A stretch of 64,000 bases of DNA, taken from Flavobacterium ardleyense (GTDB lineage: Bacteria; Bacteroidota; Bacteroidia; Flavobacteriales; Flavobacteriaceae). The stretch lies in the NCBI RefSeq assembly GCF_033547075.1, contig NZ_CP137891.1, forward strand, positions 2,232,001 through 2,296,000, written 5' to 3'. Within the stretch, counting starts at the first letter, position 1; every line of letters starts with the position of its first letter. Made by a program: the position numbers and the translations under genes. The notes below the pieces were generated by a model. It was not told the DNA's origin, did no database searches, and was given only the letters and a program-made list of their open reading frames with translations. Shown in pieces: positions 1 through 64,000 of the stretch.

Positions 1-135
1 TTCATAGTTAGGAATATTGTAAAATAAAGGAAAATAATTTTACTTGCTAAAATATTAAAAAAGACTTCACTTTTACAATTAGTTACAAAATTCTCTAAAT
101 ATCCCCTCAAATCAATTCTTCCCCACAAAATCAGC

Positions 136-143
136 TATCTTTG
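136..143 (+). promoter_or_regulatory. Bacteroidota-type -7 promoter element
   Basis: TATCTTTG matches the TAnnTTTG -7 consensus of the Bacteroidota housekeeping sigma factor. It ends 13 bases before the helicase start codon. No good TTG -33 box is visible at the usual spacing, so the call rests on the -7 box and its position. Confidence 0.6.
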
Positions 144-156
144 CAAAAAAATTATT

Positions 157-1488
157 ATGTCCAAACTTTTATCCGATTTAGGAATTAATCCTCAACTTCA
201 ACAAGCTTTAACCAATTTAGAAATCAGCGTTGCTACCGATATTCAGGAGCAAGTGATCCCGATTATTCTAAATAAAACCGAAGATATTGTTGCGCTTGCC
301 AAAACTGGAACGGGTAAAACTGCGGCTTTTGGATTGCCACTTTTGCAGCTGGTAAATCTAAAAGCTGAGACTATTCAAACGGTAATTTTGTCGCCAACGC
401 GCGAGTTAAGTCAGCAGATTTATAACAATTTGGTCGGCTTTGCAAAGCATCTTCCAGGAGTGTCAATCGCTTTGCTTACAGGAGGAAGTCCAATCAAATC
501 GCAGATCGAAGAACTGAAATCTACGACTCATATTGTGGTGGCAACTCCAGGTCGTTTCTTAGATTTATTGGAGAAAAATGCTTTGGATATAAAGTCGCTA
601 AAAAATCTAGTTTTAGATGAAGCAGACGAAATGTTTCAAGCGTTAAAAGAAGATTTAATGCCGATTTTGAAAGCGATGCCCAAAAATCGCCGCACGCTTT
701 TGTTTAGTGCGACAATGCCGGGTGAGCTCAAAGAAATCGTTCATAACTATATGTCCAAAAATGTAATTTCTGTTAGTTCAGAAATGGCAACTTTGGGCCA
801 CGAAGGCATTAATCACCAATATATGGTGGTCGATCCGATTGAGAAATTGGATGTGCTTTTACACTTTTTGAGCACTCAAGAAGGCGGAAGAGGAATTATT
901 TTCTGTAAAACCAAAGCGGCGGTCAATAAACTGGCGAAAAATCTGGCGATGCGCAAAATCTCTTCAGGAGCTTTGCACGGCAGTTTAAGTCAGGGAATTC
1001 GGGATCGTATTATGGAGCAATTTCGCGCTGGATATATTGATATTCTGGTTGCTACCGACTTGGTTGCGAGGGGAATCGACGTAAAAGAATTGGCTTATGT
1101 AGTCAATTATCACCTGCCAGACACCTACGAAGCTTATGTGCACCGTTCTGGTCGTACCGGTCGTGCGGGTGCAAAGGGACTTTCGATGACCATTTTGCAG
1201 CCTGAGGAAGTGGGTGAGATTGCTGATTTTGAAAAAGAATTGGGTATCAAATTCATCGCTGCCAACAAAGCTACTCAAGAAGATATCGAGTGGAATAACA
1301 CCTTGGTCTGGGCCAAGAAAGTTTTTAAAACCAAGCCTAATCGCGAGGTTCCAGAAGATATCAAGCATCAGATAAAGACAATTTTTCACCATCTTACCAA
1401 AGAGGAATTGGTGGACAAAGTTCTGGCGAATTATCTAGCAGAGAAGGGTACTTCGACAAGCTCAGCAACCGCAGCTCGACAGGCTTAG
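157..1488 (+). CDS. DEAD-box ATP-dependent RNA helicase
   Basis: The 443-residue protein is a cytoplasmic ATP-dependent RNA helicase that unwinds short RNA duplexes, typically in ribosome assembly or cold adaptation. All core motifs are in order: AKTGTGKT (Walker A, about 48-55), PTREL (80-84), TPGR (130-133), DEAD (154-157), SAT (184-186), ARGID (304-308) and HRSGRTGRAG (329-338). The C-terminal tail is short (about 80 residues) and ends in a low-complexity Ser/Thr/Ala stretch, so no RNA-binding DbpA-type domain is evident. The start is set by a promoter-like TATCTTTG just upstream. It is an ordinary chromosomal gene outside the cassette array. Which of the several flavobacterial DEAD-box paralogues it is cannot be decided here. 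Confidence 0.95.
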   Translation: MSKLLSDLGINPQLQQALTNLEISVATDIQEQVIPIILNKTEDIVALAKTGTGKTAAFGLPLLQLVNLKAETIQTVILSPTRELSQQIYNNLVGFAKHLPGVSIALLTGGSPIKSQIEELKSTTHIVVATPGRFLDLLEKNALDIKSLKNLVLDEADEMFQALKEDLMPILKAMPKNRRTLLFSATMPGELKEIVHNYMSKNVISVSSEMATLGHEGINHQYMVVDPIEKLDVLLHFLSTQEGGRGIIFCKTKAAVNKLAKNLAMRKISSGALHGSLSQGIRDRIMEQFRAGYIDILVATDLVARGIDVKELAYVVNYHLPDTYEAYVHRSGRTGRAGAKGLSMTILQPEEVGEIADFEKELGIKFIAANKATQEDIEWNNTLVWAKKVFKTKPNREVPEDIKHQIKTIFHHLTKEELVDKVLANYLAEKGTSTSSATAARQA

Positions 1489-2443
1489 TAACCGCAGCTC
1501 GGCAAGGTCAATTACCTGTGAGAGAGTAGAGATTGGGTAGATGGAGTTAGTTATTTTTAAGGCTATTTGTGGACTTATTTGTTTTGACAATCTGTCGTGA
1601 ATAGGTCAATCATCATTGTCAATTAGTGACTAAATTGAGCTAAGTATCTGCATCAGAATTACTAAAATTGAAAATCGTCTTTAGCTACATAAGAATTTTA
1701 TTATTTTATATGATAAATTTTTTAAAGCTTTTTTAAATAGGGCAGAAAATAAACTTTTTGGCTGATACTCGTTTTTAATATACTCGTGCTACTCTTAAAA
1801 ACTTTCATCAGGAAGATTTTAAGTAAAATATAGTACCGCTGATAATTTATTTTGTGATTTTTTATGATCTTTAAATGAAATAATCTATTTCAAAAAAAGC
1901 ATTATTTTGGAATACTTCTCTTTTATTAATTTAGAAAATTTATTTCCTTATATAGACATATGATACATCAAAATATGACTCTGAGTACTATTCATCAGAT
2001 TTAAATTCTTTAAATGAAGTACGATTTTTGAATATTTGTTTATTTAATAATTCAATATCAATCGTAGTATTCATATGCAGAAAACTTCTTGATTTCAGAA
2101 ATTTAACCAACAATTTTTACCGTAAATAAAGTAAATATTCACGTTTTCAAAATTTAGAAAACGTGAAATTTCTATTCTAATAATTTGCGGTTTGAGAAGT
2201 AGGAAAGTATGGAATACTTGGCCATCACGATCAGTATTTAAGCTGTAGCTATTGCTAAATTGCAAATTTCTTTTTATTGCTAAAACTCTTATGCTGACTG
2301 TATTTCCCTCTTTATAACTTTTTTATCTTATACAATTTTGTCGCCAACATTTTTATTTTAAATTGAAGTTCGATTTTCAATAACATTTATACCCTTACCA
2401 TTAGGTCAGTTCCTTTTAACGCCTAACCAGTATTATCGCTATT
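1489..2443. other. Gene-free AT-rich stretch
   Basis: No credible reading frame is seen in these 955 bases. Directly after the helicase stop a short direct repeat containing AACCGCAGCTCG occurs twice. Near 2155-2230 there is a diverged fragment resembling the non-coding cassettes of the array. The rest looks like decayed intergenic DNA. Confidence 0.6.
2155..2230. repeat. Diverged remnant of the N1 non-coding cassette end
   Basis: The stretch keeps the order AAAACGTGAAATTTCTATT, TTTGCGGTTTGAGAAGTAGG, AAAGTA, then ACTTGGCCAT. It parallels the right end of the N1 cassettes (for example 37650-37717), where the same blocks read GGAAACGGGAATTTTC, TTTTTTGCGTGTGAAAAGTA, GGAAAGTAGG and GACTTGGCCATAAC. 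The core AAC is degenerate (CATCAC). It suggests an old cassette insertion 3.6 kb outside the present array. Confidence 0.5.
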
Positions 2444-4366
2444 TTAAATTGCATTGGCGGCATCGTAGCCCGCTTTGATAGCGTTCGAAATATTGGAAAC
2501 CTTTGAACAGTCGCCTACTTCTACGACAGAAATGCCGAGGTCACTTAAAGCTGCCGTGTCAAATTTCACGGGATGCGATCCACTCGCCATCACAACATGG
2601 TCGCACGCAACTTTCACAACATTACCTTTAGAATCTTCGCAAATTAATTCACCCACAGTAATGTTAGTGACTTTGTGTTCTGTAAATTGCGCCACTCCAT
2701 GCTTATTAAATAGTTCAAGCATTGTAGGTAAAACAGTGGAGCCGATCTCGCTAGCAATTTTTTCGCGCATTTCCACTATAGAGACTTTACAGCCTTGCTC
2801 CGCAAGATATTCAGCTGTTTCACAACCTACCATACCACCTCCTATAATTGCCACACGTCCAGATACGTTTTGCTCACCTGCGAGCACCTTCCAAGCATCA
2901 TATACATTAGGACCATTCACACCAGCGATTGGAGGAATAAAATTAGTTGCGCCAACTGCTACAATCACAGCTTCTGGTTTCAATGCCAGAATACTCTCCG
3001 TGGTGGCATTTTCGCCCATCCGTACTATGACGCCATTGGAGTGTATAGCGTACTCGAGGTCTTCCACAGTACGAAGTATTTCACTCTTCCGTGGAGGTTT
3101 GTCTGCGATGTTCAATTGCCCACCCAATTTGGTGTCTTTTTCAATTAGCGTTACATGATGTCCTTTAATTGCAGCAACCCGTGCGGCTTCAAGCCCAGCA
3201 GGACCGCCTCCGATGACCACCACTTTTTTCTTTAGATTGGTCTGAGTGATGATACGCGTTTCTTCAAAGCCGTTTTCCGCATTTACGACACAGGCGATAA
3301 ACCCACCTTTCATTACCGCATCTACGCAGCCCTCGTTGCAACAGATACATCGAATAATACTTTGTGCCTTTCCAGCGGCAGCCTTATTTATCCAATCAGG
3401 ATCTGCCAAGAGTGCACGCCCAATTCCCACCATATCAACCTTGCCAGCTTCAAGTAATTCTTCTGCCATCTCAGGATCGATGATTCGCCCGGAAGTGCTG
3501 ACAGGAATTGTTACCGCTTGCTTAACTGTACTTGCGATATCTGCAAAGAAACAATAGGGTTGTACACCCATCGGAGGAATTGTATCTGCCAAATTTCCTG
3601 TATGGTTCGCCTGAGCAACATGCAGCATGTGTACACCAGCTTCTTCAAGCAACTTTGCAAACTGCGCAGCATCAGCCTGATCTATGCCGCCTCTTCCTAG
3701 TGTTGGCGTAACTACAGGCAATTTATATTCGATTATCATATCAGGCACAGCCTCTCTTAGCGCTTTTACCAACATTAGTGCAAAACGGATTCTGTTTTCT
3801 AGACTTCCTCCAAACTTGTCAGTTCGATAATTCATTTTCGTGCTGCATAGTGATCCCACAAGTCTGTCCCCATGTACCTGGATGGCATCAATCCCCGCTT
3901 TTTGAGCGCGTATAGCACAGTTGCACATCTTTTTAAGGATTTCCATCAACGCTTCTTCTGTCACTTCGTTAACAAAATTTTCCATGTCGTGGTGTAATCG
4001 AGCACGTACTTTGTCCTGTTGACCATTGGCAAACATTAGGTTGAGAGCATCTACATCATATTCTGGATGAAAAATTTGTACACCGATTTTTGCACCATAT
4101 GCATGTACATTGTCTGCGAGCAATTTAAAACTTTCAATTTGGCTATCTTCATAAAGCTTTGGCGTTGGAGCAAAACTTCGGATAGGTGCTACATCACCAA
4201 GAACGATATAACCCACACCGCCCTTAGCAAGTCGGGTATAAAAAGCACGACTTTGTGCACTTATACTTCCGTCCTTAGCTTCGTAGCCCGTGGTGAGCGG
4301 AGGAAGCAATAGCCGATTCTTAAATGTAACTCCACCAATGGTAATAGGTTCTAATATTTTCATCAT
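2444..4366 (-). CDS. 2-enoate reductase / 2,4-dienoyl-CoA reductase-type FMN-FeS-FAD oxidoreductase
   Basis: The 640-residue protein has the two-part layout of the Old Yellow Enzyme-related 2-enoate and dienoyl-CoA reductases, which reduce C=C bonds of unsaturated acids using NAD(P)H. An FMN TIM barrel fills about residues 1-335 and carries the family signature HGDRLVGSLCSTKMNYRTDK followed by FGGSLENR. Next comes a 4Fe-4S cysteine cluster (CICCNEGC, with a fourth Cys in GGFIACVVN, about 342-365). An FAD/NAD domain follows, with Rossmann motifs VVVIGGGPAGLEAARV (about 385) and VAIIGGGMVGCETAEYL (about 508). Length and domain order are normal. It is the last gene of a leftward group with the DUF2807 lipoprotein and the regulator. 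The substrate cannot be told from sequence. Confidence 0.9.
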   Translation of the reverse strand: MMKILEPITIGGVTFKNRLLLPPLTTGYEAKDGSISAQSRAFYTRLAKGGVGYIVLGDVAPIRSFAPTPKLYEDSQIESFKLLADNVHAYGAKIGVQIFHPEYDVDALNLMFANGQQDKVRARLHHDMENFVNEVTEEALMEILKKMCNCAIRAQKAGIDAIQVHGDRLVGSLCSTKMNYRTDKFGGSLENRIRFALMLVKALREAVPDMIIEYKLPVVTPTLGRGGIDQADAAQFAKLLEEAGVHMLHVAQANHTGNLADTIPPMGVQPYCFFADIASTVKQAVTIPVSTSGRIIDPEMAEELLEAGKVDMVGIGRALLADPDWINKAAAGKAQSIIRCICCNEGCVDAVMKGGFIACVVNAENGFEETRIITQTNLKKKVVVIGGGPAGLEAARVAAIKGHHVTLIEKDTKLGGQLNIADKPPRKSEILRTVEDLEYAIHSNGVIVRMGENATTESILALKPEAVIVAVGATNFIPPIAGVNGPNVYDAWKVLAGEQNVSGRVAIIGGGMVGCETAEYLAEQGCKVSIVEMREKIASEIGSTVLPTMLELFNKHGVAQFTEHKVTNITVGELICEDSKGNVVKVACDHVVMASGSHPVKFDTAALSDLGISVVEVGDCSKVSNISNAIKAGYDAANAI

Positions 4367-4435
4367 GATTTGAATTAATTATAAAAGTCAAGTAATTCGC
4401 TGACCTTTATCTAATTATTTTAATTTCTAAATTGA

Positions 4436-5149
4436 CTATTTAATTCTATTGACTTTCCCTAATTTAGATATATCAGTTTTTACGTCTGCCGGGTTGCCAT
4501 AGTAATTTATATTACCTATCCCTTTCATTGAAATATCGATGCTTTCTTCAGCATAAACAGATAAATTCTCTACCCCTTCGCTAACTACTTGTACCTTTTT
4601 CGACTTAAATTCTGAAGCATCAATCTCTCCTAATCCTATCGAATTAATTGAGGTCATATCTGAAGTTCCTTTTATTTTTATAGAGCCAATTGATTTAGAG
4701 ATTAAGTTGAATTTCTCCACTTGGATATCGTCTATAATAATTTCTCCAACTCCTTTGTTATCAATGCTCAATTCATCACCAATAAATTTATTCTTAAAGT
4801 GTAGGATGCCTATACTTTCAAAATTTACTTTCGCTAAATGAGGTGAACCAACTTTTACAACAAGTTTCTTTTTTCCGCTAAACTTTTGCTTATTTCTCAG
4901 TTTTAAATCAAGGGTTCCGTGATCATTTGATACTTTTAGAGCTTCAATTAAAGAAGAATTACCCGAAACATTTAAATAAGCACTATCGGATTGTTCATAA
5001 AATACTTCACCGATTAGTTCTAAATTCAAACTTGTAAATTCGGAAATATCGTAAGTCTTTAAAGTGTTGGAATCGGACTTTACATCTTTGCAGGATACCA
5101 GAGGTGCTAGTGCAAAAACCGCGGTAAATATAATAATTGCTTTTTTCAT
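4436..5149 (-). CDS. GIN-domain (DUF2807) lipoprotein
   Basis: This 237-residue protein has a lipoprotein signal (MKKAIIIFTAVFALAPLVSC), so it should be anchored in the envelope. The mature part is the repetitive beta pattern of the putative auto-transporter adhesin head GIN domain: short strands such as FTSLNLELIGEVFYEQ, LDLKLRN and VNFESIGILHFKN, and repeated I-x-S-x-G-x-G turns. GIN proteins are common in Bacteroidota and their function is unproven. It lies 113 bases downstream of the GbsR-like regulator and 69 bases upstream of the flavoenzyme on the same strand, so joint transcription and control by the regulator are plausible. Confidence 0.85.
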   Translation of the reverse strand: MKKAIIIFTAVFALAPLVSCKDVKSDSNTLKTYDISEFTSLNLELIGEVFYEQSDSAYLNVSGNSSLIEALKVSNDHGTLDLKLRNKQKFSGKKKLVVKVGSPHLAKVNFESIGILHFKNKFIGDELSIDNKGVGEIIIDDIQVEKFNLISKSIGSIKIKGTSDMTSINSIGLGEIDASEFKSKKVQVVSEGVENLSVYAEESIDISMKGIGNINYYGNPADVKTDISKLGKVNRIK

Positions 5150-5262
5150 GATTTCTAGTTATAGTTTTATTAATATAATTTTTTTCTACCTAGATTATTT
5201 TATCTAGAGCATATATTAGTATTATTTAGTTTCGAACTTTTAGAACCAACCGAATAAAAAAA

Positions 5263-5712
5263 TTAAGATTTATTCCATTTATCTATTGTTTTCCTAATTT
5301 CATTTGACAAATGGGTTTGAAATTCATGTAGTTGTCTTAAGTCATCATTGAACTCTTTGCTGTTTGACTGCACTCTAAATTCTAATACATCTTCAAGAAG
5401 CAGATTGAAGGAGCTCATGCTTCTTTCAAATCCTTTTTTCCAACCATCAACATCTATCATAAAATAGCGTTTCCTATCACCACTAAAAGTTCGGTAAGTG
5501 AGCGTACCTTCTTTCAAATACATATTCACAGCATTACTAATCGAGCTTTTACCAGCACTTAAAAACTCTACAATGTCATCAAAGCTACGATAGGGTGGGT
5601 CTGATAATAGCAAATAAGCGAATACTCTCCCCTCGATAGGTGTTCTACCATATTTTTCTATGGATACACCTAACTTTTCTACTTTATCTTTTAATATTGC
5701 CTGATCACTCAT
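5263..5712 (-). CDS. GbsR/MarR-like winged-helix transcriptional regulator
   Basis: The 149-residue cytoplasmic protein has a central winged helix: helices around GRVFAYLLLSDPPYRSFDDIVEFL and GKSSISNAVNMYL (recognition helix), then the wing TLTYRTFSGDRKRYF (residues about 28-85). A C-terminal helical part follows, likely for dimerisation. This is the GbsR branch of MarR-like regulators. It is first in a leftward gene group with the DUF2807 lipoprotein and probably regulates it. The ligand is unknown. The truncated IS end begins 124 bases upstream, so this gene marks the left border of the array. Confidence 0.8.
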   Translation of the reverse strand: MSDQAILKDKVEKLGVSIEKYGRTPIEGRVFAYLLLSDPPYRSFDDIVEFLSAGKSSISNAVNMYLKEGTLTYRTFSGDRKRYFMIDVDGWKKGFERSMSSFNLLLEDVLEFRVQSNSKEFNDDLRQLHEFQTHLSNEIRKTIDKWNKS

Positions 5713-5835
5713 AATACAAATATAGCACTTTATTTTAGTTCTATAGACACAGAACTAAAAAGTCATTTCAAGGATATAGATTTTAGGTGGTGCAATGCGA
5801 AGACTCTGTAACTTTTGTAAAACTACTTAAAAATT

Positions 5836-6162
5836 CGCCTATGGTATCTTGGCAGTCGCCAAAAAACGGCAACTCAACAAAGTCAATTTGGTACAGGTAA
5901 GGGCAGGTAATGCAAAAAAGTGATGGAAAACACTCAAAAACTCTCGATTATTTTACTCCATAAAAAAAGAGGACTTTAAATCCTCTCGATCCCGATCGCT
6001 ATCGGGACTCATAACTCTTTTACGACAACTCCATAGGGATGGAATCTCAACCGGTTCTCTCGATAATAATCGGGACAAGCTGTTCAATAAAGGCTTCATT
6101 GCTTCGCCAGGTCGGATACGGCCTCGGGTGTTGGCTTTTCAAGCCAAACGAAGCCTTTGCTG
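5836..6162 (+). mobile_element. Truncated right end of the IS91-like element
   Basis: The region matches the last part of the IS in the array: the 3' end of the transposase frame (TATCTTGGCAGTCGCCAAAA), the GAGGACTTTAAATCCTC hairpin, the CCATAGGGATGGAATCTCAA block and the 58-bp palindromic end. Everything upstream is missing. A CCCGATCGCTATCGGG palindrome and another short palindrome-like insertion interrupt it. It is the oldest-looking copy and closes the array on the left. Confidence 0.85.
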
Positions 6163-6168
6163 TTAGTG
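6082..6168 (+). repeat. attC-like end of IS remnant, interrupted (family IS58)
   Basis: R boxes are GTTCAAT and GTTAGTG. The arms AAAGGCTTCATTG and AACGAAGCCTTTG match those of the intact IS ends. About 29 bases (CTTCGCCAGGTCGGATACGG onwards) are inserted in the left arm, so it is 87 bp instead of 58. Confidence 0.75.
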
Positions 6169-6966
6169 GTTGTCGCTTATTTCAATCTTAGGGTTTAGAA
6201 TGTGTCTTCGGTCTGGATTGTTTCCCGTTTCTTTAAATAATATATCGGTAACGTTTTCCAATAGTAGTGCTTCTTTTAATCTTGGAGAAATATATGTTCT
6301 GCTAGAAAATATTGGTAAAGAGAATAAATCCAAATCTTTGTCAAAATTATCTTTTAAAACAATTTTTTCTGCTCGCCAACTTACTCCAAATAAATCTTTT
6401 TCTTGAATAGTTTGATTGATAAATAATTTGTCATTTGGGTGGTTTTTATAAAGATTATTTATTTCTGCCGAGATTAAATGATTAAATTTTTTAACGGCGT
6501 ATAAATTTGAAATAGATTTGATTTTTAAATCAATAACTTTTTCATTTTTCGTATATGTTATTTCACTTTTGGAAAAATCGATGAAATCGTGATAATCTGA
6601 AATGTCTTTGCAATCGAAATTGAACCAATGATAATTATATCTAACAAGCTTTTTGGAAAACAGAGTTTTTTCCTTTCGATAGACTTCTGCTTGAATAAAC
6701 TCGTGACTTGGTAGTTTATGTTTTTGAAGTATAGTTTTGACTCTGTCATTAACAATAAAATCTTGTAAAGAATGAACGAAATCATTTATTGAGTTAAACT
6801 CTTTTTCATCGTACAGTTTAATCCAAACTGGTGGCTTCTCAGAAGGAAATTTTTTATGTTCAGTTATGTAATCTCTATAACTATGAATATTATAAGAAAG
6901 ATCATAACATTCATCCATAATTTCTCCGGAAGATGAATCATTTACAATTAGGATTTCATATTTCAT
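6163..6966 (-). CDS. Cassette protein, possibly immunity-like
   Basis: The 267-residue soluble protein has no signal peptide. Its C-terminal part contains FSLPIFSSRTYISPRLKEALLLENVTDILF, reminiscent of the tail of polymorphic-toxin immunity families such as Imm11/Imm43 (S-x-RLKEAL-x(4)-TG-x-x-F); this is recall, not a search. The start ATG at 6966 (MKYEIL) is preferred because the frame further upstream reads into the attC core at 6997. The stop codon TAA is formed by the R box itself (CACTAAC). It is the last cassette of the array. Flanks GTTAGTGGTTGTCGC and GCGATAACCACTAAC are complementary except one base. Confidence 0.75.
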   Translation of the reverse strand: MKYEILIVNDSSSGEIMDECYDLSYNIHSYRDYITEHKKFPSEKPPVWIKLYDEKEFNSINDFVHSLQDFIVNDRVKTILQKHKLPSHEFIQAEVYRKEKTLFSKKLVRYNYHWFNFDCKDISDYHDFIDFSKSEITYTKNEKVIDLKIKSISNLYAVKKFNHLISAEINNLYKNHPNDKLFINQTIQEKDLFGVSWRAEKIVLKDNFDKDLDLFSLPIFSSRTYISPRLKEALLLENVTDILFKETGNNPDRRHILNPKIEISDNH

Positions 6967-6996
6967 AAGATGTTTCGTTTTCTGCGTTGCGATAAC

Positions 6997-7132
6997 CACT
7001 AACGGTCTCATGCTTTGCCAGGTTTGGGACTGAATTAAGATTAATTATGCGATTAAACACGAATTTTCCAAGCACAAGACCCACTTTAAATTTAAGCCTA
7101 GAACCCAAATCTCGCAAAACATCGTGTTAGGC
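6997..7132 (-). repeat. attC-like site, family III
   Basis: Boundaries are CACTAAC and GTTAGGC. The arms CTTTGCCAGGTTTGGGACT and AACCCAAATCTCGCAAAAC form an imperfect stem around an AT-rich centre. By the duplicated-cassette test this site belongs to the gene on its right (7139-7927). It recurs almost unchanged at 20331-20466. Confidence 0.8.
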
Positions 7133-7138
7133 GAAGAT

Positions 7139-7927
7139 TTATTCTTCAGCAAAACCGTAATTTTCTGTAGTTTTTAATATCCATTTAATTTTAGAATATT
7201 TTTTCCGAAGAGTTTTTTCTAAACATTCGTTTTTATCTTTACGATAATTGGTTAAGTCAACAAAAATTGTTTTTGAATATGGAAGTTTGCCAATTTCATT
7301 TTCGATATTATCACAATGACTGTCTAAAAATTTCACATATAAAGGTTTTGTCGATTTTACTATATAAATTTCATCATTAAAATATCTTTGAGAATTTTCT
7401 ATTGCATCTTCAAGTTTGGTTTCATCTTTAAATATTTTCGCAATTATTTCATAAGTTTTAATAATTAGTTTTCCTTCTTCTGACTTTTCATTTGGAGAAT
7501 AAAATACCTTTTTTGACTTTATCTTCTGTGAATTTTCAGTTTCTAAATATATGTTTATTCCATCTTCTGGAGGGAATTCAGAAGTTCTTAGTTTAGATAA
7601 TCGCACCAAAATACTTTCAAGTTCTTGGAATTTAGAATATTCAGGTTTAACTTCAAATTTGATTTCTTTGGGTAAAAATTTTCTAATACTTTCTAAATCA
7701 GTTGAGTCAATAAATTTCCAAGTGTTTTTCGAAATGGAATCTGCTAATGAATATTCGTATGGAATTGAAGCAATAATTTTTTTTGATTTATTGTCCAACT
7801 CTATTTTAAAACTATTGTAAAAAGAAGGAGAAGAAATAAATATAATCTTTTCTGTTTCAAATTTTTTTTTATCCGCACAACTAATAATTATAAATAACAA
7901 TAAAATAATAAATGCTAATTTTTTCAT
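7139..7927 (-). CDS. Cassette lipoprotein of unknown function
   Basis: The 262-residue protein starts with a lipoprotein signal (MKKLAFIILLLFIIISCADKK) and should be membrane-anchored in the envelope. The body is Lys/Glu/Ser-rich with no recognised domain. A second copy of this cassette, with the same attC on its left, lies at 20473-21261 and is broken by a stop codon. This copy is intact. The start follows the complementary cassette end GCCTAAC by 36 bases, with a purine-rich leader and no strong Shine-Dalgarno, as is usual in this phylum. Confidence 0.8.
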   Translation of the reverse strand: MKKLAFIILLLFIIISCADKKKFETEKIIFISSPSFYNSFKIELDNKSKKIIASIPYEYSLADSISKNTWKFIDSTDLESIRKFLPKEIKFEVKPEYSKFQELESILVRLSKLRTSEFPPEDGINIYLETENSQKIKSKKVFYSPNEKSEEGKLIIKTYEIIAKIFKDETKLEDAIENSQRYFNDEIYIVKSTKPLYVKFLDSHCDNIENEIGKLPYSKTIFVDLTNYRKDKNECLEKTLRKKYSKIKWILKTTENYGFAEE

Positions 7928-7962
7928 TAAGTTTCTGATTTTATGCGGTTTCCAAAATTTTC

Positions 7963-8093
7963 GCCTAACATTTTACGGCTTTGCGAGGTTGCGAACTTCG
8001 TGACCGAGATTTTTCGGCTAAAATAAAATTTCTTGCGAGAGATAAACGTGAATTTACCACATAATTCGCCATTTATGCAAACCGCTGTTGAAC
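7963..8093 (-). repeat. attC-like site, family I variant
   Basis: Boundaries are GCCTAAC and GTTGAAC; the right box is now the left end of IS copy 1. Family I arms are GGCTTTGCGAGGTTGCGAA and TTCGCCATTTATGCAAACC. The left arm here is of the TTTGCGAGGTTGCG subtype and the right arm of the GCCATTTATGC subtype, so the two arms look mosaic. Confidence 0.75.
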
Positions 8094-8265
8094 TAAACCT
8101 ACGGTAGTGTATTGCGGAAAATTGCAGTCCTTTGTAAAACTAATTAAAATTTATTTATAATGATAAAAAAAAGAAGATGAGTTAGTTGGGTCACCAACAA
8201 TCATCAATCGAGCAGTTGCAGAAGTACCTGGATTTGGGGAATTACTTCACCGATACAAACGGTCT

Positions 8266-9177
8266 ATGTCAATTTTAGGCAGGAGCGAAAGCACGTATCG
8301 AAATTATGCCCAGCACGTTGCCGCTATGGCATTGCATTTCGGAAAAATCCCCACCGAACTTGATGTAGAGCAAGTACAAGAATACTTATACATCTTGCAA
8401 AAGCGTTCCAAAACGCCTTCCTTAACCTACTTCAAGCACACCGTTTACGGACTTCGATTTATGCTAAAATCGGAAGGTTTGCCTTATGAGTTTTTGCATT
8501 TACCATCGATTAAACACGACAAAAAACTTCCAACTGTTCTGAGCAAAGAGGAAGTGTGGCGGTTGCTTAAAAGCTGTCATCTGCTCAAACACAAAGTCCT
8601 TATTGGATTGCTGTATGGTTGTGGACTGCGTTGTATGGAAGTTCGAAGTCTGCGCTTGCAAGATCTTGATTTTGATCGAATGCAACTCAAAGTCGTTCAA
8701 GGCAAAGGCAAAAAAGATCGATATGTTCCCTTATCCATCCATTTAATTCGAGGTTTAAAATCCTATATCCAAGCCGAAAAACCAAAGATATATTTGTTCA
8801 ACGGACAACCGGCAGGCCGTGCCGGTGGTGATTTTGACTCTCGATATTCGCAGCGCGGTGTGCAACCTGCCCCGTTACAAATTAAATATGAGTAAAAAAT
8901 TGAATTCAAAAATTTATAACGGGGTGCGGCGGTCAAGCAAGCTTGCAAAGTTGCTGGAATTACCAAGGATGTTTGTGTGCACACACTGCGCCACACTTTT
9001 GCCACGCATTTGCTAGAAGATGGACTCGATATTATCAGTTTAAAGAATCTTTTGGGACACGAGAATATTGAGACGACGATGGAATATTTGCACATTGCAC
9101 AACTCGATACTCAGAAAGCCTTTAGTCCTCTCGATACTTTATTTGCAAAATACAGTTCCAATGGAAGTGCAGATTGA
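8266..9177 (+). pseudogene. IS tyrosine recombinase, interrupted (copy 1)
   Basis: The frame is intact up to residue 200 (SQRGVQ). There a palindromic insertion at about 8866-8929 replaces four bases and brings in stop codons. The C-terminal catalytic part (VHTLRHTFATHLL, LGHENIETTMEYLH) resumes afterwards to 9177, so the His-x-x-Arg and Tyr nucleophile are split from the first catalytic Arg. Confidence 0.9.
8869..8924. mobile_element. Small palindromic insertion (CCCCGTTA type)
   Basis: The element is bounded by CCCCGTTACAAATT and AATTTATAACGGGG. The same insertion point is used in IS copies 2 and 7. No coding capacity. It is probably a non-autonomous relative of the GIY-YIG element nearby. 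Confidence 0.75.
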
Positions 9178-9381
9178 TCGCAGCCGATGTGAAGTTGCCG
9201 ATGTGCTCGAAAAATTAGGTACTGGTATTGAAAATTTAGGATTAAATACTTGGCAGTTGCGAACGCTATCAGCGCTGAAAATGTGCAGAACCGCCGCTTT
9301 GGGCGGACATATCGATGCGTGTGAAGATTGTGGAACAGTCAAAATAAGTTACAACTCCTGCCGCAACCGACATCGCCTTCA

Positions 9382-9429
9382 CCCCGTTACAAATTAATAA
9401 ACAAGAATAACAAAAAATTTGTAACGGGG
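9382..9429. mobile_element. Small palindromic insertion, 48 bp
   Basis: Inverted ends CCCCGTTACAAATTAAT and AAATTTGTAACGGGG enclose about 16 bases. It lies in the zinc-ribbon codons of the transposase. Identical in position and nearly in sequence to 12395-12442 and 40978-41025. Confidence 0.75.
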
Positions 9430-9663
9430 CAGGGTGTCAAGGCAAAAATCGAGACGATTGGATACAAGCTCGGATGAGTGAACTTTTGCCTGTACCGTAT
9501 TTTCACGTGGTGTTTACATTGCCTGACAGTATTAATTCCTTGGCGATACAGCAACCGAAATTAGTTTATGATATTCTTTTTGAATCGGCTTGGGCAACTT
9601 TAAAAACCTTTGGCAAAAAGAATGCGTTGCAGACTGGTATGATTGCAGTTTTGCACACGCTTG

Positions 9664-9959
9664 CCCCGTTAGAAATCTAACTGATTTTTTAATCTATTTT
9701 TTAAATATCTTCTTCCCATTCCACTTTTTAGATACTTTTCTCTAGCAATAGCATCTTGTTTATTAAATGAAACTTCATAATACAAAATTTTCCACGGCAT
9801 CTTTTTGCTCGTCGTTAGTGTCCTACCAGAATTATGCTGTATAATTCTTTCATCTAAGTTTGAAGTATATCCTATATACCAAGAATTATCCATTTGTGAA
9901 ATTAATACATAAACATAATATTTTTCCATTTTGTAAAAGTATAAAAATTTCTAACGGGG
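9664..9959. mobile_element. GIY-YIG nuclease element, 296 bp (copy 1)
   Basis: Terminal inverted repeats CCCCGTTAGAAAT and ATTTCTAACGGGG enclose a single minus-strand nuclease gene. It is inserted in the transposase at the codons for LHTWGQN, replacing about five bases. The same element lies at the same place in IS copy 7 (41260-41555). The termini match those of the small palindromes in the same IS copies apart from one base. Confidence 0.8.
9669..9929 (-). CDS. GIY-YIG nuclease (URI-type, single domain)
   Basis: The 86-residue protein is a minimal GIY-YIG endonuclease domain: YYVYVLI (4-10), WYIGYT (17-22, the YIG half), the conserved Arg in NLDERIIQHNSG (about 28), and a Glu in the helix AREKYLKSG. 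Such single-domain proteins resemble the UvrC/homing-nuclease catalytic domain and cut DNA. Its stop codon lies inside the left terminal repeat, so gene and repeat are one unit. It probably drives spread of the element that carries it. The protein is identical to the one at 41265-41525. Confidence 0.85.
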   Translation of the reverse strand: MEKYYVYVLISQMDNSWYIGYTSNLDERIIQHNSGRTLTTSKKMPWKILYYEVSFNKQDAIAREKYLKSGMGRRYLKNRLKNQLDF

Positions 9960-10487
9960 TGCGGGACAGAATTTATCCTTGCATCCGCACCTGCATTGTA
10001 TTGTTCCGGGTGGAGGCGTCGATAAAAATGGTTCTTGGGTTAATATTCGAAATGATGGTAAATTTCTTTTCCCTGTAAAGGCATTATCGAAAGTGTACCG
10101 AGCCAAATTTTGCGAGGCATTAAAAGCTAAAAATCCTGATGATTATACCCAAGTTAAAAAGGGATTATGGGCAAAACCTTGGGTTTGCTAGAGAAACCAA
10201 AGCAGTAGCAATCAGAAAATGCCAATGTTGTAAAGTGGGAAATTTGCATACCATTCTGATTTTTGACACCCGCGGTCCGCCTTTATGGTATCTTGGCAGT
10301 AGCCAAAAAACGGCAACTCAACAAAGTTAATTTGGTACGGGTAAGGGCAGGTATGCAACAAAGTGAAGAGAAACACTCAAAAACTCTCGATTATATTACC
10401 CCATAAAAAAAGAGGACTTCTAATCCTCTTGATATCCTCATAACTCTTTTACGATAACTCCATAGGGATGGAATCTCAACCGGTTCC

Positions 10488-10545
10488 GTTCAACAAAGGC
10501 TTCATTGTTGGCTTTTCAAGCCCAACGAAGCCTTAGCTGTTAGGC
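10488..10545 (+). repeat. attC-like right end of IS copy 1 (family IS58)
   Basis: Boundaries are GTTCAAC and GTTAGGC. The arms AAAGGCTTCATTGTTGGCTT and AAGCCCAACGAAGCCTT form a near-perfect hairpin with a 3-base loop. The left spacer is 1 base and the right one 4, the reverse of the cassette attC sites. Confidence 0.8.
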
Positions 10546-10890
10546 ACAGGCTTTTATTTTTCCAGTATCTTTAATTTCCATTAATATCTTTTCAAGTTCA
10601 GCAGTTATTGTTTTTTGAGATTTTGAGCTCTTTGTTCGCAATGGTTTCTCCCAATTTTTATTTTCAACCACTTTGATTATAAATTCTCCGTCATTATTCG
10701 AAGCATCTCCATACCAACCTAAATCAATTACCAAGTTTGAATATTTAAATACAATTTGAAGTAAATCCTCTAATAAATATAAGTCACTTTTCTCTTCGGA
10801 ATATTCGGTTGCAGGATCGTAAGTGAAAAATTCATTTTTATTAATCTTGCAGCCACTTGGGATTTTTAATCTCTGCAATTCTACTTTCAT
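10540..10890 (-). CDS. Cassette protein of unknown function
   Basis: The 116-residue soluble protein has no signal or membrane segment. It has the mixed alpha/beta look of small immunity-like proteins, with the stretch LVIDLGWYGDASNNDGEFIIKVV and a Lys-rich helical C-terminus. I do not recognise the family. The stop codon TAA is part of the attC R box (GCCTAAC read leftward). Cassette ends GTTAGGCACAGGCT and AGCTTGTGCCTAAC are complementary with one mismatch. It lies between IS copies 1 and 2, its attC having been replaced by the IS end. Confidence 0.7.
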   Translation of the reverse strand: MKVELQRLKIPSGCKINKNEFFTYDPATEYSEEKSDLYLLEDLLQIVFKYSNLVIDLGWYGDASNNDGEFIIKVVENKNWEKPLRTKSSKSQKTITAELEKILMEIKDTGKIKACA

Positions 10891-10960
10891 ATTTTTTTCG
10901 TTTAATGAACCTGTTAATTTTGATATCTATCATTCTTCCAACAGCGTGTATTCAGCTTGT

Positions 10961-11092
10961 GCCTAACGTCTCGTGGCTTGCAGAAGTGGCGAACTTCGTA
11001 ACCGAGATTTTTCCGCTAAGATAAAAATCTCTTGCGAAAGATAAACGTCAATTTACCACATATTTCGCCATTTTTGCAAACCGCTGTTGAAC
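10961..11092 (-). repeat. attC-like site, family I
   Basis: Boundaries are GCCTAAC and GTTGAAC. Arms: GGCTTGCAGAAGTGGCGAA and TTCGCCATTTTTGCAAACC. The right box is supplied by IS copy 2. Confidence 0.8.
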
Positions 11093-11659
11093 TAAACCTT
11101 CGGTAGTGTATTGCGGAAAATTTGAGTCCTTTGTAAGACTAATTAAAATTTATTTATAATGATAAAAAAAAGAAGATGAGTTAGTTGGGTCACCAACAAT
11201 CATCAATCGAGCAGTTGCAGAAGTACCTGGATTTGGGGAATTACTTCACCGATACAAACGGTCTATGTCAATTTTAGGCAGGAGCGAAAGTACGTATCGG
11301 AATTATGCGCAACATGTTGCCGCTATGGCATTGCATTTCGGAAAAATCCCCACCGAACTTGATGTAGAGCAAGTACAAGAATACTTATACATCCTGCAAA
11401 AGCGTTCCAAAACGCCTTCCTTAACCTACTTCAAGCACACCGTTTACGGACTTCGATTTATGCTAAAATCGGAAGGTTTGCCTTATGAGTTTTTGCATTT
11501 ACCATCGATTAAACACGACAAAAAACTTCCAACTGTTCTGAGCAAAGAGGAAGTGTGGCGGTTGCTTAAAAGCTGTCATCTGCTCAAACACAAAGTCCTT
11601 ATTGGATTGCTGTATGGTTGTGGACTGCGTTGTATGGAAGTTCGAAGTCTGCGCTTGCA

Positions 11660-11677
11660 ACCCCGATAGCTATCGGG
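11660..11677. repeat. CCCCGATAGCTATCGGGG palindrome
   Basis: A perfect 18-base palindrome absent from the intact IS copies. The related CCCGATCGCTATCGGG occurs in the IS tails at about 5988 and 13459. It is a REP-like mobile palindrome common in this type of genome. Confidence 0.7.
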
Positions 11678-11881
11678 GTTGATTTTGATCGAATGCAACT
11701 CAAAGTCGTTCAAGGCAAAGGCAAAAAAGATCGATATGTTCCCTTATCCATCCATTTAATTCGAGGTTTAAAATCCTATATCCAAGCCGAAAAACCAAAG
11801 ATATATTTGTTCAACGGACAACCGGCAGGCCGTGCCGGTGGTGATTTTGACTCTCGATATTCGCAGCGCGGTGTGCAACCT

Positions 11882-11937
11882 GCCCCGTTACAAATTAAAT
11901 ATGAGTAAAAAATTGAATTCAAAAATTTGTAACGGGG
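11882..11937. mobile_element. Small palindromic insertion (CCCCGTTA type)
   Basis: Same element and same insertion point as 8869-8924, with a perfect AATTTGTAACGGGG right end. Confidence 0.75.
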
Positions 11938-12173
11938 TGCGGCGGTCAAGCAAGCTTGCAAAGTTGCTGGAATTACCAAGGATGTTTGTGTGCACACACT
12001 GCGCCACACTTTTGCCACGCATTTGCTAGAAGATGGACTCGATATTATCAGTTTAAAGAATCTTTTGGGACACGAGAATATTGAGACGACGATGGAATAT
12101 TTGCACATTGCACAACTCGATACTCAGAAAGCCTTTAGTCCTCTCGATACTTTATTTGCAAAATACAGTTCCA

Positions 12174-13356
12174 ATGGAAGTGCAGATTGATCGCAGCCGA
12201 TGTGAAGTTGCCGATGTGCTCGAAAAATTAGGTACTGGTATTGAAAATTTAGGATTAAATACTTGGCAGTTGCGAACGCTATCAGCGCTGAAAATGTGCA
12301 GAACCGCCGCTTTGGGCGGACATATCGATGCGTGTGAAGATTGTGGAACAGTCAAAATAAGTTACAACTCCTGCCGCAACCGACATTGCCTTCACCCCGT
12401 TACAAATTAATAAACAAGAATAACAAAAAATTTGTAACGGGGCAGGGTGCCAAGGCAAAAATCGAGACGATTGGATACAAGCTCGGATGAGTGAACTTTT
12501 GCCTGTACCGTATTTTCACGTGGTGTTTACATTGCCTGACAGTATTAATTCCTTGGCGATACAGCAACCGAAATTAGTTTATGATATTCTTTTTGAATCT
12601 GCTTGGGCAACTTTAAAAACCTTTGGCAAAAAGAATGCGTTGCAGACTGGTATGATTGCAGTTTTGCATACTTGGGGACAAAATTTATCCTTGCATCCAC
12701 ACCTTCATTGTATTGTGCCCGGTGGAGGCGTGGATAAAGATGGTGGTTGGGTTAATATTAGAAGTGATGGTAAATTTCTTTTTCATGTAAAGGCACTTTC
12801 AAAAGTGTATCGAGCAAAGTTTTGCGATGTATTAAAAGCTAAAAATCCTGATGATTATACCCAAGTTAAAAAGGGATTATGGGCAAAACCTTGGGTAGTA
12901 TATGCAAAGAAACCTTTTGGCAGCGCACATTCTGTAGTAGAATATCTTGGACGATACACTCACAAAGTAGCCATTAGCAACAACCGAATCCAAGAAGTTG
13001 ATGACAAGAATGTGACTTTTAAGTACAAGGATTATCGGCAAAATGGAACTAAGAAAAAGATGGTATTATCTCACGGTGAATTTATCCGACGTTTTGCACT
13101 GCATATTCTACCAAAACGATTTGTGAAAATCAGACATTATGGTTTTTTGAGTAGCAATTGGAAACGCCAAAAGCTTCAGGATCTGCAGAAGAAAATGAAC
13201 TTTACACCAATTGCTAGAGAAACCAAAGTAGCACCAATCAGAAAATGCCAATGCTGTAAAGTGGGAAACTTGCATACCATTCTGATTTTTGACAAGAGAG
13301 GTCCGCCTGCTTGGTATCTTGGCAGTAGCCAAAAAACGGCAACCCAACAAAGTTAA
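12174..13356 (+). pseudogene. IS91-like transposase, interrupted once (copy 2)
   Basis: Only one lesion is seen: the 48-bp palindrome at 12395-12442 in the zinc-ribbon codons. After it the frame is open for 289 residues from MSELLPVPYF (12487) to the natural C-terminus, with both the HUH segment HPHLHCIV and the Y2 pair YLGRY. A truncated protein lacking the zinc ribbon could still be made. Confidence 0.85.
12395..12442. mobile_element. Small palindromic insertion, 48 bp
   Basis: Inverted ends CCCCGTTACAAATT and AATTTGTAACGGGG; same point as in IS copies 1 and 7. Confidence 0.75.
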
Positions 13357-13527
13357 TTTGGTACGGGTAAGGGCAGGTATGCAACAAAGTGAAGGGAAAC
13401 ACTCAAAAACTCTCGATTATTTTACTCCATAAAAAAAGAGGACTTCTAATCCTCTTGATCCCGATCGCTATCGGGACTGATAACTCTTTTACGATAACTC
13501 CATAGGGATGGAATCTCAACCGGTTCC

Positions 13528-13585
13528 GTTCAACAAAGGCTTCATTGTTGGCTTTTCAAGCCCAACGAATCCTTAGCTGTTGGCA
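13528..13585 (+). repeat. attC-like right end of IS copy 2 (family IS58)
   Basis: Boundaries are GTTCAAC and GTTGGCA. The right arm reads AACGAATCCTT instead of AACGAAGCCTT, one extra mismatch, as in IS copy 7. Confidence 0.8.
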
Positions 13586-13627
13586 GATCGGTTTTCTTTC
13601 CTTTTCAATTTTATTTTTATAGAAATT

Positions 13628-14020
13628 CTAAATTTTTACAGGTATTTTAAGTTCAAAGGTTTTAAATCCATTACTACTTTTATACGAAAGGAATATTTTT
13701 AATTTTCCATCTTCTAAATCTTCTTTTTTAGGTGACATTTCTATCAACAATTCATTTTCATTATTCCCTTTCAAAAATCGAATAGTTTTTCCAGATAAAT
13801 TTACATTTTTTGGATTAATATTCTCAAATTTAAATTTAGTTTGCGTTTGAATATTCGCTTCCAAATATTTATTACCCGTCAAGATTTCAAAAGTTATTTT
13901 TTCTTTTCCGTTAATAAATTCAAAATTTTCATTTGTTAATTTATTTATTTTAGTTGCGCAACTTGCTAAAATTAAAACGACAATAAAAGTTGTAATTATC
14001 TTAATCTTCAATATTTTCAT
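13628..14020 (-). CDS. Cassette lipoprotein of unknown function
   Basis: The 130-residue protein begins with a lipoprotein signal (MKILKIKIITTFIVVLILASCATK), placing it in the envelope. The remainder is beta-rich and Lys/Asn-rich, ending in an Ig-like strand pattern (LKIFLSYKSSNGFKTFELKIPVKI). No family is recognised. Unlike several neighbours, its stop is about 43 bases before the attC box, leaving a 3' tail with the shared CGGTTTTCTTT motif. Its leader carries the shared CAGTTTAGTAAACCGCAGAA motif. Confidence 0.75.
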   Translation of the reverse strand: MKILKIKIITTFIVVLILASCATKINKLTNENFEFINGKEKITFEILTGNKYLEANIQTQTKFKFENINPKNVNLSGKTIRFLKGNNENELLIEMSPKKEDLEDGKLKIFLSYKSSNGFKTFELKIPVKI

Positions 14021-14071
14021 TTTTTATAAATTAATTTAATATTCTGTTTTTCTGCGGTTTACTAAACTGTC

Positions 14072-14204
14072 TGCCAACGTTCCCGCGCTTGGCGTCAGTT
14101 GCGAACTTCGGAACTGATTATTTTCTATTAAAGATAATATTTCTTGCGAAACGTGAACGTGAATTTACCACAAAATTCGCAATTGCGCCAAACGTGTGTT
14201 GAAC
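14072..14204 (-). repeat. attC-like site, variant with GCGCTTGGCG arms
   Basis: Boundaries are TGCCAAC and GTTGAAC. Arms: CGCGCTTGGCGTCAGTTGCG and CGCAATTGCGCCAAACGTG. A distinct arm sequence, related to family II on the outer part and family I on the inner part. Confidence 0.75.
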
Positions 14205-14376
14205 TAAACCTTCGGTAGTGTATTGCGGAAAATTTGAGTCCTTTGTAAAACTAATTAAAATTTATTTACAATGATAAAAAAAAGAAGATGAGTTAGTTGG
14301 ATCACCAACAATCATCAATCGAGCAGTTGCAGAAGTACCTGGATTTGGGGAATTACTTCACCGATTCAAACGGTCT

Positions 14377-15228
14377 ATGTCAATTTTAGGCAGGAGCGAA
14401 AGCACGTATCGAAATTATGCCCAGCACGTTGCCGCTATGGCATTGCATTTCGGAAAAATCCCCACCGAACTTGATGTAGAGCAAGTACAAGAATACTTAT
14501 ACATCCTGCAAAAGCGTTCCAAAACGCCTTCCTTAACCTATTTTAAGCATACCGTTTACGGACTTCGATTTATGCTAAAATCGGAAGGTTTACCTTATGA
14601 GTTTTTGCATTTACCATCGATTAAACACGACAAAAAACTTCCCACCGTTCTGAGCAAAGAGGAAGTGTGGCGGTTGCTTAAAAGCTGTCATCTGCTCAAA
14701 CACAAAGTTCTTATTGGACTGCTGTATGGCTGTGGACTGCGCTGTATGGAAGTTCGAAGTCTGCGCTTGCAGGATCTTGATTTTGATCGAATGCAACTCA
14801 AAGTCGTTCAAGGCAAAGGCAAAAAAGATCGATATGTTCCCTTATCCATCCATTTAATTCGAGGTTTAAAATCCTATATCCAAGCTGAAAAACCAAAGAT
14901 ATATTTGTTCAACGGACAACCTGCAGGTCGTGCCGGTGGTGATTTTGACTCCCGCTATTCGCAGCGCGGTGTGCAATGGGCGGTCAAGCAAGCTTGTAAA
15001 GTTGCTGGAATTACCAAAGATGTTTGTGTCCACACACTGCGCCACACTTTTGCTACACATTTGCTAGAAGATGGACTCGATATTATCAGTTTAAAGAATC
15101 TTTTGGGGCACGAGAATATTGAGACGACGATGGAATATTTGCACATTGCGCAGCTCGATACTCAGAAAGCCTTTAGTCCTCTCGATACTTTATTTGCTAA
15201 ATGCAGTTCCAATGGAAGTGCAGATTGA
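14377..15228 (+). CDS. IS-encoded Xer-like tyrosine recombinase (copy 3)
   Basis: The 283-residue protein is a site-specific recombinase. It has a SAM-like N-terminal domain (about 1-85) and a catalytic domain with Arg122 (YGCGLRCMEV), Lys147 (GKGKKDR), His219-x-x-Arg222 (VHTLRHTFATHLL), His245 (LLGHENIETT) and the nucleophile Tyr254. IS91-like elements of Bacteroidota often carry such a gene before the transposase. ATG at 14377 is the first good start. The frame is open upstream without an ATG, and a different frame encodes a 28-codon Gln-rich N-terminus-like peptide. It overlaps the transposase start by 17 bases, which suggests translational coupling. Confidence 0.93.
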   Translation: MSILGRSESTYRNYAQHVAAMALHFGKIPTELDVEQVQEYLYILQKRSKTPSLTYFKHTVYGLRFMLKSEGLPYEFLHLPSIKHDKKLPTVLSKEEVWRLLKSCHLLKHKVLIGLLYGCGLRCMEVRSLRLQDLDFDRMQLKVVQGKGKKDRYVPLSIHLIRGLKSYIQAEKPKIYLFNGQPAGRAGGDFDSRYSQRGVQWAVKQACKVAGITKDVCVHTLRHTFATHLLEDGLDIISLKNLLGHENIETTMEYLHIAQLDTQKAFSPLDTLFAKCSSNGSAD

Positions 15229-16342
15229 TCGCAGTCGAAGTGAAGTTGCCGATGTGCTCGAAAAGTTAGGTGCTGGTATAGAAAATTTAGGATTAAATAC
15301 CTGGCAGTTGCGAACGCTCTCAGCGGTGAGAAGGTGCAGAACCGCCGCTTTGGGCGGACATATCGATGCGTGTGAAGATTGTGGAACAGTCAAAATAAGT
15401 TACAACTCCTGTCGCAACCGACATTGTCCGAAGTGTCAAGGCAAAAATCGAGACGATTGGATACAAGCTCGGATGAGTGAACTTTTGCCAGTACCGTATT
15501 TTCACGTGGTGTTTACATTACCAGACAGTATTAATTCTTTGGCAATGCAGCACCCGAAATTGGTTTACGATATTCTTTTTGAATCGGCTTGGGCGACTTT
15601 AAAAACCTTTGGCAAAAAAAATACGTTGCAGACCGGTATGATTGCAGTTTTGCACACCTGGGGACAGAATTTATCCTTGCATCCGCACCTGCATTGTATT
15701 GTTCCGGGCGGTGGCGTGGATAAAAATGGTGCTTGGGTTAACATCCGAAATGACGGTAAATTTCTTTTTCCTGTAAAGGCATTATCGAAAGTGTACCGAG
15801 CCAAATTTTGCGACGCATTAAAGGCTCGAAATCCTGATGGCTATACCAAAGTGAAAAAGGATCTATGGGCAAAACCCTGGGTAGTATTTGCCAAGAAACC
15901 TTTTGGTAGCGCGCATTCTGTGGTAGAATATCTTGGGAGATATACTCACAAAATAGCCATTAGCAACAACCGAATCCAAGGAATTGATGACAAGAATGTG
16001 ACTTTTAAGTACAAGGATTATCGGCAAAATGGAACTAAGAAACAGATGGTATTGTCTCACGGTGAATTTATCCGACGTTTTGCAATGCATATTCTACCAA
16101 AACGATTTGTAAAGATCAGACATTATGGTTTTTTGAGTAGCAATTGGAAACGCCAAAAGCTTCAGGATCTGCAGAAGAAAATGAACTTTACACCAATTGC
16201 TAGAGAAACCAAAGCAGTAGCAATCAGAAAATGCCAATGTTGTAAAGTGGGAAACTTGCATACCATTCTGATTTTTGACAAGAGAGGTCCGCCTGCTTGG
16301 TATCTTGGCAGTGGCCAAAAAACGGCAGCCCAACAAAGTTAA
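15212..16342 (+). CDS. IS91-family Y2/HUH transposase (copy 3)
   Basis: The 376-residue protein is a rolling-circle transposase that nicks single-stranded DNA. It has an N-terminal zinc ribbon (CEDCGTVKISYNSCRNRHCP followed by KC, about 55-76), the HUH segment HPHLHCIVPGGG, the paired catalytic tyrosines in EYLGRYTHK, and a C-terminal CQCCK. The start at 15212 (MEVQIDRS) is chosen because the longer frame reads the recombinase gene in the wrong frame. ATGGAAGTGCAGATTGA contains both this start and the recombinase stop. Length is normal for the family. Confidence 0.93.
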   Translation: MEVQIDRSRSEVADVLEKLGAGIENLGLNTWQLRTLSAVRRCRTAALGGHIDACEDCGTVKISYNSCRNRHCPKCQGKNRDDWIQARMSELLPVPYFHVVFTLPDSINSLAMQHPKLVYDILFESAWATLKTFGKKNTLQTGMIAVLHTWGQNLSLHPHLHCIVPGGGVDKNGAWVNIRNDGKFLFPVKALSKVYRAKFCDALKARNPDGYTKVKKDLWAKPWVVFAKKPFGSAHSVVEYLGRYTHKIAISNNRIQGIDDKNVTFKYKDYRQNGTKKQMVLSHGEFIRRFAMHILPKRFVKIRHYGFLSSNWKRQKLQDLQKKMNFTPIARETKAVAIRKCQCCKVGNLHTILIFDKRGPPAWYLGSGQKTAAQQS

Positions 16343-16416
16343 TTTGGTACGGGTAAGGGCAGGTATGCACCAAAGTGAAGAGAAACACTCCAAAACTCTC
16401 GATTATTTTACTCCAT

Positions 16417-16440
16417 AAAAAAAGAGGACTACTAATCCTC
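16417..16440 (-). terminator. Minus-strand intrinsic terminator in IS tail
   Basis: On the minus strand GAGGATTAGTAGTCCTC is followed by seven T. It faces transcription coming from the right, that is from the cassette direction, and lies between the neighbouring cassette and the IS genes. The same structure is in every IS copy (19826-19849, 28052-28075, 34078-34101 and 50401-50424 in the other intact ones). Confidence 0.7.
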
Positions 16441-16499
16441 TCGATATCCTCATAACTCTTTTACGATAACTCCATAGGGATGGAATCTCAACCGGTTCC

Positions 16500-16557
16500 G
16501 TTCAACAAAGGCTTCATTGTTGGCTTTTCAAGCCCAACGAAGCCTTAGCTGTTGTGC
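16500..16557 (+). repeat. attC-like right end of IS copy 3 (family IS58)
   Basis: Boundaries are GTTCAAC and GTTGTGC; canonical arms as in copy 1. Confidence 0.8.
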
Positions 16558-16575
16558 GTTCGGTTTTTTATTTAG

Positions 16576-16977
16576 TTAATTTTCCCAAGGATTTACAAAT
16601 TCTTTCCAATTCAGCCATTGCGCTTTTATTTCATTAATTAGTTTTTCTCCTGCAAAAGCAATTGTCTTTTCGTGAGTTTGATAAATTACCCAATCTGTAT
16701 TTTCATTTGTGAAAAATATATCCGGTGAATCGTATTCTTTTATTTGGATTTCATTATAAATCTTTTCTTCTTTCGCTTCATTAAATGAATAAATTTTACC
16801 ATTATTTAAACTTGACAATATTTTATTTAGATTCTCATAACCAAAATTTTTTTCAAAATCTTCAGTTTCAAAGTATATAGTATTTTCTTTAATTATTCCG
16901 CTTAATGGAATCCAAAAATTGTATGGATTAATATTCCACTTTTTTTTAAGATAAGTTTTTACATTTTCAATCTCCAT
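16576..16977 (-). CDS. Cassette protein of unknown function
   Basis: The 133-residue soluble protein has no signal peptide. It begins with an amphipathic helix (MEIENVKTYLKKKWN) and contains aromatic-rich strands (TDWVIYQTHEKTIAFAG) before a C-terminal helix ending LNWKEFVNPWEN. The small acidic fold is compatible with an immunity or defence role, but no family is recognised. Leader and tail carry the shared cassette motifs (CGTCAGTTTAGCGGAACG and CGTTCGGTTTTTTATT). Confidence 0.7.
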   Translation of the reverse strand: MEIENVKTYLKKKWNINPYNFWIPLSGIIKENTIYFETEDFEKNFGYENLNKILSSLNNGKIYSFNEAKEEKIYNEIQIKEYDSPDIFFTNENTDWVIYQTHEKTIAFAGEKLINEIKAQWLNWKEFVNPWEN

Positions 16978-17058
16978 TTCTGCTATTAAATTTTACTTTC
17001 AATTTTTATGATTATATTCTCTAATTGGACTTTTTTTTCTACGTTCCGCTAAACTGAC

Positions 17059-17191
17059 GCACAACGGTTTCGCGCTTGGCGAGGTTGGGAACTAAATTAA
17101 ACTAATTTCTCAATACAACACTATCATTCCAAAAACAAAATAATTTTCAACTCCAGCACAAACTCCCAATCTCGCCAAACGCGTGTTATGG
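17059..17191 (-). repeat. attC-like site, family II
   Basis: Boundaries are GCACAAC and GTTATGG. Arms: CGCGCTTGGCGAGGTTGGGA and TCCCAATCTCGCCAAACGCG. This family precedes nearly every N1 cassette. Confidence 0.8.
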
Positions 17192-17548
17192 CTAGGTCGC
17201 TACGCATCTAGAAGAATCTTTATATCTTAAACAGCCAAATCGTTTTCGCAAAAAAATCGCAATGATCAGCGGAAGTTCTGCCGTAAGTTTCTCAGAGAAA
17301 GTGGAAAAGCAAAAACGTCTTGTGGGCGCAAACTTTTCGGTTATCATCTTTCGACAATCAGCATTTCAAAACATTGGTTGGAAGTTCGGAAAACGACAAA
17401 GTTTGCGCTCATTTTTCCACAGGAAGTTTCATTTCTAAACATCTTTTGGAACCTAGAATCCACTTTCTAGAAACTTAGGAAACGGGAATTTTCGATTGCG
17501 ATTTTTTGCGTGTGAAAAGTAGGAAAGTAGGGGCGACTTGGCCATAAC
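17186..17548 (-). repeat. N1 non-coding cassette body (copy a)
   Basis: It has no convincing gene on either strand. Ends GTTATGGCTAGGTCGCTAC and GGGGCGACTTGGCCATAAC are complementary with a few mismatches. An internal inverted repeat GCGCAAACTTT / AAAGTTTGCGC is separated by about 70 bases. It appears identical by eye to the copy at 37357-37719. A structured RNA is possible but not shown. Confidence 0.75.
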
Positions 17549-17613
17549 GGTTGCGGCTAGGCATAGTGCCTGCTCTGGCCTGTGGCCGGCATTATGCCTA
17601 GCCGTTGTTGAAC
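17542..17613 (-). repeat. attC-like site, short (72 bp)
   Basis: Boundaries are CCATAAC and GTTGAAC. Arms GGCTAGGCATAGTGCC and GGCATTATGCCTAGCC enclose a nested GGCC hairpin. It is close in size to classical short attC sites. Confidence 0.8.
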
Positions 17614-17785
17614 TAAACCTTCGGTAGTGTATTGCGGAAAATTTGAGTCCTTTGTAAAACTAATTAAAATTTATTTACAATGATAAAAAAAAGAAGATGA
17701 GTTAGTTGGATCACCAACAATCATCAATCGAGCAGTTGCAGAAGTACCTGGATTTGGGGAATTACTTCACCGATTCAAACGGTCT

Positions 17786-18637
17786 ATGTCAATTTTAGGC
17801 AGGAGCGAAAGCACGTATCGAAATTATGCCCAGCACGTTGCCGCTATGGCATTGCATTTCGGAAAAATCCCCACCGAACTTGATGTAGAGCAAGTACAAG
17901 AATACTTATACATCCTGCAAAAGCGTTCCAAAACGCCTTCCTTAACCTATTTTAAGCATACCGTTTACGGACTTCGATTTATGCTAAAATCGGAAGGTTT
18001 ACCTTATGAGTTTTTGCATTTACCATCGATTAAACACGACAAAAAACTTCCCACCGTTCTGAGCAAAGAGGAAGTGTGGCGGTTGCTTAAAAGCTGTCAT
18101 CTGCTCAAACACAAAGTTCTTATTGGACTGCTGTATGGCTGTGGACTGCGCTGTATGGAAGTTCGAAGTCTGCGCTTGCAGGATCTTGATTTTGATCGAA
18201 TGCAACTCAAAGTCGTTCAAGGCAAAGGCAAAAAAGATCGATATGTTCCCTTATCCATCCATTTAATTCGAGGTTTAAAATCCTATATCCAAGCTGAAAA
18301 ACCAAAGATATATTTGTTCAACGGACAACCTGCAGGTCGTGCCGGTGGTGATTTTGACTCCCGCTATTCGCAGCGCGGTGTGCAATGGGCGGTCAAGCAA
18401 GCTTGTAAAGTTGCTGGAATTACCAAAGATGTTTGTGTCCACACACTGCGCCACACTTTTGCTACACATTTGCTAGAAGATGGACTCGATATTATCAGTT
18501 TAAAGAATCTTTTGGGGCACGAGAATATTGAGACGACGATGGAATATTTGCACATTGCGCAGCTCGATACTCAGAAAGCCTTTAGTCCTCTCGATACTTT
18601 ATTTGCTAAATGCAGTTCCAATGGAAGTGCAGATTGA
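17786..18637 (+). CDS. IS-encoded tyrosine recombinase (copy 4)
   Basis: Its 283 residues are identical to the protein at 14377-15228, with all catalytic residues (Arg122, Lys147, His219, Arg222, His245, Tyr254) present. Its identity with four other copies implies very recent spread or gene conversion. Confidence 0.93.
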   Translation: MSILGRSESTYRNYAQHVAAMALHFGKIPTELDVEQVQEYLYILQKRSKTPSLTYFKHTVYGLRFMLKSEGLPYEFLHLPSIKHDKKLPTVLSKEEVWRLLKSCHLLKHKVLIGLLYGCGLRCMEVRSLRLQDLDFDRMQLKVVQGKGKKDRYVPLSIHLIRGLKSYIQAEKPKIYLFNGQPAGRAGGDFDSRYSQRGVQWAVKQACKVAGITKDVCVHTLRHTFATHLLEDGLDIISLKNLLGHENIETTMEYLHIAQLDTQKAFSPLDTLFAKCSSNGSAD

Positions 18638-19751
18638 TCGCAGTCGAAGTGAAGTTGCCGATGTGCTCGAAAAGTTAGGTGCTGGTATAGAAAATTTAGG
18701 ATTAAATACCTGGCAGTTGCGAACGCTCTCAGCGGTGAGAAGGTGCAGAACCGCCGCTTTGGGCGGACATATCGATGCGTGTGAAGATTGTGGAACAGTC
18801 AAAATAAGTTACAACTCCTGTCGCAACCGACATTGTCCGAAGTGTCAAGGCAAAAATCGAGACGATTGGATACAAGCTCGGATGAGTGAACTTTTGCCAG
18901 TACCGTATTTTCACGTGGTGTTTACATTACCAGACAGTATTAATTCTTTGGCAATGCAGCACCCGAAATTGGTTTACGATATTCTTTTTGAATCGGCTTG
19001 GGCGACTTTAAAAACCTTTGGCAAAAAAAATACGTTGCAGACCGGTATGATTGCAGTTTTGCACACCTGGGGACAGAATTTATCCTTGCATCCGCACCTG
19101 CATTGTATTGTTCCGGGCGGTGGCGTGGATAAAAATGGTGCTTGGGTTAACATCCGAAATGACGGTAAATTTCTTTTTCCTGTAAAGGCATTATCGAAAG
19201 TGTACCGAGCCAAATTTTGCGACGCATTAAAGGCTCGAAATCCTGATGGCTATACCAAAGTGAAAAAGGATCTATGGGCAAAACCCTGGGTAGTATTTGC
19301 CAAGAAACCTTTTGGTAGCGCGCATTCTGTGGTAGAATATCTTGGGAGATATACTCACAAAATAGCCATTAGCAACAACCGAATCCAAGGAATTGATGAC
19401 AAGAATGTGACTTTTAAGTACAAGGATTATCGGCAAAATGGAACTAAGAAACAGATGGTATTGTCTCACGGTGAATTTATCCGACGTTTTGCAATGCATA
19501 TTCTACCAAAACGATTTGTAAAGATCAGACATTATGGTTTTTTGAGTAGCAATTGGAAACGCCAAAAGCTTCAGGATCTGCAGAAGAAAATGAACTTTAC
19601 ACCAATTGCTAGAGAAACCAAAGCAGTAGCAATCAGAAAATGCCAATGTTGTAAAGTGGGAAACTTGCATACCATTCTGATTTTTGACAAGAGAGGTCCG
19701 CCTGCTTGGTATCTTGGCAGTGGCCAAAAAACGGCAGCCCAACAAAGTTAA
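18621..19751 (+). CDS. IS91-family Y2/HUH transposase (copy 4)
   Basis: 376 residues, identical to the copy 3 transposase, with zinc ribbon, HPHLHC and YLGRY intact. The start overlaps the recombinase stop by 17 bases. Confidence 0.93.
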   Translation: MEVQIDRSRSEVADVLEKLGAGIENLGLNTWQLRTLSAVRRCRTAALGGHIDACEDCGTVKISYNSCRNRHCPKCQGKNRDDWIQARMSELLPVPYFHVVFTLPDSINSLAMQHPKLVYDILFESAWATLKTFGKKNTLQTGMIAVLHTWGQNLSLHPHLHCIVPGGGVDKNGAWVNIRNDGKFLFPVKALSKVYRAKFCDALKARNPDGYTKVKKDLWAKPWVVFAKKPFGSAHSVVEYLGRYTHKIAISNNRIQGIDDKNVTFKYKDYRQNGTKKQMVLSHGEFIRRFAMHILPKRFVKIRHYGFLSSNWKRQKLQDLQKKMNFTPIARETKAVAIRKCQCCKVGNLHTILIFDKRGPPAWYLGSGQKTAAQQS

Positions 19752-19908
19752 TTTGGTACGGGTAAGGGCAGGTATGCACCAAAGTGAAGAGAAACACTCC
19801 AAAACTCTCGATTATTTTACTCCATAAAAAAAGAGGACTACTAATCCTCTCGATATCCTCATAACTCTTTTACGATAACTCCATAGGGATGGAATCTCAA
19901 CCGGTTCC

Positions 19909-19966
19909 GTTCAACAAAGGCTTCATTGTTGGCTTTTCAAGCCCAACGAAGCCTTAGCTGTTATGT
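19909..19966 (+). repeat. attC-like right end of IS copy 4 (family IS58)
   Basis: Boundaries are GTTCAAC and GTTATGT; canonical arms. Confidence 0.8.
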
Positions 19967-20337
19967 GCTGTTATTCTTCTCTGCTAAGATAATAAAAACA
20001 GGAACAGTGGAGCCAGGAGAAAGCTTGATAAACGATTTAATAATATAGTTTACTATCTAGTCGGGGGATAGAAACTGTTTTTTTTAATCATAGCCTAAAT
20101 ATTTAAAGTGCTCGCATTAAAACAGTTGTAAGAAAAAAGGTCTTGATTGCATCATTTTTTTCTTATAACTTAGCCAAGCCTTTAAGCGTTCTTCGCTTTG
20201 AAAATGAATTTTCAGCAAATCCCATTTGAAAGGCTTGACGAAAAATTACAAGCTTGTAATTTTCTGTTTTAATACTCCCAATTAACTCCAAATATTTAGG
20301 CTGTTTATCAGGTTTCGATGGTTCAATTGCACATAAC
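19961..20337 (-). repeat. N2 non-coding cassette body (copy a)
   Basis: Ends are GTTATGTGCTGTTATTC and TTCAATTGCACATAAC. Conserved hairpins shared with the other two N2 copies: CTATC..GGATAG, TTGTAAGAAAAAA..TTTTTTCTTATAA, and the block CCAAGCCTTTAAGCG..AAGGCTTG. A 60-residue minus frame (20163-20345) is not conserved between copies because of indels. It is the most diverged of the three copies. Confidence 0.7.
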
Positions 20338-20466
20338 GGTCTCATGCTTTGCCAGGTTTGGGACTGAATTAAGATTAATTATGCGATTAAACACGAATTT
20401 TCCAAGCACAAGACCCACTTTAAATTTAAGCCTAGAACCCAAATCTCGCAAAACATCGTGTTAGGC
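20331..20466 (-). repeat. attC-like site, family III
   Basis: Boundaries are ACATAAC and GTTAGGC. It matches 6997-7132 from the AAC onward and, like that site, lies left of the same lipoprotein cassette. This shows that site and gene move together. Confidence 0.85.
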
Positions 20467-20472
20467 GAAGAT

Positions 20473-21261
20473 TTATTCTTCAGCAAAACCGTAATTTTCT
20501 GTAGTTTTTAATATCCATTTAATTTTAGAATATTTTTTCCGAAGAGTTTTTTCTAAACATTCGTTTTTATCTTTACGATAATTGGTTAAGTCAACAAAAA
20601 TTGTTTTTGAATATGGAAGTTTGCCAATTTCATTTTCGATATTATCACAATGACTGTCTAAAAATTTCACATATAAAGGTTTTGTCGATTATACTATATA
20701 AATTTCATCATTAAAATATCTTTGAGAATTTTCTATTGCATCTTCAAGTTTGGTTTCATCTTTAAATAATTTCGCAATTATTTCATAAGTTTTAATAATT
20801 AGTTTTCCTTCTTCTGACTTTTCATTTGAAGAATAAAATACCTTTTTTGACTTTATCTTCTGTGAATTTTCAGTTTCTAAATATATGTTTATTCCATCTT
20901 CTGGAGGGAATTCAGAAGTTCTTAGTTTAGATAATCGCACCAAAATACTTTCAAGTTCTTGGAATTTAGAATATTCAGGTTTAACTTCAAATTTGATTTC
21001 TTTGGGTAAAAATTTTCTAATACTTTCTAAATCAGTTGAGTCAATAAATTTCCAAGTATTTTTTGAAATTGAATCTGCTAATGAATATTCGTATGGAATT
21101 GAAGCAATAATTTTTTTTGATTTATTGTCCAACTCTATTTTAAAACTATTGTAAAAAGAAGGAGAAGAAATAAATATAATCTTTTCTGTTTCAAATTTTT
21201 TTTTATCCGCACAACTAATAATTATAAATAACAATAAAATAATAAATGCTAATTTTTTCAT
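20473..21261 (-). pseudogene. Second copy of the 262-residue lipoprotein cassette, nonsense mutation
   Basis: The sequence is nearly the same as 7139-7927, but the codon AAA after DEIYIV has become TAA (20689-20691). The product is cut to 190 residues and 65 residues remain downstream. A few other substitutions separate the copies (for example ASI-F to ALF and S for P in FYSPNEK). The lipoprotein signal is intact, so a truncated protein may still be exported. Confidence 0.85.
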
Positions 21262-21296
21262 TAATTTTCTGATTTTATGCGGTTTCCAAAATTTTC

Positions 21297-21427
21297 GCCT
21301 AACGTCTCGCGGCTTGCAGAAGTGGCGAACTTCGTGACCGATTATTTTCGGCTAAGATAAAATTTCTTGCGAAAGATGAACGTGAATTTGCTACATATCT
21401 CGCCATTTATGCAAACCGCTGTTATAG
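21297..21427 (-). repeat. attC-like site, family I
   Basis: Boundaries are GCCTAAC and GTTATAG. Arms: GGCTTGCAGAAGTGGCGAA and TCGCCATTTATGCAAACC. Confidence 0.8.
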
Positions 21428-21436
21428 GGCGTTTTT

Positions 21437-22015
21437 CTATTCGACAATGTCTTCAAACGTTAATTCTTTTTTAGCCTTAATTATTGAAATTCCTCTAAAA
21501 GTTGGCGCGTGTCCTTCTTGTCCACTCGGTTGGAAATATTCTCTCACAAAGGCATTTTCTGTCTCATAGTTTTGTGTCACTTTACTTCCAAAATATCTTT
21601 TTTCAGATAAATATAGCGTTTGATCAATTGAAGAGTCATCGGCTTTAAAATTCTCAGAACTTTTAATTTTTACAATTGCGTTTTGTCTGTCACGCTTCGA
21701 TATTTTCAAGGTGAAAGTGTGATAGTAATCTCCAATTGCAGAATTTGATTCGTTTTCTTTCAATTCAAATTCGTCTTGCAGTAAAATTTGTTGATCTTCT
21801 ACAAGTTCTTTTGCGTTTTCCTTTGTAAAAAGTTGGTCTCCAAAAACATTCCATAAAATAGCTGTCAACGCAAAAAGTCCAAAGATTATAGTCAAAAACT
21901 TTCCTGTTTTCGGATAGCCAAGCTTTTTTGGCACGAAGTACGCCAACCAACCAATTCCAATCGGAAGTCCAACGAATACAATTATTAATAGTCCTATCAG
22001 TAAAAATTCGTCCAA
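21437..22015 (-). CDS. Cassette membrane protein of unknown function
   Basis: The 192-residue protein has two N-terminal transmembrane helices (about residues 5-28, LLIGLLIIVFVGLPIGIGWLAYFV, and 38-58, GKFLTIIFGLFALTAILW). A hydrophilic, probably periplasmic or cytoplasmic beta-rich domain of about 130 residues follows, with DYYHTFTLKISKRDRQNAIVKIK and a Tyr/Phe-rich segment. No family is recognised. Cassette ends GTTATAGGGCGTTTT and AAAATGCCCTATAAC pair except at position 11. Confidence 0.75.
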   Translation of the reverse strand: MDEFLLIGLLIIVFVGLPIGIGWLAYFVPKKLGYPKTGKFLTIIFGLFALTAILWNVFGDQLFTKENAKELVEDQQILLQDEFELKENESNSAIGDYYHTFTLKISKRDRQNAIVKIKSSENFKADDSSIDQTLYLSEKRYFGSKVTQNYETENAFVREYFQPSGQEGHAPTFRGISIIKAKKELTFEDIVE

Positions 22016-22057
22016 TTGCTTATTTCTGTTTGTTCGGTTATCGTTTTTGAAAATGCC

Positions 22058-22193
22058 CTATAACGGTCTCGTGCTTTGCGAGGTTTGGGACTAAATTAAA
22101 ACTAATTATTCGGATAAATACAAGTTCCCCAATTACAAAACCAACTTTAAAATTAAGCCTAAAACCCAAATCTCGCAAAACATCGTGTTAGGC
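22058..22193 (-). repeat. attC-like site, family III variant
   Basis: Boundaries are CTATAAC and GTTAGGC. Arms CTTTGCGAGGTTTGGGACT and AACCCAAATCTCGCAAAAC pair better than in 6997-7132 (GCGAG instead of GCCAG). Confidence 0.8.
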
Positions 22194-22586
22194 GTTGCTT
22201 TTTGTTAAAATATCTAATCTATTTATTTTCCAGTAAATATATTCACCGATTACTCTTTCATCATTTGTTGATAAATCTATTTCCATTTTAATATCACCAA
22301 AATCAACAATAGTTGGATTTATTGAAATAATTTGACCGTAAGCTAAATACGAACAATTTTCATTATCCAAAAGCAAGCATTTTATTTTCTCTTTATTTTC
22401 TGAAAAAATTATGCTCCAATCTAATGAGTAATCTATTGACGAAAATTCTATTAAGTAATTTTTTTTCAACTCAAATTTTTCTCTCCAAAAAAAGGCTTCA
22501 ATATATTTTCCATCTAGAGTTTTAAAAGTAATTTTCCCTTCAAAAGAATCATACAAATCTATTTTATCTACATTTAAATTATTCAT
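22188..22586 (-). CDS. Cassette protein of unknown function
   Basis: The 132-residue soluble protein is strand-rich and acidic (GKITFKTLDGKYIEAFFWREKFELKKNYLIEFSSIDYSLDW), suggesting a small beta-barrel, with no signal peptide. I do not recognise a family. Its stop TAA is part of the R box (GCCTAAC read leftward), so the coding region ends exactly at the recombination site. Confidence 0.7.
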   Translation of the reverse strand: MNNLNVDKIDLYDSFEGKITFKTLDGKYIEAFFWREKFELKKNYLIEFSSIDYSLDWSIIFSENKEKIKCLLLDNENCSYLAYGQIISINPTIVDFGDIKMEIDLSTNDERVIGEYIYWKINRLDILTKSNA

Positions 22587-22616
22587 ACTTGTTTGAATTC
22601 ATTCAGGTAAAGTTGC

Positions 22617-22741
22617 GCCTAACGTTCTCGCGCCTTGCGCCGTTTGCGACTTACGAAGACGATTATTTTCGGCTAAACGAAAATACGATAAAAAACGATA
22701 ATTCCACTAAATTCGCAAATGGCGCAAGACGTGTGTTACCC
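22617..22741 (-). repeat. attC-like site, family IV
   Basis: Boundaries are GCCTAAC and GTTACCC. Arms: CGCGCCTTGCGCCGTTTGCG and CGCAAATGGCGCAAGACGTG. The same sequence recurs at 43133-43257 beside the same gene. Confidence 0.85.
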
Positions 22742-22750
22742 AACGTTTAT

Positions 22751-23320
22751 TTATTCAACAATCGTAAATCGCGTTTCTTGATTAAAATCGTCTACAATTT
22801 TTAAAATTCCTTTTTCTTTAGAATAGAATAAAATATCAGGAAAAGACCTCAAAAGGTAGGCATTCGAATATTCAATACCTTCAATATCAATAGTTGTAAA
22901 GAACTCATCATGATAATCAAAAGAATAATTGATGTTTCCAAAACAATTTCCGAGAAATGCTTTAAGTTCAAAACCTCCATCTCTATTCGCTTCGACCGCT
23001 ACGATTCCATCATAACAATTCGTATCATCAGTAAAAGTATATTCACCACGTTCAATGTAAACATCTGCACGTGGTCCTAAATAAACAAACGATGATTCAT
23101 TTGGTCCATCTTCATAATGTCTAATTTCTTTGGATGTTATTTTAAAAGTTATAATTTCGTTAGTTTCCAAATTTTTTAGTTTGAATGTATCATTAATTTC
23201 AAATAGTAAAAAATCTTTAGCATCGTCACTTAAATCATAATAAAGATCATCTGGTTTACACGATTGTAGGGTTATTAAAACTAGAAAAAAAAATCCTAAA
23301 TATTTAAATTTTACTTTCAT
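22751..23320 (-). CDS. Cassette lipoprotein of unknown function (copy 1)
   Basis: The 189-residue protein begins with a lipoprotein signal (MKVKFKYLGFFFLVLITLQSCKPD). The mature part is acidic, beta-rich and domain-sized (DTFKLKNLETNEIITFKITSKEI, AFLGNCFGNINYSFDYHDEFFTTIDIEG), with two conserved-looking Cys. No family is recognised. The protein is identical to that at 43267-43836. Both copies keep the family IV attC on their left and have unrelated sequence on the right, the clearest proof of cassette polarity in the window. Confidence 0.8.
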   Translation of the reverse strand: MKVKFKYLGFFFLVLITLQSCKPDDLYYDLSDDAKDFLLFEINDTFKLKNLETNEIITFKITSKEIRHYEDGPNESSFVYLGPRADVYIERGEYTFTDDTNCYDGIVAVEANRDGGFELKAFLGNCFGNINYSFDYHDEFFTTIDIEGIEYSNAYLLRSFPDILFYSKEKGILKIVDDFNQETRFTIVE

Positions 23321-23340
23321 TTCGATGGTTTTTAAATGTT

Positions 23341-23471
23341 GGGTAACGTCTCGTGGCTTGCAGAAGTGGCGAACTTCGGAACCGAGATTTTTCCGCTAAG
23401 ATAAAATTTCTTGCGAAAGATAAACGTCAATTTACCACATATTTCGCCATTTTTGCAAACCGCTGTTATGC
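23341..23471 (-). repeat. attC-like site, family I
   Basis: Boundaries are GGGTAAC and GTTATGC. Arms: GGCTTGCAGAAGTGGCGAA and TTCGCCATTTTTGCAAACC; centre GAGATTTTTCCGCTAAGA. Confidence 0.8.
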
Positions 23472-23481
23472 GTTCGGTTTT

Positions 23482-24057
23482 TTATTCAAATTTTATGTAT
23501 TCGTATTCTTTTGGCAGATCGTTAAAATCAATGTTTTCTAATAAATAGTCTTCTCCAACTTTGTAAAAATCCTCATCATTATCTTTTACAAAAGCGTCAA
23601 TAAAATCATTTTCTATATCTATTAGTAATCCAACGTCTACCACGTTAGTGCTTTCTGTTTGTATTTCTTTTTCCAACTCCTCTTTTGGATGAGTTAGAAA
23701 TCCTCCAATACAGTTATAGTTTTTATTTTCAACATATTGTCTATTTCTATAATCGTGAAAATAAATTAGTGTTCGTACAATATAAATATTTGATATTCTT
23801 CTATTTTCAGATAAAACAATGCAACCATTTACGTTTGAATACTTTCCGCTTACTTTTTCAAAATTGACGGACATAATGAATCCATAATCATTGAATGAAA
23901 CAGGATTTTTTTCACAACAATAAATTTCTGCCTCAATATAAAAATCTTCATATTCAAAAATATATTGAATTGGTGACCACCAAATTTTTTTCGGTGTTTC
24001 AGATTTTAAGTAACTGATTAAAACAAAATCATCAGTATCAAATAAATATGTTTTCAT
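23482..24057 (-). CDS. Cassette protein of unknown function
   Basis: The 191-residue soluble acidic protein has no signal peptide. It is rich in Tyr, Phe and Asp/Glu (IWWSPIQYIFEYEDFYIEAEIYCCEK), with a C-terminal acidic helix region ending DLPKEYEYIKFE. The overall character is that of small immunity or anti-toxin-like proteins, but no family is recognised. The start follows the shared leader motif GTCAGTTTGGTAAAACG by about 20 bases. Confidence 0.7.
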   Translation of the reverse strand: MKTYLFDTDDFVLISYLKSETPKKIWWSPIQYIFEYEDFYIEAEIYCCEKNPVSFNDYGFIMSVNFEKVSGKYSNVNGCIVLSENRRISNIYIVRTLIYFHDYRNRQYVENKNYNCIGGFLTHPKEELEKEIQTESTNVVDVGLLIDIENDFIDAFVKDNDEDFYKVGEDYLLENIDFNDLPKEYEYIKFE

Positions 24058-24092
24058 TCGGATTCTGTTTTTCTACGTTTTACCAAACTGAC

Positions 24093-24223
24093 GCATAACG
24101 TTTCGCGGCTTGCAGAAGTGGCGAACTTCGTAACCGTGGTTTTTCGGCTGAGATAAAATTTCTTGCGAAAGATAAACTTGAATTTACCACATTTTTCGCC
24201 ATTTATGCAAACCGCTGTTAGCC
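24093..24223 (-). repeat. attC-like site, family I
   Basis: Boundaries are GCATAAC and GTTAGCC; standard arms, with the central GTGGTTTTTCGGCTGAGA diverged. Confidence 0.8.
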
Positions 24224-24231
24224 GTTCGGTT

Positions 24232-24882
24232 TTATTTTTCTAATGACTTTTCAAATGTATAATTCAATAGTATTCCATCTTCTGCATTTGTATAATTTAT
24301 TGAAACACTAAATAAATGATTACCTATGAACGCATTATATAATTCTTGGGTTATTAAGAGTTTGTCATTTTTGGGATTATATAATTTAATTTGAATTTTA
24401 TAAAAAATATATTTTCCTAGTTTAATATCTGATACCGAAGACACTTCAAATTTAAGTTCCTTAATTTTCGAATATGTGTCTGATAATAATTTCTCAGAAA
24501 ACTTTTTATGTTCTTTGAGTGTTACTTTTTGTGTTCCGACTAATGATTCATAACTGGATTTAAAATAATTATACTTGTTTTTTTCAAATCCAATTAATTG
24601 TGTTGGATGTGGATTTATCTTAATTCCTGGATTCGCATTTTTAGTTGCTTCATAACCTTTATTTTCTAACTCCTCTGTTCTTTTTATATCAGTTATGTTG
24701 TAGTTTGCAGGAATTGTGATTTTCCAGTCAAACAAATTGCAAGTGTAAATTCCGTTTTCAATTTTTCCGTTTTCAGGAACTTCAATTATTAATTCATCTG
24801 CTTTTATAACTTCTCTTTTCTCTTGAGAATAAAGTGAATTGCTTAATATTAAAAGTACGATAAATAAGAATTTTAACTTCAT
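24232..24882 (-). CDS. Cassette secreted protein of unknown function
   Basis: The 216-residue protein has a Sec signal peptide (MKLKFLFIVLLILSNSLYSQEKR, cleavage near SLYS-QE). The frame stays open upstream through the attC, but ATG at 24882 is chosen because the signal peptide starts there and the upstream part is only a reading of the attC arms. The mature domain has an alpha/beta pattern (WKITIPANYNITDIKRTEELENKGYEATK; a helix SEKLLSDTYSKIKELKFEVSSVSDIKLGK). It resembles secreted PsbP-like or DUF1795-like small proteins only in outline. Confidence 0.75.
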   Translation of the reverse strand: MKLKFLFIVLLILSNSLYSQEKREVIKADELIIEVPENGKIENGIYTCNLFDWKITIPANYNITDIKRTEELENKGYEATKNANPGIKINPHPTQLIGFEKNKYNYFKSSYESLVGTQKVTLKEHKKFSEKLLSDTYSKIKELKFEVSSVSDIKLGKYIFYKIQIKLYNPKNDKLLITQELYNAFIGNHLFSVSINYTNAEDGILLNYTFEKSLEK

Positions 24883-24918
24883 AATTTTGTGTTTTTTTCC
24901 GCGTTTCCCCAAACTGAC

Positions 24919-25049
24919 GGCTAACGTTTCGCGGCTTGCAGAAGTGGCGAACTTCGTGACCGAGATTTTTCGACTAAGATAAAATTTCTTGCTAAAGATA
25001 AACGTGAATTTACCACATATCTCGCCATTTATGCAAACCGCTGTTAACT
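24919..25049 (-). repeat. attC-like site, family I
   Basis: Boundaries are GGCTAAC and GTTAACT; standard arms. Confidence 0.8.
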
Positions 25050-25054
25050 GCCGT

Positions 25055-25678
25055 TTATTTGTTTTCAATCATTACATATAATATTGGAATAAAAATCACA
25101 ATACAAATTAATAGAGGTTTTATTATAGATTTTTTTCTATAACTAATTTCTTTTCCAATATAGTTTTCCCAAAATAAATAATGGAGGATTAATGCTCCAA
25201 TTCCAGAAAACAGGAATGTTTGTCTTTTGATAACAAAATTAATTTCTTCAAGATAATTTATTGCATAAAATTGAAAAATTGTATAAATAATACCAAATGA
25301 AAAAACAATAATTGATATTTTAGGTTTATTCAATTTTTTTAAATTAAATGCGAGTAAAATGCTCCCAATAATTACTCCAAACGCAATACAAAATCCCCAA
25401 ATTGATAACTGCGAAAACAATTCGATTGCGCTTTTATCTTCAACTGAATTTTTATCCCAAGTTTCTTCTCTAATTGATTCTTGATTATCTTTTAAATTCT
25501 TGTTTTCAATAAGTTCTGTAATACGATTGGTTTCTTCTTCGGAAAAAATTTCGCCTCTTTGTTTTAAAATATCAAATGAATATTGAATGGCTTTTGCTAC
25601 AAATCTACTTCCTGGCTGAATGTAAATATATAATTCATTATTTTTTTTCGCTTCTAAAACACTCTTTTTTACGGACAT
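25055..25678 (-). CDS. Cassette membrane protein of unknown function
   Basis: The 207-residue protein has an N-terminal soluble helical part (residues 1-85, including FVAKAIQYSFDILKQRGEIFSEEETNRITELI). Four transmembrane helices follow (about 88-110, 122-138, 152-170 and 182-204). The soluble part has the look of a short regulatory or DNA-independent helical bundle, and no family is recognised. Cassette ends GTTAACTGCCGTTTA and TAAATGGCAGTTAAC pair with one mismatch. Confidence 0.75.
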   Translation of the reverse strand: MSVKKSVLEAKKNNELYIYIQPGSRFVAKAIQYSFDILKQRGEIFSEEETNRITELIENKNLKDNQESIREETWDKNSVEDKSAIELFSQLSIWGFCIAFGVIIGSILLAFNLKKLNKPKISIIVFSFGIIYTIFQFYAINYLEEINFVIKRQTFLFSGIGALILHYLFWENYIGKEISYRKKSIIKPLLICIVIFIPILYVMIENK

Positions 25679-25708
25679 TCTGTTTTTTTACGGTTTTTTT
25701 TAAATGGC

Positions 25709-25839
25709 AGTTAACGTTTTGCGGCTTTGCGAGGTTGCGAACTTCGTAACCGAGATTTTTCTGCTAAGATAAAATTTCTTGCGAAAGATAAACGTGAATT
25801 CACCACATATTTCGCAATCTCGCAAAACCGCTGTTGAAC
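25709..25839 (-). repeat. attC-like site, family I (TTTGCGAGGTTGCG subtype)
   Basis: Boundaries are AGTTAAC and GTTGAAC. Arms: CGGCTTTGCGAGGTTGCGAA and TTCGCAATCTCGCAAAACCG. Both arms changed together relative to the commoner subtype, which keeps the stem paired. Confidence 0.8.
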
Positions 25840-26011
25840 TAAACCTTCGGTAGTGTATTGCGGAAAATTTGAGTCCTTTGTAAAACTAATTAAAATTTAT
25901 TTACAATGATAAAAAAAAGAAGATGAGTTAGTTGGATCACCAACAATCATCAATCGAGCAGTTGCAGAAGTACCTGGATTTGGGGAATTACTTCACCGAT
26001 TCAAACGGTCT

Positions 26012-26863
26012 ATGTCAATTTTAGGCAGGAGCGAAAGCACGTATCGAAATTATGCCCAGCACGTTGCCGCTATGGCATTGCATTTCGGAAAAATCCCCAC
26101 CGAACTTGATGTAGAGCAAGTACAAGAATACTTATACATCCTGCAAAAGCGTTCCAAAACGCCTTCCTTAACCTATTTTAAGCATACCGTTTACGGACTT
26201 CGATTTATGCTAAAATCGGAAGGTTTACCTTATGAGTTTTTGCATTTACCATCGATTAAACACGACAAAAAACTTCCCACCGTTCTGAGCAAAGAGGAAG
26301 TGTGGCGGTTGCTTAAAAGCTGTCATCTGCTCAAACACAAAGTTCTTATTGGACTGCTGTATGGCTGTGGACTGCGCTGTATGGAAGTTCGAAGTCTGCG
26401 CTTGCAGGATCTTGATTTTGATCGAATGCAACTCAAAGTCGTTCAAGGCAAAGGCAAAAAAGATCGATATGTTCCCTTATCCATCCATTTAATTCGAGGT
26501 TTAAAATCCTATATCCAAGCTGAAAAACCAAAGATATATTTGTTCAACGGACAACCTGCAGGTCGTGCCGGTGGTGATTTTGACTCCCGCTATTCGCAGC
26601 GCGGTGTGCAATGGGCGGTCAAGCAAGCTTGTAAAGTTGCTGGAATTACCAAAGATGTTTGTGTCCACACACTGCGCCACACTTTTGCTACACATTTGCT
26701 AGAAGATGGACTCGATATTATCAGTTTAAAGAATCTTTTGGGGCACGAGAATATTGAGACGACGATGGAATATTTGCACATTGCGCAGCTCGATACTCAG
26801 AAAGCCTTTAGTCCTCTCGATACTTTATTTGCTAAATGCAGTTCCAATGGAAGTGCAGATTGA
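26012..26863 (+). CDS. IS-encoded tyrosine recombinase (copy 5)
   Basis: 283 residues, identical to the copy 3 protein and catalytically complete. Confidence 0.93.
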   Translation: MSILGRSESTYRNYAQHVAAMALHFGKIPTELDVEQVQEYLYILQKRSKTPSLTYFKHTVYGLRFMLKSEGLPYEFLHLPSIKHDKKLPTVLSKEEVWRLLKSCHLLKHKVLIGLLYGCGLRCMEVRSLRLQDLDFDRMQLKVVQGKGKKDRYVPLSIHLIRGLKSYIQAEKPKIYLFNGQPAGRAGGDFDSRYSQRGVQWAVKQACKVAGITKDVCVHTLRHTFATHLLEDGLDIISLKNLLGHENIETTMEYLHIAQLDTQKAFSPLDTLFAKCSSNGSAD

Positions 26864-27977
26864 TCGCAGTCGAAGTGAAGTTGCCGATGTGCTCGAAAAG
26901 TTAGGTGCTGGTATAGAAAATTTAGGATTAAATACCTGGCAGTTGCGAACGCTCTCAGCGGTGAGAAGGTGCAGAACCGCCGCTTTGGGCGGACATATCG
27001 ATGCGTGTGAAGATTGTGGAACAGTCAAAATAAGTTACAACTCCTGTCGCAACCGACATTGTCCGAAGTGTCAAGGCAAAAATCGAGACGATTGGATACA
27101 AGCTCGGATGAGTGAACTTTTGCCAGTACCGTATTTTCACGTGGTGTTTACATTACCAGACAGTATTAATTCTTTGGCAATGCAGCACCCGAAATTGGTT
27201 TACGATATTCTTTTTGAATCGGCTTGGGCGACTTTAAAAACCTTTGGCAAAAAAAATACGTTGCAGACCGGTATGATTGCAGTTTTGCACACCTGGGGAC
27301 AGAATTTATCCTTGCATCCGCACCTGCATTGTATTGTTCCGGGCGGTGGCGTGGATAAAAATGGTGCTTGGGTTAACATCCGAAATGACGGTAAATTTCT
27401 TTTTCCTGTAAAGGCATTATCGAAAGTGTACCGAGCCAAATTTTGCGACGCATTAAAGGCTCGAAATCCTGATGGCTATACCAAAGTGAAAAAGGATCTA
27501 TGGGCAAAACCCTGGGTAGTATTTGCCAAGAAACCTTTTGGTAGCGCGCATTCTGTGGTAGAATATCTTGGGAGATATACTCACAAAATAGCCATTAGCA
27601 ACAACCGAATCCAAGGAATTGATGACAAGAATGTGACTTTTAAGTACAAGGATTATCGGCAAAATGGAACTAAGAAACAGATGGTATTGTCTCACGGTGA
27701 ATTTATCCGACGTTTTGCAATGCATATTCTACCAAAACGATTTGTAAAGATCAGACATTATGGTTTTTTGAGTAGCAATTGGAAACGCCAAAAGCTTCAG
27801 GATCTGCAGAAGAAAATGAACTTTACACCAATTGCTAGAGAAACCAAAGCAGTAGCAATCAGAAAATGCCAATGTTGTAAAGTGGGAAACTTGCATACCA
27901 TTCTGATTTTTGACAAGAGAGGTCCGCCTGCTTGGTATCTTGGCAGTGGCCAAAAAACGGCAGCCCAACAAAGTTAA
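26847..27977 (+). CDS. IS91-family Y2/HUH transposase (copy 5)
   Basis: 376 residues, identical to the copy 3 transposase, with all motifs present and overlapping the recombinase by 17 bases. Confidence 0.93.
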   Translation: MEVQIDRSRSEVADVLEKLGAGIENLGLNTWQLRTLSAVRRCRTAALGGHIDACEDCGTVKISYNSCRNRHCPKCQGKNRDDWIQARMSELLPVPYFHVVFTLPDSINSLAMQHPKLVYDILFESAWATLKTFGKKNTLQTGMIAVLHTWGQNLSLHPHLHCIVPGGGVDKNGAWVNIRNDGKFLFPVKALSKVYRAKFCDALKARNPDGYTKVKKDLWAKPWVVFAKKPFGSAHSVVEYLGRYTHKIAISNNRIQGIDDKNVTFKYKDYRQNGTKKQMVLSHGEFIRRFAMHILPKRFVKIRHYGFLSSNWKRQKLQDLQKKMNFTPIARETKAVAIRKCQCCKVGNLHTILIFDKRGPPAWYLGSGQKTAAQQS

Positions 27978-28134
27978 TTTGGTACGGGTAAGGGCAGGTA
28001 TGCACCAAAGTGAAGAGAAACACTCCAAAACTCTCGATTATTTTACTCCATAAAAAAAGAGGACTACTAATCCTCTCGATATCCTCATAACTCTTTTACG
28101 ATAACTCCATAGGGATGGAATCTCAACCGGTTCC

Positions 28135-28192
28135 GTTCAACAAAGGCTTCATTGTTGGCTTTTCAAGCCCAACGAAGCCTTAGCTGTTAACT
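28135..28192 (+). repeat. attC-like right end of IS copy 5 (family IS58)
   Basis: Boundaries are GTTCAAC and GTTAACT; canonical arms. Confidence 0.8.
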
Positions 28193-28675
28193 GCTGGCTT
28201 TTATTCTTTCGATTATTTCATTCTCAATTTTGCTTATTCGATCTTTTGGATAAAATAGATGTATACTTGGATGAATTTTAATATTTTCAATTTGTATTTT
28301 TATCAATTCTAGTAATTTTTTTTCTTTAGGTTTTCCTTTAAAAATAAATTCAAAATCATCAAGTAAATCAAAAGCAACATTAGTTTCAATCGTTGCGAAT
28401 ATGTATGCAAATAAATAACTCCTTTGATTTAAATTTATTTCAATACTTTCTCGATAATACCAACTTTCATCATCGCATAATGCATCAGCTAATATTTCTA
28501 TTTCGTTTGAATTCCATTCTGCAATTTCATTTTTCAGTAATTCCCAAGAATTATCAGTGAATTTCAAAAGCATGGATAAAATTTCAATATTTCCATGCCC
28601 AGAAGACCAAAAGTCAGAATCATATTCTTTATACTTTTGAATGTAATTATATAGTTCAGATTTTCTTTTAAACAT
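28187..28675 (-). CDS. Cassette protein, possibly immunity-like
   Basis: The 162-residue soluble protein is mostly helical and acidic. The segment NIEILSMLLKFTDNSWELLKNEIAEWNSNEIEILADALCDDE recalls helical-repeat immunity proteins of the Imm30 kind, but this is an impression only. No signal peptide. The stop codon TAA is inside the R box (AGTTAAC read leftward, giving Ala-Ser-Ser-stop). Confidence 0.7.
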   Translation of the reverse strand: MFKRKSELYNYIQKYKEYDSDFWSSGHGNIEILSMLLKFTDNSWELLKNEIAEWNSNEIEILADALCDDESWYYRESIEINLNQRSYLFAYIFATIETNVAFDLLDDFEFIFKGKPKEKKLLELIKIQIENIKIHPSIHLFYPKDRISKIENEIIERIKASS

Positions 28676-28705
28676 AAGGTTTCAGTTTCGTCCTGGGAAG
28701 CTTGC

Positions 28706-28838
28706 AGTTAACGGTTTCGCGCTTGGCGAGGTTGGGAACTAAATTAAACTAAATTCTCAATACAACACTATCATTCCAAAAACAAAATAATTTTCAACTC
28801 CAGCTCCAACTCCCAATCTCTCCAATCGCGTGTTATGG
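28706..28838 (-). repeat. attC-like site, family II
   Basis: Boundaries are AGTTAAC and GTTATGG. Arms: CGCGCTTGGCGAGGTTGGGA and TCCCAATCTCTCCAATCGCG. The right arm carries CTCTCCAATC instead of CTCGCCAAAC, weakening the stem. Confidence 0.8.
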
Positions 28839-29194
28839 ATTGGTCGCTACGCATCTAGAAGCAACTTTATCTCTTAAACAACCAAATTGTATTCGCAAAA
28901 AATCGCAATGATCCGCGGAAGTTCTGCCGTAAGTTTCTCAGATAAAGTGGAAAAGCTAAAACGTCTTTTGGGTGCAAACTTTTCGGTAATCATCCTTCGG
29001 CAACCAGCATTTCAAAACACAGGTTGGAAGTTCGGAAAACGACAAAGTTTGCGCTCAGTTTTCCACAGGAAGTTTCAATTCTAAACATCTTTTGGAACCT
29101 AGAATCCACTTTCTAGAAACTTGGGCAACGGGAATTTTCTATTGCGATTTTTTGCGTGTGAGTAGCAGGAAAGTAGGGGCGACTTGGCCATAAC
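28833..29194 (-). repeat. N1 non-coding cassette body (copy b)
   Basis: Ends are GTTATGGATTGGTCGCTAC and GGGGCGACTTGGCCATAAC. The inner stem is GTGCAAACTTT / AAAGTTTGCGC. A 65-codon plus-strand frame (28887-29084) is open here but closed or shifted in other copies. Confidence 0.75.
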
Positions 29195-29318
29195 GTTTCG
29201 CGGCTTGCAGAAGTGGCGAACTTCGTGACCGAGATTTTTCTGCTAAGATAAAATTTCTTGCGAAAGATAAACGTGAATTTACCGCATATTTCGCCATTTA
29301 TGCAAACCGCTGTTAGCA
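29188..29318 (-). repeat. attC-like site, family I
   Basis: Boundaries are CCATAAC and GTTAGCA; standard arms. Confidence 0.8.
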
Positions 29319-29337
29319 GTAGGCAAAATTTCCAAGG

Positions 29338-29868
29338 TTATTTTGGCTTAAAATAAGTTAATCCACAAATATTTCCTGCAATACAACCTCTTGTCATCAT
29401 TACTCCGTTATTGAACATCAAGTGAGCAAACATAATTTGCTCTTTTCTGCTTCCATTAAATGTTTTAGTAGTCAATTTTCCATTTTTGACTTGCTGAATT
29501 ATCTCAATAACATTTATACTTTTTGCAAAAGTATCAAGTTCCGTTTCCGTATAAAGGTCAAAATTAATATTTACTAATGCACTTTCTTTAGAAAATTCAA
29601 AATATCTGTCTTTGTAGTTTTTACATTTAATTGATGAGTTACCATTTTCACGTGCCATTGCTCCTCCAATAAATGGAGCTTCAGTACAAATTTCTTTCGT
29701 TTCGCCTAAATTCTTATTCTTTACTGAAATTACAATATAATTTGGTGCGGTACTTAAATTATCAAGAGCAGAACAAAACATTTTGAATTTTGTCTGTTCA
29801 TCCACTTGAGCTTCTGCTGATAAAACGCAAAATCCAAATGTTAGTAAAAATATTATTGTTTTCGTCAT
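29338..29868 (-). CDS. Cassette secreted protein of unknown function
   Basis: The 176-residue protein has a Sec signal peptide (MTKTIIFLLTFGFCVLSAEAQVDEQ, cleavage after AEA). The mature part has five Cys (FKMFCSAL, KEICTEA, SIKCKNY, TRGCIAGNICGL), suggesting disulfides in the periplasm or outside the cell. No family is recognised. It is the only cassette protein here with this Cys pattern. Confidence 0.75.
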   Translation of the reverse strand: MTKTIIFLLTFGFCVLSAEAQVDEQTKFKMFCSALDNLSTAPNYIVISVKNKNLGETKEICTEAPFIGGAMARENGNSSIKCKNYKDRYFEFSKESALVNINFDLYTETELDTFAKSINVIEIIQQVKNGKLTTKTFNGSRKEQIMFAHLMFNNGVMMTRGCIAGNICGLTYFKPK

Positions 29869-29885
29869 GTTTTCTGATTGCTTAC

Positions 29886-30016
29886 TGCTAACGTTTTGCG
29901 TATTGGCGATGGTGCGGCTAAAAATACAAACTTTTTCTATTATAAATTAATCTTCGGAAAATCTGAAATCTTTAAACTTACGATTCCTCCGCACTATTGC
30001 CAATACGATGTTATCT
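29886..30016 (-). repeat. attC-like site, family V
   Basis: Boundaries are TGCTAAC and GTTATCT. Arms: GCGTATTGGCGATGGTGCGG and CCGCACTATTGCCAATACG. A distinct arm sequence found only here. Confidence 0.8.
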
Positions 30017-30029
30017 GTAGTCGCGATTA

Positions 30030-30563
30030 TTAGTCAAGTCCAAACTCAATAAGTTTGATTTCACAATTTTCTTCATCAAAATTTAAATAACAATAAAAGA
30101 ATGTATAAATCGGAAAATCTTTTACAAATTGTGGAATTTTATTTTTAGGCGGATTTAGAATGTAGAAGTCAGATTTCGAATTTATACTTTTAAGTATTTT
30201 CAAGCAATTATTTAGGAAGTCAAAATTTGTCTCTTGCAAAACTTTATTTTTTATATTACTTTTGAAAGATTCAAAGGTAATACCTTTAAAATCAGAATGC
30301 TCTAATTTTTTAGTTTCGTAAAATCCAAAAAATTTTTCGTTGAAATATTCAGATATTTTTCCATTTTCGTCTGTTAGTATTACATTTTGTCCATAAGGTT
30401 CATTTTCGTAATTCCACACAAAATATTTAGTTTTCAAAAATTCAGAAATGATATTTGATTGGTCTGATATTGAAATTTTAGTATTTACTGAAACTGTTGT
30501 TATCTTAAAATATCCTAAACTTAAATCACTGATGGTTTGAATATTTCTTTCTTTAAATTCCAT
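30030..30563 (-). CDS. Cassette protein of unknown function
   Basis: The 177-residue soluble protein has no signal peptide and mixed alpha/beta character (ISEFLKTKYFVWNYENEPYGQNVILTDENGK; C-terminal YTFFYCYLNFDEENCEIKLIEFGLD). No recognised family. Cassette ends GTTATCTGTAGTCGC and GCGATTACAGATAAC pair with one mismatch. Confidence 0.7.
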   Translation of the reverse strand: MEFKERNIQTISDLSLGYFKITTVSVNTKISISDQSNIISEFLKTKYFVWNYENEPYGQNVILTDENGKISEYFNEKFFGFYETKKLEHSDFKGITFESFKSNIKNKVLQETNFDFLNNCLKILKSINSKSDFYILNPPKNKIPQFVKDFPIYTFFYCYLNFDEENCEIKLIEFGLD

Positions 30564-30590
30564 TTGATAACGTGCTTTTTATGCGATTAC

Positions 30591-30723
30591 AGATAACGTC
30601 CCCGCGCTTGGCGAGGTTGGGAACTAAATTAAACTAAATTCTCAATACAACACTATCATTCGAAAGACAAAATAATTTTCAACTCCAGCTCAAACTCCCA
30701 ATCTCTCCAATCGCGTGTTATGG
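30591..30723 (-). repeat. attC-like site, family II
   Basis: Boundaries are AGATAAC and GTTATGG; left spacer GTCCC. The right arm is of the TCTCCAATC subtype. Confidence 0.8.
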
Positions 30724-31080
30724 CTAGGTCGCTACGCATTTAGAAGAATTTTTATATCTTAAACAACCAAATTGTCTTCGCAAAAAAATCGCAATGATCC
30801 GCGGAAGTTCTGCCGTAAGTTTCTAAGAGAAAGTGGAAAAGGGAAAACGTCTTGTGGGCGCAAACTTTTCGGTAATCATCTTTCGGAACTCAGCATTTCA
30901 AAACATTGGTTGGAAGTTCGGAAAACGGCAAAGTTTGCGCTCAGTTTTCAACTGGAAGTTTCAATTCTAAACATCTTTTGGAACCTAGAATCCACTTTCT
31001 AGAAACTTACGAAACGGGAATTTCTTATTGCGATTTTTTGCGTGTGAGAAGCAGGAAAGTAGGGGCGACTTGGCCATAAC
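30718..31080 (-). repeat. N1 non-coding cassette body (copy c)
   Basis: Ends are GTTATGGCTAGGTCGCTAC and GGGGCGACTTGGCCATAAC. Same internal GCGCAAACTTT / AAAGTTTGCGC inverted repeat. No conserved frame. Confidence 0.75.
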
Positions 31081-31204
31081 GTTTCGCGGCTTGCAGAAGT
31101 GGCGAACTTCGTGACCGATTATTTTCGGCTAAGATAAAATTTCTTGCGAAAGTTAAACGTGAATTTACCACATATTTCGCCATTTTTGCAAACCGCTGTT
31201 AGCA
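31074..31204 (-). repeat. attC-like site, family I
   Basis: Boundaries are CCATAAC and GTTAGCA; standard arms. Confidence 0.8.
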
Positions 31205-31214
31205 ATAGTTGCTT

Positions 31215-31712
31215 TTATTTACATTCAATTTCTTCGACTTTTTTAAAGTATTGTTTTCCGTTTTTACCTTGGAAATTTTTCATACTCTGATTAGTCAATT
31301 TATTGATTTTTCTGTATGACGGGATTTTCAAAGTATCATTTTCTGGTTTTTTGGCTAATTCTACTAATTTGTAATATTCTGATTTTGGAAAAGGCATATT
31401 TTCAAGTTTATTTCTTTTTATTACAAATTTAAATTCGCCTTTAAACTTGTTCTTTTCATTTTTTATAGAATCAAAAAATATAATTAAAGTATCTTTTTCA
31501 GTTTTCCAATTTCCGAATGAATTGTTGTTTTGCATGTCGCCTTGAAAATTCAAAATTGCATTTCCATCACATTCCAAAGTCAAAGTTTTACTAAACATTC
31601 CGTAAGTATTGAAGTTAGTTCTGTATTTTCCATTGATGATTTTTTCGGAACAAGAGATTAATGTTAGAAATAAGAATAAAAGCGTAATTATTAAAAAAAT
31701 GTTTCTCTTCAT
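31215..31712 (-). CDS. Cassette lipoprotein of unknown function
   Basis: The 165-residue protein begins with a lipoprotein signal (MKRNIFLIITLLFLFLTLISCSEK). ATG at 31712 is preferred to the one six codons upstream because it gives a compact signal peptide. The mature part resembles small lipocalin-like envelope domains (KYRTNFNTYGMFSKTLTLECDGNAILNF, GNWKTEKDTLIIFF) and ends in a Lys-rich tail. Function unknown. Confidence 0.75.
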   Translation of the reverse strand: MKRNIFLIITLLFLFLTLISCSEKIINGKYRTNFNTYGMFSKTLTLECDGNAILNFQGDMQNNNSFGNWKTEKDTLIIFFDSIKNEKNKFKGEFKFVIKRNKLENMPFPKSEYYKLVELAKKPENDTLKIPSYRKINKLTNQSMKNFQGKNGKQYFKKVEEIECK

Positions 31713-31734
31713 TTTCGGTTTTTTTTGCAATTAT

Positions 31735-31865
31735 TGCTAACGTTTTGCGGCTTTGCGATGTTGCGAACTTCGTAACCGAGATTTTTCTGCTAAGATAAAT
31801 TTTCTTGCGAAAGATAAACTTGAATTTAGCACATATTTCGCAATCTCGCAAAACCGCTGTTGAAC
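31735..31865 (-). repeat. attC-like site, family I (TTTGCGATGTTGCG subtype)
   Basis: Boundaries are TGCTAAC and GTTGAAC. Right arm TTCGCAATCTCGCAAAACC. Confidence 0.8.
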
Positions 31866-32037
31866 TAAACCTTCGGTAGTGTATTGCGGAAAATTTGAGT
31901 CCTTTGTAAAACTAATTAAAATTTATTTACAATGATAAAAAAAAGAAGATGAGTTAGTTGGATCACCAACAATCATCAATCGAGCAGTTGCAGAAGTACC
32001 TGGATTTGGGGAATTACTTCACCGATTCAAACGGTCT

Positions 32038-32889
32038 ATGTCAATTTTAGGCAGGAGCGAAAGCACGTATCGAAATTATGCCCAGCACGTTGCCGCTATG
32101 GCATTGCATTTCGGAAAAATCCCCACCGAACTTGATGTAGAGCAAGTACAAGAATACTTATACATCCTGCAAAAGCGTTCCAAAACGCCTTCCTTAACCT
32201 ATTTTAAGCATACCGTTTACGGACTTCGATTTATGCTAAAATCGGAAGGTTTACCTTATGAGTTTTTGCATTTACCATCGATTAAACACGACAAAAAACT
32301 TCCCACCGTTCTGAGCAAAGAGGAAGTGTGGCGGTTGCTTAAAAGCTGTCATCTGCTCAAACACAAAGTTCTTATTGGACTGCTGTATGGCTGTGGACTG
32401 CGCTGTATGGAAGTTCGAAGTCTGCGCTTGCAGGATCTTGATTTTGATCGAATGCAACTCAAAGTCGTTCAAGGCAAAGGCAAAAAAGATCGATATGTTC
32501 CCTTATCCATCCATTTAATTCGAGGTTTAAAATCCTATATCCAAGCTGAAAAACCAAAGATATATTTGTTCAACGGACAACCTGCAGGTCGTGCCGGTGG
32601 TGATTTTGACTCCCGCTATTCGCAGCGCGGTGTGCAATGGGCGGTCAAGCAAGCTTGTAAAGTTGCTGGAATTACCAAAGATGTTTGTGTCCACACACTG
32701 CGCCACACTTTTGCTACACATTTGCTAGAAGATGGACTCGATATTATCAGTTTAAAGAATCTTTTGGGGCACGAGAATATTGAGACGACGATGGAATATT
32801 TGCACATTGCGCAGCTCGATACTCAGAAAGCCTTTAGTCCTCTCGATACTTTATTTGCTAAATGCAGTTCCAATGGAAGTGCAGATTGA
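32038..32889 (+). CDS. IS-encoded tyrosine recombinase (copy 6)
   Basis: 283 residues, identical to the copy 3 protein and catalytically complete. Confidence 0.93.
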   Translation: MSILGRSESTYRNYAQHVAAMALHFGKIPTELDVEQVQEYLYILQKRSKTPSLTYFKHTVYGLRFMLKSEGLPYEFLHLPSIKHDKKLPTVLSKEEVWRLLKSCHLLKHKVLIGLLYGCGLRCMEVRSLRLQDLDFDRMQLKVVQGKGKKDRYVPLSIHLIRGLKSYIQAEKPKIYLFNGQPAGRAGGDFDSRYSQRGVQWAVKQACKVAGITKDVCVHTLRHTFATHLLEDGLDIISLKNLLGHENIETTMEYLHIAQLDTQKAFSPLDTLFAKCSSNGSAD

Positions 32890-34003
32890 TCGCAGTCGAA
32901 GTGAAGTTGCCGATGTGCTCGAAAAGTTAGGTGCTGGTATAGAAAATTTAGGATTAAATACCTGGCAGTTGCGAACGCTCTCAGCGGTGAGAAGGTGCAG
33001 AACCGCCGCTTTGGGCGGACATATCGATGCGTGTGAAGATTGTGGAACAGTCAAAATAAGTTACAACTCCTGTCGCAACCGACATTGTCCGAAGTGTCAA
33101 GGCAAAAATCGAGACGATTGGATACAAGCTCGGATGAGTGAACTTTTGCCAGTACCGTATTTTCACGTGGTGTTTACATTACCAGACAGTATTAATTCTT
33201 TGGCAATGCAGCACCCGAAATTGGTTTACGATATTCTTTTTGAATCGGCTTGGGCGACTTTAAAAACCTTTGGCAAAAAAAATACGTTGCAGACCGGTAT
33301 GATTGCAGTTTTGCACACCTGGGGACAGAATTTATCCTTGCATCCGCACCTGCATTGTATTGTTCCGGGCGGTGGCGTGGATAAAAATGGTGCTTGGGTT
33401 AACATCCGAAATGACGGTAAATTTCTTTTTCCTGTAAAGGCATTATCGAAAGTGTACCGAGCCAAATTTTGCGACGCATTAAAGGCTCGAAATCCTGATG
33501 GCTATACCAAAGTGAAAAAGGATCTATGGGCAAAACCCTGGGTAGTATTTGCCAAGAAACCTTTTGGTAGCGCGCATTCTGTGGTAGAATATCTTGGGAG
33601 ATATACTCACAAAATAGCCATTAGCAACAACCGAATCCAAGGAATTGATGACAAGAATGTGACTTTTAAGTACAAGGATTATCGGCAAAATGGAACTAAG
33701 AAACAGATGGTATTGTCTCACGGTGAATTTATCCGACGTTTTGCAATGCATATTCTACCAAAACGATTTGTAAAGATCAGACATTATGGTTTTTTGAGTA
33801 GCAATTGGAAACGCCAAAAGCTTCAGGATCTGCAGAAGAAAATGAACTTTACACCAATTGCTAGAGAAACCAAAGCAGTAGCAATCAGAAAATGCCAATG
33901 TTGTAAAGTGGGAAACTTGCATACCATTCTGATTTTTGACAAGAGAGGTCCGCCTGCTTGGTATCTTGGCAGTGGCCAAAAAACGGCAGCCCAACAAAGT
34001 TAA
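32873..34003 (+). CDS. IS91-family Y2/HUH transposase (copy 6)
   Basis: 376 residues, identical to the copy 3 transposase, with all motifs present. Confidence 0.93.
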   Translation: MEVQIDRSRSEVADVLEKLGAGIENLGLNTWQLRTLSAVRRCRTAALGGHIDACEDCGTVKISYNSCRNRHCPKCQGKNRDDWIQARMSELLPVPYFHVVFTLPDSINSLAMQHPKLVYDILFESAWATLKTFGKKNTLQTGMIAVLHTWGQNLSLHPHLHCIVPGGGVDKNGAWVNIRNDGKFLFPVKALSKVYRAKFCDALKARNPDGYTKVKKDLWAKPWVVFAKKPFGSAHSVVEYLGRYTHKIAISNNRIQGIDDKNVTFKYKDYRQNGTKKQMVLSHGEFIRRFAMHILPKRFVKIRHYGFLSSNWKRQKLQDLQKKMNFTPIARETKAVAIRKCQCCKVGNLHTILIFDKRGPPAWYLGSGQKTAAQQS

Positions 34004-34160
34004 TTTGGTACGGGTAAGGGCAGGTATGCACCAAAGTGAAGAGAAACACTCCAAAACTCTCGATTATTTTACTCCATAAAAAAAGAGGACTACTAATCCT
34101 CTCGATATCCTCATAACTCTTTTACGATAACTCCATAGGGATGGAATCTCAACCGGTTCC

Positions 34161-34218
34161 GTTCAACAAAGGCTTCATTGTTGGCTTTTCAAGCCCAACG
34201 AAGCCTTAGCTGTTAGCA
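34161..34218 (+). repeat. attC-like right end of IS copy 6 (family IS58)
   Basis: Boundaries are GTTCAAC and GTTAGCA; canonical arms. Confidence 0.8.
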
Positions 34219-34228
34219 GCAGAATTTA

Positions 34229-34792
34229 TTACCTTTCGATTAATTCATACTTTTCGCCATCTTCCGTTGTATATTGAACTAAACCTAGTTTTTTACTCCA
34301 AACAAAATTTTTTATTTTGAAGTTTGGAATATTGTTGAAGTTTTGGAAATCATTAAACGAATAGCAATTTTGGACTCCAAATTTATTTAAGGTAACAACA
34401 GTATCTTTAATTTCGGATCCGCTGAACTCAATATCAAAAATTCTTATAACAGGAATTGCTTCAACGTTTTCGTCTTTGGCTAGTTGAAGTAGGTAATCTG
34501 ATTCATTTGCTGTTCCGTCATGTATATATTTAGCCTCAATTAAATAGAACTCTGAATTAACTAAGGAGACAGATGAATTGCAGTCTTCTGCAGGCATTGA
34601 ATGTGATTTATTCAAAATAGTAATTGTGTCTCGTCGTTTGGCGTCTTTATTAGACTCAAAAATCGCTATATCGCCCTTTTCATATGATTTTGCCCAAAGA
34701 CTATCACTTTCAGTAAAGTACAATTGTTTACAACTACACGACATTATTAATGCAAACGATGTGATTGAGAATAAAGTTCTAAATGTGTTCAT
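34229..34792 (-). CDS. Cassette lipoprotein of unknown function
   Basis: The 187-residue protein has a lipoprotein signal (MNTFRTLFSITSFALIMSCSC). The mature part has EFYLIEAKYIHDGTANESDYLLQLAKDENVEAIPVIRIFDIEFSGSEI and a C-terminal strand pair (FVWSKKLGLVQYTTEDGEKYELIER). No family is recognised. Ends GTTAGCAGCAGAATT and AATTTTGCTGCTAAC pair with one mismatch. Confidence 0.75.
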   Translation of the reverse strand: MNTFRTLFSITSFALIMSCSCKQLYFTESDSLWAKSYEKGDIAIFESNKDAKRRDTITILNKSHSMPAEDCNSSVSLVNSEFYLIEAKYIHDGTANESDYLLQLAKDENVEAIPVIRIFDIEFSGSEIKDTVVTLNKFGVQNCYSFNDFQNFNNIPNFKIKNFVWSKKLGLVQYTTEDGEKYELIER

Positions 34793-34814
34793 TATTGCGG
34801 TTTTGTAATTTTGC

Positions 34815-34947
34815 TGCTAACGGTTTCGCGCTTGGCGAGGTTGGGAACTAAATTAAACTAAATTCTCAATACAACACTATCATTCCAAAAACAAAATAAT
34901 TTTCAACTCCAGCTCCAACTCCCAATCTCTCCAATCGCGTGTTATGG
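34815..34947 (-). repeat. attC-like site, family II
   Basis: Boundaries are TGCTAAC and GTTATGG; right arm of the TCTCCAATC subtype. It opens the tandem run of N1 cassettes. Confidence 0.8.
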
Positions 34948-35303
34948 ATTGGTCGCTACGCATCAAGAAGAATCTTTATATCTTAAACAGCCAAATTGTC
35001 TTCGCACAAAAATCGCAAGGATCCGCGGAAGTTCTGCCGTAAGTTTCTAGAGAAAGTGGCAAAGCAAAAACGTCTTTTGGGCGCAAACTTTTCGGTAAAC
35101 AACTTTCGGAAATCAGCATTTCAATACACAAGTTGGAAGTTCGGAAAACGGCAAAGTTTGCGCTCAGTTTTCAACTGGAAGTTTTACTTATAAACATCTT
35201 TTGTAACCTAAAATCCACTTTCTAGAAACTTAGGAAACGGGGATTTTCTATTGCGATTTTTTGCGTGTGAGAAGCAGGAAAGTAGGGGCGACTTGGCCAT
35301 AAC
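34942..35303 (-). repeat. N1 non-coding cassette body, tandem unit 1
   Basis: First of eight head-to-tail units with a 482-484 bp period (body plus family II attC). This unit begins GTTATGGATTGG, like copy b, and has the most private changes. Confidence 0.8.
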
Positions 35304-35429
35304 GGTCCCGCGCTTGGCGAGGTTGGGAACTAAATTAAACTAAATTCTCAATACAACACTATCATTCCAAAAACAAAATAATTTTCAACTCCAGCACAAA
35401 CTCCCAATCTCGCCAAACGCGTGTTATGG
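35297..35429 (-). repeat. attC-like site, family II (tandem run)
   Basis: CCATAAC to GTTATGG; arms with CTCGCCAAACGCG, fully paired. Confidence 0.8.
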
Positions 35430-35787
35430 CTAGGTCGCTACGCATCTAGAAGAAACTTTATATCTTAAACAGCCAAATGGTCTTCGCAAAAAAATCGCAA
35501 TGATCCGCGGAAGTTCTGCAGTAAGTTTCTCAGAGAAAGTGGAAAACCTAAAACGTCTTGTGGGCGCAAACTTTTCGATAAACATTTTTCGGAAATCAGC
35601 ATTTCAAAACACAGGTTGGAAGTTCGGAAAACGGCAAAGTTTGCGCTCAGTTTTCAACTGGAACTTTCAATTCTAAACATCTTTTGGAACTTAAAATCCA
35701 CTTTCTAGAAACTTAGGAAAACGGGAATTTCTTATTGCGATTTTTTGCGTGTGAGAAGCAGGAAAGTAGGGGCGACTTGGCCATAAC
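35424..35787 (-). repeat. N1 non-coding cassette body, tandem unit 2
   Basis: Carries the private variants GGTCTTCGC, TTCTGCAGTAAG and AAAACCTAAAACG, also found in units 4, 7 and 8. These four appear identical and so were amplified most recently. Confidence 0.8.
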
Positions 35788-35913
35788 GGTTTCGCGCTTG
35801 GCGAGGTTGGGAACTAAATTAAACTAAATTCTCAATACAAGACTATAATTCCAAAAACAAAATAATTTTCAACTCCAGCTCAAACTCCCAATCTCTCCAA
35901 TCGCGTGTTATGG
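35781..35913 (-). repeat. attC-like site, family II (tandem run)
   Basis: CCATAAC to GTTATGG; right arm of the TCTCCAATC subtype. Confidence 0.8.
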
Positions 35914-36269
35914 CTAGGTCGCTACGCATCAAGAAGAATCTTTATATCTTAAACAGCCAAATTGTCTTCGCAAAAAAATCGCAAGGATCCGCGGAAGTTC
36001 TGCCGTAAGTTTCTAGAGAAAGTGGAAAAGCTAAAACGTCTTGTGGGCGCAAACTTTTCGGTAATCATCTTTCGGAACTCAGCATTTCAAAACATTGGTT
36101 GGAAGTTCGGAAAACGGCAAAGTTTGCGCTCAGTTTTCAACTGGAAGTTTCAATTCTAAACATCTTTTGGAACCTAGAATCCACTTTCTAGAAACTTACG
36201 AAACGGGAATTTCTTATTGCGATTTTTTGCGTGTGAGAAGCAGGAAAGTAGGGGCGACTTGGCCATAAC
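35908..36269 (-). repeat. N1 non-coding cassette body, tandem unit 3
   Basis: Closest to copy c (30718-31080) along its right half. It contains the 65-codon plus-strand frame 35962-36159, not conserved in other units. Confidence 0.8.
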
Positions 36270-36395
36270 GGTCCCGCGCTTGGCGAGGTTGGGAACTAAA
36301 TTAAACTAAATTCTCAATACAACACTATCATTCCAAAAACAAAATAATTTTCAACTCCAGCACAAACTCCCAATCTCGCCAAACGCGTGTTATGG
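36263..36395 (-). repeat. attC-like site, family II (tandem run)
   Basis: CCATAAC to GTTATGG; CTCGCCAAACGCG subtype. Confidence 0.8.
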
Positions 36396-36753
36396 CTAGG
36401 TCGCTACGCATCTAGAAGAAACTTTATATCTTAAACAGCCAAATGGTCTTCGCAAAAAAATCGCAATGATCCGCGGAAGTTCTGCAGTAAGTTTCTCAGA
36501 GAAAGTGGAAAACCTAAAACGTCTTGTGGGCGCAAACTTTTCGATAAACATTTTTCGGAAATCAGCATTTCAAAACACAGGTTGGAAGTTCGGAAAACGG
36601 CAAAGTTTGCGCTCAGTTTTCAACTGGAACTTTCAATTCTAAACATCTTTTGGAACTTAAAATCCACTTTCTAGAAACTTAGGAAAACGGGAATTTCTTA
36701 TTGCGATTTTTTGCGTGTGAGAAGCAGGAAAGTAGGGGCGACTTGGCCATAAC
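36390..36753 (-). repeat. N1 non-coding cassette body, tandem unit 4
   Basis: Same variant set as unit 2. Confidence 0.8.
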
Positions 36754-36879
36754 GGTTTCGCGCTTGGCGAGGTTGGGAACTAAATTAAACTAAATTCTCA
36801 ATACAACACTATCATTCCAAAAACAAAATAATTTTCAACTCCAGCTCCAACTCCCAATCTCTCCAATCGCGTGTTATGG
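36747..36879 (-). repeat. attC-like site, family II (tandem run)
   Basis: CCATAAC to GTTATGG; TCTCCAATC subtype. Confidence 0.8.
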
Positions 36880-37236
36880 CTAGGTCGCTACGCATCTAGA
36901 AGAATCTTTATATCTTAAACATCCAAATCGTTTTCGCAAAAAATTCGCAATGATCCGCGGAAGTTCTGCCGTAAGTTTCTCAGAGAAAGTGGAAAAGCTA
37001 AAACGTGTTATGGGCGCAAACTTTTCGGTAATCATCTTTCGGTAATCAGCATTTCAAAACACAGGTTGGAAGTTCGGAAAACGGCAAAGTTTGCGCTCCC
37101 TTTTCAACAGGAAGTTTCAATTCTAAACATCTTTTGGAACCTAAAATCCACTTTCTAGAAACTTAGGAAAGGGGGATTTTCTATTGCGATTTTTTGCGTG
37201 TGAGAAGCAGGAAAGTAGGGGCGACTTGGCCATAAC
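36874..37236 (-). repeat. N1 non-coding cassette body, tandem unit 5
   Basis: Private changes include ACGTGTTATGGGCGC and GCGCTCCCTTTTCAAC. Confidence 0.8.
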
Positions 37237-37362
37237 GGTTTCGCGCTTGGCGAGGTTGGGAACTAAATTAAACTAATTTCTCAATACAACACTATCATTC
37301 CAAAAACAAAATAATTTTCAACTCCAGCACAAACTCCCAATCTCGCCAAACGCGTGTTATGG
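37230..37362 (-). repeat. attC-like site, family II (tandem run)
   Basis: CCATAAC to GTTATGG; CTCGCCAAACGCG subtype, central CTAATTTCTC as at 17059-17191. Confidence 0.8.
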
Positions 37363-37719
37363 CTAGGTCGCTACGCATCTAGAAGAATCTTTATATCTTA
37401 AACAGCCAAATCGTTTTCGCAAAAAAATCGCAATGATCAGCGGAAGTTCTGCCGTAAGTTTCTCAGAGAAAGTGGAAAAGCAAAAACGTCTTGTGGGCGC
37501 AAACTTTTCGGTTATCATCTTTCGACAATCAGCATTTCAAAACATTGGTTGGAAGTTCGGAAAACGACAAAGTTTGCGCTCATTTTTCCACAGGAAGTTT
37601 CATTTCTAAACATCTTTTGGAACCTAGAATCCACTTTCTAGAAACTTAGGAAACGGGAATTTTCGATTGCGATTTTTTGCGTGTGAAAAGTAGGAAAGTA
37701 GGGGCGACTTGGCCATAAC
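37357..37719 (-). repeat. N1 non-coding cassette body, tandem unit 6
   Basis: Appears identical to the isolated copy at 17186-17548, 20 kb away, including its attC on the left, so the unit has moved or been copied within the array. Confidence 0.8.
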
Positions 37720-37845
37720 GGTCCCGCGCTTGGCGAGGTTGGGAACTAAATTAAACTAAATTCTCAATACAACACTATCATTCCAAAAACAAAATAATTT
37801 TCAACTCCAGCACAAACTCCCAATCTCGCCAAACGCGTGTTATGG
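37713..37845 (-). repeat. attC-like site, family II (tandem run)
   Basis: CCATAAC to GTTATGG; CTCGCCAAACGCG subtype. Confidence 0.8.
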
Positions 37846-38203
37846 CTAGGTCGCTACGCATCTAGAAGAAACTTTATATCTTAAACAGCCAAATGGTCTT
37901 CGCAAAAAAATCGCAATGATCCGCGGAAGTTCTGCAGTAAGTTTCTCAGAGAAAGTGGAAAACCTAAAACGTCTTGTGGGCGCAAACTTTTCGATAAACA
38001 TTTTTCGGAAATCAGCATTTCAAAACACAGGTTGGAAGTTCGGAAAACGGCAAAGTTTGCGCTCAGTTTTCAACTGGAACTTTCAATTCTAAACATCTTT
38101 TGGAACTTAAAATCCACTTTCTAGAAACTTAGGAAAACGGGAATTTCTTATTGCGATTTTTTGCGTGTGAGAAGCAGGAAAGTAGGGGCGACTTGGCCAT
38201 AAC
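37840..38203 (-). repeat. N1 non-coding cassette body, tandem unit 7
   Basis: Same variant set as unit 2; directly followed by an identical unit. Confidence 0.8.
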
Positions 38204-38329
38204 GGTCCCGCGCTTGGCGAGGTTGGGAACTAAATTAAACTAAATTCTCAATACAACACTATCATTCCAAAAACAAAATAATTTTCAACTCCAGCACAAA
38301 CTCCCAATCTCGCCAAACGCGTGTTATGG
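38197..38329 (-). repeat. attC-like site, family II (tandem run)
   Basis: CCATAAC to GTTATGG; CTCGCCAAACGCG subtype. Confidence 0.8.
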
Positions 38330-38687
38330 CTAGGTCGCTACGCATCTAGAAGAAACTTTATATCTTAAACAGCCAAATGGTCTTCGCAAAAAAATCGCAA
38401 TGATCCGCGGAAGTTCTGCAGTAAGTTTCTCAGAGAAAGTGGAAAACCTAAAACGTCTTGTGGGCGCAAACTTTTCGATAAACATTTTTCGGAAATCAGC
38501 ATTTCAAAACACAGGTTGGAAGTTCGGAAAACGGCAAAGTTTGCGCTCAGTTTTCAACTGGAACTTTCAATTCTAAACATCTTTTGGAACTTAAAATCCA
38601 CTTTCTAGAAACTTAGGAAAACGGGAATTTCTTATTGCGATTTTTTGCGTGTGAGAAGCAGGAAAGTAGGGGCGACTTGGCCATAAC
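38324..38687 (-). repeat. N1 non-coding cassette body, tandem unit 8
   Basis: Same variant set as unit 2; last of the tandem run. Confidence 0.8.
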
Positions 38688-38809
38688 GGTTGCGGCTTTG
38701 CGAGGTTGCGAACTTCGTAACCGATTACTTTCGGCTAAGATAATTTTTATTGCGAAACGAGAATATGATTTTACTAAAAATTCGCAATCACGCAAAATTG
38801 CTGTTAGCA
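38681..38809 (-). repeat. attC-like site, family I (TTTGCGAGGTTGCG subtype, diverged)
   Basis: Boundaries are CCATAAC and GTTAGCA. Arms: GCGGCTTTGCGAGGTTGCGA and TTCGCAATCACGCAAAATTG. The right arm carries several mismatches. Confidence 0.7.
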
Positions 38810-39130
38810 TTTCGGCAGGCTTCGTGATCTCTGCTGCAAGCGTAGTTTTTTATTTTACATGCAATATTTTTTCCGTTTTGTTTTTCGGGAAATAGGAGTG
38901 AGTTGAGATTTCTAATGTTAGAAATTTTGCAAACTAATTTTATTCATTTCGTCGACGAAGAAATTCTGCAAAATTTTAAGCTAGTTATTGTAAAGCGAAT
39001 TAAAAGTGAAAAGCCCGAAAACAAAACAAACGAGAAAATCCGTAAAATAAAAAGCGAGCGGATTTTTAGAACAATATTCGACAGCGATTTTCGATTACGA
39101 TTTTAGCCAAAACTTGCGCTGAATGCTAAC
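38804..39130 (-). other. Cassette without a convincing gene
   Basis: Ends are GTTAGCATTTCGGC and GCGCTGAATGCTAAC. It holds a 67-codon plus-strand frame (38903-39106, Lys/Glu-rich) with neither a good start context nor the minus-strand orientation of other cassette genes. It occurs once. Confidence 0.6.
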
Positions 39131-39198
39131 GGTTGACGATATGGACAGTTGCCTGTGTTGCGCCTGCGGCAGGCAATTGTATATATCGTGTGTTGTGG
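39124..39198 (-). repeat. attC-like site, short (75 bp)
   Basis: Boundaries are TGCTAAC and GTTGTGG. Arms GACGATATGGACAGTTGCCT and AGGCAATTGTATATATCG enclose a GCGCCTGCGGC centre. Near-identical to 51018-51092; both sit beside an N2 cassette. Confidence 0.8.
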
Positions 39199-39566
39199 GC
39201 TGTTATCTTGTCTGCTAAGATAAGAATAACAGGAACAGTTGGGCAGGGAGAAAGTTAGATAAACGATTTTAAAGTATGATTCCTATCCTACTGGGGGATA
39301 GGCAGCGTTTTTTCAAATCTCAGATTAAAATTAGCTGCATCCTGGCGTTCAAACAGTTGTAAGAAAAAAACTATTGACTTTTCGTTTTTTTTCTTATAAC
39401 TTAGCCAAGCCTTTAAGCGTCTTCGCTTTGAAAATACATTTTCAGCAAATCTTCTTGCAAGGCTTGACCAAAAATTAAACGTATTTTATTTTCCGTTTTA
39501 ATCGCCAGAATTCCACTCTAAATTTTAAGCCTTTTATCAAGTTTCGAGCGCTCAATTGCCCACAAC
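39193..39566 (-). repeat. N2 non-coding cassette body (copy b)
   Basis: Nearly the same as 51087-51460, but a change in the region CACTCTAAATTTTAAGCC puts a stop in the only long minus-strand frame. This argues that the conserved thing is RNA or DNA structure rather than a protein. Confidence 0.7.
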
Positions 39567-39689
39567 GTGTCGCGGCTTGCAGAAGTGGCGAACTTCGTAA
39601 CCGAGATTTTCGGCTAAGATAAAATTTCTTGCGAAAGATAAACGTGAATTTACCACATATTTCGCCATTTCTGCAAACCGCTGTTGAAC
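39560..39689 (-). repeat. attC-like site, family I
   Basis: Boundaries are CCACAAC and GTTGAAC; right arm TCGCCATTTCTGCAAACC. Confidence 0.8.
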
Positions 39690-39861
39690 TAAACCTACGG
39701 TAGTGTATTGCGGAAAATTGCAGTCCTTTGTAAAACTAATTAAAATTTATTTATAATGATAAAAAAAAGAAGATGAGTTAGTTGGGTCACCAACAATCAT
39801 CAATCGAGCAGTTGCAGAAGTACCTGGATTTAGGGAATTACTTCACCGATACAAACGGTCT

Positions 39862-40773
39862 ATGTCAATTTTAGGCAGGAGCGAAAGCACGTATCGAAAT
39901 TATGCCCAGCACGTTGCCGCTATGGCATTGCATTTCGGAAAAATCCCCACCGAACTTGATGTAGAGCAAGTACAAGAATACTTATACATCTTGCAAAAGC
40001 GTTCCAAAACGCCTTCCTTAACCTACTTCAAGCACACCGTTTACGGACTTCGATTTATGCTAAAATCGGAAGGTTTGCCTTATGAGTTTTTGCATTTACC
40101 ATCGATTAAACACGACAAAAAACTTCCCACTGTTCTGAGCAAAGAAGAAGTGTGGCGGTTGCTTAAAAGCTGTCATCTGCTCAAACACAAAGTTCTTATT
40201 GGACTGCTGTATGGCTGTGGACTGCGCTGTATGGAAGTTCGAAGTCTGCGTTTGCAAGATCTTGATTTTGATCGAATGCAACTCAAAGTCGTTCAAGGCA
40301 AAGGCAAAAAAGATCAATATGTTCCCTTATCCATCCATTTAATTCGAGGTTTAAAATCCTATATCCAAGCCGAAAAACCAAAGATATATTTGTTCAACGG
40401 ACAACCTGCAGGACGTGCCGGTGGTGATTTTGACTCCCGCTATTCGCAGCGCGGTGTGCAACCTGCCCCGTTACAAATTAAATATGAGTAAAAAATTGAA
40501 TTCAAAAATTTGTAACGGGGTGCGGCGGTCAAGCAAGCTTGCAAAGTTGCTGGAATTACCAAAGATGTTTGTGTCCACACACTGCGCCACACTTTTGCCA
40601 CGCATTTGTTAGAAGATGGACTTGATATTATCAGTTTAAAGAATCTTTTGGGACACGAGAATATTGAGACGACGATGGAATATTTGCACATCGCGCAGCT
40701 CGATACTCAGAAAGCCTTTAGTCCTCTCGATACTTTATTTGCTAAATGCAGTTCCAATGGAAGTGCAGATTGA
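39862..40773 (+). pseudogene. IS tyrosine recombinase, interrupted (copy 7)
   Basis: Intact to RGVQ, then broken by a palindromic insertion. The codon for the Arg of KKDRY is Gln here (KKDQY). The C-terminal HTLRHTF and Tyr block remains downstream in another frame. Confidence 0.9.
40465..40520. mobile_element. Small palindromic insertion (CCCCGTTA type)
   Basis: Same point as in copies 1 and 2; ends CCCCGTTACAAATT and AATTTGTAACGGGG. Confidence 0.75.
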
Positions 40774-40977
40774 TCGCAGTCGAAGTGAAGTGGCCGATGT
40801 GCTCGAAAAGTTAGGTGCTGGTATAGAAAATTTAGGATTAAATACTTGGCAGTTGCGAACGCTCTCCGCGGTAAGAAGGTGCAGAACCGCCGCTTTGGGC
40901 GGACATATCGATGCGTGTGAAGATTGTGGAACAGTAAAAATAAGTTACAACTCCTGCCGCAACCGACATTGCCCTCA

Positions 40978-41025
40978 CCCCGTTACAAATTAATAAACAA
41001 GAATAACAAAAAATTTGTAACGGGG
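40978..41025. mobile_element. Small palindromic insertion, 48 bp
   Basis: Same sequence and position as 9382-9429 and 12395-12442. Confidence 0.75.
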
Positions 41026-41259
41026 CAGGGTGTCAAGGCAAAAATCGAGACGATTGGATACAAGCTCGGATGAGTGAACTCTTGCCTGTGCCATATTTTC
41101 ACGTGGTATTTACATTGCCAGACAGTATTAATTCTTTGGCAATGCAGCAACCGAAATTGGTTTACGATATTCTTTTTGAATCGGCTTGGGCGACTTTGAA
41201 AACCTTTGGCAAAAAGAATGCGTTGCAGACCGGTATGATTGCAGTTTTGCACACGCTTG

Positions 41260-41555
41260 CCCCGTTAGAAATCTAACTGATTTTTTAATCTATTTTTTAA
41301 ATATCTTCTTCCCATTCCACTTTTTAGATACTTTTCTCTAGCAATAGCATCTTGTTTATTAAATGAAACTTCATAATACAAAATTTTCCACGGCATCTTT
41401 TTGCTCGTCGTTAGTGTCCTACCAGAATTATGCTGTATAATTCTTTCATCTAAGTTTGAAGTATATCCTATATACCAAGAATTATCCATTTGTGAAATTA
41501 ATACATAAACATAATATTTTTCCATTTTGTAAAAGTATAAAAATTTCTAACGGGG
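41260..41555. mobile_element. GIY-YIG nuclease element, 296 bp (copy 2)
   Basis: Identical in sequence by eye, and in position, to 9664-9959; ends CCCCGTTAGAAAT and ATTTCTAACGGGG. Confidence 0.8.
41265..41525 (-). CDS. GIY-YIG nuclease (URI-type, single domain), second copy
   Basis: 86 residues identical to 9669-9929. The host IS copies 1 and 7 have otherwise diverged, so strict identity of this gene suggests recent copying between them or purifying selection. Confidence 0.85.
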   Translation of the reverse strand: MEKYYVYVLISQMDNSWYIGYTSNLDERIIQHNSGRTLTTSKKMPWKILYYEVSFNKQDAIAREKYLKSGMGRRYLKNRLKNQLDF

Positions 41556-41792
41556 TGCGGGACAGAATTTATCCTTGCATCCGCACCTGCATTGTATTGT
41601 TCCGGGCGGTGGCGTGGATAAAAATGGTGCTTGGATTAACATCCGAAATGACGGTAAATTTCTTTTCCCTGTAAAGGCATTATCGAAAGTGTACCGAGCC
41701 AAATTTTGCGATGTATTAAAAGCTAAAAATCCTGATGATTATACCCAAGTTAAAAAGGGATTATGGGCAAAACCTTGGGTTGTATTTGTTTA

Positions 41793-41861
41793 CCCCGTTA
41801 GAAACTTTACTGGAATTTTCTCGATAATGTTTTCTCATATTTCCTAATGTTTCTAACGGGG
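41793..41861. mobile_element. Small palindromic insertion, 69 bp
   Basis: Ends are CCCCGTTAGAAAC and GTTTCTAACGGGG, closer to those of the GIY-YIG element (GTTAGAAA) than the other small palindromes (GTTACAAA). It looks like a deletion derivative of it. Confidence 0.75.
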
Positions 41862-42470
41862 CGGGGAAACCTTTTGGTAGCGCACATTCTGTAGTAGAAT
41901 ATCTTGGAAGATATACTCACAAAGTAGCCATTAGCAACAACCGAATCCAAGAAGTTGATGACAAGAATGTGACTTTTAAGTACAAGGATTATCGGCAAAA
42001 TGGAACTAAGAAACAGATGGTATTGTCTCACGGTGAATTTATCCGACGTTTTGCACTGCATATTCTACCAAAACGATTTGTAAAGATCAGACATTATGGT
42101 TTTTTGAGTAGCAATTGGAAACGCCAAAAGCTTCAGGATCTGCAGAAGAAAATGAACTTTACACCGATTGCTAGAGAAACCAAAGCAGTAGCAATCAGAA
42201 AATGCCAATGTTGTAAAGTGGGAAACTTGCACACCATTCTGATTTTTGACACCCGCGGTCCGCCTGCTTGGTATCTTGGCAGTAGCCAAAAAACGGCAAC
42301 CCAACAAAGTTAATTTGGTACGGGTAAGGGCAGGTATGCAACAAAGTGAAGGGAAACACTCAGAAACTCTCGATTATATTACCCCATAAAAAAAGAGGAC
42401 TTCTAATCCTCTTGATATCCTCATAACTCTTTTACGATAACTCCATAGGGATGGAATCTCAACCGGTTCC

Positions 42471-42528
42471 GTTCAACAAAGGCTTCATTGTTGGTTTTTC
42501 AAGCCCAACGAATCCTTAGCTGTTACCT
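42471..42528 (+). repeat. attC-like right end of IS copy 7 (family IS58)
   Basis: Boundaries are GTTCAAC and GTTACCT. Arms carry two private changes (TTGGTTTTTC, AACGAATCC). Confidence 0.8.
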
Positions 42529-43112
42529 GTAGTTTTTTTTACTTCAAAATGATTTAGCCAAATTTTTTCTGTGCTGAACTCTCCATTTTTATTTTTGTTC
42601 AAGAAAATTGCATTCAGTTTCCTATTCAATAGCAATGTGTCAGGTATAAAATTATTATCATAAGGCTTTACAGTAAATATAATGGTATCTCCTGCCATTT
42701 TATATTTTCCTTTATATTTTTTTTCAAAACCAAGAAAGCCATTTACATTATTTTCACAAGTTCCGTTTTCCCGAAATATTAGTGTATAGTGAAAAAGGTC
42801 ATCTCTAAGAATTCCGCTCAATACTATTCTAGATTTAAAGATTTCCGATTCGATTAGATTTGTGGTCAACACGAAAATTATGAAAAAAACGTGAGTTCCA
42901 AAAATTATTTTATTTGACATTATTCTGCCTTTCGAGAGTTTAATAATCGTTATAATAAGAGTAATTAAATAAAGAATGACAATTGGAATAATTATAAACC
43001 AAAATTGTAATAGATAAATAATCATTCCGCCGAAATAGTCAGTAATGAACCAACATATCATTCCAATTACTGAAATAACAGTAAATATTTGAAAACTTTG
43101 TCTTATGCTCAA
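42516..43112 (-). CDS. Cassette membrane protein of unknown function
   Basis: The protein has about 198 residues and three N-terminal transmembrane helices (about 8-28, 30-58 and 66-86). A soluble C-terminal domain follows with DDLFHYTLIFRENGTCENNVNGFLGFEKKYKGKYKMAGDTIIFTV, resembling lipocalin-like envelope domains. The start is a TTG at 43112 because no ATG fits before the first helix. The stop lies at the attC boundary. Not recognised further. Confidence 0.7.
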   Translation of the reverse strand: MSIRQSFQIFTVISVIGMICWFITDYFGGMIIYLLQFWFIIIPIVILYLITLIITIIKLSKGRIMSNKIIFGTHVFFIIFVLTTNLIESEIFKSRIVLSGILRDDLFHYTLIFRENGTCENNVNGFLGFEKKYKGKYKMAGDTIIFTVKPYDNNFIPDTLLLNRKLNAIFLNKNKNGEFSTEKIWLNHFEVKKTTGNS

Positions 43113-43132
43113 TTGTGGTTTTTTAAAATTAC

Positions 43133-43257
43133 AGGTAACGTTCTCGCGCCTTGCGCCGTTTGCGACTTACGAAGACGATTATTTTCGGCTAAACGAAAAT
43201 ACGATAAAAAACGATAATTCCACTAAATTCGCAAATGGCGCAAGACGTGTGTTACCC
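43133..43257 (-). repeat. attC-like site, family IV
   Basis: Boundaries are AGGTAAC and GTTACCC. Identical to 22617-22741 from the AAC onward, while the sequence to its left differs. This places the cassette joint exactly at the core AAC. Confidence 0.85.
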
Positions 43258-43266
43258 AACGTTTAT

Positions 43267-43836
43267 TTATTCAACAATCGTAAATCGCGTTTCTTGATTA
43301 AAATCGTCTACAATTTTTAAAATTCCTTTTTCTTTAGAATAGAATAAAATATCAGGAAAAGACCTCAAAAGGTAGGCATTCGAATATTCAATACCTTCAA
43401 TATCAATAGTTGTAAAGAACTCATCATGATAATCAAAAGAATAATTGATGTTTCCAAAACAATTTCCGAGAAATGCTTTAAGTTCAAAACCTCCATCTCT
43501 ATTCGCTTCGACCGCTACGATTCCATCATAACAATTCGTATCATCAGTAAAAGTATATTCACCACGTTCAATGTAAACATCTGCACGTGGTCCTAAATAA
43601 ACAAACGATGATTCATTTGGTCCATCTTCATAATGTCTAATTTCTTTGGATGTTATTTTAAAAGTTATAATTTCGTTAGTTTCCAAATTTTTTAGTTTGA
43701 ATGTATCATTAATTTCAAATAGTAAAAAATCTTTAGCATCGTCACTTAAATCATAATAAAGATCATCTGGTTTACACGATTGTAGGGTTATTAAAACTAG
43801 AAAAAAAAATCCTAAATATTTAAATTTTACTTTCAT
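43267..43836 (-). CDS. Cassette lipoprotein of unknown function (copy 2)
   Basis: 189 residues identical to 22751-23320. The right-hand attC here is a different subtype, so gene plus left attC were copied as one unit about 20 kb along the array. Confidence 0.8.
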   Translation of the reverse strand: MKVKFKYLGFFFLVLITLQSCKPDDLYYDLSDDAKDFLLFEINDTFKLKNLETNEIITFKITSKEIRHYEDGPNESSFVYLGPRADVYIERGEYTFTDDTNCYDGIVAVEANRDGGFELKAFLGNCFGNINYSFDYHDEFFTTIDIEGIEYSNAYLLRSFPDILFYSKEKGILKIVDDFNQETRFTIVE

Positions 43837-43856
43837 TTCGATGGTTTTTAAATGTT

Positions 43857-43987
43857 GGGTAACGTTTCGCGGCTTTGCAAGGTTGCGAACTTCGGAACCG
43901 AGATTTTTCCGCTAAGATAAAATTTCTTGCGAAAGATAAACGTGAATTTACCACATATTTCGCAATCTTGCAAAACCGCTGTTAGCC
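43857..43987 (-). repeat. attC-like site, family I (TTTGCAAGGTTGCG subtype)
   Basis: Boundaries are GGGTAAC and GTTAGCC. Both arms carry matching changes (TTGCAAGG / ATCTTGCAAAA), keeping the pairing. Confidence 0.8.
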
Positions 43988-44094
43988 GTTCGGTTTTTTA
44001 TTTATCTATTATATTTTGTTACTTAATGTAATAACAACAACAACTTAAGTCACTTTTGTTGTAACTTTTCCATTGCTAATGAATTTCTCATTAT

Positions 44095-45477
44095 CTACTG
44101 CTTCACAAACTTTATAATGGTTGAATTCCCTAAGCCATTCGTCAAATTCAACAAATAAACCCCACTCGTCAGGTTGCTGCAATCTATACTACTACCCACT
44201 GAAAGGATGCCTTCGCTTATTTTAGCTCCTAAAACAGAATAGATTTGATAGGTTTGAGTTTCTTGGGTATCAATGAATAACTGATTTTGTACTGGGTTAG
44301 GATATAGCTTGAATACATTTTGCACAAATGTAGGAGTAGATAAACTAGTTACACAAATGTTGGCGGTGAGTTGTGGTGAAGTGTAATAGCCAGGGTTATA
44401 ATCCGTGCCATTTCCAAACTCACCATTATAATTTCTACCCCAGTAATAAACTGATCCATCTGTTTTAGTAGCCATTGTAGTTGCAAAATTGCGAGCTTGT
44501 ACAGTATCCCAATTACTATCCGTTCCTATTTGTACTGGTATATATTGCTTTGTTGTTGTACCATCCGCTAATTGTCCATTGGTATTATTACCCCATGCCC
44601 ATAAAGTACCATCAATTTTCACCCCAAATGAGGTTCCAGTTCCAGTTGAAAAACTTTTCCACAAATCAGTACCTACTTGATGAGGAGTAATACCAGAAAC
44701 AACATTCTCACCAACACCTCTTGCTGCTCCATTGCCCCATGCCCATAAAGTTCCATCCGTTTTTTGTGCTAAGATATGCTGTGCTCCTACATCCATTTTA
44801 ACCCACGTATTCACAGAGGTAATTTGAGTAGGCATTGCTAATGAATACACACTAGATGCAGCTACTAATAAGTATCCAGCATTAGCTCCCCAGCCCCACA
44901 GCGTGCCATCGGCTTTCAATGCAAAAGCAGTTCGATCTGTACCTGTAGCAATATCAATCCAATCAGTTGCGGTACCTACTTGTATTGGAGCAAGTTGTGA
45001 CTCTGATGAAGGGGGATTCCCAGTTTGATTGTTGTCGTCTTGACCCCATGCCCAAATTGTACCATCGGCTTTTAAAGCTAAGGTAAAAAGATAGGAAGGA
45101 GCTACTTTTAACCAATTAGTAGCCGTTGTGATTTGTTGAAAAGTGAGGAAATATTCTGCAGTTGAACTCACTCCCAAAGAGCCATTCAAATTACTACCCA
45201 CACCCCAAAGTGTGCCGTCATTTTTTATAGCAAAGGTATTTTGAATACCAGGAAAAACTTTACTCCAACTCGCCAGAGCACTTACCTGTATGGGGTTAGG
45301 TTCTGTAAAGTTAGTTGTTGCTAATTGACGCCAATCTCCTTGTCCCCAACCCCACATTGTACCGTCTGCTTTTAATCCCACTGTATGAGTACCTCCAAAT
45401 TTTAAGCTTTCATAACATTGCGCATTACTAAAGAGTGTGAAAAGTAATAATAATGCACTAAGTAAATTTTTTTTCAT
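44095..45477 (-). CDS. Secreted RCC1-repeat protein with T9SS sorting domain
   Basis: The 460-residue protein has a signal peptide (MKKNLLSALLLLFTLFSNAQ) followed by about seven RCC1-type repeats (VGLKADGTMWGWGQ, FAIKNDGTLWGVGSN, LALKADGTIWAWGQD, etc., residues 25-375) that should form a beta-propeller. A C-terminal type IX secretion domain follows (LYPNPVQNQLFIDT to IIKFVKQ, about 390-460). It is therefore exported across the outer membrane and probably surface-attached. Together with 45782-47155 it is the largest cassette gene here. Its stop is about 115 bases before the attC, a long 3' tail for this array. Function is probably protein binding, not known. Confidence 0.88.
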   Translation of the reverse strand: MKKNLLSALLLLFTLFSNAQCYESLKFGGTHTVGLKADGTMWGWGQGDWRQLATTNFTEPNPIQVSALASWSKVFPGIQNTFAIKNDGTLWGVGSNLNGSLGVSSTAEYFLTFQQITTATNWLKVAPSYLFTLALKADGTIWAWGQDDNNQTGNPPSSESQLAPIQVGTATDWIDIATGTDRTAFALKADGTLWGWGANAGYLLVAASSVYSLAMPTQITSVNTWVKMDVGAQHILAQKTDGTLWAWGNGAARGVGENVVSGITPHQVGTDLWKSFSTGTGTSFGVKIDGTLWAWGNNTNGQLADGTTTKQYIPVQIGTDSNWDTVQARNFATTMATKTDGSVYYWGRNYNGEFGNGTDYNPGYYTSPQLTANICVTSLSTPTFVQNVFKLYPNPVQNQLFIDTQETQTYQIYSVLGAKISEGILSVGSSIDCSNLTSGVYLLNLTNGLGNSTIIKFVKQ

Positions 45478-45541
45478 TGAGTTTGTAATTAAGATTAGAT
45501 TTTTTATTTTTTCGATTTTTTCTGCGTTAACTGAAACTGAC

Positions 45542-45672
45542 GGCTAACGTTTCGCGGCTTGCAGAAGTGGCGAACTTCGTGACCGATTATTTTCGGCTAA
45601 GATAAAATTTCTTGCGAAAGATAAACGTGAATTTTGCACATATTTCGCCATTTATGCAAACCGCTGTTAGCC
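45542..45672 (-). repeat. attC-like site, family I
   Basis: Boundaries are GGCTAAC and GTTAGCC; standard arms. Confidence 0.8.
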
Positions 45673-45781
45673 GTTCGGTTTTTTATTTTTCTATTAAATA
45701 TTTTGTTACTTAATTTAATAAAACCAACATCTGACGAAGCTTTTGTTGTAACTTTTCCATTGTTAATGAATTTCTCATTAT

Positions 45782-47155
45782 CTATTGCTTCACAAACTTT
45801 AGAATGGTTGAATTCCCTGAATTATCCACCAAGTTCAGTAAATAAACTCCAGAAGGTAAACTACTGCAATCAATATTATTACCTACTGCAAGTGTTCCTT
45901 CGCTAATCTTAACTCCTAGGATAGAATAGATTTGGTACTGCTGTGTTTCTTGCGTATCTATAAACAAACGATTTTGTACTGGGTTAGGGTAAAGAACTAC
46001 GTTATTTTTAGTAAAGTCTTCTGTGCCTAAAGCGCAAGTGTTAATAAGTACTGGAGAATATTGATTCACAAATGTGCCGTCTCCAAAAGTACCAAATGCA
46101 TTACTTCCCCATGAGTATAATGAACCATCCGCTTTTAAAGCAGTAGTTGAGTTATAACTTGTAGTTACCGTTTTCCAGTCACTAGAAGTGCTGATCTGAG
46201 TAGGAACAAGTAGGTCGTTTTGCGTACCATTACCTAGATTTCCCAGTATATTACGACCCCATGCCCATAAAGTACCATTTGTTTTAATAGCAAACGAAGA
46301 AAATGAATCTGCTTCTAGCATTTCCCAGTCTGTATCAGTACCTATTTGTGTAGGCCAAGGTATACTTGTTGTACTACCATTACCTAACTTACCATTAGCC
46401 CCTCCTCCCCACGCCCAGAGGGTATTATCATTCTTTATTGCTAGAAAGTAACCGTTACCTGCAACTGCATATTTCCAATCGGTATCTAACCCAATTTGAC
46501 TGGGCACTTTAACATAGGCTTGCCCTCCGACTGGATCAGCTGGTAAAAATCCGAAAGACGGACTATTTTGCCCCCAAGCCCATAGAGTTCCATCTTCTTT
46601 AACTGCTATATTTCGCGCTAAATTGCAACTAACCATTTTCCAATTTGTACTGCCATTAATTAAAACTGGAGTCGATTTATCTATAAATGTGCCATCGCCC
46701 ACAGTGGCATCTTGATTATCGCCCCAGCCCCAAAGCGTACCGTCAACTTTAATTCCAACACTATGGTCCGAACCCGCTCTGACCATTTTCCATTGACTTG
46801 AACCTATCTGCACAGGAACCAAACTATATAATGCAGTACTTCCACTACCAAGGTTTCCCTTTAAATTACTACCCCAGCTCCAAAGTGTACCATTCTCTTT
46901 GATGGCAAAACTATGCACACTTGAAGCGTTTACTTCTTTCCAATCCGTAGCACTTCCTATTTGCGTTGGTACATTTGTAGACCAAGTAGTACCATTTCCC
47001 AAAGCGCCATCATCGGCATTAAAGCCCCAACTCCATAGCGTTCCATTATTTTGAATTCCTACCACGTGTCTTTCTCCAACAGAAACTGTTTCCCAGCATT
47101 GGGCTTTGCTATTAAAAGCCGTTATTAATAATGTAATAAGTAAAATTTTTTTCAT
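45782..47155 (-). CDS. Secreted RCC1-repeat protein with T9SS sorting domain (paralogue)
   Basis: The 457-residue protein has the same architecture as 44095-45477: signal peptide (MKKILLITLLITAFNSKAQ), about seven RCC1 repeats (VGIQNNGTLWSWGFN, FAIKENGTLWSWGSN, VGIKVDGTLWGWGDN), and a T9SS domain (LYPNPVQNRLFIDT). The C-terminal domain and the 3' untranslated sequence are much more alike between the two genes than the repeats. This suggests duplication followed by diversification of the propeller, as expected for surface proteins under changing selection. Confidence 0.88.
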   Translation of the reverse strand: MKKILLITLLITAFNSKAQCWETVSVGERHVVGIQNNGTLWSWGFNADDGALGNGTTWSTNVPTQIGSATDWKEVNASSVHSFAIKENGTLWSWGSNLKGNLGSGSTALYSLVPVQIGSSQWKMVRAGSDHSVGIKVDGTLWGWGDNQDATVGDGTFIDKSTPVLINGSTNWKMVSCNLARNIAVKEDGTLWAWGQNSPSFGFLPADPVGGQAYVKVPSQIGLDTDWKYAVAGNGYFLAIKNDNTLWAWGGGANGKLGNGSTTSIPWPTQIGTDTDWEMLEADSFSSFAIKTNGTLWAWGRNILGNLGNGTQNDLLVPTQISTSSDWKTVTTSYNSTTALKADGSLYSWGSNAFGTFGDGTFVNQYSPVLINTCALGTEDFTKNNVVLYPNPVQNRLFIDTQETQQYQIYSILGVKISEGTLAVGNNIDCSSLPSGVYLLNLVDNSGNSTILKFVKQ

Positions 47156-47219
47156 TGAGTTTGTAATTAAGATTATATTTTTTATTTTTTCGATTTTTTC
47201 TGCGTTCCGTGAAACTGAC

Positions 47220-47344
47220 GGCTAACGTCTTGTCGCTTGGCGAGGTTGGGGACTTTAGAGCAGAGTATTTTCTGCCGAAAACGAAGATATGATAAAAAAC
47301 GCTAATTCCACTAAAACCCCAATCTCGCCAAACGGCTGTTACCA
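47220..47344 (-). repeat. attC-like site, family VI
   Basis: Boundaries are GGCTAAC and GTTACCA. Arms: GTCGCTTGGCGAGGTTGGGG and CCCCAATCTCGCCAAACGGC. Related to family II in the inner arm but with a different outer part. Confidence 0.8.
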
Positions 47345-47349
47345 GCTGA

Positions 47350-48018
47350 CTACTTTATCAGATTTCTTTTTTTCTCCATTTTTCTATATTTACGGATTAA
47401 ATAAATAAAAATTATTCCTAATAATATTTTAAATAAAGCATTCCAATAATTATATGGTTCTGTAAACTGTTTTAAGTTTTCGGAATCATTAATTTTAATC
47501 GATTTGAAAAAAATCTCTTTATTTTTTTGATTGTAAGATGCAACTTTGGAATAGATAAATTCATAATATATACCATCCAAATATAAAATTAAACTTTGTC
47601 CATTTTCTTCTTCTGAATTTACCTCTTTAAACGTTAATTTATAAGCTAAATAATTATTGAAAGTTATCTGAGTTGAGTCTTTAATATTCATTCCTTTTTG
47701 GGAAAAGCCTTTTAGCTGTCCAGCTATGAACTGTTTATAATTTTTTATTAATTCAATTTGGCTTTTTGGAAGATTTGGTTCAGTATCTTCATTAGTTAAA
47801 ATTTTTAATCGCATCGTGACATAGGATTCTTCTTTTGAATTTAAATAATATGTTTTTAGAATTGTTTTTATTGATTGATTAAGAGTGTCAGTTTTTACAA
47901 CATTCTCAAGTGTTTTTGGTTTGCTTGGAAATTTAATCGTAATGTTTTCATCAATCGATGTTTGACTGAAAATAATTCCCGAATATAGTAAAGTTAAAAG
48001 TGCTAATATTTTATTCAT
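47350..48018 (-). CDS. Cassette exported, membrane-anchored protein of unknown function
   Basis: The 222-residue protein has a signal peptide (MNKILALLTLLYSGIIFSQ) and a C-terminal transmembrane helix (ALFKILLGIIFIYLIRKYRKM, about 192-212) with a positively charged tail. The exported part (20-190) should thus be held at the periplasmic face of the inner membrane. It contains ITIKFPSKPKTLENV and LAYKLTFKEVN, similar in style to the secreted cassette protein at 24232-24882. Family not recognised. Confidence 0.75.
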   Translation of the reverse strand: MNKILALLTLLYSGIIFSQTSIDENITIKFPSKPKTLENVVKTDTLNQSIKTILKTYYLNSKEESYVTMRLKILTNEDTEPNLPKSQIELIKNYKQFIAGQLKGFSQKGMNIKDSTQITFNNYLAYKLTFKEVNSEEENGQSLILYLDGIYYEFIYSKVASYNQKNKEIFFKSIKINDSENLKQFTEPYNYWNALFKILLGIIFIYLIRKYRKMEKKRNLIK

Positions 48019-48055
48019 AAATTTTGATGTGTTTCAGGATTTTTTCATAGTTTGC

Positions 48056-48188
48056 TGGTAACGTCCTGGCGCTACACGAGGTTTGGGATTAAAGACGCGA
48101 GATTTTTCCATTATGCACAAATTTTCCAAGTACAAAACCATCTTTAAATTCAGCCAAATACCCAAATCTCGTGTAACGGCTGTTGAAC
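48056..48188 (-). repeat. attC-like site, family VII
   Basis: Boundaries are TGGTAAC and GTTGAAC. Arms: GCGCTACACGAGGTTTGGGA and CCCAAATCTCGTGTAACGGC. Unique arm sequence. Confidence 0.75.
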
Positions 48189-48360
48189 TAAACCTTCGGT
48201 AGTGTATTGCGGAAAATTTGAGTCCTTTGTAAAACTAATTAAAATTTATTTACAATGATAAAAAAAAGAAGATGAGTTAGTTGGATCACCAACAATCATC
48301 AATCGAGCAGTTGCAGAAGTACCTGGATTTGGGGAATTACTTCACCGATTCAAACGGTCT

Positions 48361-49212
48361 ATGTCAATTTTAGGCAGGAGCGAAAGCACGTATCGAAATT
48401 ATGCCCAGCACGTTGCCGCTATGGCATTGCATTTCGGAAAAATCCCCACCGAACTTGATGTAGAGCAAGTACAAGAATACTTATACATCCTGCAAAAGCG
48501 TTCCAAAACGCCTTCCTTAACCTATTTTAAGCATACCGTTTACGGACTTCGATTTATGCTAAAATCGGAAGGTTTACCTTATGAGTTTTTGCATTTACCA
48601 TCGATTAAACACGACAAAAAACTTCCCACCGTTCTGAGCAAAGAGGAAGTGTGGCGGTTGCTTAAAAGCTGTCATCTGCTCAAACACAAAGTTCTTATTG
48701 GACTGCTGTATGGCTGTGGACTGCGCTGTATGGAAGTTCGAAGTCTGCGCTTGCAGGATCTTGATTTTGATCGAATGCAACTCAAAGTCGTTCAAGGCAA
48801 AGGCAAAAAAGATCGATATGTTCCCTTATCCATCCATTTAATTCGAGGTTTAAAATCCTATATCCAAGCTGAAAAACCAAAGATATATTTGTTCAACGGA
48901 CAACCTGCAGGTCGTGCCGGTGGTGATTTTGACTCCCGCTATTCGCAGCGCGGTGTGCAATGGGCGGTCAAGCAAGCTTGTAAAGTTGCTGGAATTACCA
49001 AAGATGTTTGTGTCCACACACTGCGCCACACTTTTGCTACACATTTGCTAGAAGATGGACTCGATATTATCAGTTTAAAGAATCTTTTGGGGCACGAGAA
49101 TATTGAGACGACGATGGAATATTTGCACATTGCGCAGCTCGATACTCAGAAAGCCTTTAGTCCTCTCGATACTTTATTTGCTAAATGCAGTTCCAATGGA
49201 AGTGCAGATTGA
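48361..49212 (+). CDS. IS-encoded tyrosine recombinase (copy 8)
   Basis: 283 residues, identical to the copy 3 protein and catalytically complete. Confidence 0.93.
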   Translation: MSILGRSESTYRNYAQHVAAMALHFGKIPTELDVEQVQEYLYILQKRSKTPSLTYFKHTVYGLRFMLKSEGLPYEFLHLPSIKHDKKLPTVLSKEEVWRLLKSCHLLKHKVLIGLLYGCGLRCMEVRSLRLQDLDFDRMQLKVVQGKGKKDRYVPLSIHLIRGLKSYIQAEKPKIYLFNGQPAGRAGGDFDSRYSQRGVQWAVKQACKVAGITKDVCVHTLRHTFATHLLEDGLDIISLKNLLGHENIETTMEYLHIAQLDTQKAFSPLDTLFAKCSSNGSAD

Positions 49213-50326
49213 TCGCAGTCGAAGTGAAGTTGCCGATGTGCTCGAAAAGTTAGGTGCTGGTATAGAAAATTTAGGATTAAATACCTGGCAGTTGCGAACG
49301 CTCTCAGCGGTGAGAAGGTGCAGAACCGCCGCTTTGGGCGGACATATCGATGCGTGTGAAGATTGTGGAACAGTCAAAATAAGTTACAACTCCTGTCGCA
49401 ACCGACATTGTCCGAAGTGTCAAGGCAAAAATCGAGACGATTGGATACAAGCTCGGATGAGTGAACTTTTGCCAGTACCGTATTTTCACGTGGTGTTTAC
49501 ATTACCAGACAGTATTAATTCTTTGGCAATGCAGCACCCGAAATTGGTTTACGATATTCTTTTTGAATCGGCTTGGGCGACTTTAAAAACCTTTGGCAAA
49601 AAAAATACGTTGCAGACCGGTATGATTGCAGTTTTGCACACCTGGGGACAGAATTTATCCTTGCATCCGCACCTGCATTGTATTGTTCCGGGCGGTGGCG
49701 TGGATAAAAATGGTGCTTGGGTTAACATCCGAAATGACGGTAAATTTCTTTTTCCTGTAAAGGCATTATCGAAAGTGTACCGAGCCAAATTTTGCGACGC
49801 ATTAAAGGCTCGAAATCCTGATGGCTATACCAAAGTGAAAAAGGATCTATGGGCAAAACCCTGGGTAGTATTTGCCAAGAAACCTTTTGGTAGCGCGCAT
49901 TCTGTGGTAGAATATCTTGGGAGATATACTCACAAAATAGCCATTAGCAACAACCGAATCCAAGGAATTGATGACAAGAATGTGACTTTTAAGTACAAGG
50001 ATTATCGGCAAAATGGAACTAAGAAACAGATGGTATTGTCTCACGGTGAATTTATCCGACGTTTTGCAATGCATATTCTACCAAAACGATTTGTAAAGAT
50101 CAGACATTATGGTTTTTTGAGTAGCAATTGGAAACGCCAAAAGCTTCAGGATCTGCAGAAGAAAATGAACTTTACACCAATTGCTAGAGAAACCAAAGCA
50201 GTAGCAATCAGAAAATGCCAATGTTGTAAAGTGGGAAACTTGCATACCATTCTGATTTTTGACAAGAGAGGTCCGCCTGCTTGGTATCTTGGCAGTGGCC
50301 AAAAAACGGCAGCCCAACAAAGTTAA
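49196..50326 (+). CDS. IS91-family Y2/HUH transposase (copy 8)
   Basis: 376 residues, identical to the copy 3 transposase, with all motifs present. Confidence 0.93.
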   Translation: MEVQIDRSRSEVADVLEKLGAGIENLGLNTWQLRTLSAVRRCRTAALGGHIDACEDCGTVKISYNSCRNRHCPKCQGKNRDDWIQARMSELLPVPYFHVVFTLPDSINSLAMQHPKLVYDILFESAWATLKTFGKKNTLQTGMIAVLHTWGQNLSLHPHLHCIVPGGGVDKNGAWVNIRNDGKFLFPVKALSKVYRAKFCDALKARNPDGYTKVKKDLWAKPWVVFAKKPFGSAHSVVEYLGRYTHKIAISNNRIQGIDDKNVTFKYKDYRQNGTKKQMVLSHGEFIRRFAMHILPKRFVKIRHYGFLSSNWKRQKLQDLQKKMNFTPIARETKAVAIRKCQCCKVGNLHTILIFDKRGPPAWYLGSGQKTAAQQS

Positions 50327-50483
50327 TTTGGTACGGGTAAGGGCAGGTATGCACCAAAGTGAAGAGAAACACTCCAAAACTCTCGATTATTTTACTCCAT
50401 AAAAAAAGAGGACTACTAATCCTCTCGATATCCTCATAACTCTTTTACGATAACTCCATAGGGATGGAATCTCAACCGGTTCC

Positions 50484-50541
50484 GTTCAACAAAGGCTTCA
50501 TTGTTGGCTTTTCAAGCCCAACGAAGCCTTAGCTGTTACCA
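50484..50541 (+). repeat. attC-like right end of IS copy 8 (family IS58)
   Basis: Boundaries are GTTCAAC and GTTACCA. This site and the following cassette reappear together at 63643-64000. Confidence 0.8.
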
Positions 50542-50550
50542 GCAGTAATT

Positions 50551-51000
50551 TTAGCTTTCGACTTTTTTATAACTTATTATTTGATTATTTAAAATCAATA
50601 CTGTTTTTAAATTTTCGGAATTCAAATCTTCAGATTCTCCAAGTTTTTGTAAAAGTAGATTTGTCATACTGTCAAAACTGTTTTCTTGTGAATGATTTGC
50701 TAAAATTGCTTTTTTATACTCAATTTCAATAATATCGCAATCAAATCCTTCTTCCTCAGCATCACTTAAGTTTTCATAAGCAAATACAACTCCCGGATCA
50801 AAAGTTGCTGGTTTTGAGACAAGCGTATTTTGAGTTTTATCAAGATTAGAATTTATTTCTGCTCCTAAAAATTTCCCATCTTTCTCTATCTTATCAAAAT
50901 GATTTGTGTAATGATAGGCTATTCCATTTTCCACAATTTCTAATTCTGTGAAGGTTGGCACTTCTTTTTTTAAATACTCTAAAAGTTCTTCTGTAGACAT
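50551..51000 (-). CDS. Cassette protein of unknown function
   Basis: The 149-residue soluble acidic protein has no signal peptide. It has an N-terminal helix (TEELLEYLKKEVPTF), then ENGIAYHYTNHFDKIEKDGKFLG, whose His-Tyr-Thr and following Gly faintly recall nucleotide-handling ART/RES-type folds, then a very acidic centre. No firm family. A second copy starts at the window's right edge (63710-64000), behind the same IS-type attC. It is the protein cassette closest to the recombinase, separated only by an N2 cassette. Confidence 0.75.
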   Translation of the reverse strand: MSTEELLEYLKKEVPTFTELEIVENGIAYHYTNHFDKIEKDGKFLGAEINSNLDKTQNTLVSKPATFDPGVVFAYENLSDAEEEGFDCDIIEIEYKKAILANHSQENSFDSMTNLLLQKLGESEDLNSENLKTVLILNNQIISYKKVES

Positions 51001-51017
51001 AAGTTCTGTATTATTGC

Positions 51018-51092
51018 TGGTAACGGTTGACGATATATACAGTTGCCTGTGTTGCGCCTGCGGCAGGCAATTGGATGTATCGTGTGTTGTGG
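51018..51092 (-). repeat. attC-like site, short (75 bp)
   Basis: Boundaries are TGGTAAC and GTTGTGG. Same arms as 39124-39198. Confidence 0.8.
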
Positions 51093-51460
51093 GCTGTTAT
51101 CTTGTCTGCTAAGATAAGAATAACAGGAACAGTTGGGCAGGGAGAAAGTTAGATAAACGATTTTAAAGTATGATTCCTATCCTACTGGGGGATAGGCAGC
51201 GTTTTTTTAAATCTCAGCTTAAAATTAGCTGCATCTTGGCGTTCAAACAGTTGTAAGAAAAAAACTATTGACTTTTCGTTTTTTTTCTTATAACTTAGCC
51301 AAGCCTTTAAGCGTCTTCGCTTTGAAAATACATTTTCAGCAAATCTTCTTGCAAGGCTTGACCAAAAATTAAACGTATTTTATTTTCCGTTTTAATCGCC
51401 AGAATTCCACTTTCAATTTTAAGCCTTTTATCAAGTTTCGAGCGCTCAATTGCCCACAAC
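51087..51460 (-). repeat. N2 non-coding cassette body (copy c), first cassette of the array
   Basis: Ends are GTTGTGGGCTGTTATC and CTCAATTGCCCACAAC. Hairpins: CTATCCTACTGGGGGATAG; AGTTGTAAGAAAAAAA with TTTTTTTCTTATAACT; CAAGCCTT with AAGGCTTG. A 71-codon minus-strand frame (51307-51522) starts at a TTG inside the attI-like site and reads into this cassette. It is not conserved in the other N2 copies and is probably fortuitous. Confidence 0.7.
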
Positions 51461-51540
51461 TTGTTTATATGTCTAACAACGTCAGTTATATCAACCCAAA
51501 TCTGGCTGTATATGTCTGACAAACGTCAGTGTTATTTACA
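51454..51540 (-). other. Candidate attI site
   Basis: It lies between the first cassette and the recombinase stop codon. Two direct repeats, TATATGTCTAACAACGTCAG (51466-51485) and TATATGTCTGACAAACGTCA (51509-51528, then G), are spaced 43 bases apart. Each contains an inverted CTGAC-x4-GTCAG or close variant (minus strand). The cassette joint is CCACAAC|TTG. This mirrors known attI sites, which have a core plus direct-repeat integrase-binding sites and no attC-like long palindrome. Inference from position and repeats only. Confidence 0.6.
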
Positions 51541-51562
51541 AGAGCAATATAGATAATTTTTT

Positions 51563-52606
51563 TTATAAATCGTCAAATGGACTTTTTATTTGCTGAATAC
51601 TTTTCGTGCTCACGTGGGTGTAAATTTCGGTCGTCTTGCTGCTGTTGTGACCCAAAAGTTCCTGAATATATCTTAAATCGGTTCCACTCTCCAAAAGATG
51701 GGTCGCGTAACTATGCCGTAGCCAATGTAACGTAACTGGCTTGGTTATAAATGCTTTTTTTAATGCTTGTTTTAAGACACTCTGCAAACTTTTTTCGCTA
51801 TAGCGCGTTCCTGCTATACTTCCTTCAAATAAAAAGTTTTGCGGTTTGAAGACTAAATAATAATCTCGAAGCATTTCCAATATTTTTGGACTTAGCGGAA
51901 CAATTCGGTCTTTATTGCCCTTTGAGTTTTTAAGCATAACGATATTTCTTTTGCTATCGATATGCACTGGCTTTAATGCCAAAAGTTCGCCGCAACGCAA
52001 ACCACAACTGTAAATCATACTAAGCATCATTTTGTGTTTAATATTTGTATGTGCAGTCAATATAACTTTTACCTCTTCTTTGCTCAATACATTTGGTAAT
52101 AGCTTCGATCTTTTTGGTCGGTGTATTTTGTCAATTTCAATTTTTGTTTCTAAAATAGTTCCAAAGTATAGTCTAACTGAATTCACAATTTGGTTCTGAT
52201 ACGAGGCCGAAAACTTATTCTTCAGTATAAAATCATTGTTGTAAATTATCACATCTTCATTCGTAATTTCTGAAATAGGCTTGTTCCTATAAAAAACAAA
52301 AAATGATCGCAGTGCATCGCAATAAGTCTTTATCGTATTCTCACTATACCGTTTGGAAGCTAAGTGCTGTTTGAATTTGGAAATTTGTTCAATGCCTTCC
52401 AATGACGGAATGGTTTCTTGATGCTGAATAATCTTAAAGATATTTCGATTTTCGACTGTATCGGGAAGATGCCAAACTGCTTTTCCTGCACTCCAACGAG
52501 CGTCGTCAAATTCCTTGATTCGCGCAATCAGTCTTTTGTCCTTTTCAAAAAAAACTGCAATTCGGCGCTCACCTCGATGGGTTATTAATTTGGCAGAAAA
52601 TTCCAT
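51563..52606 (-). CDS. Array tyrosine recombinase (integrase), Xer-like
   Basis: The 347-residue protein is the likely cassette integrase. A Bacteroidota-type N-terminal extension (1-60, RRIAVFFEKDKRLIARIKEF, WHLPDTVENR) comes first. A SAM-like DNA-binding domain (about 65-160) follows, then the catalytic domain with Arg204 (SCGLRCGEL), Lys229 (NSKGNKDR), His294-x-x-Arg297 (LHWLRHSYATHLL), His320 (LLGHNSSKTT) and nucleophile Tyr329. The roughly 35-residue insert between the Lys and His-x-x-Arg motifs that defines IntI integron integrases is absent, so it is not IntI. It points towards the array with its stop 23 bases from the candidate attI. Classical intI genes point away from their cassettes. 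It is about a third identical by eye to the IS recombinase. Confidence 0.88.
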   Translation of the reverse strand: MEFSAKLITHRGERRIAVFFEKDKRLIARIKEFDDARWSAGKAVWHLPDTVENRNIFKIIQHQETIPSLEGIEQISKFKQHLASKRYSENTIKTYCDALRSFFVFYRNKPISEITNEDVIIYNNDFILKNKFSASYQNQIVNSVRLYFGTILETKIEIDKIHRPKRSKLLPNVLSKEEVKVILTAHTNIKHKMMLSMIYSCGLRCGELLALKPVHIDSKRNIVMLKNSKGNKDRIVPLSPKILEMLRDYYLVFKPQNFLFEGSIAGTRYSEKSLQSVLKQALKKAFITKPVTLHWLRHSYATHLLESGTDLRYIQELLGHNSSKTTEIYTHVSTKSIQQIKSPFDDL

Positions 52607-53046
52607 AATCAGCTGATTTTGTGAACTTAAAGTTAACCAAAATCTCTTTATAAATCACTTTTTGTTTTTAGCAGAAGTCCTGCGCAAGGGATGGGAATGG
52701 CATCCTTTGCTGCCAACCAAAATTTTCTAAATTGAAAACAGCAATTTGTGGCAGCAAAGATATAATGGACAGCCCGAACGGAGCCTAAAATAATGGTCTT
52801 AAAAAACGAGAATGTCTAGTAACTGATTTAATTCGATTGTAGCAATGGCTCTGGTTGCGCCCAAAAAAAACGACGCATCTTTAATACCTAAACGTCTCTT
52901 AACCGACAATTTTTGCATCGCGAACTATCATATCTGTGTTAGTTTTTGCATCTTTGGCGGCGGTATAAAATCTTTATATATTTTTATCGAAATGATACAG
53001 GCTAAGCCGAAAACTGACTAGAGTAGGCACGATTCAAAATTTATTT
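52607..53046. other. Intergenic region with palindromic repeats
   Basis: No gene. TTTGCTGCCA (52706-52715) and TGGCAGCAAA (52749-52758) form an inverted repeat. A GGATG..CATCC hairpin lies just before it and GCCCGAACGGAGCC just after, a REP-like cluster. On the minus strand TTGGTTAACTTTAAG could be a weak integrase promoter. The array does not extend into this region. Confidence 0.55.
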
Positions 53047-53454
53047 ATGAAAAATTCAAGTTTATTAGTGCTGCTCGCAATTTCGTTTTCACTGACTTCT
53101 TGTTGGGAATTTAACCGAGCTCAAAAATTTAAGGATGCCGAGAACAACGGAAAATCGGTGTTGGTAGAGGCGGAAAGCTCCCGAAAAGCCTTAATTGAAA
53201 CTGCTAAAGCCGAAAATGAAAGTGCCACGTTGCAAGCAGAAGCCCGAATCAAAATCGCAAAAGCCGAAGCACAAGCGGAAATCGAACGCGCCTACGGAAT
53301 TGCAAAAGCCAACGAGATCATTGGCAACTCGCTAAAAGGAAACAGCGAATACCTGAAATACCTGCAAATTGATGCCATCAAAAATAGCACTGGCAGCAAA
53401 GTTTATATCCCGACAGAAGCAAATCTGCCAATCTTGGAAGCGAGGGGAAAATAA
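53047..53454 (+). CDS. Lipoprotein with stomatin/prohibitin-like coiled-coil tail
   Basis: The 135-residue protein has a lipoprotein signal (MKNSSLLVLLAISFSLTSCWEF), then a long Ala/Glu/Lys-rich helix (KALIETAKAENESATLQAEARIKIAKAEAQAEIERAYGIAKANEIIG, about 45-95). The tail NSEYLKYLQIDAIKNSTGSKVYIPTEANLPILEARGK is very like the C-terminal end of SPFH/HflC-type proteins. The SPFH core itself is missing, so it is either a trimmed relative or an independent small envelope protein. Followed directly by a terminator. Confidence 0.75.
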   Translation: MKNSSLLVLLAISFSLTSCWEFNRAQKFKDAENNGKSVLVEAESSRKALIETAKAENESATLQAEARIKIAKAEAQAEIERAYGIAKANEIIGNSLKGNSEYLKYLQIDAIKNSTGSKVYIPTEANLPILEARGK

Positions 53455-53480
53455 ATCATCAAAATGGTTCTACAGACAAA

Positions 53481-53508
53481 AAAGCCTACAATATTTGTAG
53501 GCTTTTGT
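53481..53508. terminator. Bidirectional intrinsic terminator
   Basis: The hairpin AGCCTACA-atat-TTGTAGGCT is flanked by an A-run on the left and TTTTGT on the right, between convergent genes. It can serve both the lipoprotein gene and the MFS gene. Confidence 0.7.
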
Positions 53509-53511
53509 AGG

Positions 53512-54909
53512 CTATTGCGATTTTAGATTTTCGCCATCAGAAACGTGAAATTTCCTGAAAATAAAGCCGGATAATATGGTTAGCATTCCTACACTAAGAA
53601 ATGTGAGGCGGAAGGCATTATGAGTTTCGTTGTGAATAAGCTCCTGGTTGTTTTCAAAGAATTTTAGAACTATCAGACCAAAAGCGATACCGAAACCGAC
53701 CGCCAATTGTTGATTGACCGATACTAAAGAGTTTCCGCTGCTGGTTTGGAAATTTCGAAGATCAGCAATCGAAATGGCATTCATCGAGGTAAACTGAATT
53801 GAGTTGAAGAAGCCTAAAACCGCAATTATCGGAATAAACCACAGCAATGAACTGTTGATGTCGGGGATTGCGAGGCAACAAATTAAAGTTCCGATGATAA
53901 AAGTATTGACCATCAAGGTTTTTCTGTAACCAAATTTGTTCAGTATTTTTATCACGTAGGATTTCGCGAACATTGCCGTGAGCGCCATCGGGGCAATCAT
54001 CCATCCCGAAGTCACTGCAGATTGCTTAAAAGCGACCTGAATCATTAATGGTAATAACAGCGGCACCGCACTAATTCCTAATCGTGTCGCGAGATTTCCG
54101 ATAATGCCCACCCGAAATGTTCGCACTTGAAATAAGTTGAGCGGAAAAATCGGGTTGTTGTCTTTGCGCGCATGCTTATAATAATAGTACAAAAACAGAA
54201 ATCCTAAGATGAAGAATATTAAAACTGGGGTGATATTTTTAGTATTTCCAAAAAGTTCTAGTGCGATGGAAAGTAGGAGTGAAGCTCCCGCAAAAATCAT
54301 AAATCCCTTCATATCAAAATTCACAATTTTGGATTTGTAGTCGGGCATATATTTTATTCCCAGAACAATTCCCAGAATTCCAATTGGAATATTAATCAGG
54401 AAAATCCAGTGCCAAGAGAGGTAATCTACCATATAGCCTCCCACTAATGGTCCTAATACTGGCCCAATTAATGCGGGAATAATCGCATAATTCATCGCTT
54501 TTACCAGTTCTTTTTTTTCAAAAGTCCTTATCAGTGCCAATTTTCCAACCGGCGTCATCAAGCTTCCTCCAATTCCTTGAATCACTCTGGAAATTACCAG
54601 ATGGGTCAAATTTTGAGAGGCGGCACAGAATAACGATCCCAAGCTAAAGAGTATTAGAGAGGCGATAAAGATTTTGCGAGTTCCAAAGCGGTCAGCTAGA
54701 AATCCACTTGCGGGCATAAAAACCGCCAAAGTTAGCACATAACTAATAATCGCATTCTGCATATTGAGCGGCGACTCATTTAGATCTCTCGCAATAGACG
54801 GCAGCGAAGTGTTGAGAATTGTAGAATCCAACATCTGCATAAATATCGCAGTGGCGAGAATTAACGGCAGCAGTTTCTTAGTGGTTTCTAAAGTTTGGAT
54901 CTTTTGCAT
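53512..54909 (-). CDS. DHA2-family drug:proton antiporter (EmrB/QacA or MdtD-like)
   Basis: The 465-residue inner-membrane transporter of the major facilitator superfamily should have about 14 helices. Family motifs: QMLDSTILNTSLPSIARDL (helix 1), GFLADRFGTRKIF (motif A), VISRVIQGIGGSLMTPVG (motif B/C region) and SWHWIFLINIPIGILGI, typical of DHA2. Length, FGYRKTLM and SSGNSLVSVNQQLA resemble E. coli MdtD as I recall it. It expels small organic compounds by proton exchange. Substrate unknown. It shares a convergent terminator with the lipoprotein gene. Confidence 0.9.
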   Translation of the reverse strand: MQKIQTLETTKKLLPLILATAIFMQMLDSTILNTSLPSIARDLNESPLNMQNAIISYVLTLAVFMPASGFLADRFGTRKIFIASLILFSLGSLFCAASQNLTHLVISRVIQGIGGSLMTPVGKLALIRTFEKKELVKAMNYAIIPALIGPVLGPLVGGYMVDYLSWHWIFLINIPIGILGIVLGIKYMPDYKSKIVNFDMKGFMIFAGASLLLSIALELFGNTKNITPVLIFFILGFLFLYYYYKHARKDNNPIFPLNLFQVRTFRVGIIGNLATRLGISAVPLLLPLMIQVAFKQSAVTSGWMIAPMALTAMFAKSYVIKILNKFGYRKTLMVNTFIIGTLICCLAIPDINSSLLWFIPIIAVLGFFNSIQFTSMNAISIADLRNFQTSSGNSLVSVNQQLAVGFGIAFGLIVLKFFENNQELIHNETHNAFRLTFLSVGMLTILSGFIFRKFHVSDGENLKSQ

Positions 54910-55468
54910 CTTACAAAATTATAAAAAGTCCAATCATATTTCTCAGTTTTAAAGAAATAAGCTGGATTTTGAAGTAATAGTTTGAAAGCGGTGGAAAGGC
55001 GGTATTTGCGTTGAAATCATGTTTATTATTTGGAGCTATTTCCTGCTGTCCACTGTATCTTTCCTGCCCAAAACAAAGGGCAGGAAAGGATGCCGTTGCC
55101 ATCAGGGCTAGGGGACTTGCCCTTCATTTGAGATTATAGGTTTTTCTTGGAGCTATTTTGCTTCGCCCGTTCGCTTTGCTCGGGTCTGCTGTCCACCGGC
55201 ATTGCGATCCCGATTTTTATCGGGAGTGGCAATCCTCTAAATATTTTTTAATATTTAAAAAAAGGATGCCGTTCCCATCAGGGCGACGGAATTGAGCTAT
55301 TGTTTCAGATAGGTATTTAATTCGGATTTATATTTAGAAATTTGAAAACCCTCAAATATCGATAGTACGATATTTAAGGGTTCTATCATATTAAAAAATG
55401 AGTATTATATCGTTGACCAAAGCTAGCGGCTGATAGCTAAAGGCTGATAGCTAAAGGCTTGCAGCTAA
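54910..55468. repeat. REP-like palindrome cluster, no gene
   Basis: CTTTCCTGCCC (55059-55069) and GGGCAGGAAAG (55078-55088) form a perfect stem. GGATGCCGTTGCCATCAGGG and GGATGCCGTTCCCATCAGGG lie about 180 bases apart. CCCGATTTTTATCGGG is at about 55209. The unit GCTGATAGCTAAAG is repeated in tandem near 55428-55456. A typical flavobacterial mosaic of palindromic repeats. Confidence 0.65.
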
Positions 55469-56440
55469 TTATTTATACAAAACCTCCGCACCTTTAAAAA
55501 ACGGAATCCATTTGTCTTTTAGCGCTTGCGAAATACTGGCTTCTTTTACGGCTCTAAAGTTGGTGTACAATGCGTTTTTTCCTTGTACAATATACCAAAG
55601 TTGAGATTCCGGATTTTTATCGTTTTTGAAATTTGGTGATTCGATGGTGAAAATTATCCAAGGATATTCCGCAGACTGATCTTTTTCGATAAAGGTCAAC
55701 TTCGCTTTTGCAGAATCTTCTTTAGCGCGGTTAATCATAAATGTCATAACCGTATCCATCGGAACACTTTTAGCTCCTTTTATAGACATCATCGTTCCTA
55801 TTTCGGTCCAATCTTGCAAAGTCTCTTTTCCACGAACTAATTCAATCATTACGACCTCTTTATCTTCTTGATTGCTCGCTACTTTCCATTTCTCTTCGTC
55901 TGGCCAATCTAGTTTTAGATATTCTCCATCTAGACTTTTGTCTTCGCAAAATTGTGATAAGTACTTATCTGCTTGAGCATCGCCAATTTGCTTTGCCTGC
56001 ATAAAGTCTTCACAAGCGCCCTCCTTATTTCCGAGTTGTGCACGAAGTTGACCGCGCAAGGTTAAGGCATTGGAAGTAGTAGGATCAAGCTGAATTGTTC
56101 TGTCAAGATCGGGTAGGGCTTGCTTATATTTCTCCTGACTTACAAAAATTGTAGCTCGGCTGTAGTAGGCTTTGGTATATTCTGAATCAAGTTCGATGGT
56201 CTTATTTAAATCTGCCATCGCCGATTTATAATCCTGAACTGCCAGCGAGCAATTTCCTCTATTAAAGTAAGCGTCCTTGTTAGTTTTATCTTCTTTAATG
56301 GCTTTTGAATATTCAGCAATTGCACTTTTATAATCTTTTTGATTGTGTTTATCAATTCCGTTCTGAAAATATTCTGCAGATGATTGAGCAAAACTAGAAA
56401 GAGAAAAAATGAATATAAGTACTAGTAATAGGTTTTTCAT
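55469..56440 (-). CDS. Secreted TPR-repeat protein
   Basis: The 323-residue protein has a signal peptide (MKNLLLVLIFIFSLSSFAQ) and about four tetratricopeptide repeats (EYFQNGIDKHNQKDYKSAIAEYSKAIKE, AYFNRGNCSLAVQDYKSAMADLNKTIEL, AYYSRATIFVSQEKYKQALPDLDRTIQL, and a degenerate fourth; residues 22-160). A roughly 150-residue C-terminal domain is of unknown type. ATG at 56440 is used because the longer frame would bury the signal peptide. It probably works as a protein-interaction module in the periplasm. Confidence 0.85.
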   Translation of the reverse strand: MKNLLLVLIFIFSLSSFAQSSAEYFQNGIDKHNQKDYKSAIAEYSKAIKEDKTNKDAYFNRGNCSLAVQDYKSAMADLNKTIELDSEYTKAYYSRATIFVSQEKYKQALPDLDRTIQLDPTTSNALTLRGQLRAQLGNKEGACEDFMQAKQIGDAQADKYLSQFCEDKSLDGEYLKLDWPDEEKWKVASNQEDKEVVMIELVRGKETLQDWTEIGTMMSIKGAKSVPMDTVMTFMINRAKEDSAKAKLTFIEKDQSAEYPWIIFTIESPNFKNDKNPESQLWYIVQGKNALYTNFRAVKEASISQALKDKWIPFFKGAEVLYK

Positions 56441-56684
56441 AAATTTGAGAAGCAAATGGCTTGCGATAAGTTGAATTTGATTAATTAAAAACAGTCGCAA
56501 ATATATACTTTTAGGCTTTTGAAAATACGTTTAGATATATTAAATGCTATTCTTCTATCTACGCCCAAATTACTGTAAAATAAAAAATCAAGACATAGCG
56601 ATCAAGTGCAAAATCACGCTATAGAGTACTTTAACGCCGCAGCACTGTGCGAAGTGCAATATTCGAAAAAATGTGGAAAAATTT

Positions 56685-57272
56685 TTAGCTGGCTGTTTTT
56701 AGAATATCCATTTCTTCTAGACGGTTTAGCGCAGCACAGAATAATTTATGAATTTGTTTCAGTATTTCAGTATGATCAACCAAACCATTTATAAAAAAGC
56801 TTAACTCAAATTCCCCATCCGGAAGTTTTTCACCCCAAATTCCTTTCTGATCAGAAATTTGAAAGTTGATATCTTTGAAAGCAAGAATTTGCAGTTTTAC
56901 AGGATCATTTTTAAGAAATGATTTGACTTTAAGTTCGTCATTGGATTTAATAATAAATTTACGGTCAAATTCCTTATCGCCAATTTTTACATCTTGAGCG
57001 CCAAAAATCTTAGAAATCGAATCCAATAAACTCTGTGGATAGATTTCGAATCTAAAATCACTATTGCTTGAAAAAGAAGAGAGCACTCTTGTATATTTTT
57101 GCTCAAAATTCTGACCGCCAGAAGTTCTAAACTCAGTGTAATTATCAAATATGATTGGATGGTTGCGATGAAGTATTTTCACTTTATCCGATTCCCAATA
57201 ACTTCTTTCGATAAAGTTTCCGTTCATCAATTTGGAAAATTGTTTTAGTACTTCAGAATTTGGGTAGTTCAT
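56685..57272 (-). CDS. Hypothetical protein
   Basis: The 195-residue soluble protein has no signal peptide. Mixed alpha/beta: MNYPNSEVLKQFSKLMNGNFIERSYWESDKVKILHRNHPIIFDNYTEFRTSGGQNFEQKYTRVLSSF, then a C-terminal helix (DHTEILKQIHKLFCAALNRLEEMDIL). The style matches DUF3137-like flavobacterial proteins, but I cannot assign a family. Confidence 0.75.
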   Translation of the reverse strand: MNYPNSEVLKQFSKLMNGNFIERSYWESDKVKILHRNHPIIFDNYTEFRTSGGQNFEQKYTRVLSSFSSNSDFRFEIYPQSLLDSISKIFGAQDVKIGDKEFDRKFIIKSNDELKVKSFLKNDPVKLQILAFKDINFQISDQKGIWGEKLPDGEFELSFFINGLVDHTEILKQIHKLFCAALNRLEEMDILKTAS

Positions 57273-57621
57273 GTTTTTGAAAGTTCTTGAGAGTAAAGTT
57301 AAATCGAATGATTGTTAAAAGATATTCATTGGAAGACAAACTTGCGCGACAAGCGGTTTTTACTTAGTTCTTATCTTAAATTGCCCAGTTAACATCCACG
57401 TATCTTATTTTCCATTTTCCTTCTATTTTTTTAGCTAAAAATACAGCATTTTGGGATTGGAAAGATTAATCGAGAATTTATTTTCTAATATTTATAATGC
57501 TTAAATTTCTAATCGAGAAAAGAAATTTCAAACTAGATGAGTAAGTGCAGAGTGGTACAATTTCTATATTTTTACTGGGGCAACACAAGCATACAAAATA
57601 TTGATAAGTAGTTTCTGAGAA
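57273..57621. other. Gene-free region with a possible gene remnant
   Basis: No complete gene. It contains the 28-codon remnant described at 57376-57462; the rest is AT-rich without clear structure. Confidence 0.5.
57376..57462 (-). pseudogene. C-terminal remnant, possibly SnoaL/DUF4440-like
   Basis: The minus strand reads FQSQNAVFLAKKIEGKWKIRYVDV and then NWAI before a stop. KxEGKWKIxxxDV is typical of the end of NTF2-like proteins. An in-frame stop lies just upstream, so only a fragment is left. Confidence 0.4.
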
Positions 57622-58110
57622 TTACCGAAGTTCAATGGTATCAATCACCAACTCAAAACTTTCATCTTTTTTATTTCCTATCAAAAATCGAATTTCTTCA
57701 AAAAAAGTCTTATCAAAATTTGGCATATTCAGCTTTTGCCCCCGAAAAGAGGGTTGCAAATCGGCTAATGCAATTTCAATTTCTTGCCACTCTCCGGTGG
57801 TTGAAAATGTGGTTATATAAGAGTGCGAATTGCTTAGCTTGTCTTTAATTCGGAACTGATAGTCTTTGCCATCACCTTTTAAAGTTAGTATAACTTTGCT
57901 ATCGGTATCAACTTTCAAAGTTGCAAACTCATGCCGAATCGACGAAAATCCGCCATTGTTTTCTGTAGAAACATCGCCGTAAAAAACGCCTTTGCCTTCT
58001 CGATCAATTTTGAATTTTCCCTGCGACATTCCGCCCATTACACCATCGTTGACAATTTGCCAATCGGCAGCGTTTGAATCTTTCTGAAAATCGTATATAA
58101 TTGTAGACAT
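57622..58110 (-). CDS. CIA30 / NADH:ubiquinone oxidoreductase intermediate-associated protein-like
   Basis: The 162-residue protein covers one CIA30-type beta-sandwich (carbohydrate-binding-like) domain. Near the N-terminus it has the family hallmark WQIVNDGVMGGMSQGKFK, then VFYGDVSTENNGGFSSIRH and the closing FDKTFFEEIRFLIGNKKDESFELVIDTIEL. The length equals a single domain and no signal peptide is present. In bacteria the role is unproven; complex I assembly is only inferred from the mitochondrial relative. Confidence 0.85.
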   Translation of the reverse strand: MSTIIYDFQKDSNAADWQIVNDGVMGGMSQGKFKIDREGKGVFYGDVSTENNGGFSSIRHEFATLKVDTDSKVILTLKGDGKDYQFRIKDKLSNSHSYITTFSTTGEWQEIEIALADLQPSFRGQKLNMPNFDKTFFEEIRFLIGNKKDESFELVIDTIELR

Positions 58111-58390
58111 ATATTAAGTGATATAAATGAGATAAAAGACCTTCGTTTTGAAAGTGTTGCTCTAAGGTAACTGATTTTGCGAAAGCAGAAGTCTTAAAAT
58201 AGTATTTGGAAGGTTTGATACGACCTTCAGTGGTGATTCTAGTGCTTTTTAATGCGTTCAGTTTTTAATAGTGCTATGAGCTTGAGATATATTAGTCGCG
58301 AGTTATCAATGACGCATAACATATTTTACTAGTGGATGCTCATATATAGAAAGCAGCAATTCTACATATAATTTTTGCTGATTGATTACA

Positions 58391-58861
58391 CTAAATATCA
58401 GGTTCTTGAATGAAAGCTTTTTCGTTGCTCGGTGTAGCTTTTTTATCTAGGCGATGATTATCAAACAAATCCATTGCTGTATTTAGCATTCCAATTAATC
58501 CAATGCCCAAAACTATAATTCCATAAGAGAGCTCTTTCAGCGCTTTGTTTGTAGAAACGGATGCGCCAAATATGCCAATCGCAATACAACCAAACGCCAA
58601 TAATGCCAGTGCAATTAACATCCGTTTTCCTTTTTTTGGATCCTCCCAGATTTTTCTGGACATCTCATTCTGCATTTTGGTCGTGTCTTGTAAAGTCGAC
58701 AAACTGATCGCGATACCCATAAACAATAATGCTAAATTGTAATTTTCCCAAATTGTGTCAAATCCAACGATGTACGGTTGCACAATATAATAACCGCTTA
58801 TCAGCATAAATGGATATTGTAAGTAGCTTATTTTATTGAGAATATTTTTTGGCTCAAACAT
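58391..58861 (-). CDS. Hypothetical membrane protein
   Basis: The 156-residue protein has four predicted helices (about 13-33, 42-58, 81-102 and 112-130), with a charged loop TTKMQNEMSRKIWEDPKKGKRM and a charged C-terminus. No family is recognised. It is directly upstream of 58882-59319 in the opposite sense of reading: that gene ends 21 bases before this start, so the two may be one transcript. Confidence 0.75.
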   Translation of the reverse strand: MFEPKNILNKISYLQYPFMLISGYYIVQPYIVGFDTIWENYNLALLFMGIAISLSTLQDTTKMQNEMSRKIWEDPKKGKRMLIALALLAFGCIAIGIFGASVSTNKALKELSYGIIVLGIGLIGMLNTAMDLFDNHRLDKKATPSNEKAFIQEPDI

Positions 58862-58881
58862 AATTTTGTCAGTTAAATTGA

Positions 58882-59319
58882 TTATTTATAATTATAATTT
58901 TTTCCACCATTTTGAATTTCAATTTTACTGATGCTAGCAATTGGAATTGTTCTGTCTAGACCCTGAATAAATCGGGATCGACTTCCTTTTAAAGTGTCAT
59001 TTTCCAAAATTACTGTATCAAAATAAACAATGTACTTTTTCCCATTTTTATGAGTCATCCGCATTTCAATTGCTGGAGAATTAGCAATCGTCATTTTTTC
59101 TCCACTTTTGTCTATCACCTCAATTTTACTAATATTATTGGAAGAATATTTAATGTTTTTAAAATATAAAGGATTGTTTATTTTTACCTCATTCATATTA
59201 GAATTCGTAGCTACTACCATCTGATTTTTAAAGCTATCAATGGGAATTGTATAGGTTTTACAAGAAATAAATAGGAGAGAAGTGCCAATGAAGATAGATC
59301 TTGAGATTATTTTTCGCAT
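58882..59319 (-). CDS. Hypothetical lipoprotein
   Basis: The 145-residue protein has a lipoprotein signal (MRKIISRSIFIGTSLLFISCKTY). The mature part is a chain of beta strands (KISKIEVIDKSGEKMTIANSPAIEMRMTHKNGKKYIVYFDTVILENDTLKGSRSRF), ending IPIASISKIEIQNGGKNYNYK. Such proteins in Flavobacterium are annotated only as hypothetical. Likely co-transcribed with the membrane protein that follows 21 bases downstream. Confidence 0.75.
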   Translation of the reverse strand: MRKIISRSIFIGTSLLFISCKTYTIPIDSFKNQMVVATNSNMNEVKINNPLYFKNIKYSSNNISKIEVIDKSGEKMTIANSPAIEMRMTHKNGKKYIVYFDTVILENDTLKGSRSRFIQGLDRTIPIASISKIEIQNGGKNYNYK

Positions 59320-59600
59320 ATGAGTAAGGAGATTGCTAGTGAACCATATTTACTGTGCAATTTGCAAAAAATTCTGGTAAAGGCAGCGTGGTAAATTTAT
59401 TATTTATTTCAGTTTAAATTCGTTTTCTAAGTATTGACATACTTATTTATAAATGTTCATATAGTATTTCCTGCAATGAAAATTCTAAAAATTATTAAAT
59501 AATAAAGTGATAATGGTGCTGAGTAAGTAGGATTTTAGACATGAGCAAAGTCAACCGCATAATCGGAAATTTCACTATTGCGAAATAATGTCTGCGATTT

Positions 59601-60726
59601 TTAATAATACTCAATTTCTCTAATCCATTTATATAGCGCTACACCATCAACAGATTTTATAATTTCCACCCAATTATGATGAGCATCGTATTTATAAGTA
59701 AATAAGCTATAAGATTTTTCCATCTTCTTAGTGTGATAATTTTGTCTAGTATATGATAGTTCGCTTACAACGCCATTTTTGTATTTGTATTTTTCGATAT
59801 TTTGCGCTTTAAAAATATCTTCGTCGCAGCAATATTTAGCAGTTAATTGATTGGCTTTATTGTACTCAAAATGATCATAGTATGGTTTTTGGTTGCTCAT
59901 TATTGTCGAAATGCGAACTAAATTATCTCCTTTATAAGTCATAATTCTCTGGTTTCCTTCAACAATATCATTGCTATACTTCTGGCCGTCTATTGCATAT
60001 TCCTGAGTTTTGATCAGTCTATTTTTTGAATCGTAGAAATTTTGAAGACTTTTGTAAACCACACCAATCGAATCATAAACGCCATAAGAGTGACCATTAT
60101 TTTCCAATTGTACCCAAGTGCTTGGATCTTTTAAAATTTGATGATCCAATTTCCCTGCTGCATTGTAATAGTTAATAGTTTCTCGGACACTTCCGTCATC
60201 ATCAAAATTTTTTCTTCTACTTAATTTACCATCTTTATAATCTTTAAAGATGTGTGCAAAATTATTGAAGGCTAATGATTGATAAAAAATATTTTCTAAA
60301 AGGTGCTCGTCATTTTCGCCATACTCTCTATAAAAATGATTTTCGGTGCTAATTGAATATGATGTACTGTCGATTCTACTGATTAATCGATTTTTCTTGT
60401 CATAAAATATATCTGTAGGAATTTATTAATTCTCCTTTTTTTCCAAACCAATTTTCTCTGTCAATTATTCTATTAGGAAGGTAAAAGCGTTCGTAATTGA
60501 TAAAATATGAATAAGGTGTCGAATACCAAAGAGTAAGAAATTTAGCTACAGTACTTTTCGGTCCCATAAATCCGGAATGTCCATAATCACTATCATACAA
60601 CATTTGCGGATTCTCCTTTTCAGTCAAGAAAATCACCTTCTCACGAACCGACTTGACATTTCCAACGATACTGTCTTTGGGTAGATCCTGTGCGGATAGT
60701 ATCGAGATTGTGAAAAAAAAAAACAA
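59601..60726 (-). pseudogene. YD-repeat-like protein gene, frameshifted
   Basis: Two frames on the minus strand form one protein of about 370 residues. The N-terminal 108 residues (from 60726: MFFFFTISILSAQDLPKDSIVGNVKSV) end SYRYIL-stop at about 60400. The next frame continues FYDKKNRLISRIDSTSYS and runs open to the stop at 59601. It has a signal-like N-terminus and repeated Tyr-Asp-x-x-Asn-rich motifs (FYDSKNRLIKTQEYAIDGQ, HFEYNKANQLTAKY) typical of YD/RHS-like repeats. A one-base indel near 60405-60415 breaks it, either a real mutation or a sequencing error. Confidence 0.7.
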
Positions 60727-61228
60727 TAAAAGAGTATAAGTAGTTATATTTCATATATCAATGTTAAAGTATCATGGCAGCTAGTTGGTTTATAGAATAT
60801 AATTTAATAGGAAAGATAGTCAATAGTGAGATAGATTTTTAGCTTATGTCACATATTTTTAAAAAAAAAAATTGGTGTTATTGTCTAAAAAAGCACGAGC
60901 GATATGAATGGCATTTTTCACATTGGCAATTAACTAGACTTTTGCCCCGCTACAAAAAATCTCAATTGGATGTTTGTCCAAGGTTTTGCCATTTAAAATT
61001 GACTGCCTTTCAAAATTTTCGTGTCCATCTAAATTGGAGTCATAAAAACCGTTATTTGATGCGTAATTCGAGAAATTATATGAGATTATTGCGAACTATT
61101 TAATTACAAAAGAAAAAATTCTAGCTGTTTCCTGAAAAAAATTAGGGAAAATGTAATTTATGATGGCACGGTAGTTGACTATTCCAAATTCTAACCTGGT
61201 AAATTTATTTATCTAAAAAAAAAGCTAT
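60727..61228. other. Gene-free region
   Basis: About 500 AT-rich bases between divergent genes. An 85-codon plus-strand frame (60846-61103) is rich in Cys, His and Trp with no start context, and is judged fortuitous. Confidence 0.5.
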
Positions 61229-61687
61229 ATGAAAACATTAAAATTATTAGTATTTGGACTTCTGTTCATTTCAGCAACACAGGCACAGGTGTCTGTAAAT
61301 TTAAATTTAGGAAAAGCTCCTGTTTGGGCGCCGCCAGAAAGAGTTGCGACTCAATACTATTATTTGCCTGAAGTCGATGCTTACTATGACCTTCCGGCTG
61401 AACGTTTTATATATCTAAATAATGGAGGATGGGTAAGAGCTGAAAAGCTTCCTGCAAAATTTCAAAATTACAATCTCCAAACCGGAAAAGTAATATTTTT
61501 GACCGATTATAAAGGAAAATCTCCATACAAATACCACAAAAAGCACAAGGCTAAATATGTTGCTAAAAGTTATGGTCCTGGAAACGTCATTTTCATGCAA
61601 AAAGGCGATAATGGGAAACATAAAGGACACAAAAAAGCGCATAAAAAAGCGCATAAAAAAGATAAGCACCACAAAAAGCATGATTAA
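61229..61687 (+). CDS. Small secreted His/Lys-rich protein
   Basis: The 152-residue protein has a signal peptide (MKTLKLLVFGLLFISATQAQ). The first half (VNLNLGKAPVWAPPERVATQYYYLPEVDAYYDL) is shared by many small flavobacterial exported proteins. The C-terminal third is a Lys/His repeat (GKHKGHKKAHKKAHKKDK) that could bind metal or polyanions. A strong terminator follows. No functional assignment. Confidence 0.8.
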   Translation: MKTLKLLVFGLLFISATQAQVSVNLNLGKAPVWAPPERVATQYYYLPEVDAYYDLPAERFIYLNNGGWVRAEKLPAKFQNYNLQTGKVIFLTDYKGKSPYKYHKKHKAKYVAKSYGPGNVIFMQKGDNGKHKGHKKAHKKAHKKDKHHKKHD

Positions 61688-61699
61688 TTTCTAAAATAA

Positions 61700-61757
61700 T
61701 CAGACGATTAAGAACTCTCTAACTATCAAAGTTACGACTCTTAACCGTCTGATTTTT
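61700..61757 (+). terminator. Intrinsic terminator
   Basis: AATCAGACGATTAAGA pairs with TCTTAACCGTCTGATT, followed by a run of nine T. It ends the transcript of the His/Lys-rich protein gene. Confidence 0.75.
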
Positions 61758-61779
61758 TTTTAGTTATATAATAGATAAT

Positions 61780-62118
61780 TTATTCTACTACGTTTTTAAC
61801 TCTTTCTACTTTGTCTAATTTTGACAAAGTGAGCCGAACAATACTATCCTCGTGAGCCAATAGATCGTGTGGAACATTTGCTTCCAACGAGATTAAATCG
61901 CCTGCTTCTAGGGTCATTTTCTCGCTATTTACACCAAATTCAATCGTTCCATGATGCACTTCTACGGTGATTGGAAATCCTGCTTTATGCTCTTTCATCG
62001 TTTGGCCTTTTCTGAATAAGATACGAATTTCCTTTGCGGTTTCTGTTTCCATCATCACACTAATCGCTACCTTATCTTCGTTGTAATTTAAATCTTTTCT
62101 GAGAGATGCTGTTTTCAT
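61780..62118 (-). CDS. Cupin-domain protein
   Basis: The 112-residue single-domain small beta-barrel has cupin motif 1 around GQTMKEHKAGFPITVEVHHGTIEFGVN (residues about 38-65) and motif 2 around LEAGDLISLEANVPHDLLAHED (about 72-93). The metal-ligand pattern is only partial (His in KEHKAG, His in VPHDL). Cytoplasmic. Stand-alone cupins of this kind are of unspecified function, often metal or small-molecule binding. Confidence 0.8.
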   Translation of the reverse strand: MKTASLRKDLNYNEDKVAISVMMETETAKEIRILFRKGQTMKEHKAGFPITVEVHHGTIEFGVNSEKMTLEAGDLISLEANVPHDLLAHEDSIVRLTLSKLDKVERVKNVVE

Positions 62119-62532
62119 AAAATTATATAATTTAATTATTAAAAAATTTATTTTTTCAAGTTACTTAATATTTGATACAATTTGTCTTTTCAATAAACAT
62201 AGATACGGTATTTTTATTCGCAATTGTTAGAGAATTATTACTTAGTCCAATCGTTTAGCTTGGGTTGTTAGTCTCATGACTGGGATACTAACATTGTATT
62301 AAATTGTATCCATGCTTGATTATAATGTTTATGGCACTTGTCAATATCCAAAATGGTTAACTTATTTATCTGCTGCTTTACGTTTTTAGCTATGCTGTAC
62401 TACGCTTTCCGACAATTTGGTTCCGGTGGCTAAATCTTCTTTTTGCCTTAATTATTTTATAACGAAAATCATCAAAAAATAAACTTACAAGTAAAATGGC
62501 TGATGCAACTAGTAACGTATTTAATTTCCAAT
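62119..62532. other. Gene-free region
   Basis: 414 AT-rich bases between two leftward genes. I see no frame, repeat or RNA gene. Confidence 0.5.
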
Positions 62533-63150
62533 TTACGGTTGCGTACAGAAATCTTCCAAAATTCCGCCCATAAAAAAGAATGAAATAATATAAAGTCGGA
62601 GTTTTATATTAGCTTTAATCTTTTCTCTTTTAAAATGCAATCTTCTAAAAATCAAGTGCGAGACATCTATCCCCAAATCAGTGAAAAGTCCCGTGAGGTG
62701 CGTAGTTCTTACCACGGCGCTAGAAATTTTCGTAACAAACGAATTTTGAACTCCCATTGCAAAAAGCAGTGCGCAAACAATTAAGTTTGGATACCTAAAT
62801 ACCATAAAGTTACTAGCGACTCCCACCGCTATTAATACAGAAACTTCTATTAAAGTTGGTAGTACAAAGACATTTAATTTTTTACTTTCTCGGTAATTCT
62901 CGATCAAAAAACTAGTCAAAAACGAGCCCACAAAAAATGAAATTATATAAAAGAAAAAAATTGTACCTTTTACTATTTCAAAATCTGCAACATCGCCAAT
63001 AAAAAACGCGAAATGTCCCGTAACATTGGTGGTAAGCTGTCTAAAAGCTAAAAAGCCCGCAACATTTACCATTCCTGCAACAAAAGAGAGTATGGTGGCT
63101 ATTTGTAAGTTATGTTTTAAAGTTCTGCTTTTTCCTTGATGTCTAAACAT
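62533..63150 (-). CDS. YoaK family (DUF1275) membrane protein
   Basis: The 205-residue protein has six helices and the DUF1275 signatures: ATILSFVAGMVNVAGFLAFR near the N-terminus, TTNVTGHFAFFIGD, LIVCALLFAMGVQNSF and VRTTHLTGLFTDLGID. DUF1275 proteins are small inner-membrane proteins with an unproven, possibly transport-related role. The length is slightly short for the family (about 220-240) and the C-terminal helix ends FFMGGILEDFCTQP, so a small C-terminal truncation is possible. Confidence 0.88.
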   Translation of the reverse strand: MFRHQGKSRTLKHNLQIATILSFVAGMVNVAGFLAFRQLTTNVTGHFAFFIGDVADFEIVKGTIFFFYIISFFVGSFLTSFLIENYRESKKLNVFVLPTLIEVSVLIAVGVASNFMVFRYPNLIVCALLFAMGVQNSFVTKISSAVVRTTHLTGLFTDLGIDVSHLIFRRLHFKREKIKANIKLRLYIISFFFMGGILEDFCTQP

Positions 63151-63462
63151 TTCAACTGCAAATTTGATAAGTACTTTATTATCGAAAAACTTGCGGAAAA
63201 ATTCCCGACGTGTTCCTATTAATAGTAGTATGTTTTCTGCTTAAAGTAAAGGTAGTTGTAATTTTATGAGAAAGTAAAAATTTTAAACGTGAATATTGAA
63301 AAACGCATTTTTAAAGAGATTACTAATAAACTGCTCTACTCGATTGACTATAGAAGTTGAAAATGTAGAAAATTTGTAGTGCATTTTCATAAAAATCTTA
63401 AGTTTTTATTATAAAAATTTTACTGAATATTTTGTTACTTAAAAGTCTATAAAAACATCCAC
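63151..63462. other. Intergenic region upstream of the oxidoreductase remnant
   Basis: 312 bases between divergent genes, AT-rich. AATATTTTGTTAC at about 63427 vaguely resembles a -7 box for the gene at 63463. Nothing else is visible. Confidence 0.4.
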
Positions 63463-63643
63463 ATGAGAGCAATTCATATTACCAAATCCGGCGGTCCCGA
63501 AGTATTAAAGCTACAAGAAACTCCAATGCCAAAATTACTACAGAATCAAGTTTTAATCAAAGTCAAGGCTGCGGCATTAATCGAAGTGATGTTATAACTC
63601 GAAAAAATATGGTTTCTTACGGCAAAGGAACGGCAGCAACATT
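63463..63643 (+). pseudogene. NADPH:quinone oxidoreductase (MDR family), frameshifted N-terminal fragment
   Basis: The gene starts as a zinc-independent medium-chain oxidoreductase (MRAIHITKSGGPEVLKLQET, then NQVLIKVKAAAL), the usual N-terminus of quinone reductases. A one-base loss after GCATTA makes the frame stop at 63597. The correct frame continues NRSDVITRKNMVSYGKGTAATF to 63643, where the sequence switches to the duplicated cassette. The gene is broken twice: by the frameshift and by the junction. Confidence 0.75.
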
Positions 63644-63700
63644 TTCAACAAAGGCTTCATTGTTGGCTTTTCAAGCCCAACGAAGCCTTAGCTGTTACCA
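63643..63700 (+). repeat. IS58-type attC copy at the oxidoreductase junction
   Basis: From 63644 the sequence equals 50485 onward. The arms are complete, but the left box is now TTTCAAC instead of GTTCAAC and no IS body precedes it. Confidence 0.8.
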
Positions 63701-63709
63701 GCAGTAATT

Positions 63710-64000
63710 TTAGCTTTCGACTTTTTTATAACTTATTATTTGATTATTTAAAATCAATACTGTTTTTAAATTTTCGGAATTCAAATCTTCAGATTCTCCA
63801 AGTTTTTGTAAAAGTAGATTTGTCATACTGTCAAAACTGTTTTCTTGTGAATGATTTGCTAAAATTGCTTTTTTATACTCAATTTCAATAATATCGCAAT
63901 CAAATCCTTCTTCCTCAGCATCACTTAAGTTTTCATAAGCAAATACAACTCCCGGATCAAAAGTTGCTGGTTTTGAGACAAGCGTATTTTGAGTTTTATC
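63710..64000 (-). CDS. Second copy of the 149-residue cassette protein (partial at window edge)
   Basis: Identical by eye to the C-terminal 96 codons of 50551-51000. The 5' part lies beyond the window. It is either a real second insertion of the cassette (outside the main array) or the result of assembly ending in a repeat. Confidence 0.7.
   Translation of the reverse strand, partial: DKTQNTLVSKPATFDPGVVFAYENLSDAEEEGFDCDIIEIEYKKAILANHSQENSFDSMTNLLLQKLGESEDLNSENLKTVLILNNQIISYKKVES

Follow-up and report, generated by a model that had tools for sequence, protein, structure and literature searches.

The window, a stretch of 64,000 nucleotides from a chromosome of Flavobacterium type, carries an array of 46 units beside a tyrosine recombinase that is related to IntI and lacks the I2 insert, and we consider this arrangement likely to be an integron-like cassette-capture system. 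The recombinase probably takes up cassettes at the hairpin-forming sites, excises them and changes their order, and the array would therefore work like an integron with a non-IntI enzyme. We do not class it as an integron because I2, membership of the IntI clade and extrahelical bases in the sites are all absent.

Array, cassette ends and cargo

Between positions 6086 and 51088, 46 palindromic sites of the form AAC...GTT alternate with 46 units, as the first-pass annotation had described (Table 1). Thirty-four sites measure 117–128 bp, 3 measure 64–67 bp and 9 are of an IS type with 50–79 bp. All 46 end on the right in GTT, and 45 of the 46 begin on the left with AAC, the exception being the AAT of the site at 6086. 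The units comprise 45 intervals between sites and the first cassette (51086–51460), and each cassette consists of a gene, or of a short ORF-less unit, together with its own 3′ palindromic site. A blind arm-pairing scan of the window gave 50 calls versus a mean of 1.8 in five mononucleotide shuffles. The calls correspond to 42 of the 46 sites, seven palindromes inside an ORF-less cassette and a duplicated site at 63647, and the four sites missed are those at 6086, 7967, 13532 and 42475.

Table 1. Features of the array and its surroundings (window coordinates).
Feature	Positions	Strand	Remark
Whole cassette array	6086..51088	-	
IS-type site	6086..6164	+	left array end, after truncated IS copy
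Cargo gene	6163..7011	-	Imm11 immunity-protein family
Site	7001..7128	-	
Site	7967..8089	-	
IS91-type unit	8087..10494	+	interrupted by small inserts
IS-type site	10492..10541	+	
Site	10965..11088	-	
IS91-type unit	11086..13534	+	interrupted
IS-type site	13532..13581	+	
Site	14076..14200	-	
IS91-type unit	14198..16506	+	
IS-type site	16504..16553	+	
Site	17063..17187	-	
Short site	17546..17609	-	
IS91-type unit	17607..19915	+	
IS-type site	19913..19962	+	
Site	20335..20462	-	
Site	21301..21423	-	
Site	22062..22189	-	
Site	22621..22737	-	
Site	23345..23467	-	
Site	24097..24219	-	
Site	24923..25045	-	
Site	25713..25835	-	
IS91-type unit	25833..28141	+	
IS-type site	28139..28188	+	
Site	28710..28834	-	
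Site	29192..29314	-	
Site	29890..30012	-	
Site	30595..30719	-	
Site	31078..31200	-	
Site	31739..31861	-	
IS91-type unit	31859..34167	+	
IS-type site	34165..34214	+	
Site	34819..34943	-	
Site	35301..35425	-	
Site	35785..35909	-	
Site	36267..36391	-	
Site	36751..36875	-	
Site	37234..37358	-	
Site	37717..37841	-	
Site	38201..38325	-	
Site	38685..38805	-	
Short site	39128..39194	-	
Site	39564..39685	-	
IS91-type unit	39683..42477	+	interrupted
IS-type site	42475..42524	+	
Site	43137..43253	-	
Site	43861..43983	-	
Cargo gene	44095..45477	-	RCC1 repeats + secretion sorting domain
Site	45546..45668	-	
Cargo gene	45782..47155	-	RCC1 repeats + secretion sorting domain
Site	47224..47340	-	
Site	48060..48184	-	
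IS91-type unit	48182..50490	+	own tyrosine recombinase 48361-49212, Y2 transposase 49103-50326
IS-type site	50488..50537	+	
Short site	51022..51088	-	belongs to first cassette
First cassette	51086..51460	-	next to attI-like region; lacks ORF of 90 aa; 98% copy at 39192-39566
attI-like region	51461..51562	-	repeats + inverted-repeat arms; ends TATAAACAAG ahead of core G at 51460
Candidate array promoter -7 box	51544..51551	-	TATATTGC, right after recombinase stop
Tyrosine recombinase	51563..52606	-	I2-less, 347 aa, co-directional with cassettes

The two ends of a unit resemble each other. Over 46 intervals (one of which, 51086–63649, holds no cassette and matches at 6/15), the ends of the same unit agree in a mean of 12.4 of 15 bases, versus 7.0 for ends of different units, and the corresponding values in relatives are 12.9 and 7.5 of 15 (108 units). 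Long end matches were rejected as a diagnostic, since seven units of canonical IntI arrays match at 10–13 of 15 positions. The start of the non-IS cassettes has the consensus GTT[AG]NNNNNNA, in which the final A is opposed, at the far end of the unit, by C or G. In the window, this A at cassette position 11 is present in 37/37 non-IS units, opposed by C in 30 and by G in 7; in relatives, it occurs in 118 of 121 starts, with the opposing C in 109 of 128 ends. The earlier description of the array, in which every non-IS unit would begin with GTTRRRY and end with RYYYAAC, thus stands for the array itself and for the matched ends within a unit. The strict GTTRRRY start does not hold, being found in 4 of 38 non-IS units and in 8/8 IS units.

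The segments 39127–39566 and 51021–51460 are 98% copies of each other with their limits at cores. As far as sequence can tell, duplicated cassettes with breaks at the cores suggest traces of movement. Among the 23 cargo proteins, 20 were tested: one belongs to an immunity family, two have RCC1 repeats with a sorting domain, and 17 gave no match or one weak match.

A Y2 transposase is encoded in each of the eight IS91-type units of the array, and five copies of about 2357 bp, 100% identical and located at different places, end at GTT. These units, which have a related recombinase of their own, appear to share the GTT core. That IS91-type rolling-circle transposition built the array, with the palindromes as its end hairpins, is very unlikely. 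The eight units and a remnant do lie inside the array, and the 13.16-kb tandem duplication in which the right end of the window sits does start inside an IS end; however, the IS units oppose the other units in direction while occupying the same cores, a copy outside the array interrupts a plain TGCTAAC|GAAGC, where the usual IS91 target words are not needed, and other arrays, whatever their IS91 content, were found through their linkage to the recombinase. The recombinase gene recurs, identical in sequence, from 725 bp past the window (G000:C1:2296725-2297765). Secondary-site recombination at a core was considered for the duplication junction at 63644 and rejected, because the native sequence where the second copy ends shows that the junction is not at a core.

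The recombinase and its linkage to the sites

Six residues of the recombinase (R204, K229, H294, R297, H320 and Y329), which we take to be catalytic from the family, are invariant across 29 aligned sequences. Of 32 array-type proteins, 31 have 91–92 residues between GLR and HxLRH and the other, a truncated one, has 80, versus 133 in 21/21 IntI. I2, an IntI insert of about 41 residues, is present in all 21 IntI compared and absent from the array recombinase, whose predicted model has no extra helix at this position. The alignment thereby bears out the earlier claim of a full catalytic set without the segment that marks IntI. The protein scored 207.1 bits with profile TIGR02249, under the cut-off of 265, and fell under the cut-offs of the XerC, XerD and XerA profiles; no Pfam domain above cut-off was found in its first 70 residues. 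In a tree that took in 60 of the 80 proteins, IntI forms one clade (100/99) with the array proteins outside it, and IntI, the array proteins and related proteins are together separated from Xer at 100/99. Support is only 80/85 for the group of the array proteins plus three others, and L035 branches off more basally. Of the first-pass label, non-IntI and Xer-like, the first part is upheld and the second is better replaced by sister of IntI, as the enzyme falls on the IntI side of the split from XerA/C/D; it was placed with no phage integrase, in a sample that held no unrelated phage integrase group.

We built a covariance model from the sites and ran it on the flanks of recombinase relatives. 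At E ≤ 0.001, 128 of the 131 matches in 80 loci are on the strand of the recombinase and downstream of it (0.47 per kb), versus two upstream (0.004 per kb), and the remaining match is a counted site read in reverse. A downstream match is present in 41 of the 80 loci; relatives of the recombinase thus do stand beside similar arrays, and this linkage, with the tree, supports the earlier reading of an independent or deeply diverged cassette system of Bacteroidota. Among the other 39 loci, 33 have less than 1.5 kb of downstream DNA, and those with at least 1.5 kb yet no match are L165, L174, L197, L214, L222 (one match at E 0.0026) and L228. Five of ten further flanks from distant relatives (L142, L144, L145, L146 and L148) gave no match at E ≤ 0.01, and flanks of other relatives, searched at E ≤ 0.1, have a match downstream in 16/20 versus upstream in 1/20. 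Judged from these sequences, the linkage and its orientation recur across Bacteroidota. Of 60 genomes from the class, 38 have sites of this kind, the genome of the window among them. In that genome, 6 of 40 model matches are solo sites elsewhere, with intact cores in only some; for the one solo site read, we saw no cassette start that matches.

Having cores and matched ends as in integrons, the array might instead be that of a true integron with its IntI at another place or lost, and the recombinase would be a bystander. We regard this as very unlikely. In a sample of 61 genomes from the phylum, 21 have an IntI above the cut-off, but the genome of the window has none at E ≤ 1e-55, and the sites are linked to the recombinase in the loci counted above. 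In addition, when the site model was run on 12 IntI loci and R388, L231 alone gave matches below E 0.01 (there were two, both at E < 1e-6), and the canonical sites of L229 and L235 have extra bulged bases as read by eye.

Proposed folding and recombination of the sites

The stems of the sites change on both sides in 18 of 22 pairs, and their covariation is 0.466 versus 0.125 after shuffling and at most 0.106 after sliding. In the alignment, the pairing is evidently preserved through compensatory changes. The outer arms have cassette-specific sequences and are yet complementary inside each cassette. The fixed non-Watson-Crick positions are the A.C at cassette position 11 and a T.G and an A.C within the inner stem; the inner-stem A.C is present in 100 of 121 distinct model matches, with G/T in 18 and A/A in 3, and the 18 G/T rows may be reverse readings, of which this pattern would be expected. 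The paired stem of site alignment A1 has no bulged bases except an offset column filled in 2/20 rows. The sites are therefore palindromic and foldable with AAC/GTT cores, as in integrons, with A.C and T.G positions instead of the extrahelical bases on one arm that enter the definition of attC in the available text of PMC2727003.

At the start of the first cassette, T.TA.A..AGTT is common to 29/29 aligned loci (37 looked at). The best arm pairing of the attI-like region holds in 94.8% of cells, and its doubly changed pairs are not in excess of chance, numbering 12 versus 11.1 in shuffles, 204 of 500 of which reach 12. In its anatomy, this corresponds to the attI that integrons have beside the recombinase. 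The candidate -7 box reads TATATTGC in the window versus TATATTTG in most relatives, the consensus of such boxes being TAnnTTTG.

From these features we infer single-strand hairpin folding of the sites, in which one strand would form a hairpin and be cut by the recombinase at G^TT. In the excised circle, the two outer arms of the cassette would pair again, and the circle would insert at the attI-like core TATAnACnAG^TT. Transcription of the first cassettes is predicted to start from the -7-like box past the recombinase stop. The fixed mismatches may mark strand polarity, replacing the bulged bases of attC.

The paired changes could also stem from the dyad symmetry of double-stranded sites. According to an excerpt of PMC7790495, cassette capture requires I2, the segment that endows the enzyme with single-strand recombination; a double-strand reaction is therefore possible for a recombinase without I2. 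In such an Xer/dif-like reaction on ordinary double-stranded palindromes, the hairpins would be a by-product of symmetry. Besides the missing insert, the absence of bulged bases from the sites agrees with this, as do solved XerA structures, which fit the predicted recombinase model about as well as IntI in a comparison that barely covered the first 70 residues. However, pairing is kept while stem letters vary, the polar mismatches are conserved, and the cassette-specific complementary outer arms are not needed by a fixed double-strand binding site, and we consider this alternative unlikely relative to folding of one strand.

Integron origin and known systems

According to the portion of PMC4792948 available, I2 and the extrahelical bases are co-evolved parts whose origin is a chicken-and-egg paradox, and an excerpt of PMC7790495 regrets the lack of intermediates in integron origin. 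The array bears directly on this problem, and a sister recombinase without I2, standing beside arrays of folding sites that have no extrahelical bases, makes the question of origin directly testable. We tentatively extend the reading, as a slightly doubtful proposal, to another cassette-capture system, spread across Bacteroidota and sister to integrons, that would recombine folded sites without I2 or extrahelical bases and would have among its branches rAID arrays as well as the recombinase neighbourhoods in which flavobacteria carry tet(X) and erm(F). If true, this second system would be the missing intermediate in integron origin.

Standard integron surveys search for IntI and attC. As stated in the accessible part of the IntegronFinder 2.0 paper (PMC9024848), the first version found only integrases without cassettes in Bacteroidetes, and the second found one complete integron, in Salinibacter ruber. 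Given the share of class genomes in which such sites occur, surveys may therefore have missed a large pool of exchanged genes, with possible ties to interbacterial defence through rAID and to resistance genes of flavobacteria.

Among described systems, rAID (recombinase-associated acquired interbacterial defence) of Bacteroidales comes closest; it is an array of the same kind, which the first-pass annotation did not name. Its original description is reportedly that of Ross et al. 2019. Apart from rAID, an open-licence literature search gave no arrays of the present kind with an I2-less recombinase. The definition in the available text of PMC12247911 (a tyrosine recombinase, co-oriented short genes and conserved intergenic motifs) fits the present array, and the rAID recombinase is likewise insert-less. 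The rAID-like plasmid locus L106 has a recombinase 44.6% identical to ours and matched ends in 7/7 units picked by eye, and one cargo gene here encodes Imm11. Even so, we find it somewhat unlikely that the array is simply a flavobacterial rAID: rAID cargo is T6SS immunity, in contrast to the single immunity family and two RCC1 proteins among the 20 cargo proteins tested here, which are thus not orphan-immunity cargo as a set; rAID sites look shorter, the L106 units start with ATT, and the site model gave nothing in L103, L105 and L106 at E ≤ 1.

According to the available part of PMC8138268, the 'Integron-like' subgroup of tyrosine recombinases has an incompletely conserved catalytic-domain insertion; for insertion-less members, unlike the present recombinase, that text reports no cassette arrays or sites. 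IS91-family elements with a tyrosine recombinase are represented in the array by units of the same type ending at GTT cores, and differ from cassettes in their Y2 transposase, opposite direction and other hairpin sequence. From integrons, the array differs in a recombinase that is without I2, outside the IntI clade and co-directional with the cassettes, in sites with fixed mismatches rather than bulged extrahelical bases, and in an attI-like region with pairing arms past the recombinase stop. It shares with them the cassette as a gene plus a 3′ site, the AAC..GTT cores with the match between the ends of a cassette, a point of insertion flanked by the recombinase and the first cassette, and sites that conserve pairing over letters.

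Organization of the array and its mobile units

The array lies on a complete chromosome of 3.19 Mb, of which the window is G000:C1:2232001-2296000 (G000, source genome). The 46 palindromic sites alternating with 46 units that the first-pass annotation had described were both recovered: 34 sites are long (117–128 bp), 3 short and 9 of the IS type, and the 45 units between sites make 46 with the first cassette. Every listed non-IS gene of at least 90 aa in the array is on the minus strand, as is the recombinase gene, and eight IS91-type units have plus-strand orientation, every one encoding a Y2 transposase together with its own tyrosine recombinase, 37% identical to the array recombinase over the aligned part. 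Small palindromes of the sequence CCCCGTTACAAATT...AATTTGTAACGGGG, among others, are inserted within IS91-type units. Eleven units of 363–365 bp have in common one sequence with no ORF of 90 aa, which might specify an RNA product; an internal palindrome is present in it. Two Flavo-1 RNAs (RF01705) were found, one directly upstream of the recombinase gene.

One pair of cassette copies, 98% identical, has a core at both ends and includes the 3' site (cassette sense strand), and IS91-type copies of approximately 2357 bp occur in five places, 100% identical, with GTT at their ends. Since these copy boundaries fall at cores, the mobile unit comprises a gene or an ORF-less stretch and its 3' site, as in integrons. 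A 13.16-kb tandem duplication starts within an IS end and contains the recombinase, the first cassette and approximately 11 kb of chromosome; its copies show zero mismatches and four gap openings over 13,161 columns, and the junction does not fall at a core.

The matching ends claimed earlier for each non-IS unit were borne out, with start and end complementary at 12.4 of 15 positions within window units versus 7.0 in mixed pairs (46 listed intervals, one of them no cassette), and at 12.9 versus 7.5 in 108 units of relatives. Matched ends by themselves are not special, because seven units of canonical IntI arrays reach 10–13 of 15. The distinctive trait of these cassettes is position 11 on the sense strand: all 37 non-IS window units have A there, opposite C in 30 cases and opposite G in the other 7; relatives have A in 118 of 121 starts and the opposite C in 109 of 128 ends.

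Coordinates of features in the window and in loci of relatives
Feature	Locus	Position
Palindromic sites (46)	window	6086-51088
First cassette	window	51086-51460
attI-like region	window	51461-51562
Recombinase gene (minus strand)	window	51563-52606
ORF-less cassette, 363-365 bp (11 copies)	window	17185-17548, 28832-29194, 30717-31080, 34941-38687
Cassette pair, 98% identical	window	39127-39566, 51021-51460
Small palindromic inserts	window	8868-8932, 9380-9430, 9658-9962, 11655-11682, 11883-11937, 12395-12442
Flavo-1 RNAs	window	52666-52783, 55035-55113
Tandem duplication, first copy	window	50485-63643
Tandem duplication, second copy	window into L007 (DNA past right end)	63644 onward
Upstream site matches, E<=0.001	L157, L193
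Palindromes, 140-152 bp	L101	about 17184, 19279, 21660, 24729, 31814
tet(X) neighbourhood	L103	6640-6870
Dihydrofolate-reductase-family unit	L104	5923-6756
IS91-type copy outside array	L132	1795-4146
Site matches in IntI genome	L231	3436-6107

Phylogeny of the recombinase

The array recombinase matches Phage_integrase. Among NCBIfam profiles, XerA gives 212 bits where 220 are required and integron integrase 207 where 265 are required, both short of the cut-off. The catalytic motifs GLR and HxLRH are 92 residues apart, and 91–92 in 31 of 32 array-type proteins (the other is truncated), versus 133 in 21 of 21 IntI, in agreement with the earlier claim that I2, the extra segment of approximately 41 residues in IntI, is absent. 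Between the two motifs no helix appears in the predicted model (mean pLDDT 84.6, pTM 0.58). The solved structures closest to this model are those of integron IntI4 and of archaeal XerA, which are roughly equally near.

In a careful tree of 60 of 80 proteins, IntI forms a single clade (support 100/99), and XerA/C/D are split at 100/99 from IntI, the array proteins and related proteins. The array proteins and three related ones group at only 80/85, the relative L035 branches more basally, and IS91 recombinases fall near IntI with weak support. Given this topology, the array recombinase is a sister lineage of IntI in this sampling, which covered IntI, XerA/C/D, IS91, array-type and related proteins. 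Of the previous description as non-IntI and Xer-like, the first half holds, the protein lying outside the IntI clade, and in place of the second a sister relationship to IntI is the better description.

Sites with conserved pairing and their linkage to the recombinase

An alignment of 20 window sites shows changes on both sides at 18 of the 22 stem pairs, and covariation is 0.466 versus 0.125 when shuffled and at most 0.106 when slid. The fifth stem pair is T.G in 17 of these sites, and an A.C mismatch lies deeper in the stem in 19. Of 121 distinct model matches drawn from the window and from relatives, 100 carry A/C at the inner mismatch, 18 carry G/T (the pattern that reverse readings should give) and 3 carry A/A; 71 have T.G as their fifth pair. 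Canonical attC sites, according to PMC2727003, carry two or three partnerless single bases on one arm, which set strand choice. We saw such bases by eye in sites adjoining Bacteroidota IntI genes (L229, L235), whereas a test for extrahelical bases in the array sites was negative; the A.C and T.G mismatches stand in their place as polarity marks and may take over their role.

A search with R1, the covariance model of the array sites, was the check proposed in the first-pass annotation, and it located sites beside recombinase relatives. At E ≤ 0.1, 16 of 20 downstream flanks had matches versus 1 of 20 upstream. We fetched 80 loci with the recombinase (Flavobacterium, Lutibacter, Pelobium, Algoriphagus and others, including Chitinophaga-, Saprospiraceae- and Bacteroidales-labelled assemblies and one labelled Azoarcus), in which 128 of 131 matches at E ≤ 0.001 lie downstream on the recombinase strand, two upstream, and one is a reverse reading. 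These matches fall in 41 loci; 33 of the other 39 have less than 1.5 kb downstream, and six with more than 1.5 kb gave no match at this threshold. Flanks of more distant relatives had matches at E ≤ 0.01 in 5 of 10 cases, 34 of 40 matches in the source genome are inside the array, and 38 of 60 genomes in a class-wide sample, own genome counted, have a match at E ≤ 1e-6. Recombinase and sites are both present on two Chryseobacterium plasmids.

Directly 3' of the recombinase stop, relatives have a TATATTTG-like box, which we take to be the Bacteroidota -7 consensus and from which transcription would start, then arms around an ACCC..GGGT centre, and T.TA.A..AGTT, where the first cassette starts. 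Of 37 loci inspected, 29 were aligned; the eight excluded, more distant loci retain the AGTT end. One pairing of the arms holds in 94.8% of cells of the alignment and an alternative, mutually exclusive one in 92%; covariation is 0.48 versus 0.18 shuffled, and doubly changed pairs show no excess over shuffles (12 vs 11.1). Because arm letters differ among close relatives, yet pairing is kept, what is recognized in this attI-like region may be its fold and not a particular binding sequence; it could act as a leader-RNA switch or serve as a folded site of insertion.

Several neighbourhoods elsewhere were also observed. An array on a Chryseobacterium plasmid (L101) has five palindromes of different sequence (TTTTCCCAAC GRCCAGCTCGG...), an IS110 element and a group II intron. 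R1 detects two sites (E < 1e-6) in a genome with canonical IntI (L231); they lie several kb upstream of the IntI gene and show no bulged bases by eye. On plasmid pHH1107 (L103), TnpF, which encodes an I2-less recombinase, precedes a TATATTTG box; an inverted repeat and GTTATGTGCCA come next, and tet(X) occupies the first-cassette position. No matching cassette end was seen there. XerD and IS91 genes near tetX in Chryseobacterium have been published (PMC11194056). On a Flagellimonas plasmid (L104), two sites flank a dihydrofolate-reductase-family gene and the cassette ends match; erm(F) and an I2-less recombinase adjoin it. The IS91-type copy of L132, outside the array, is inserted between TGCTAAC and GAAGC, an AAC core without palindrome, and adjoins a reading frame identified by eye as an ArsR-like regulator.

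Mechanism and relation to rAID and integrons

The reading best supported by these comparisons is that the I2-less recombinase would excise and insert cassettes at GTT cores, with the folded strand of the site as substrate. A double-strand reaction keeps some probability, because I2 is regarded, in PMC7790495, as needed for single-strand cassette capture. The sequence itself establishes the anatomy, the conserved pairing and polarity marks, the linkage and the copy boundaries; recombination, single-strand folding, the part played by the mismatches and transcription from the box downstream of the recombinase stop are inferences.

A Parabacteroides plasmid (L106) carries a recombinase 44.6% identical to that of the array, followed by T6SS-immunity and SMI1/KNR4 genes, as in recombinase-associated acquired interbacterial defence (rAID), the described immunity-gene array of Bacteroidales. 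Ends match over positions 2–9 or more in 7 of 7 of its units, picked by eye; these start with ATT, whereas array cassettes start with GTT, and R1 found no site in this locus. We tested 20 of 23 cargo proteins of the array: one matched the immunity family Imm11, two combine RCC1 repeats and a sorting domain, and the other 17 gave a weak match or none. We therefore regard rAID as a likely branch of the same system and, with one of the 20 in an immunity family, not as its definition.

The I2 domain and extrahelical bases are features of integrons that the array system lacks; because of these differences, the score below the IntI profile cut-off and the placement of the recombinase outside the IntI clade, the system is not an integron by classification. 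In every anatomical respect that can be tested on sequence, it nevertheless resembles integrons.
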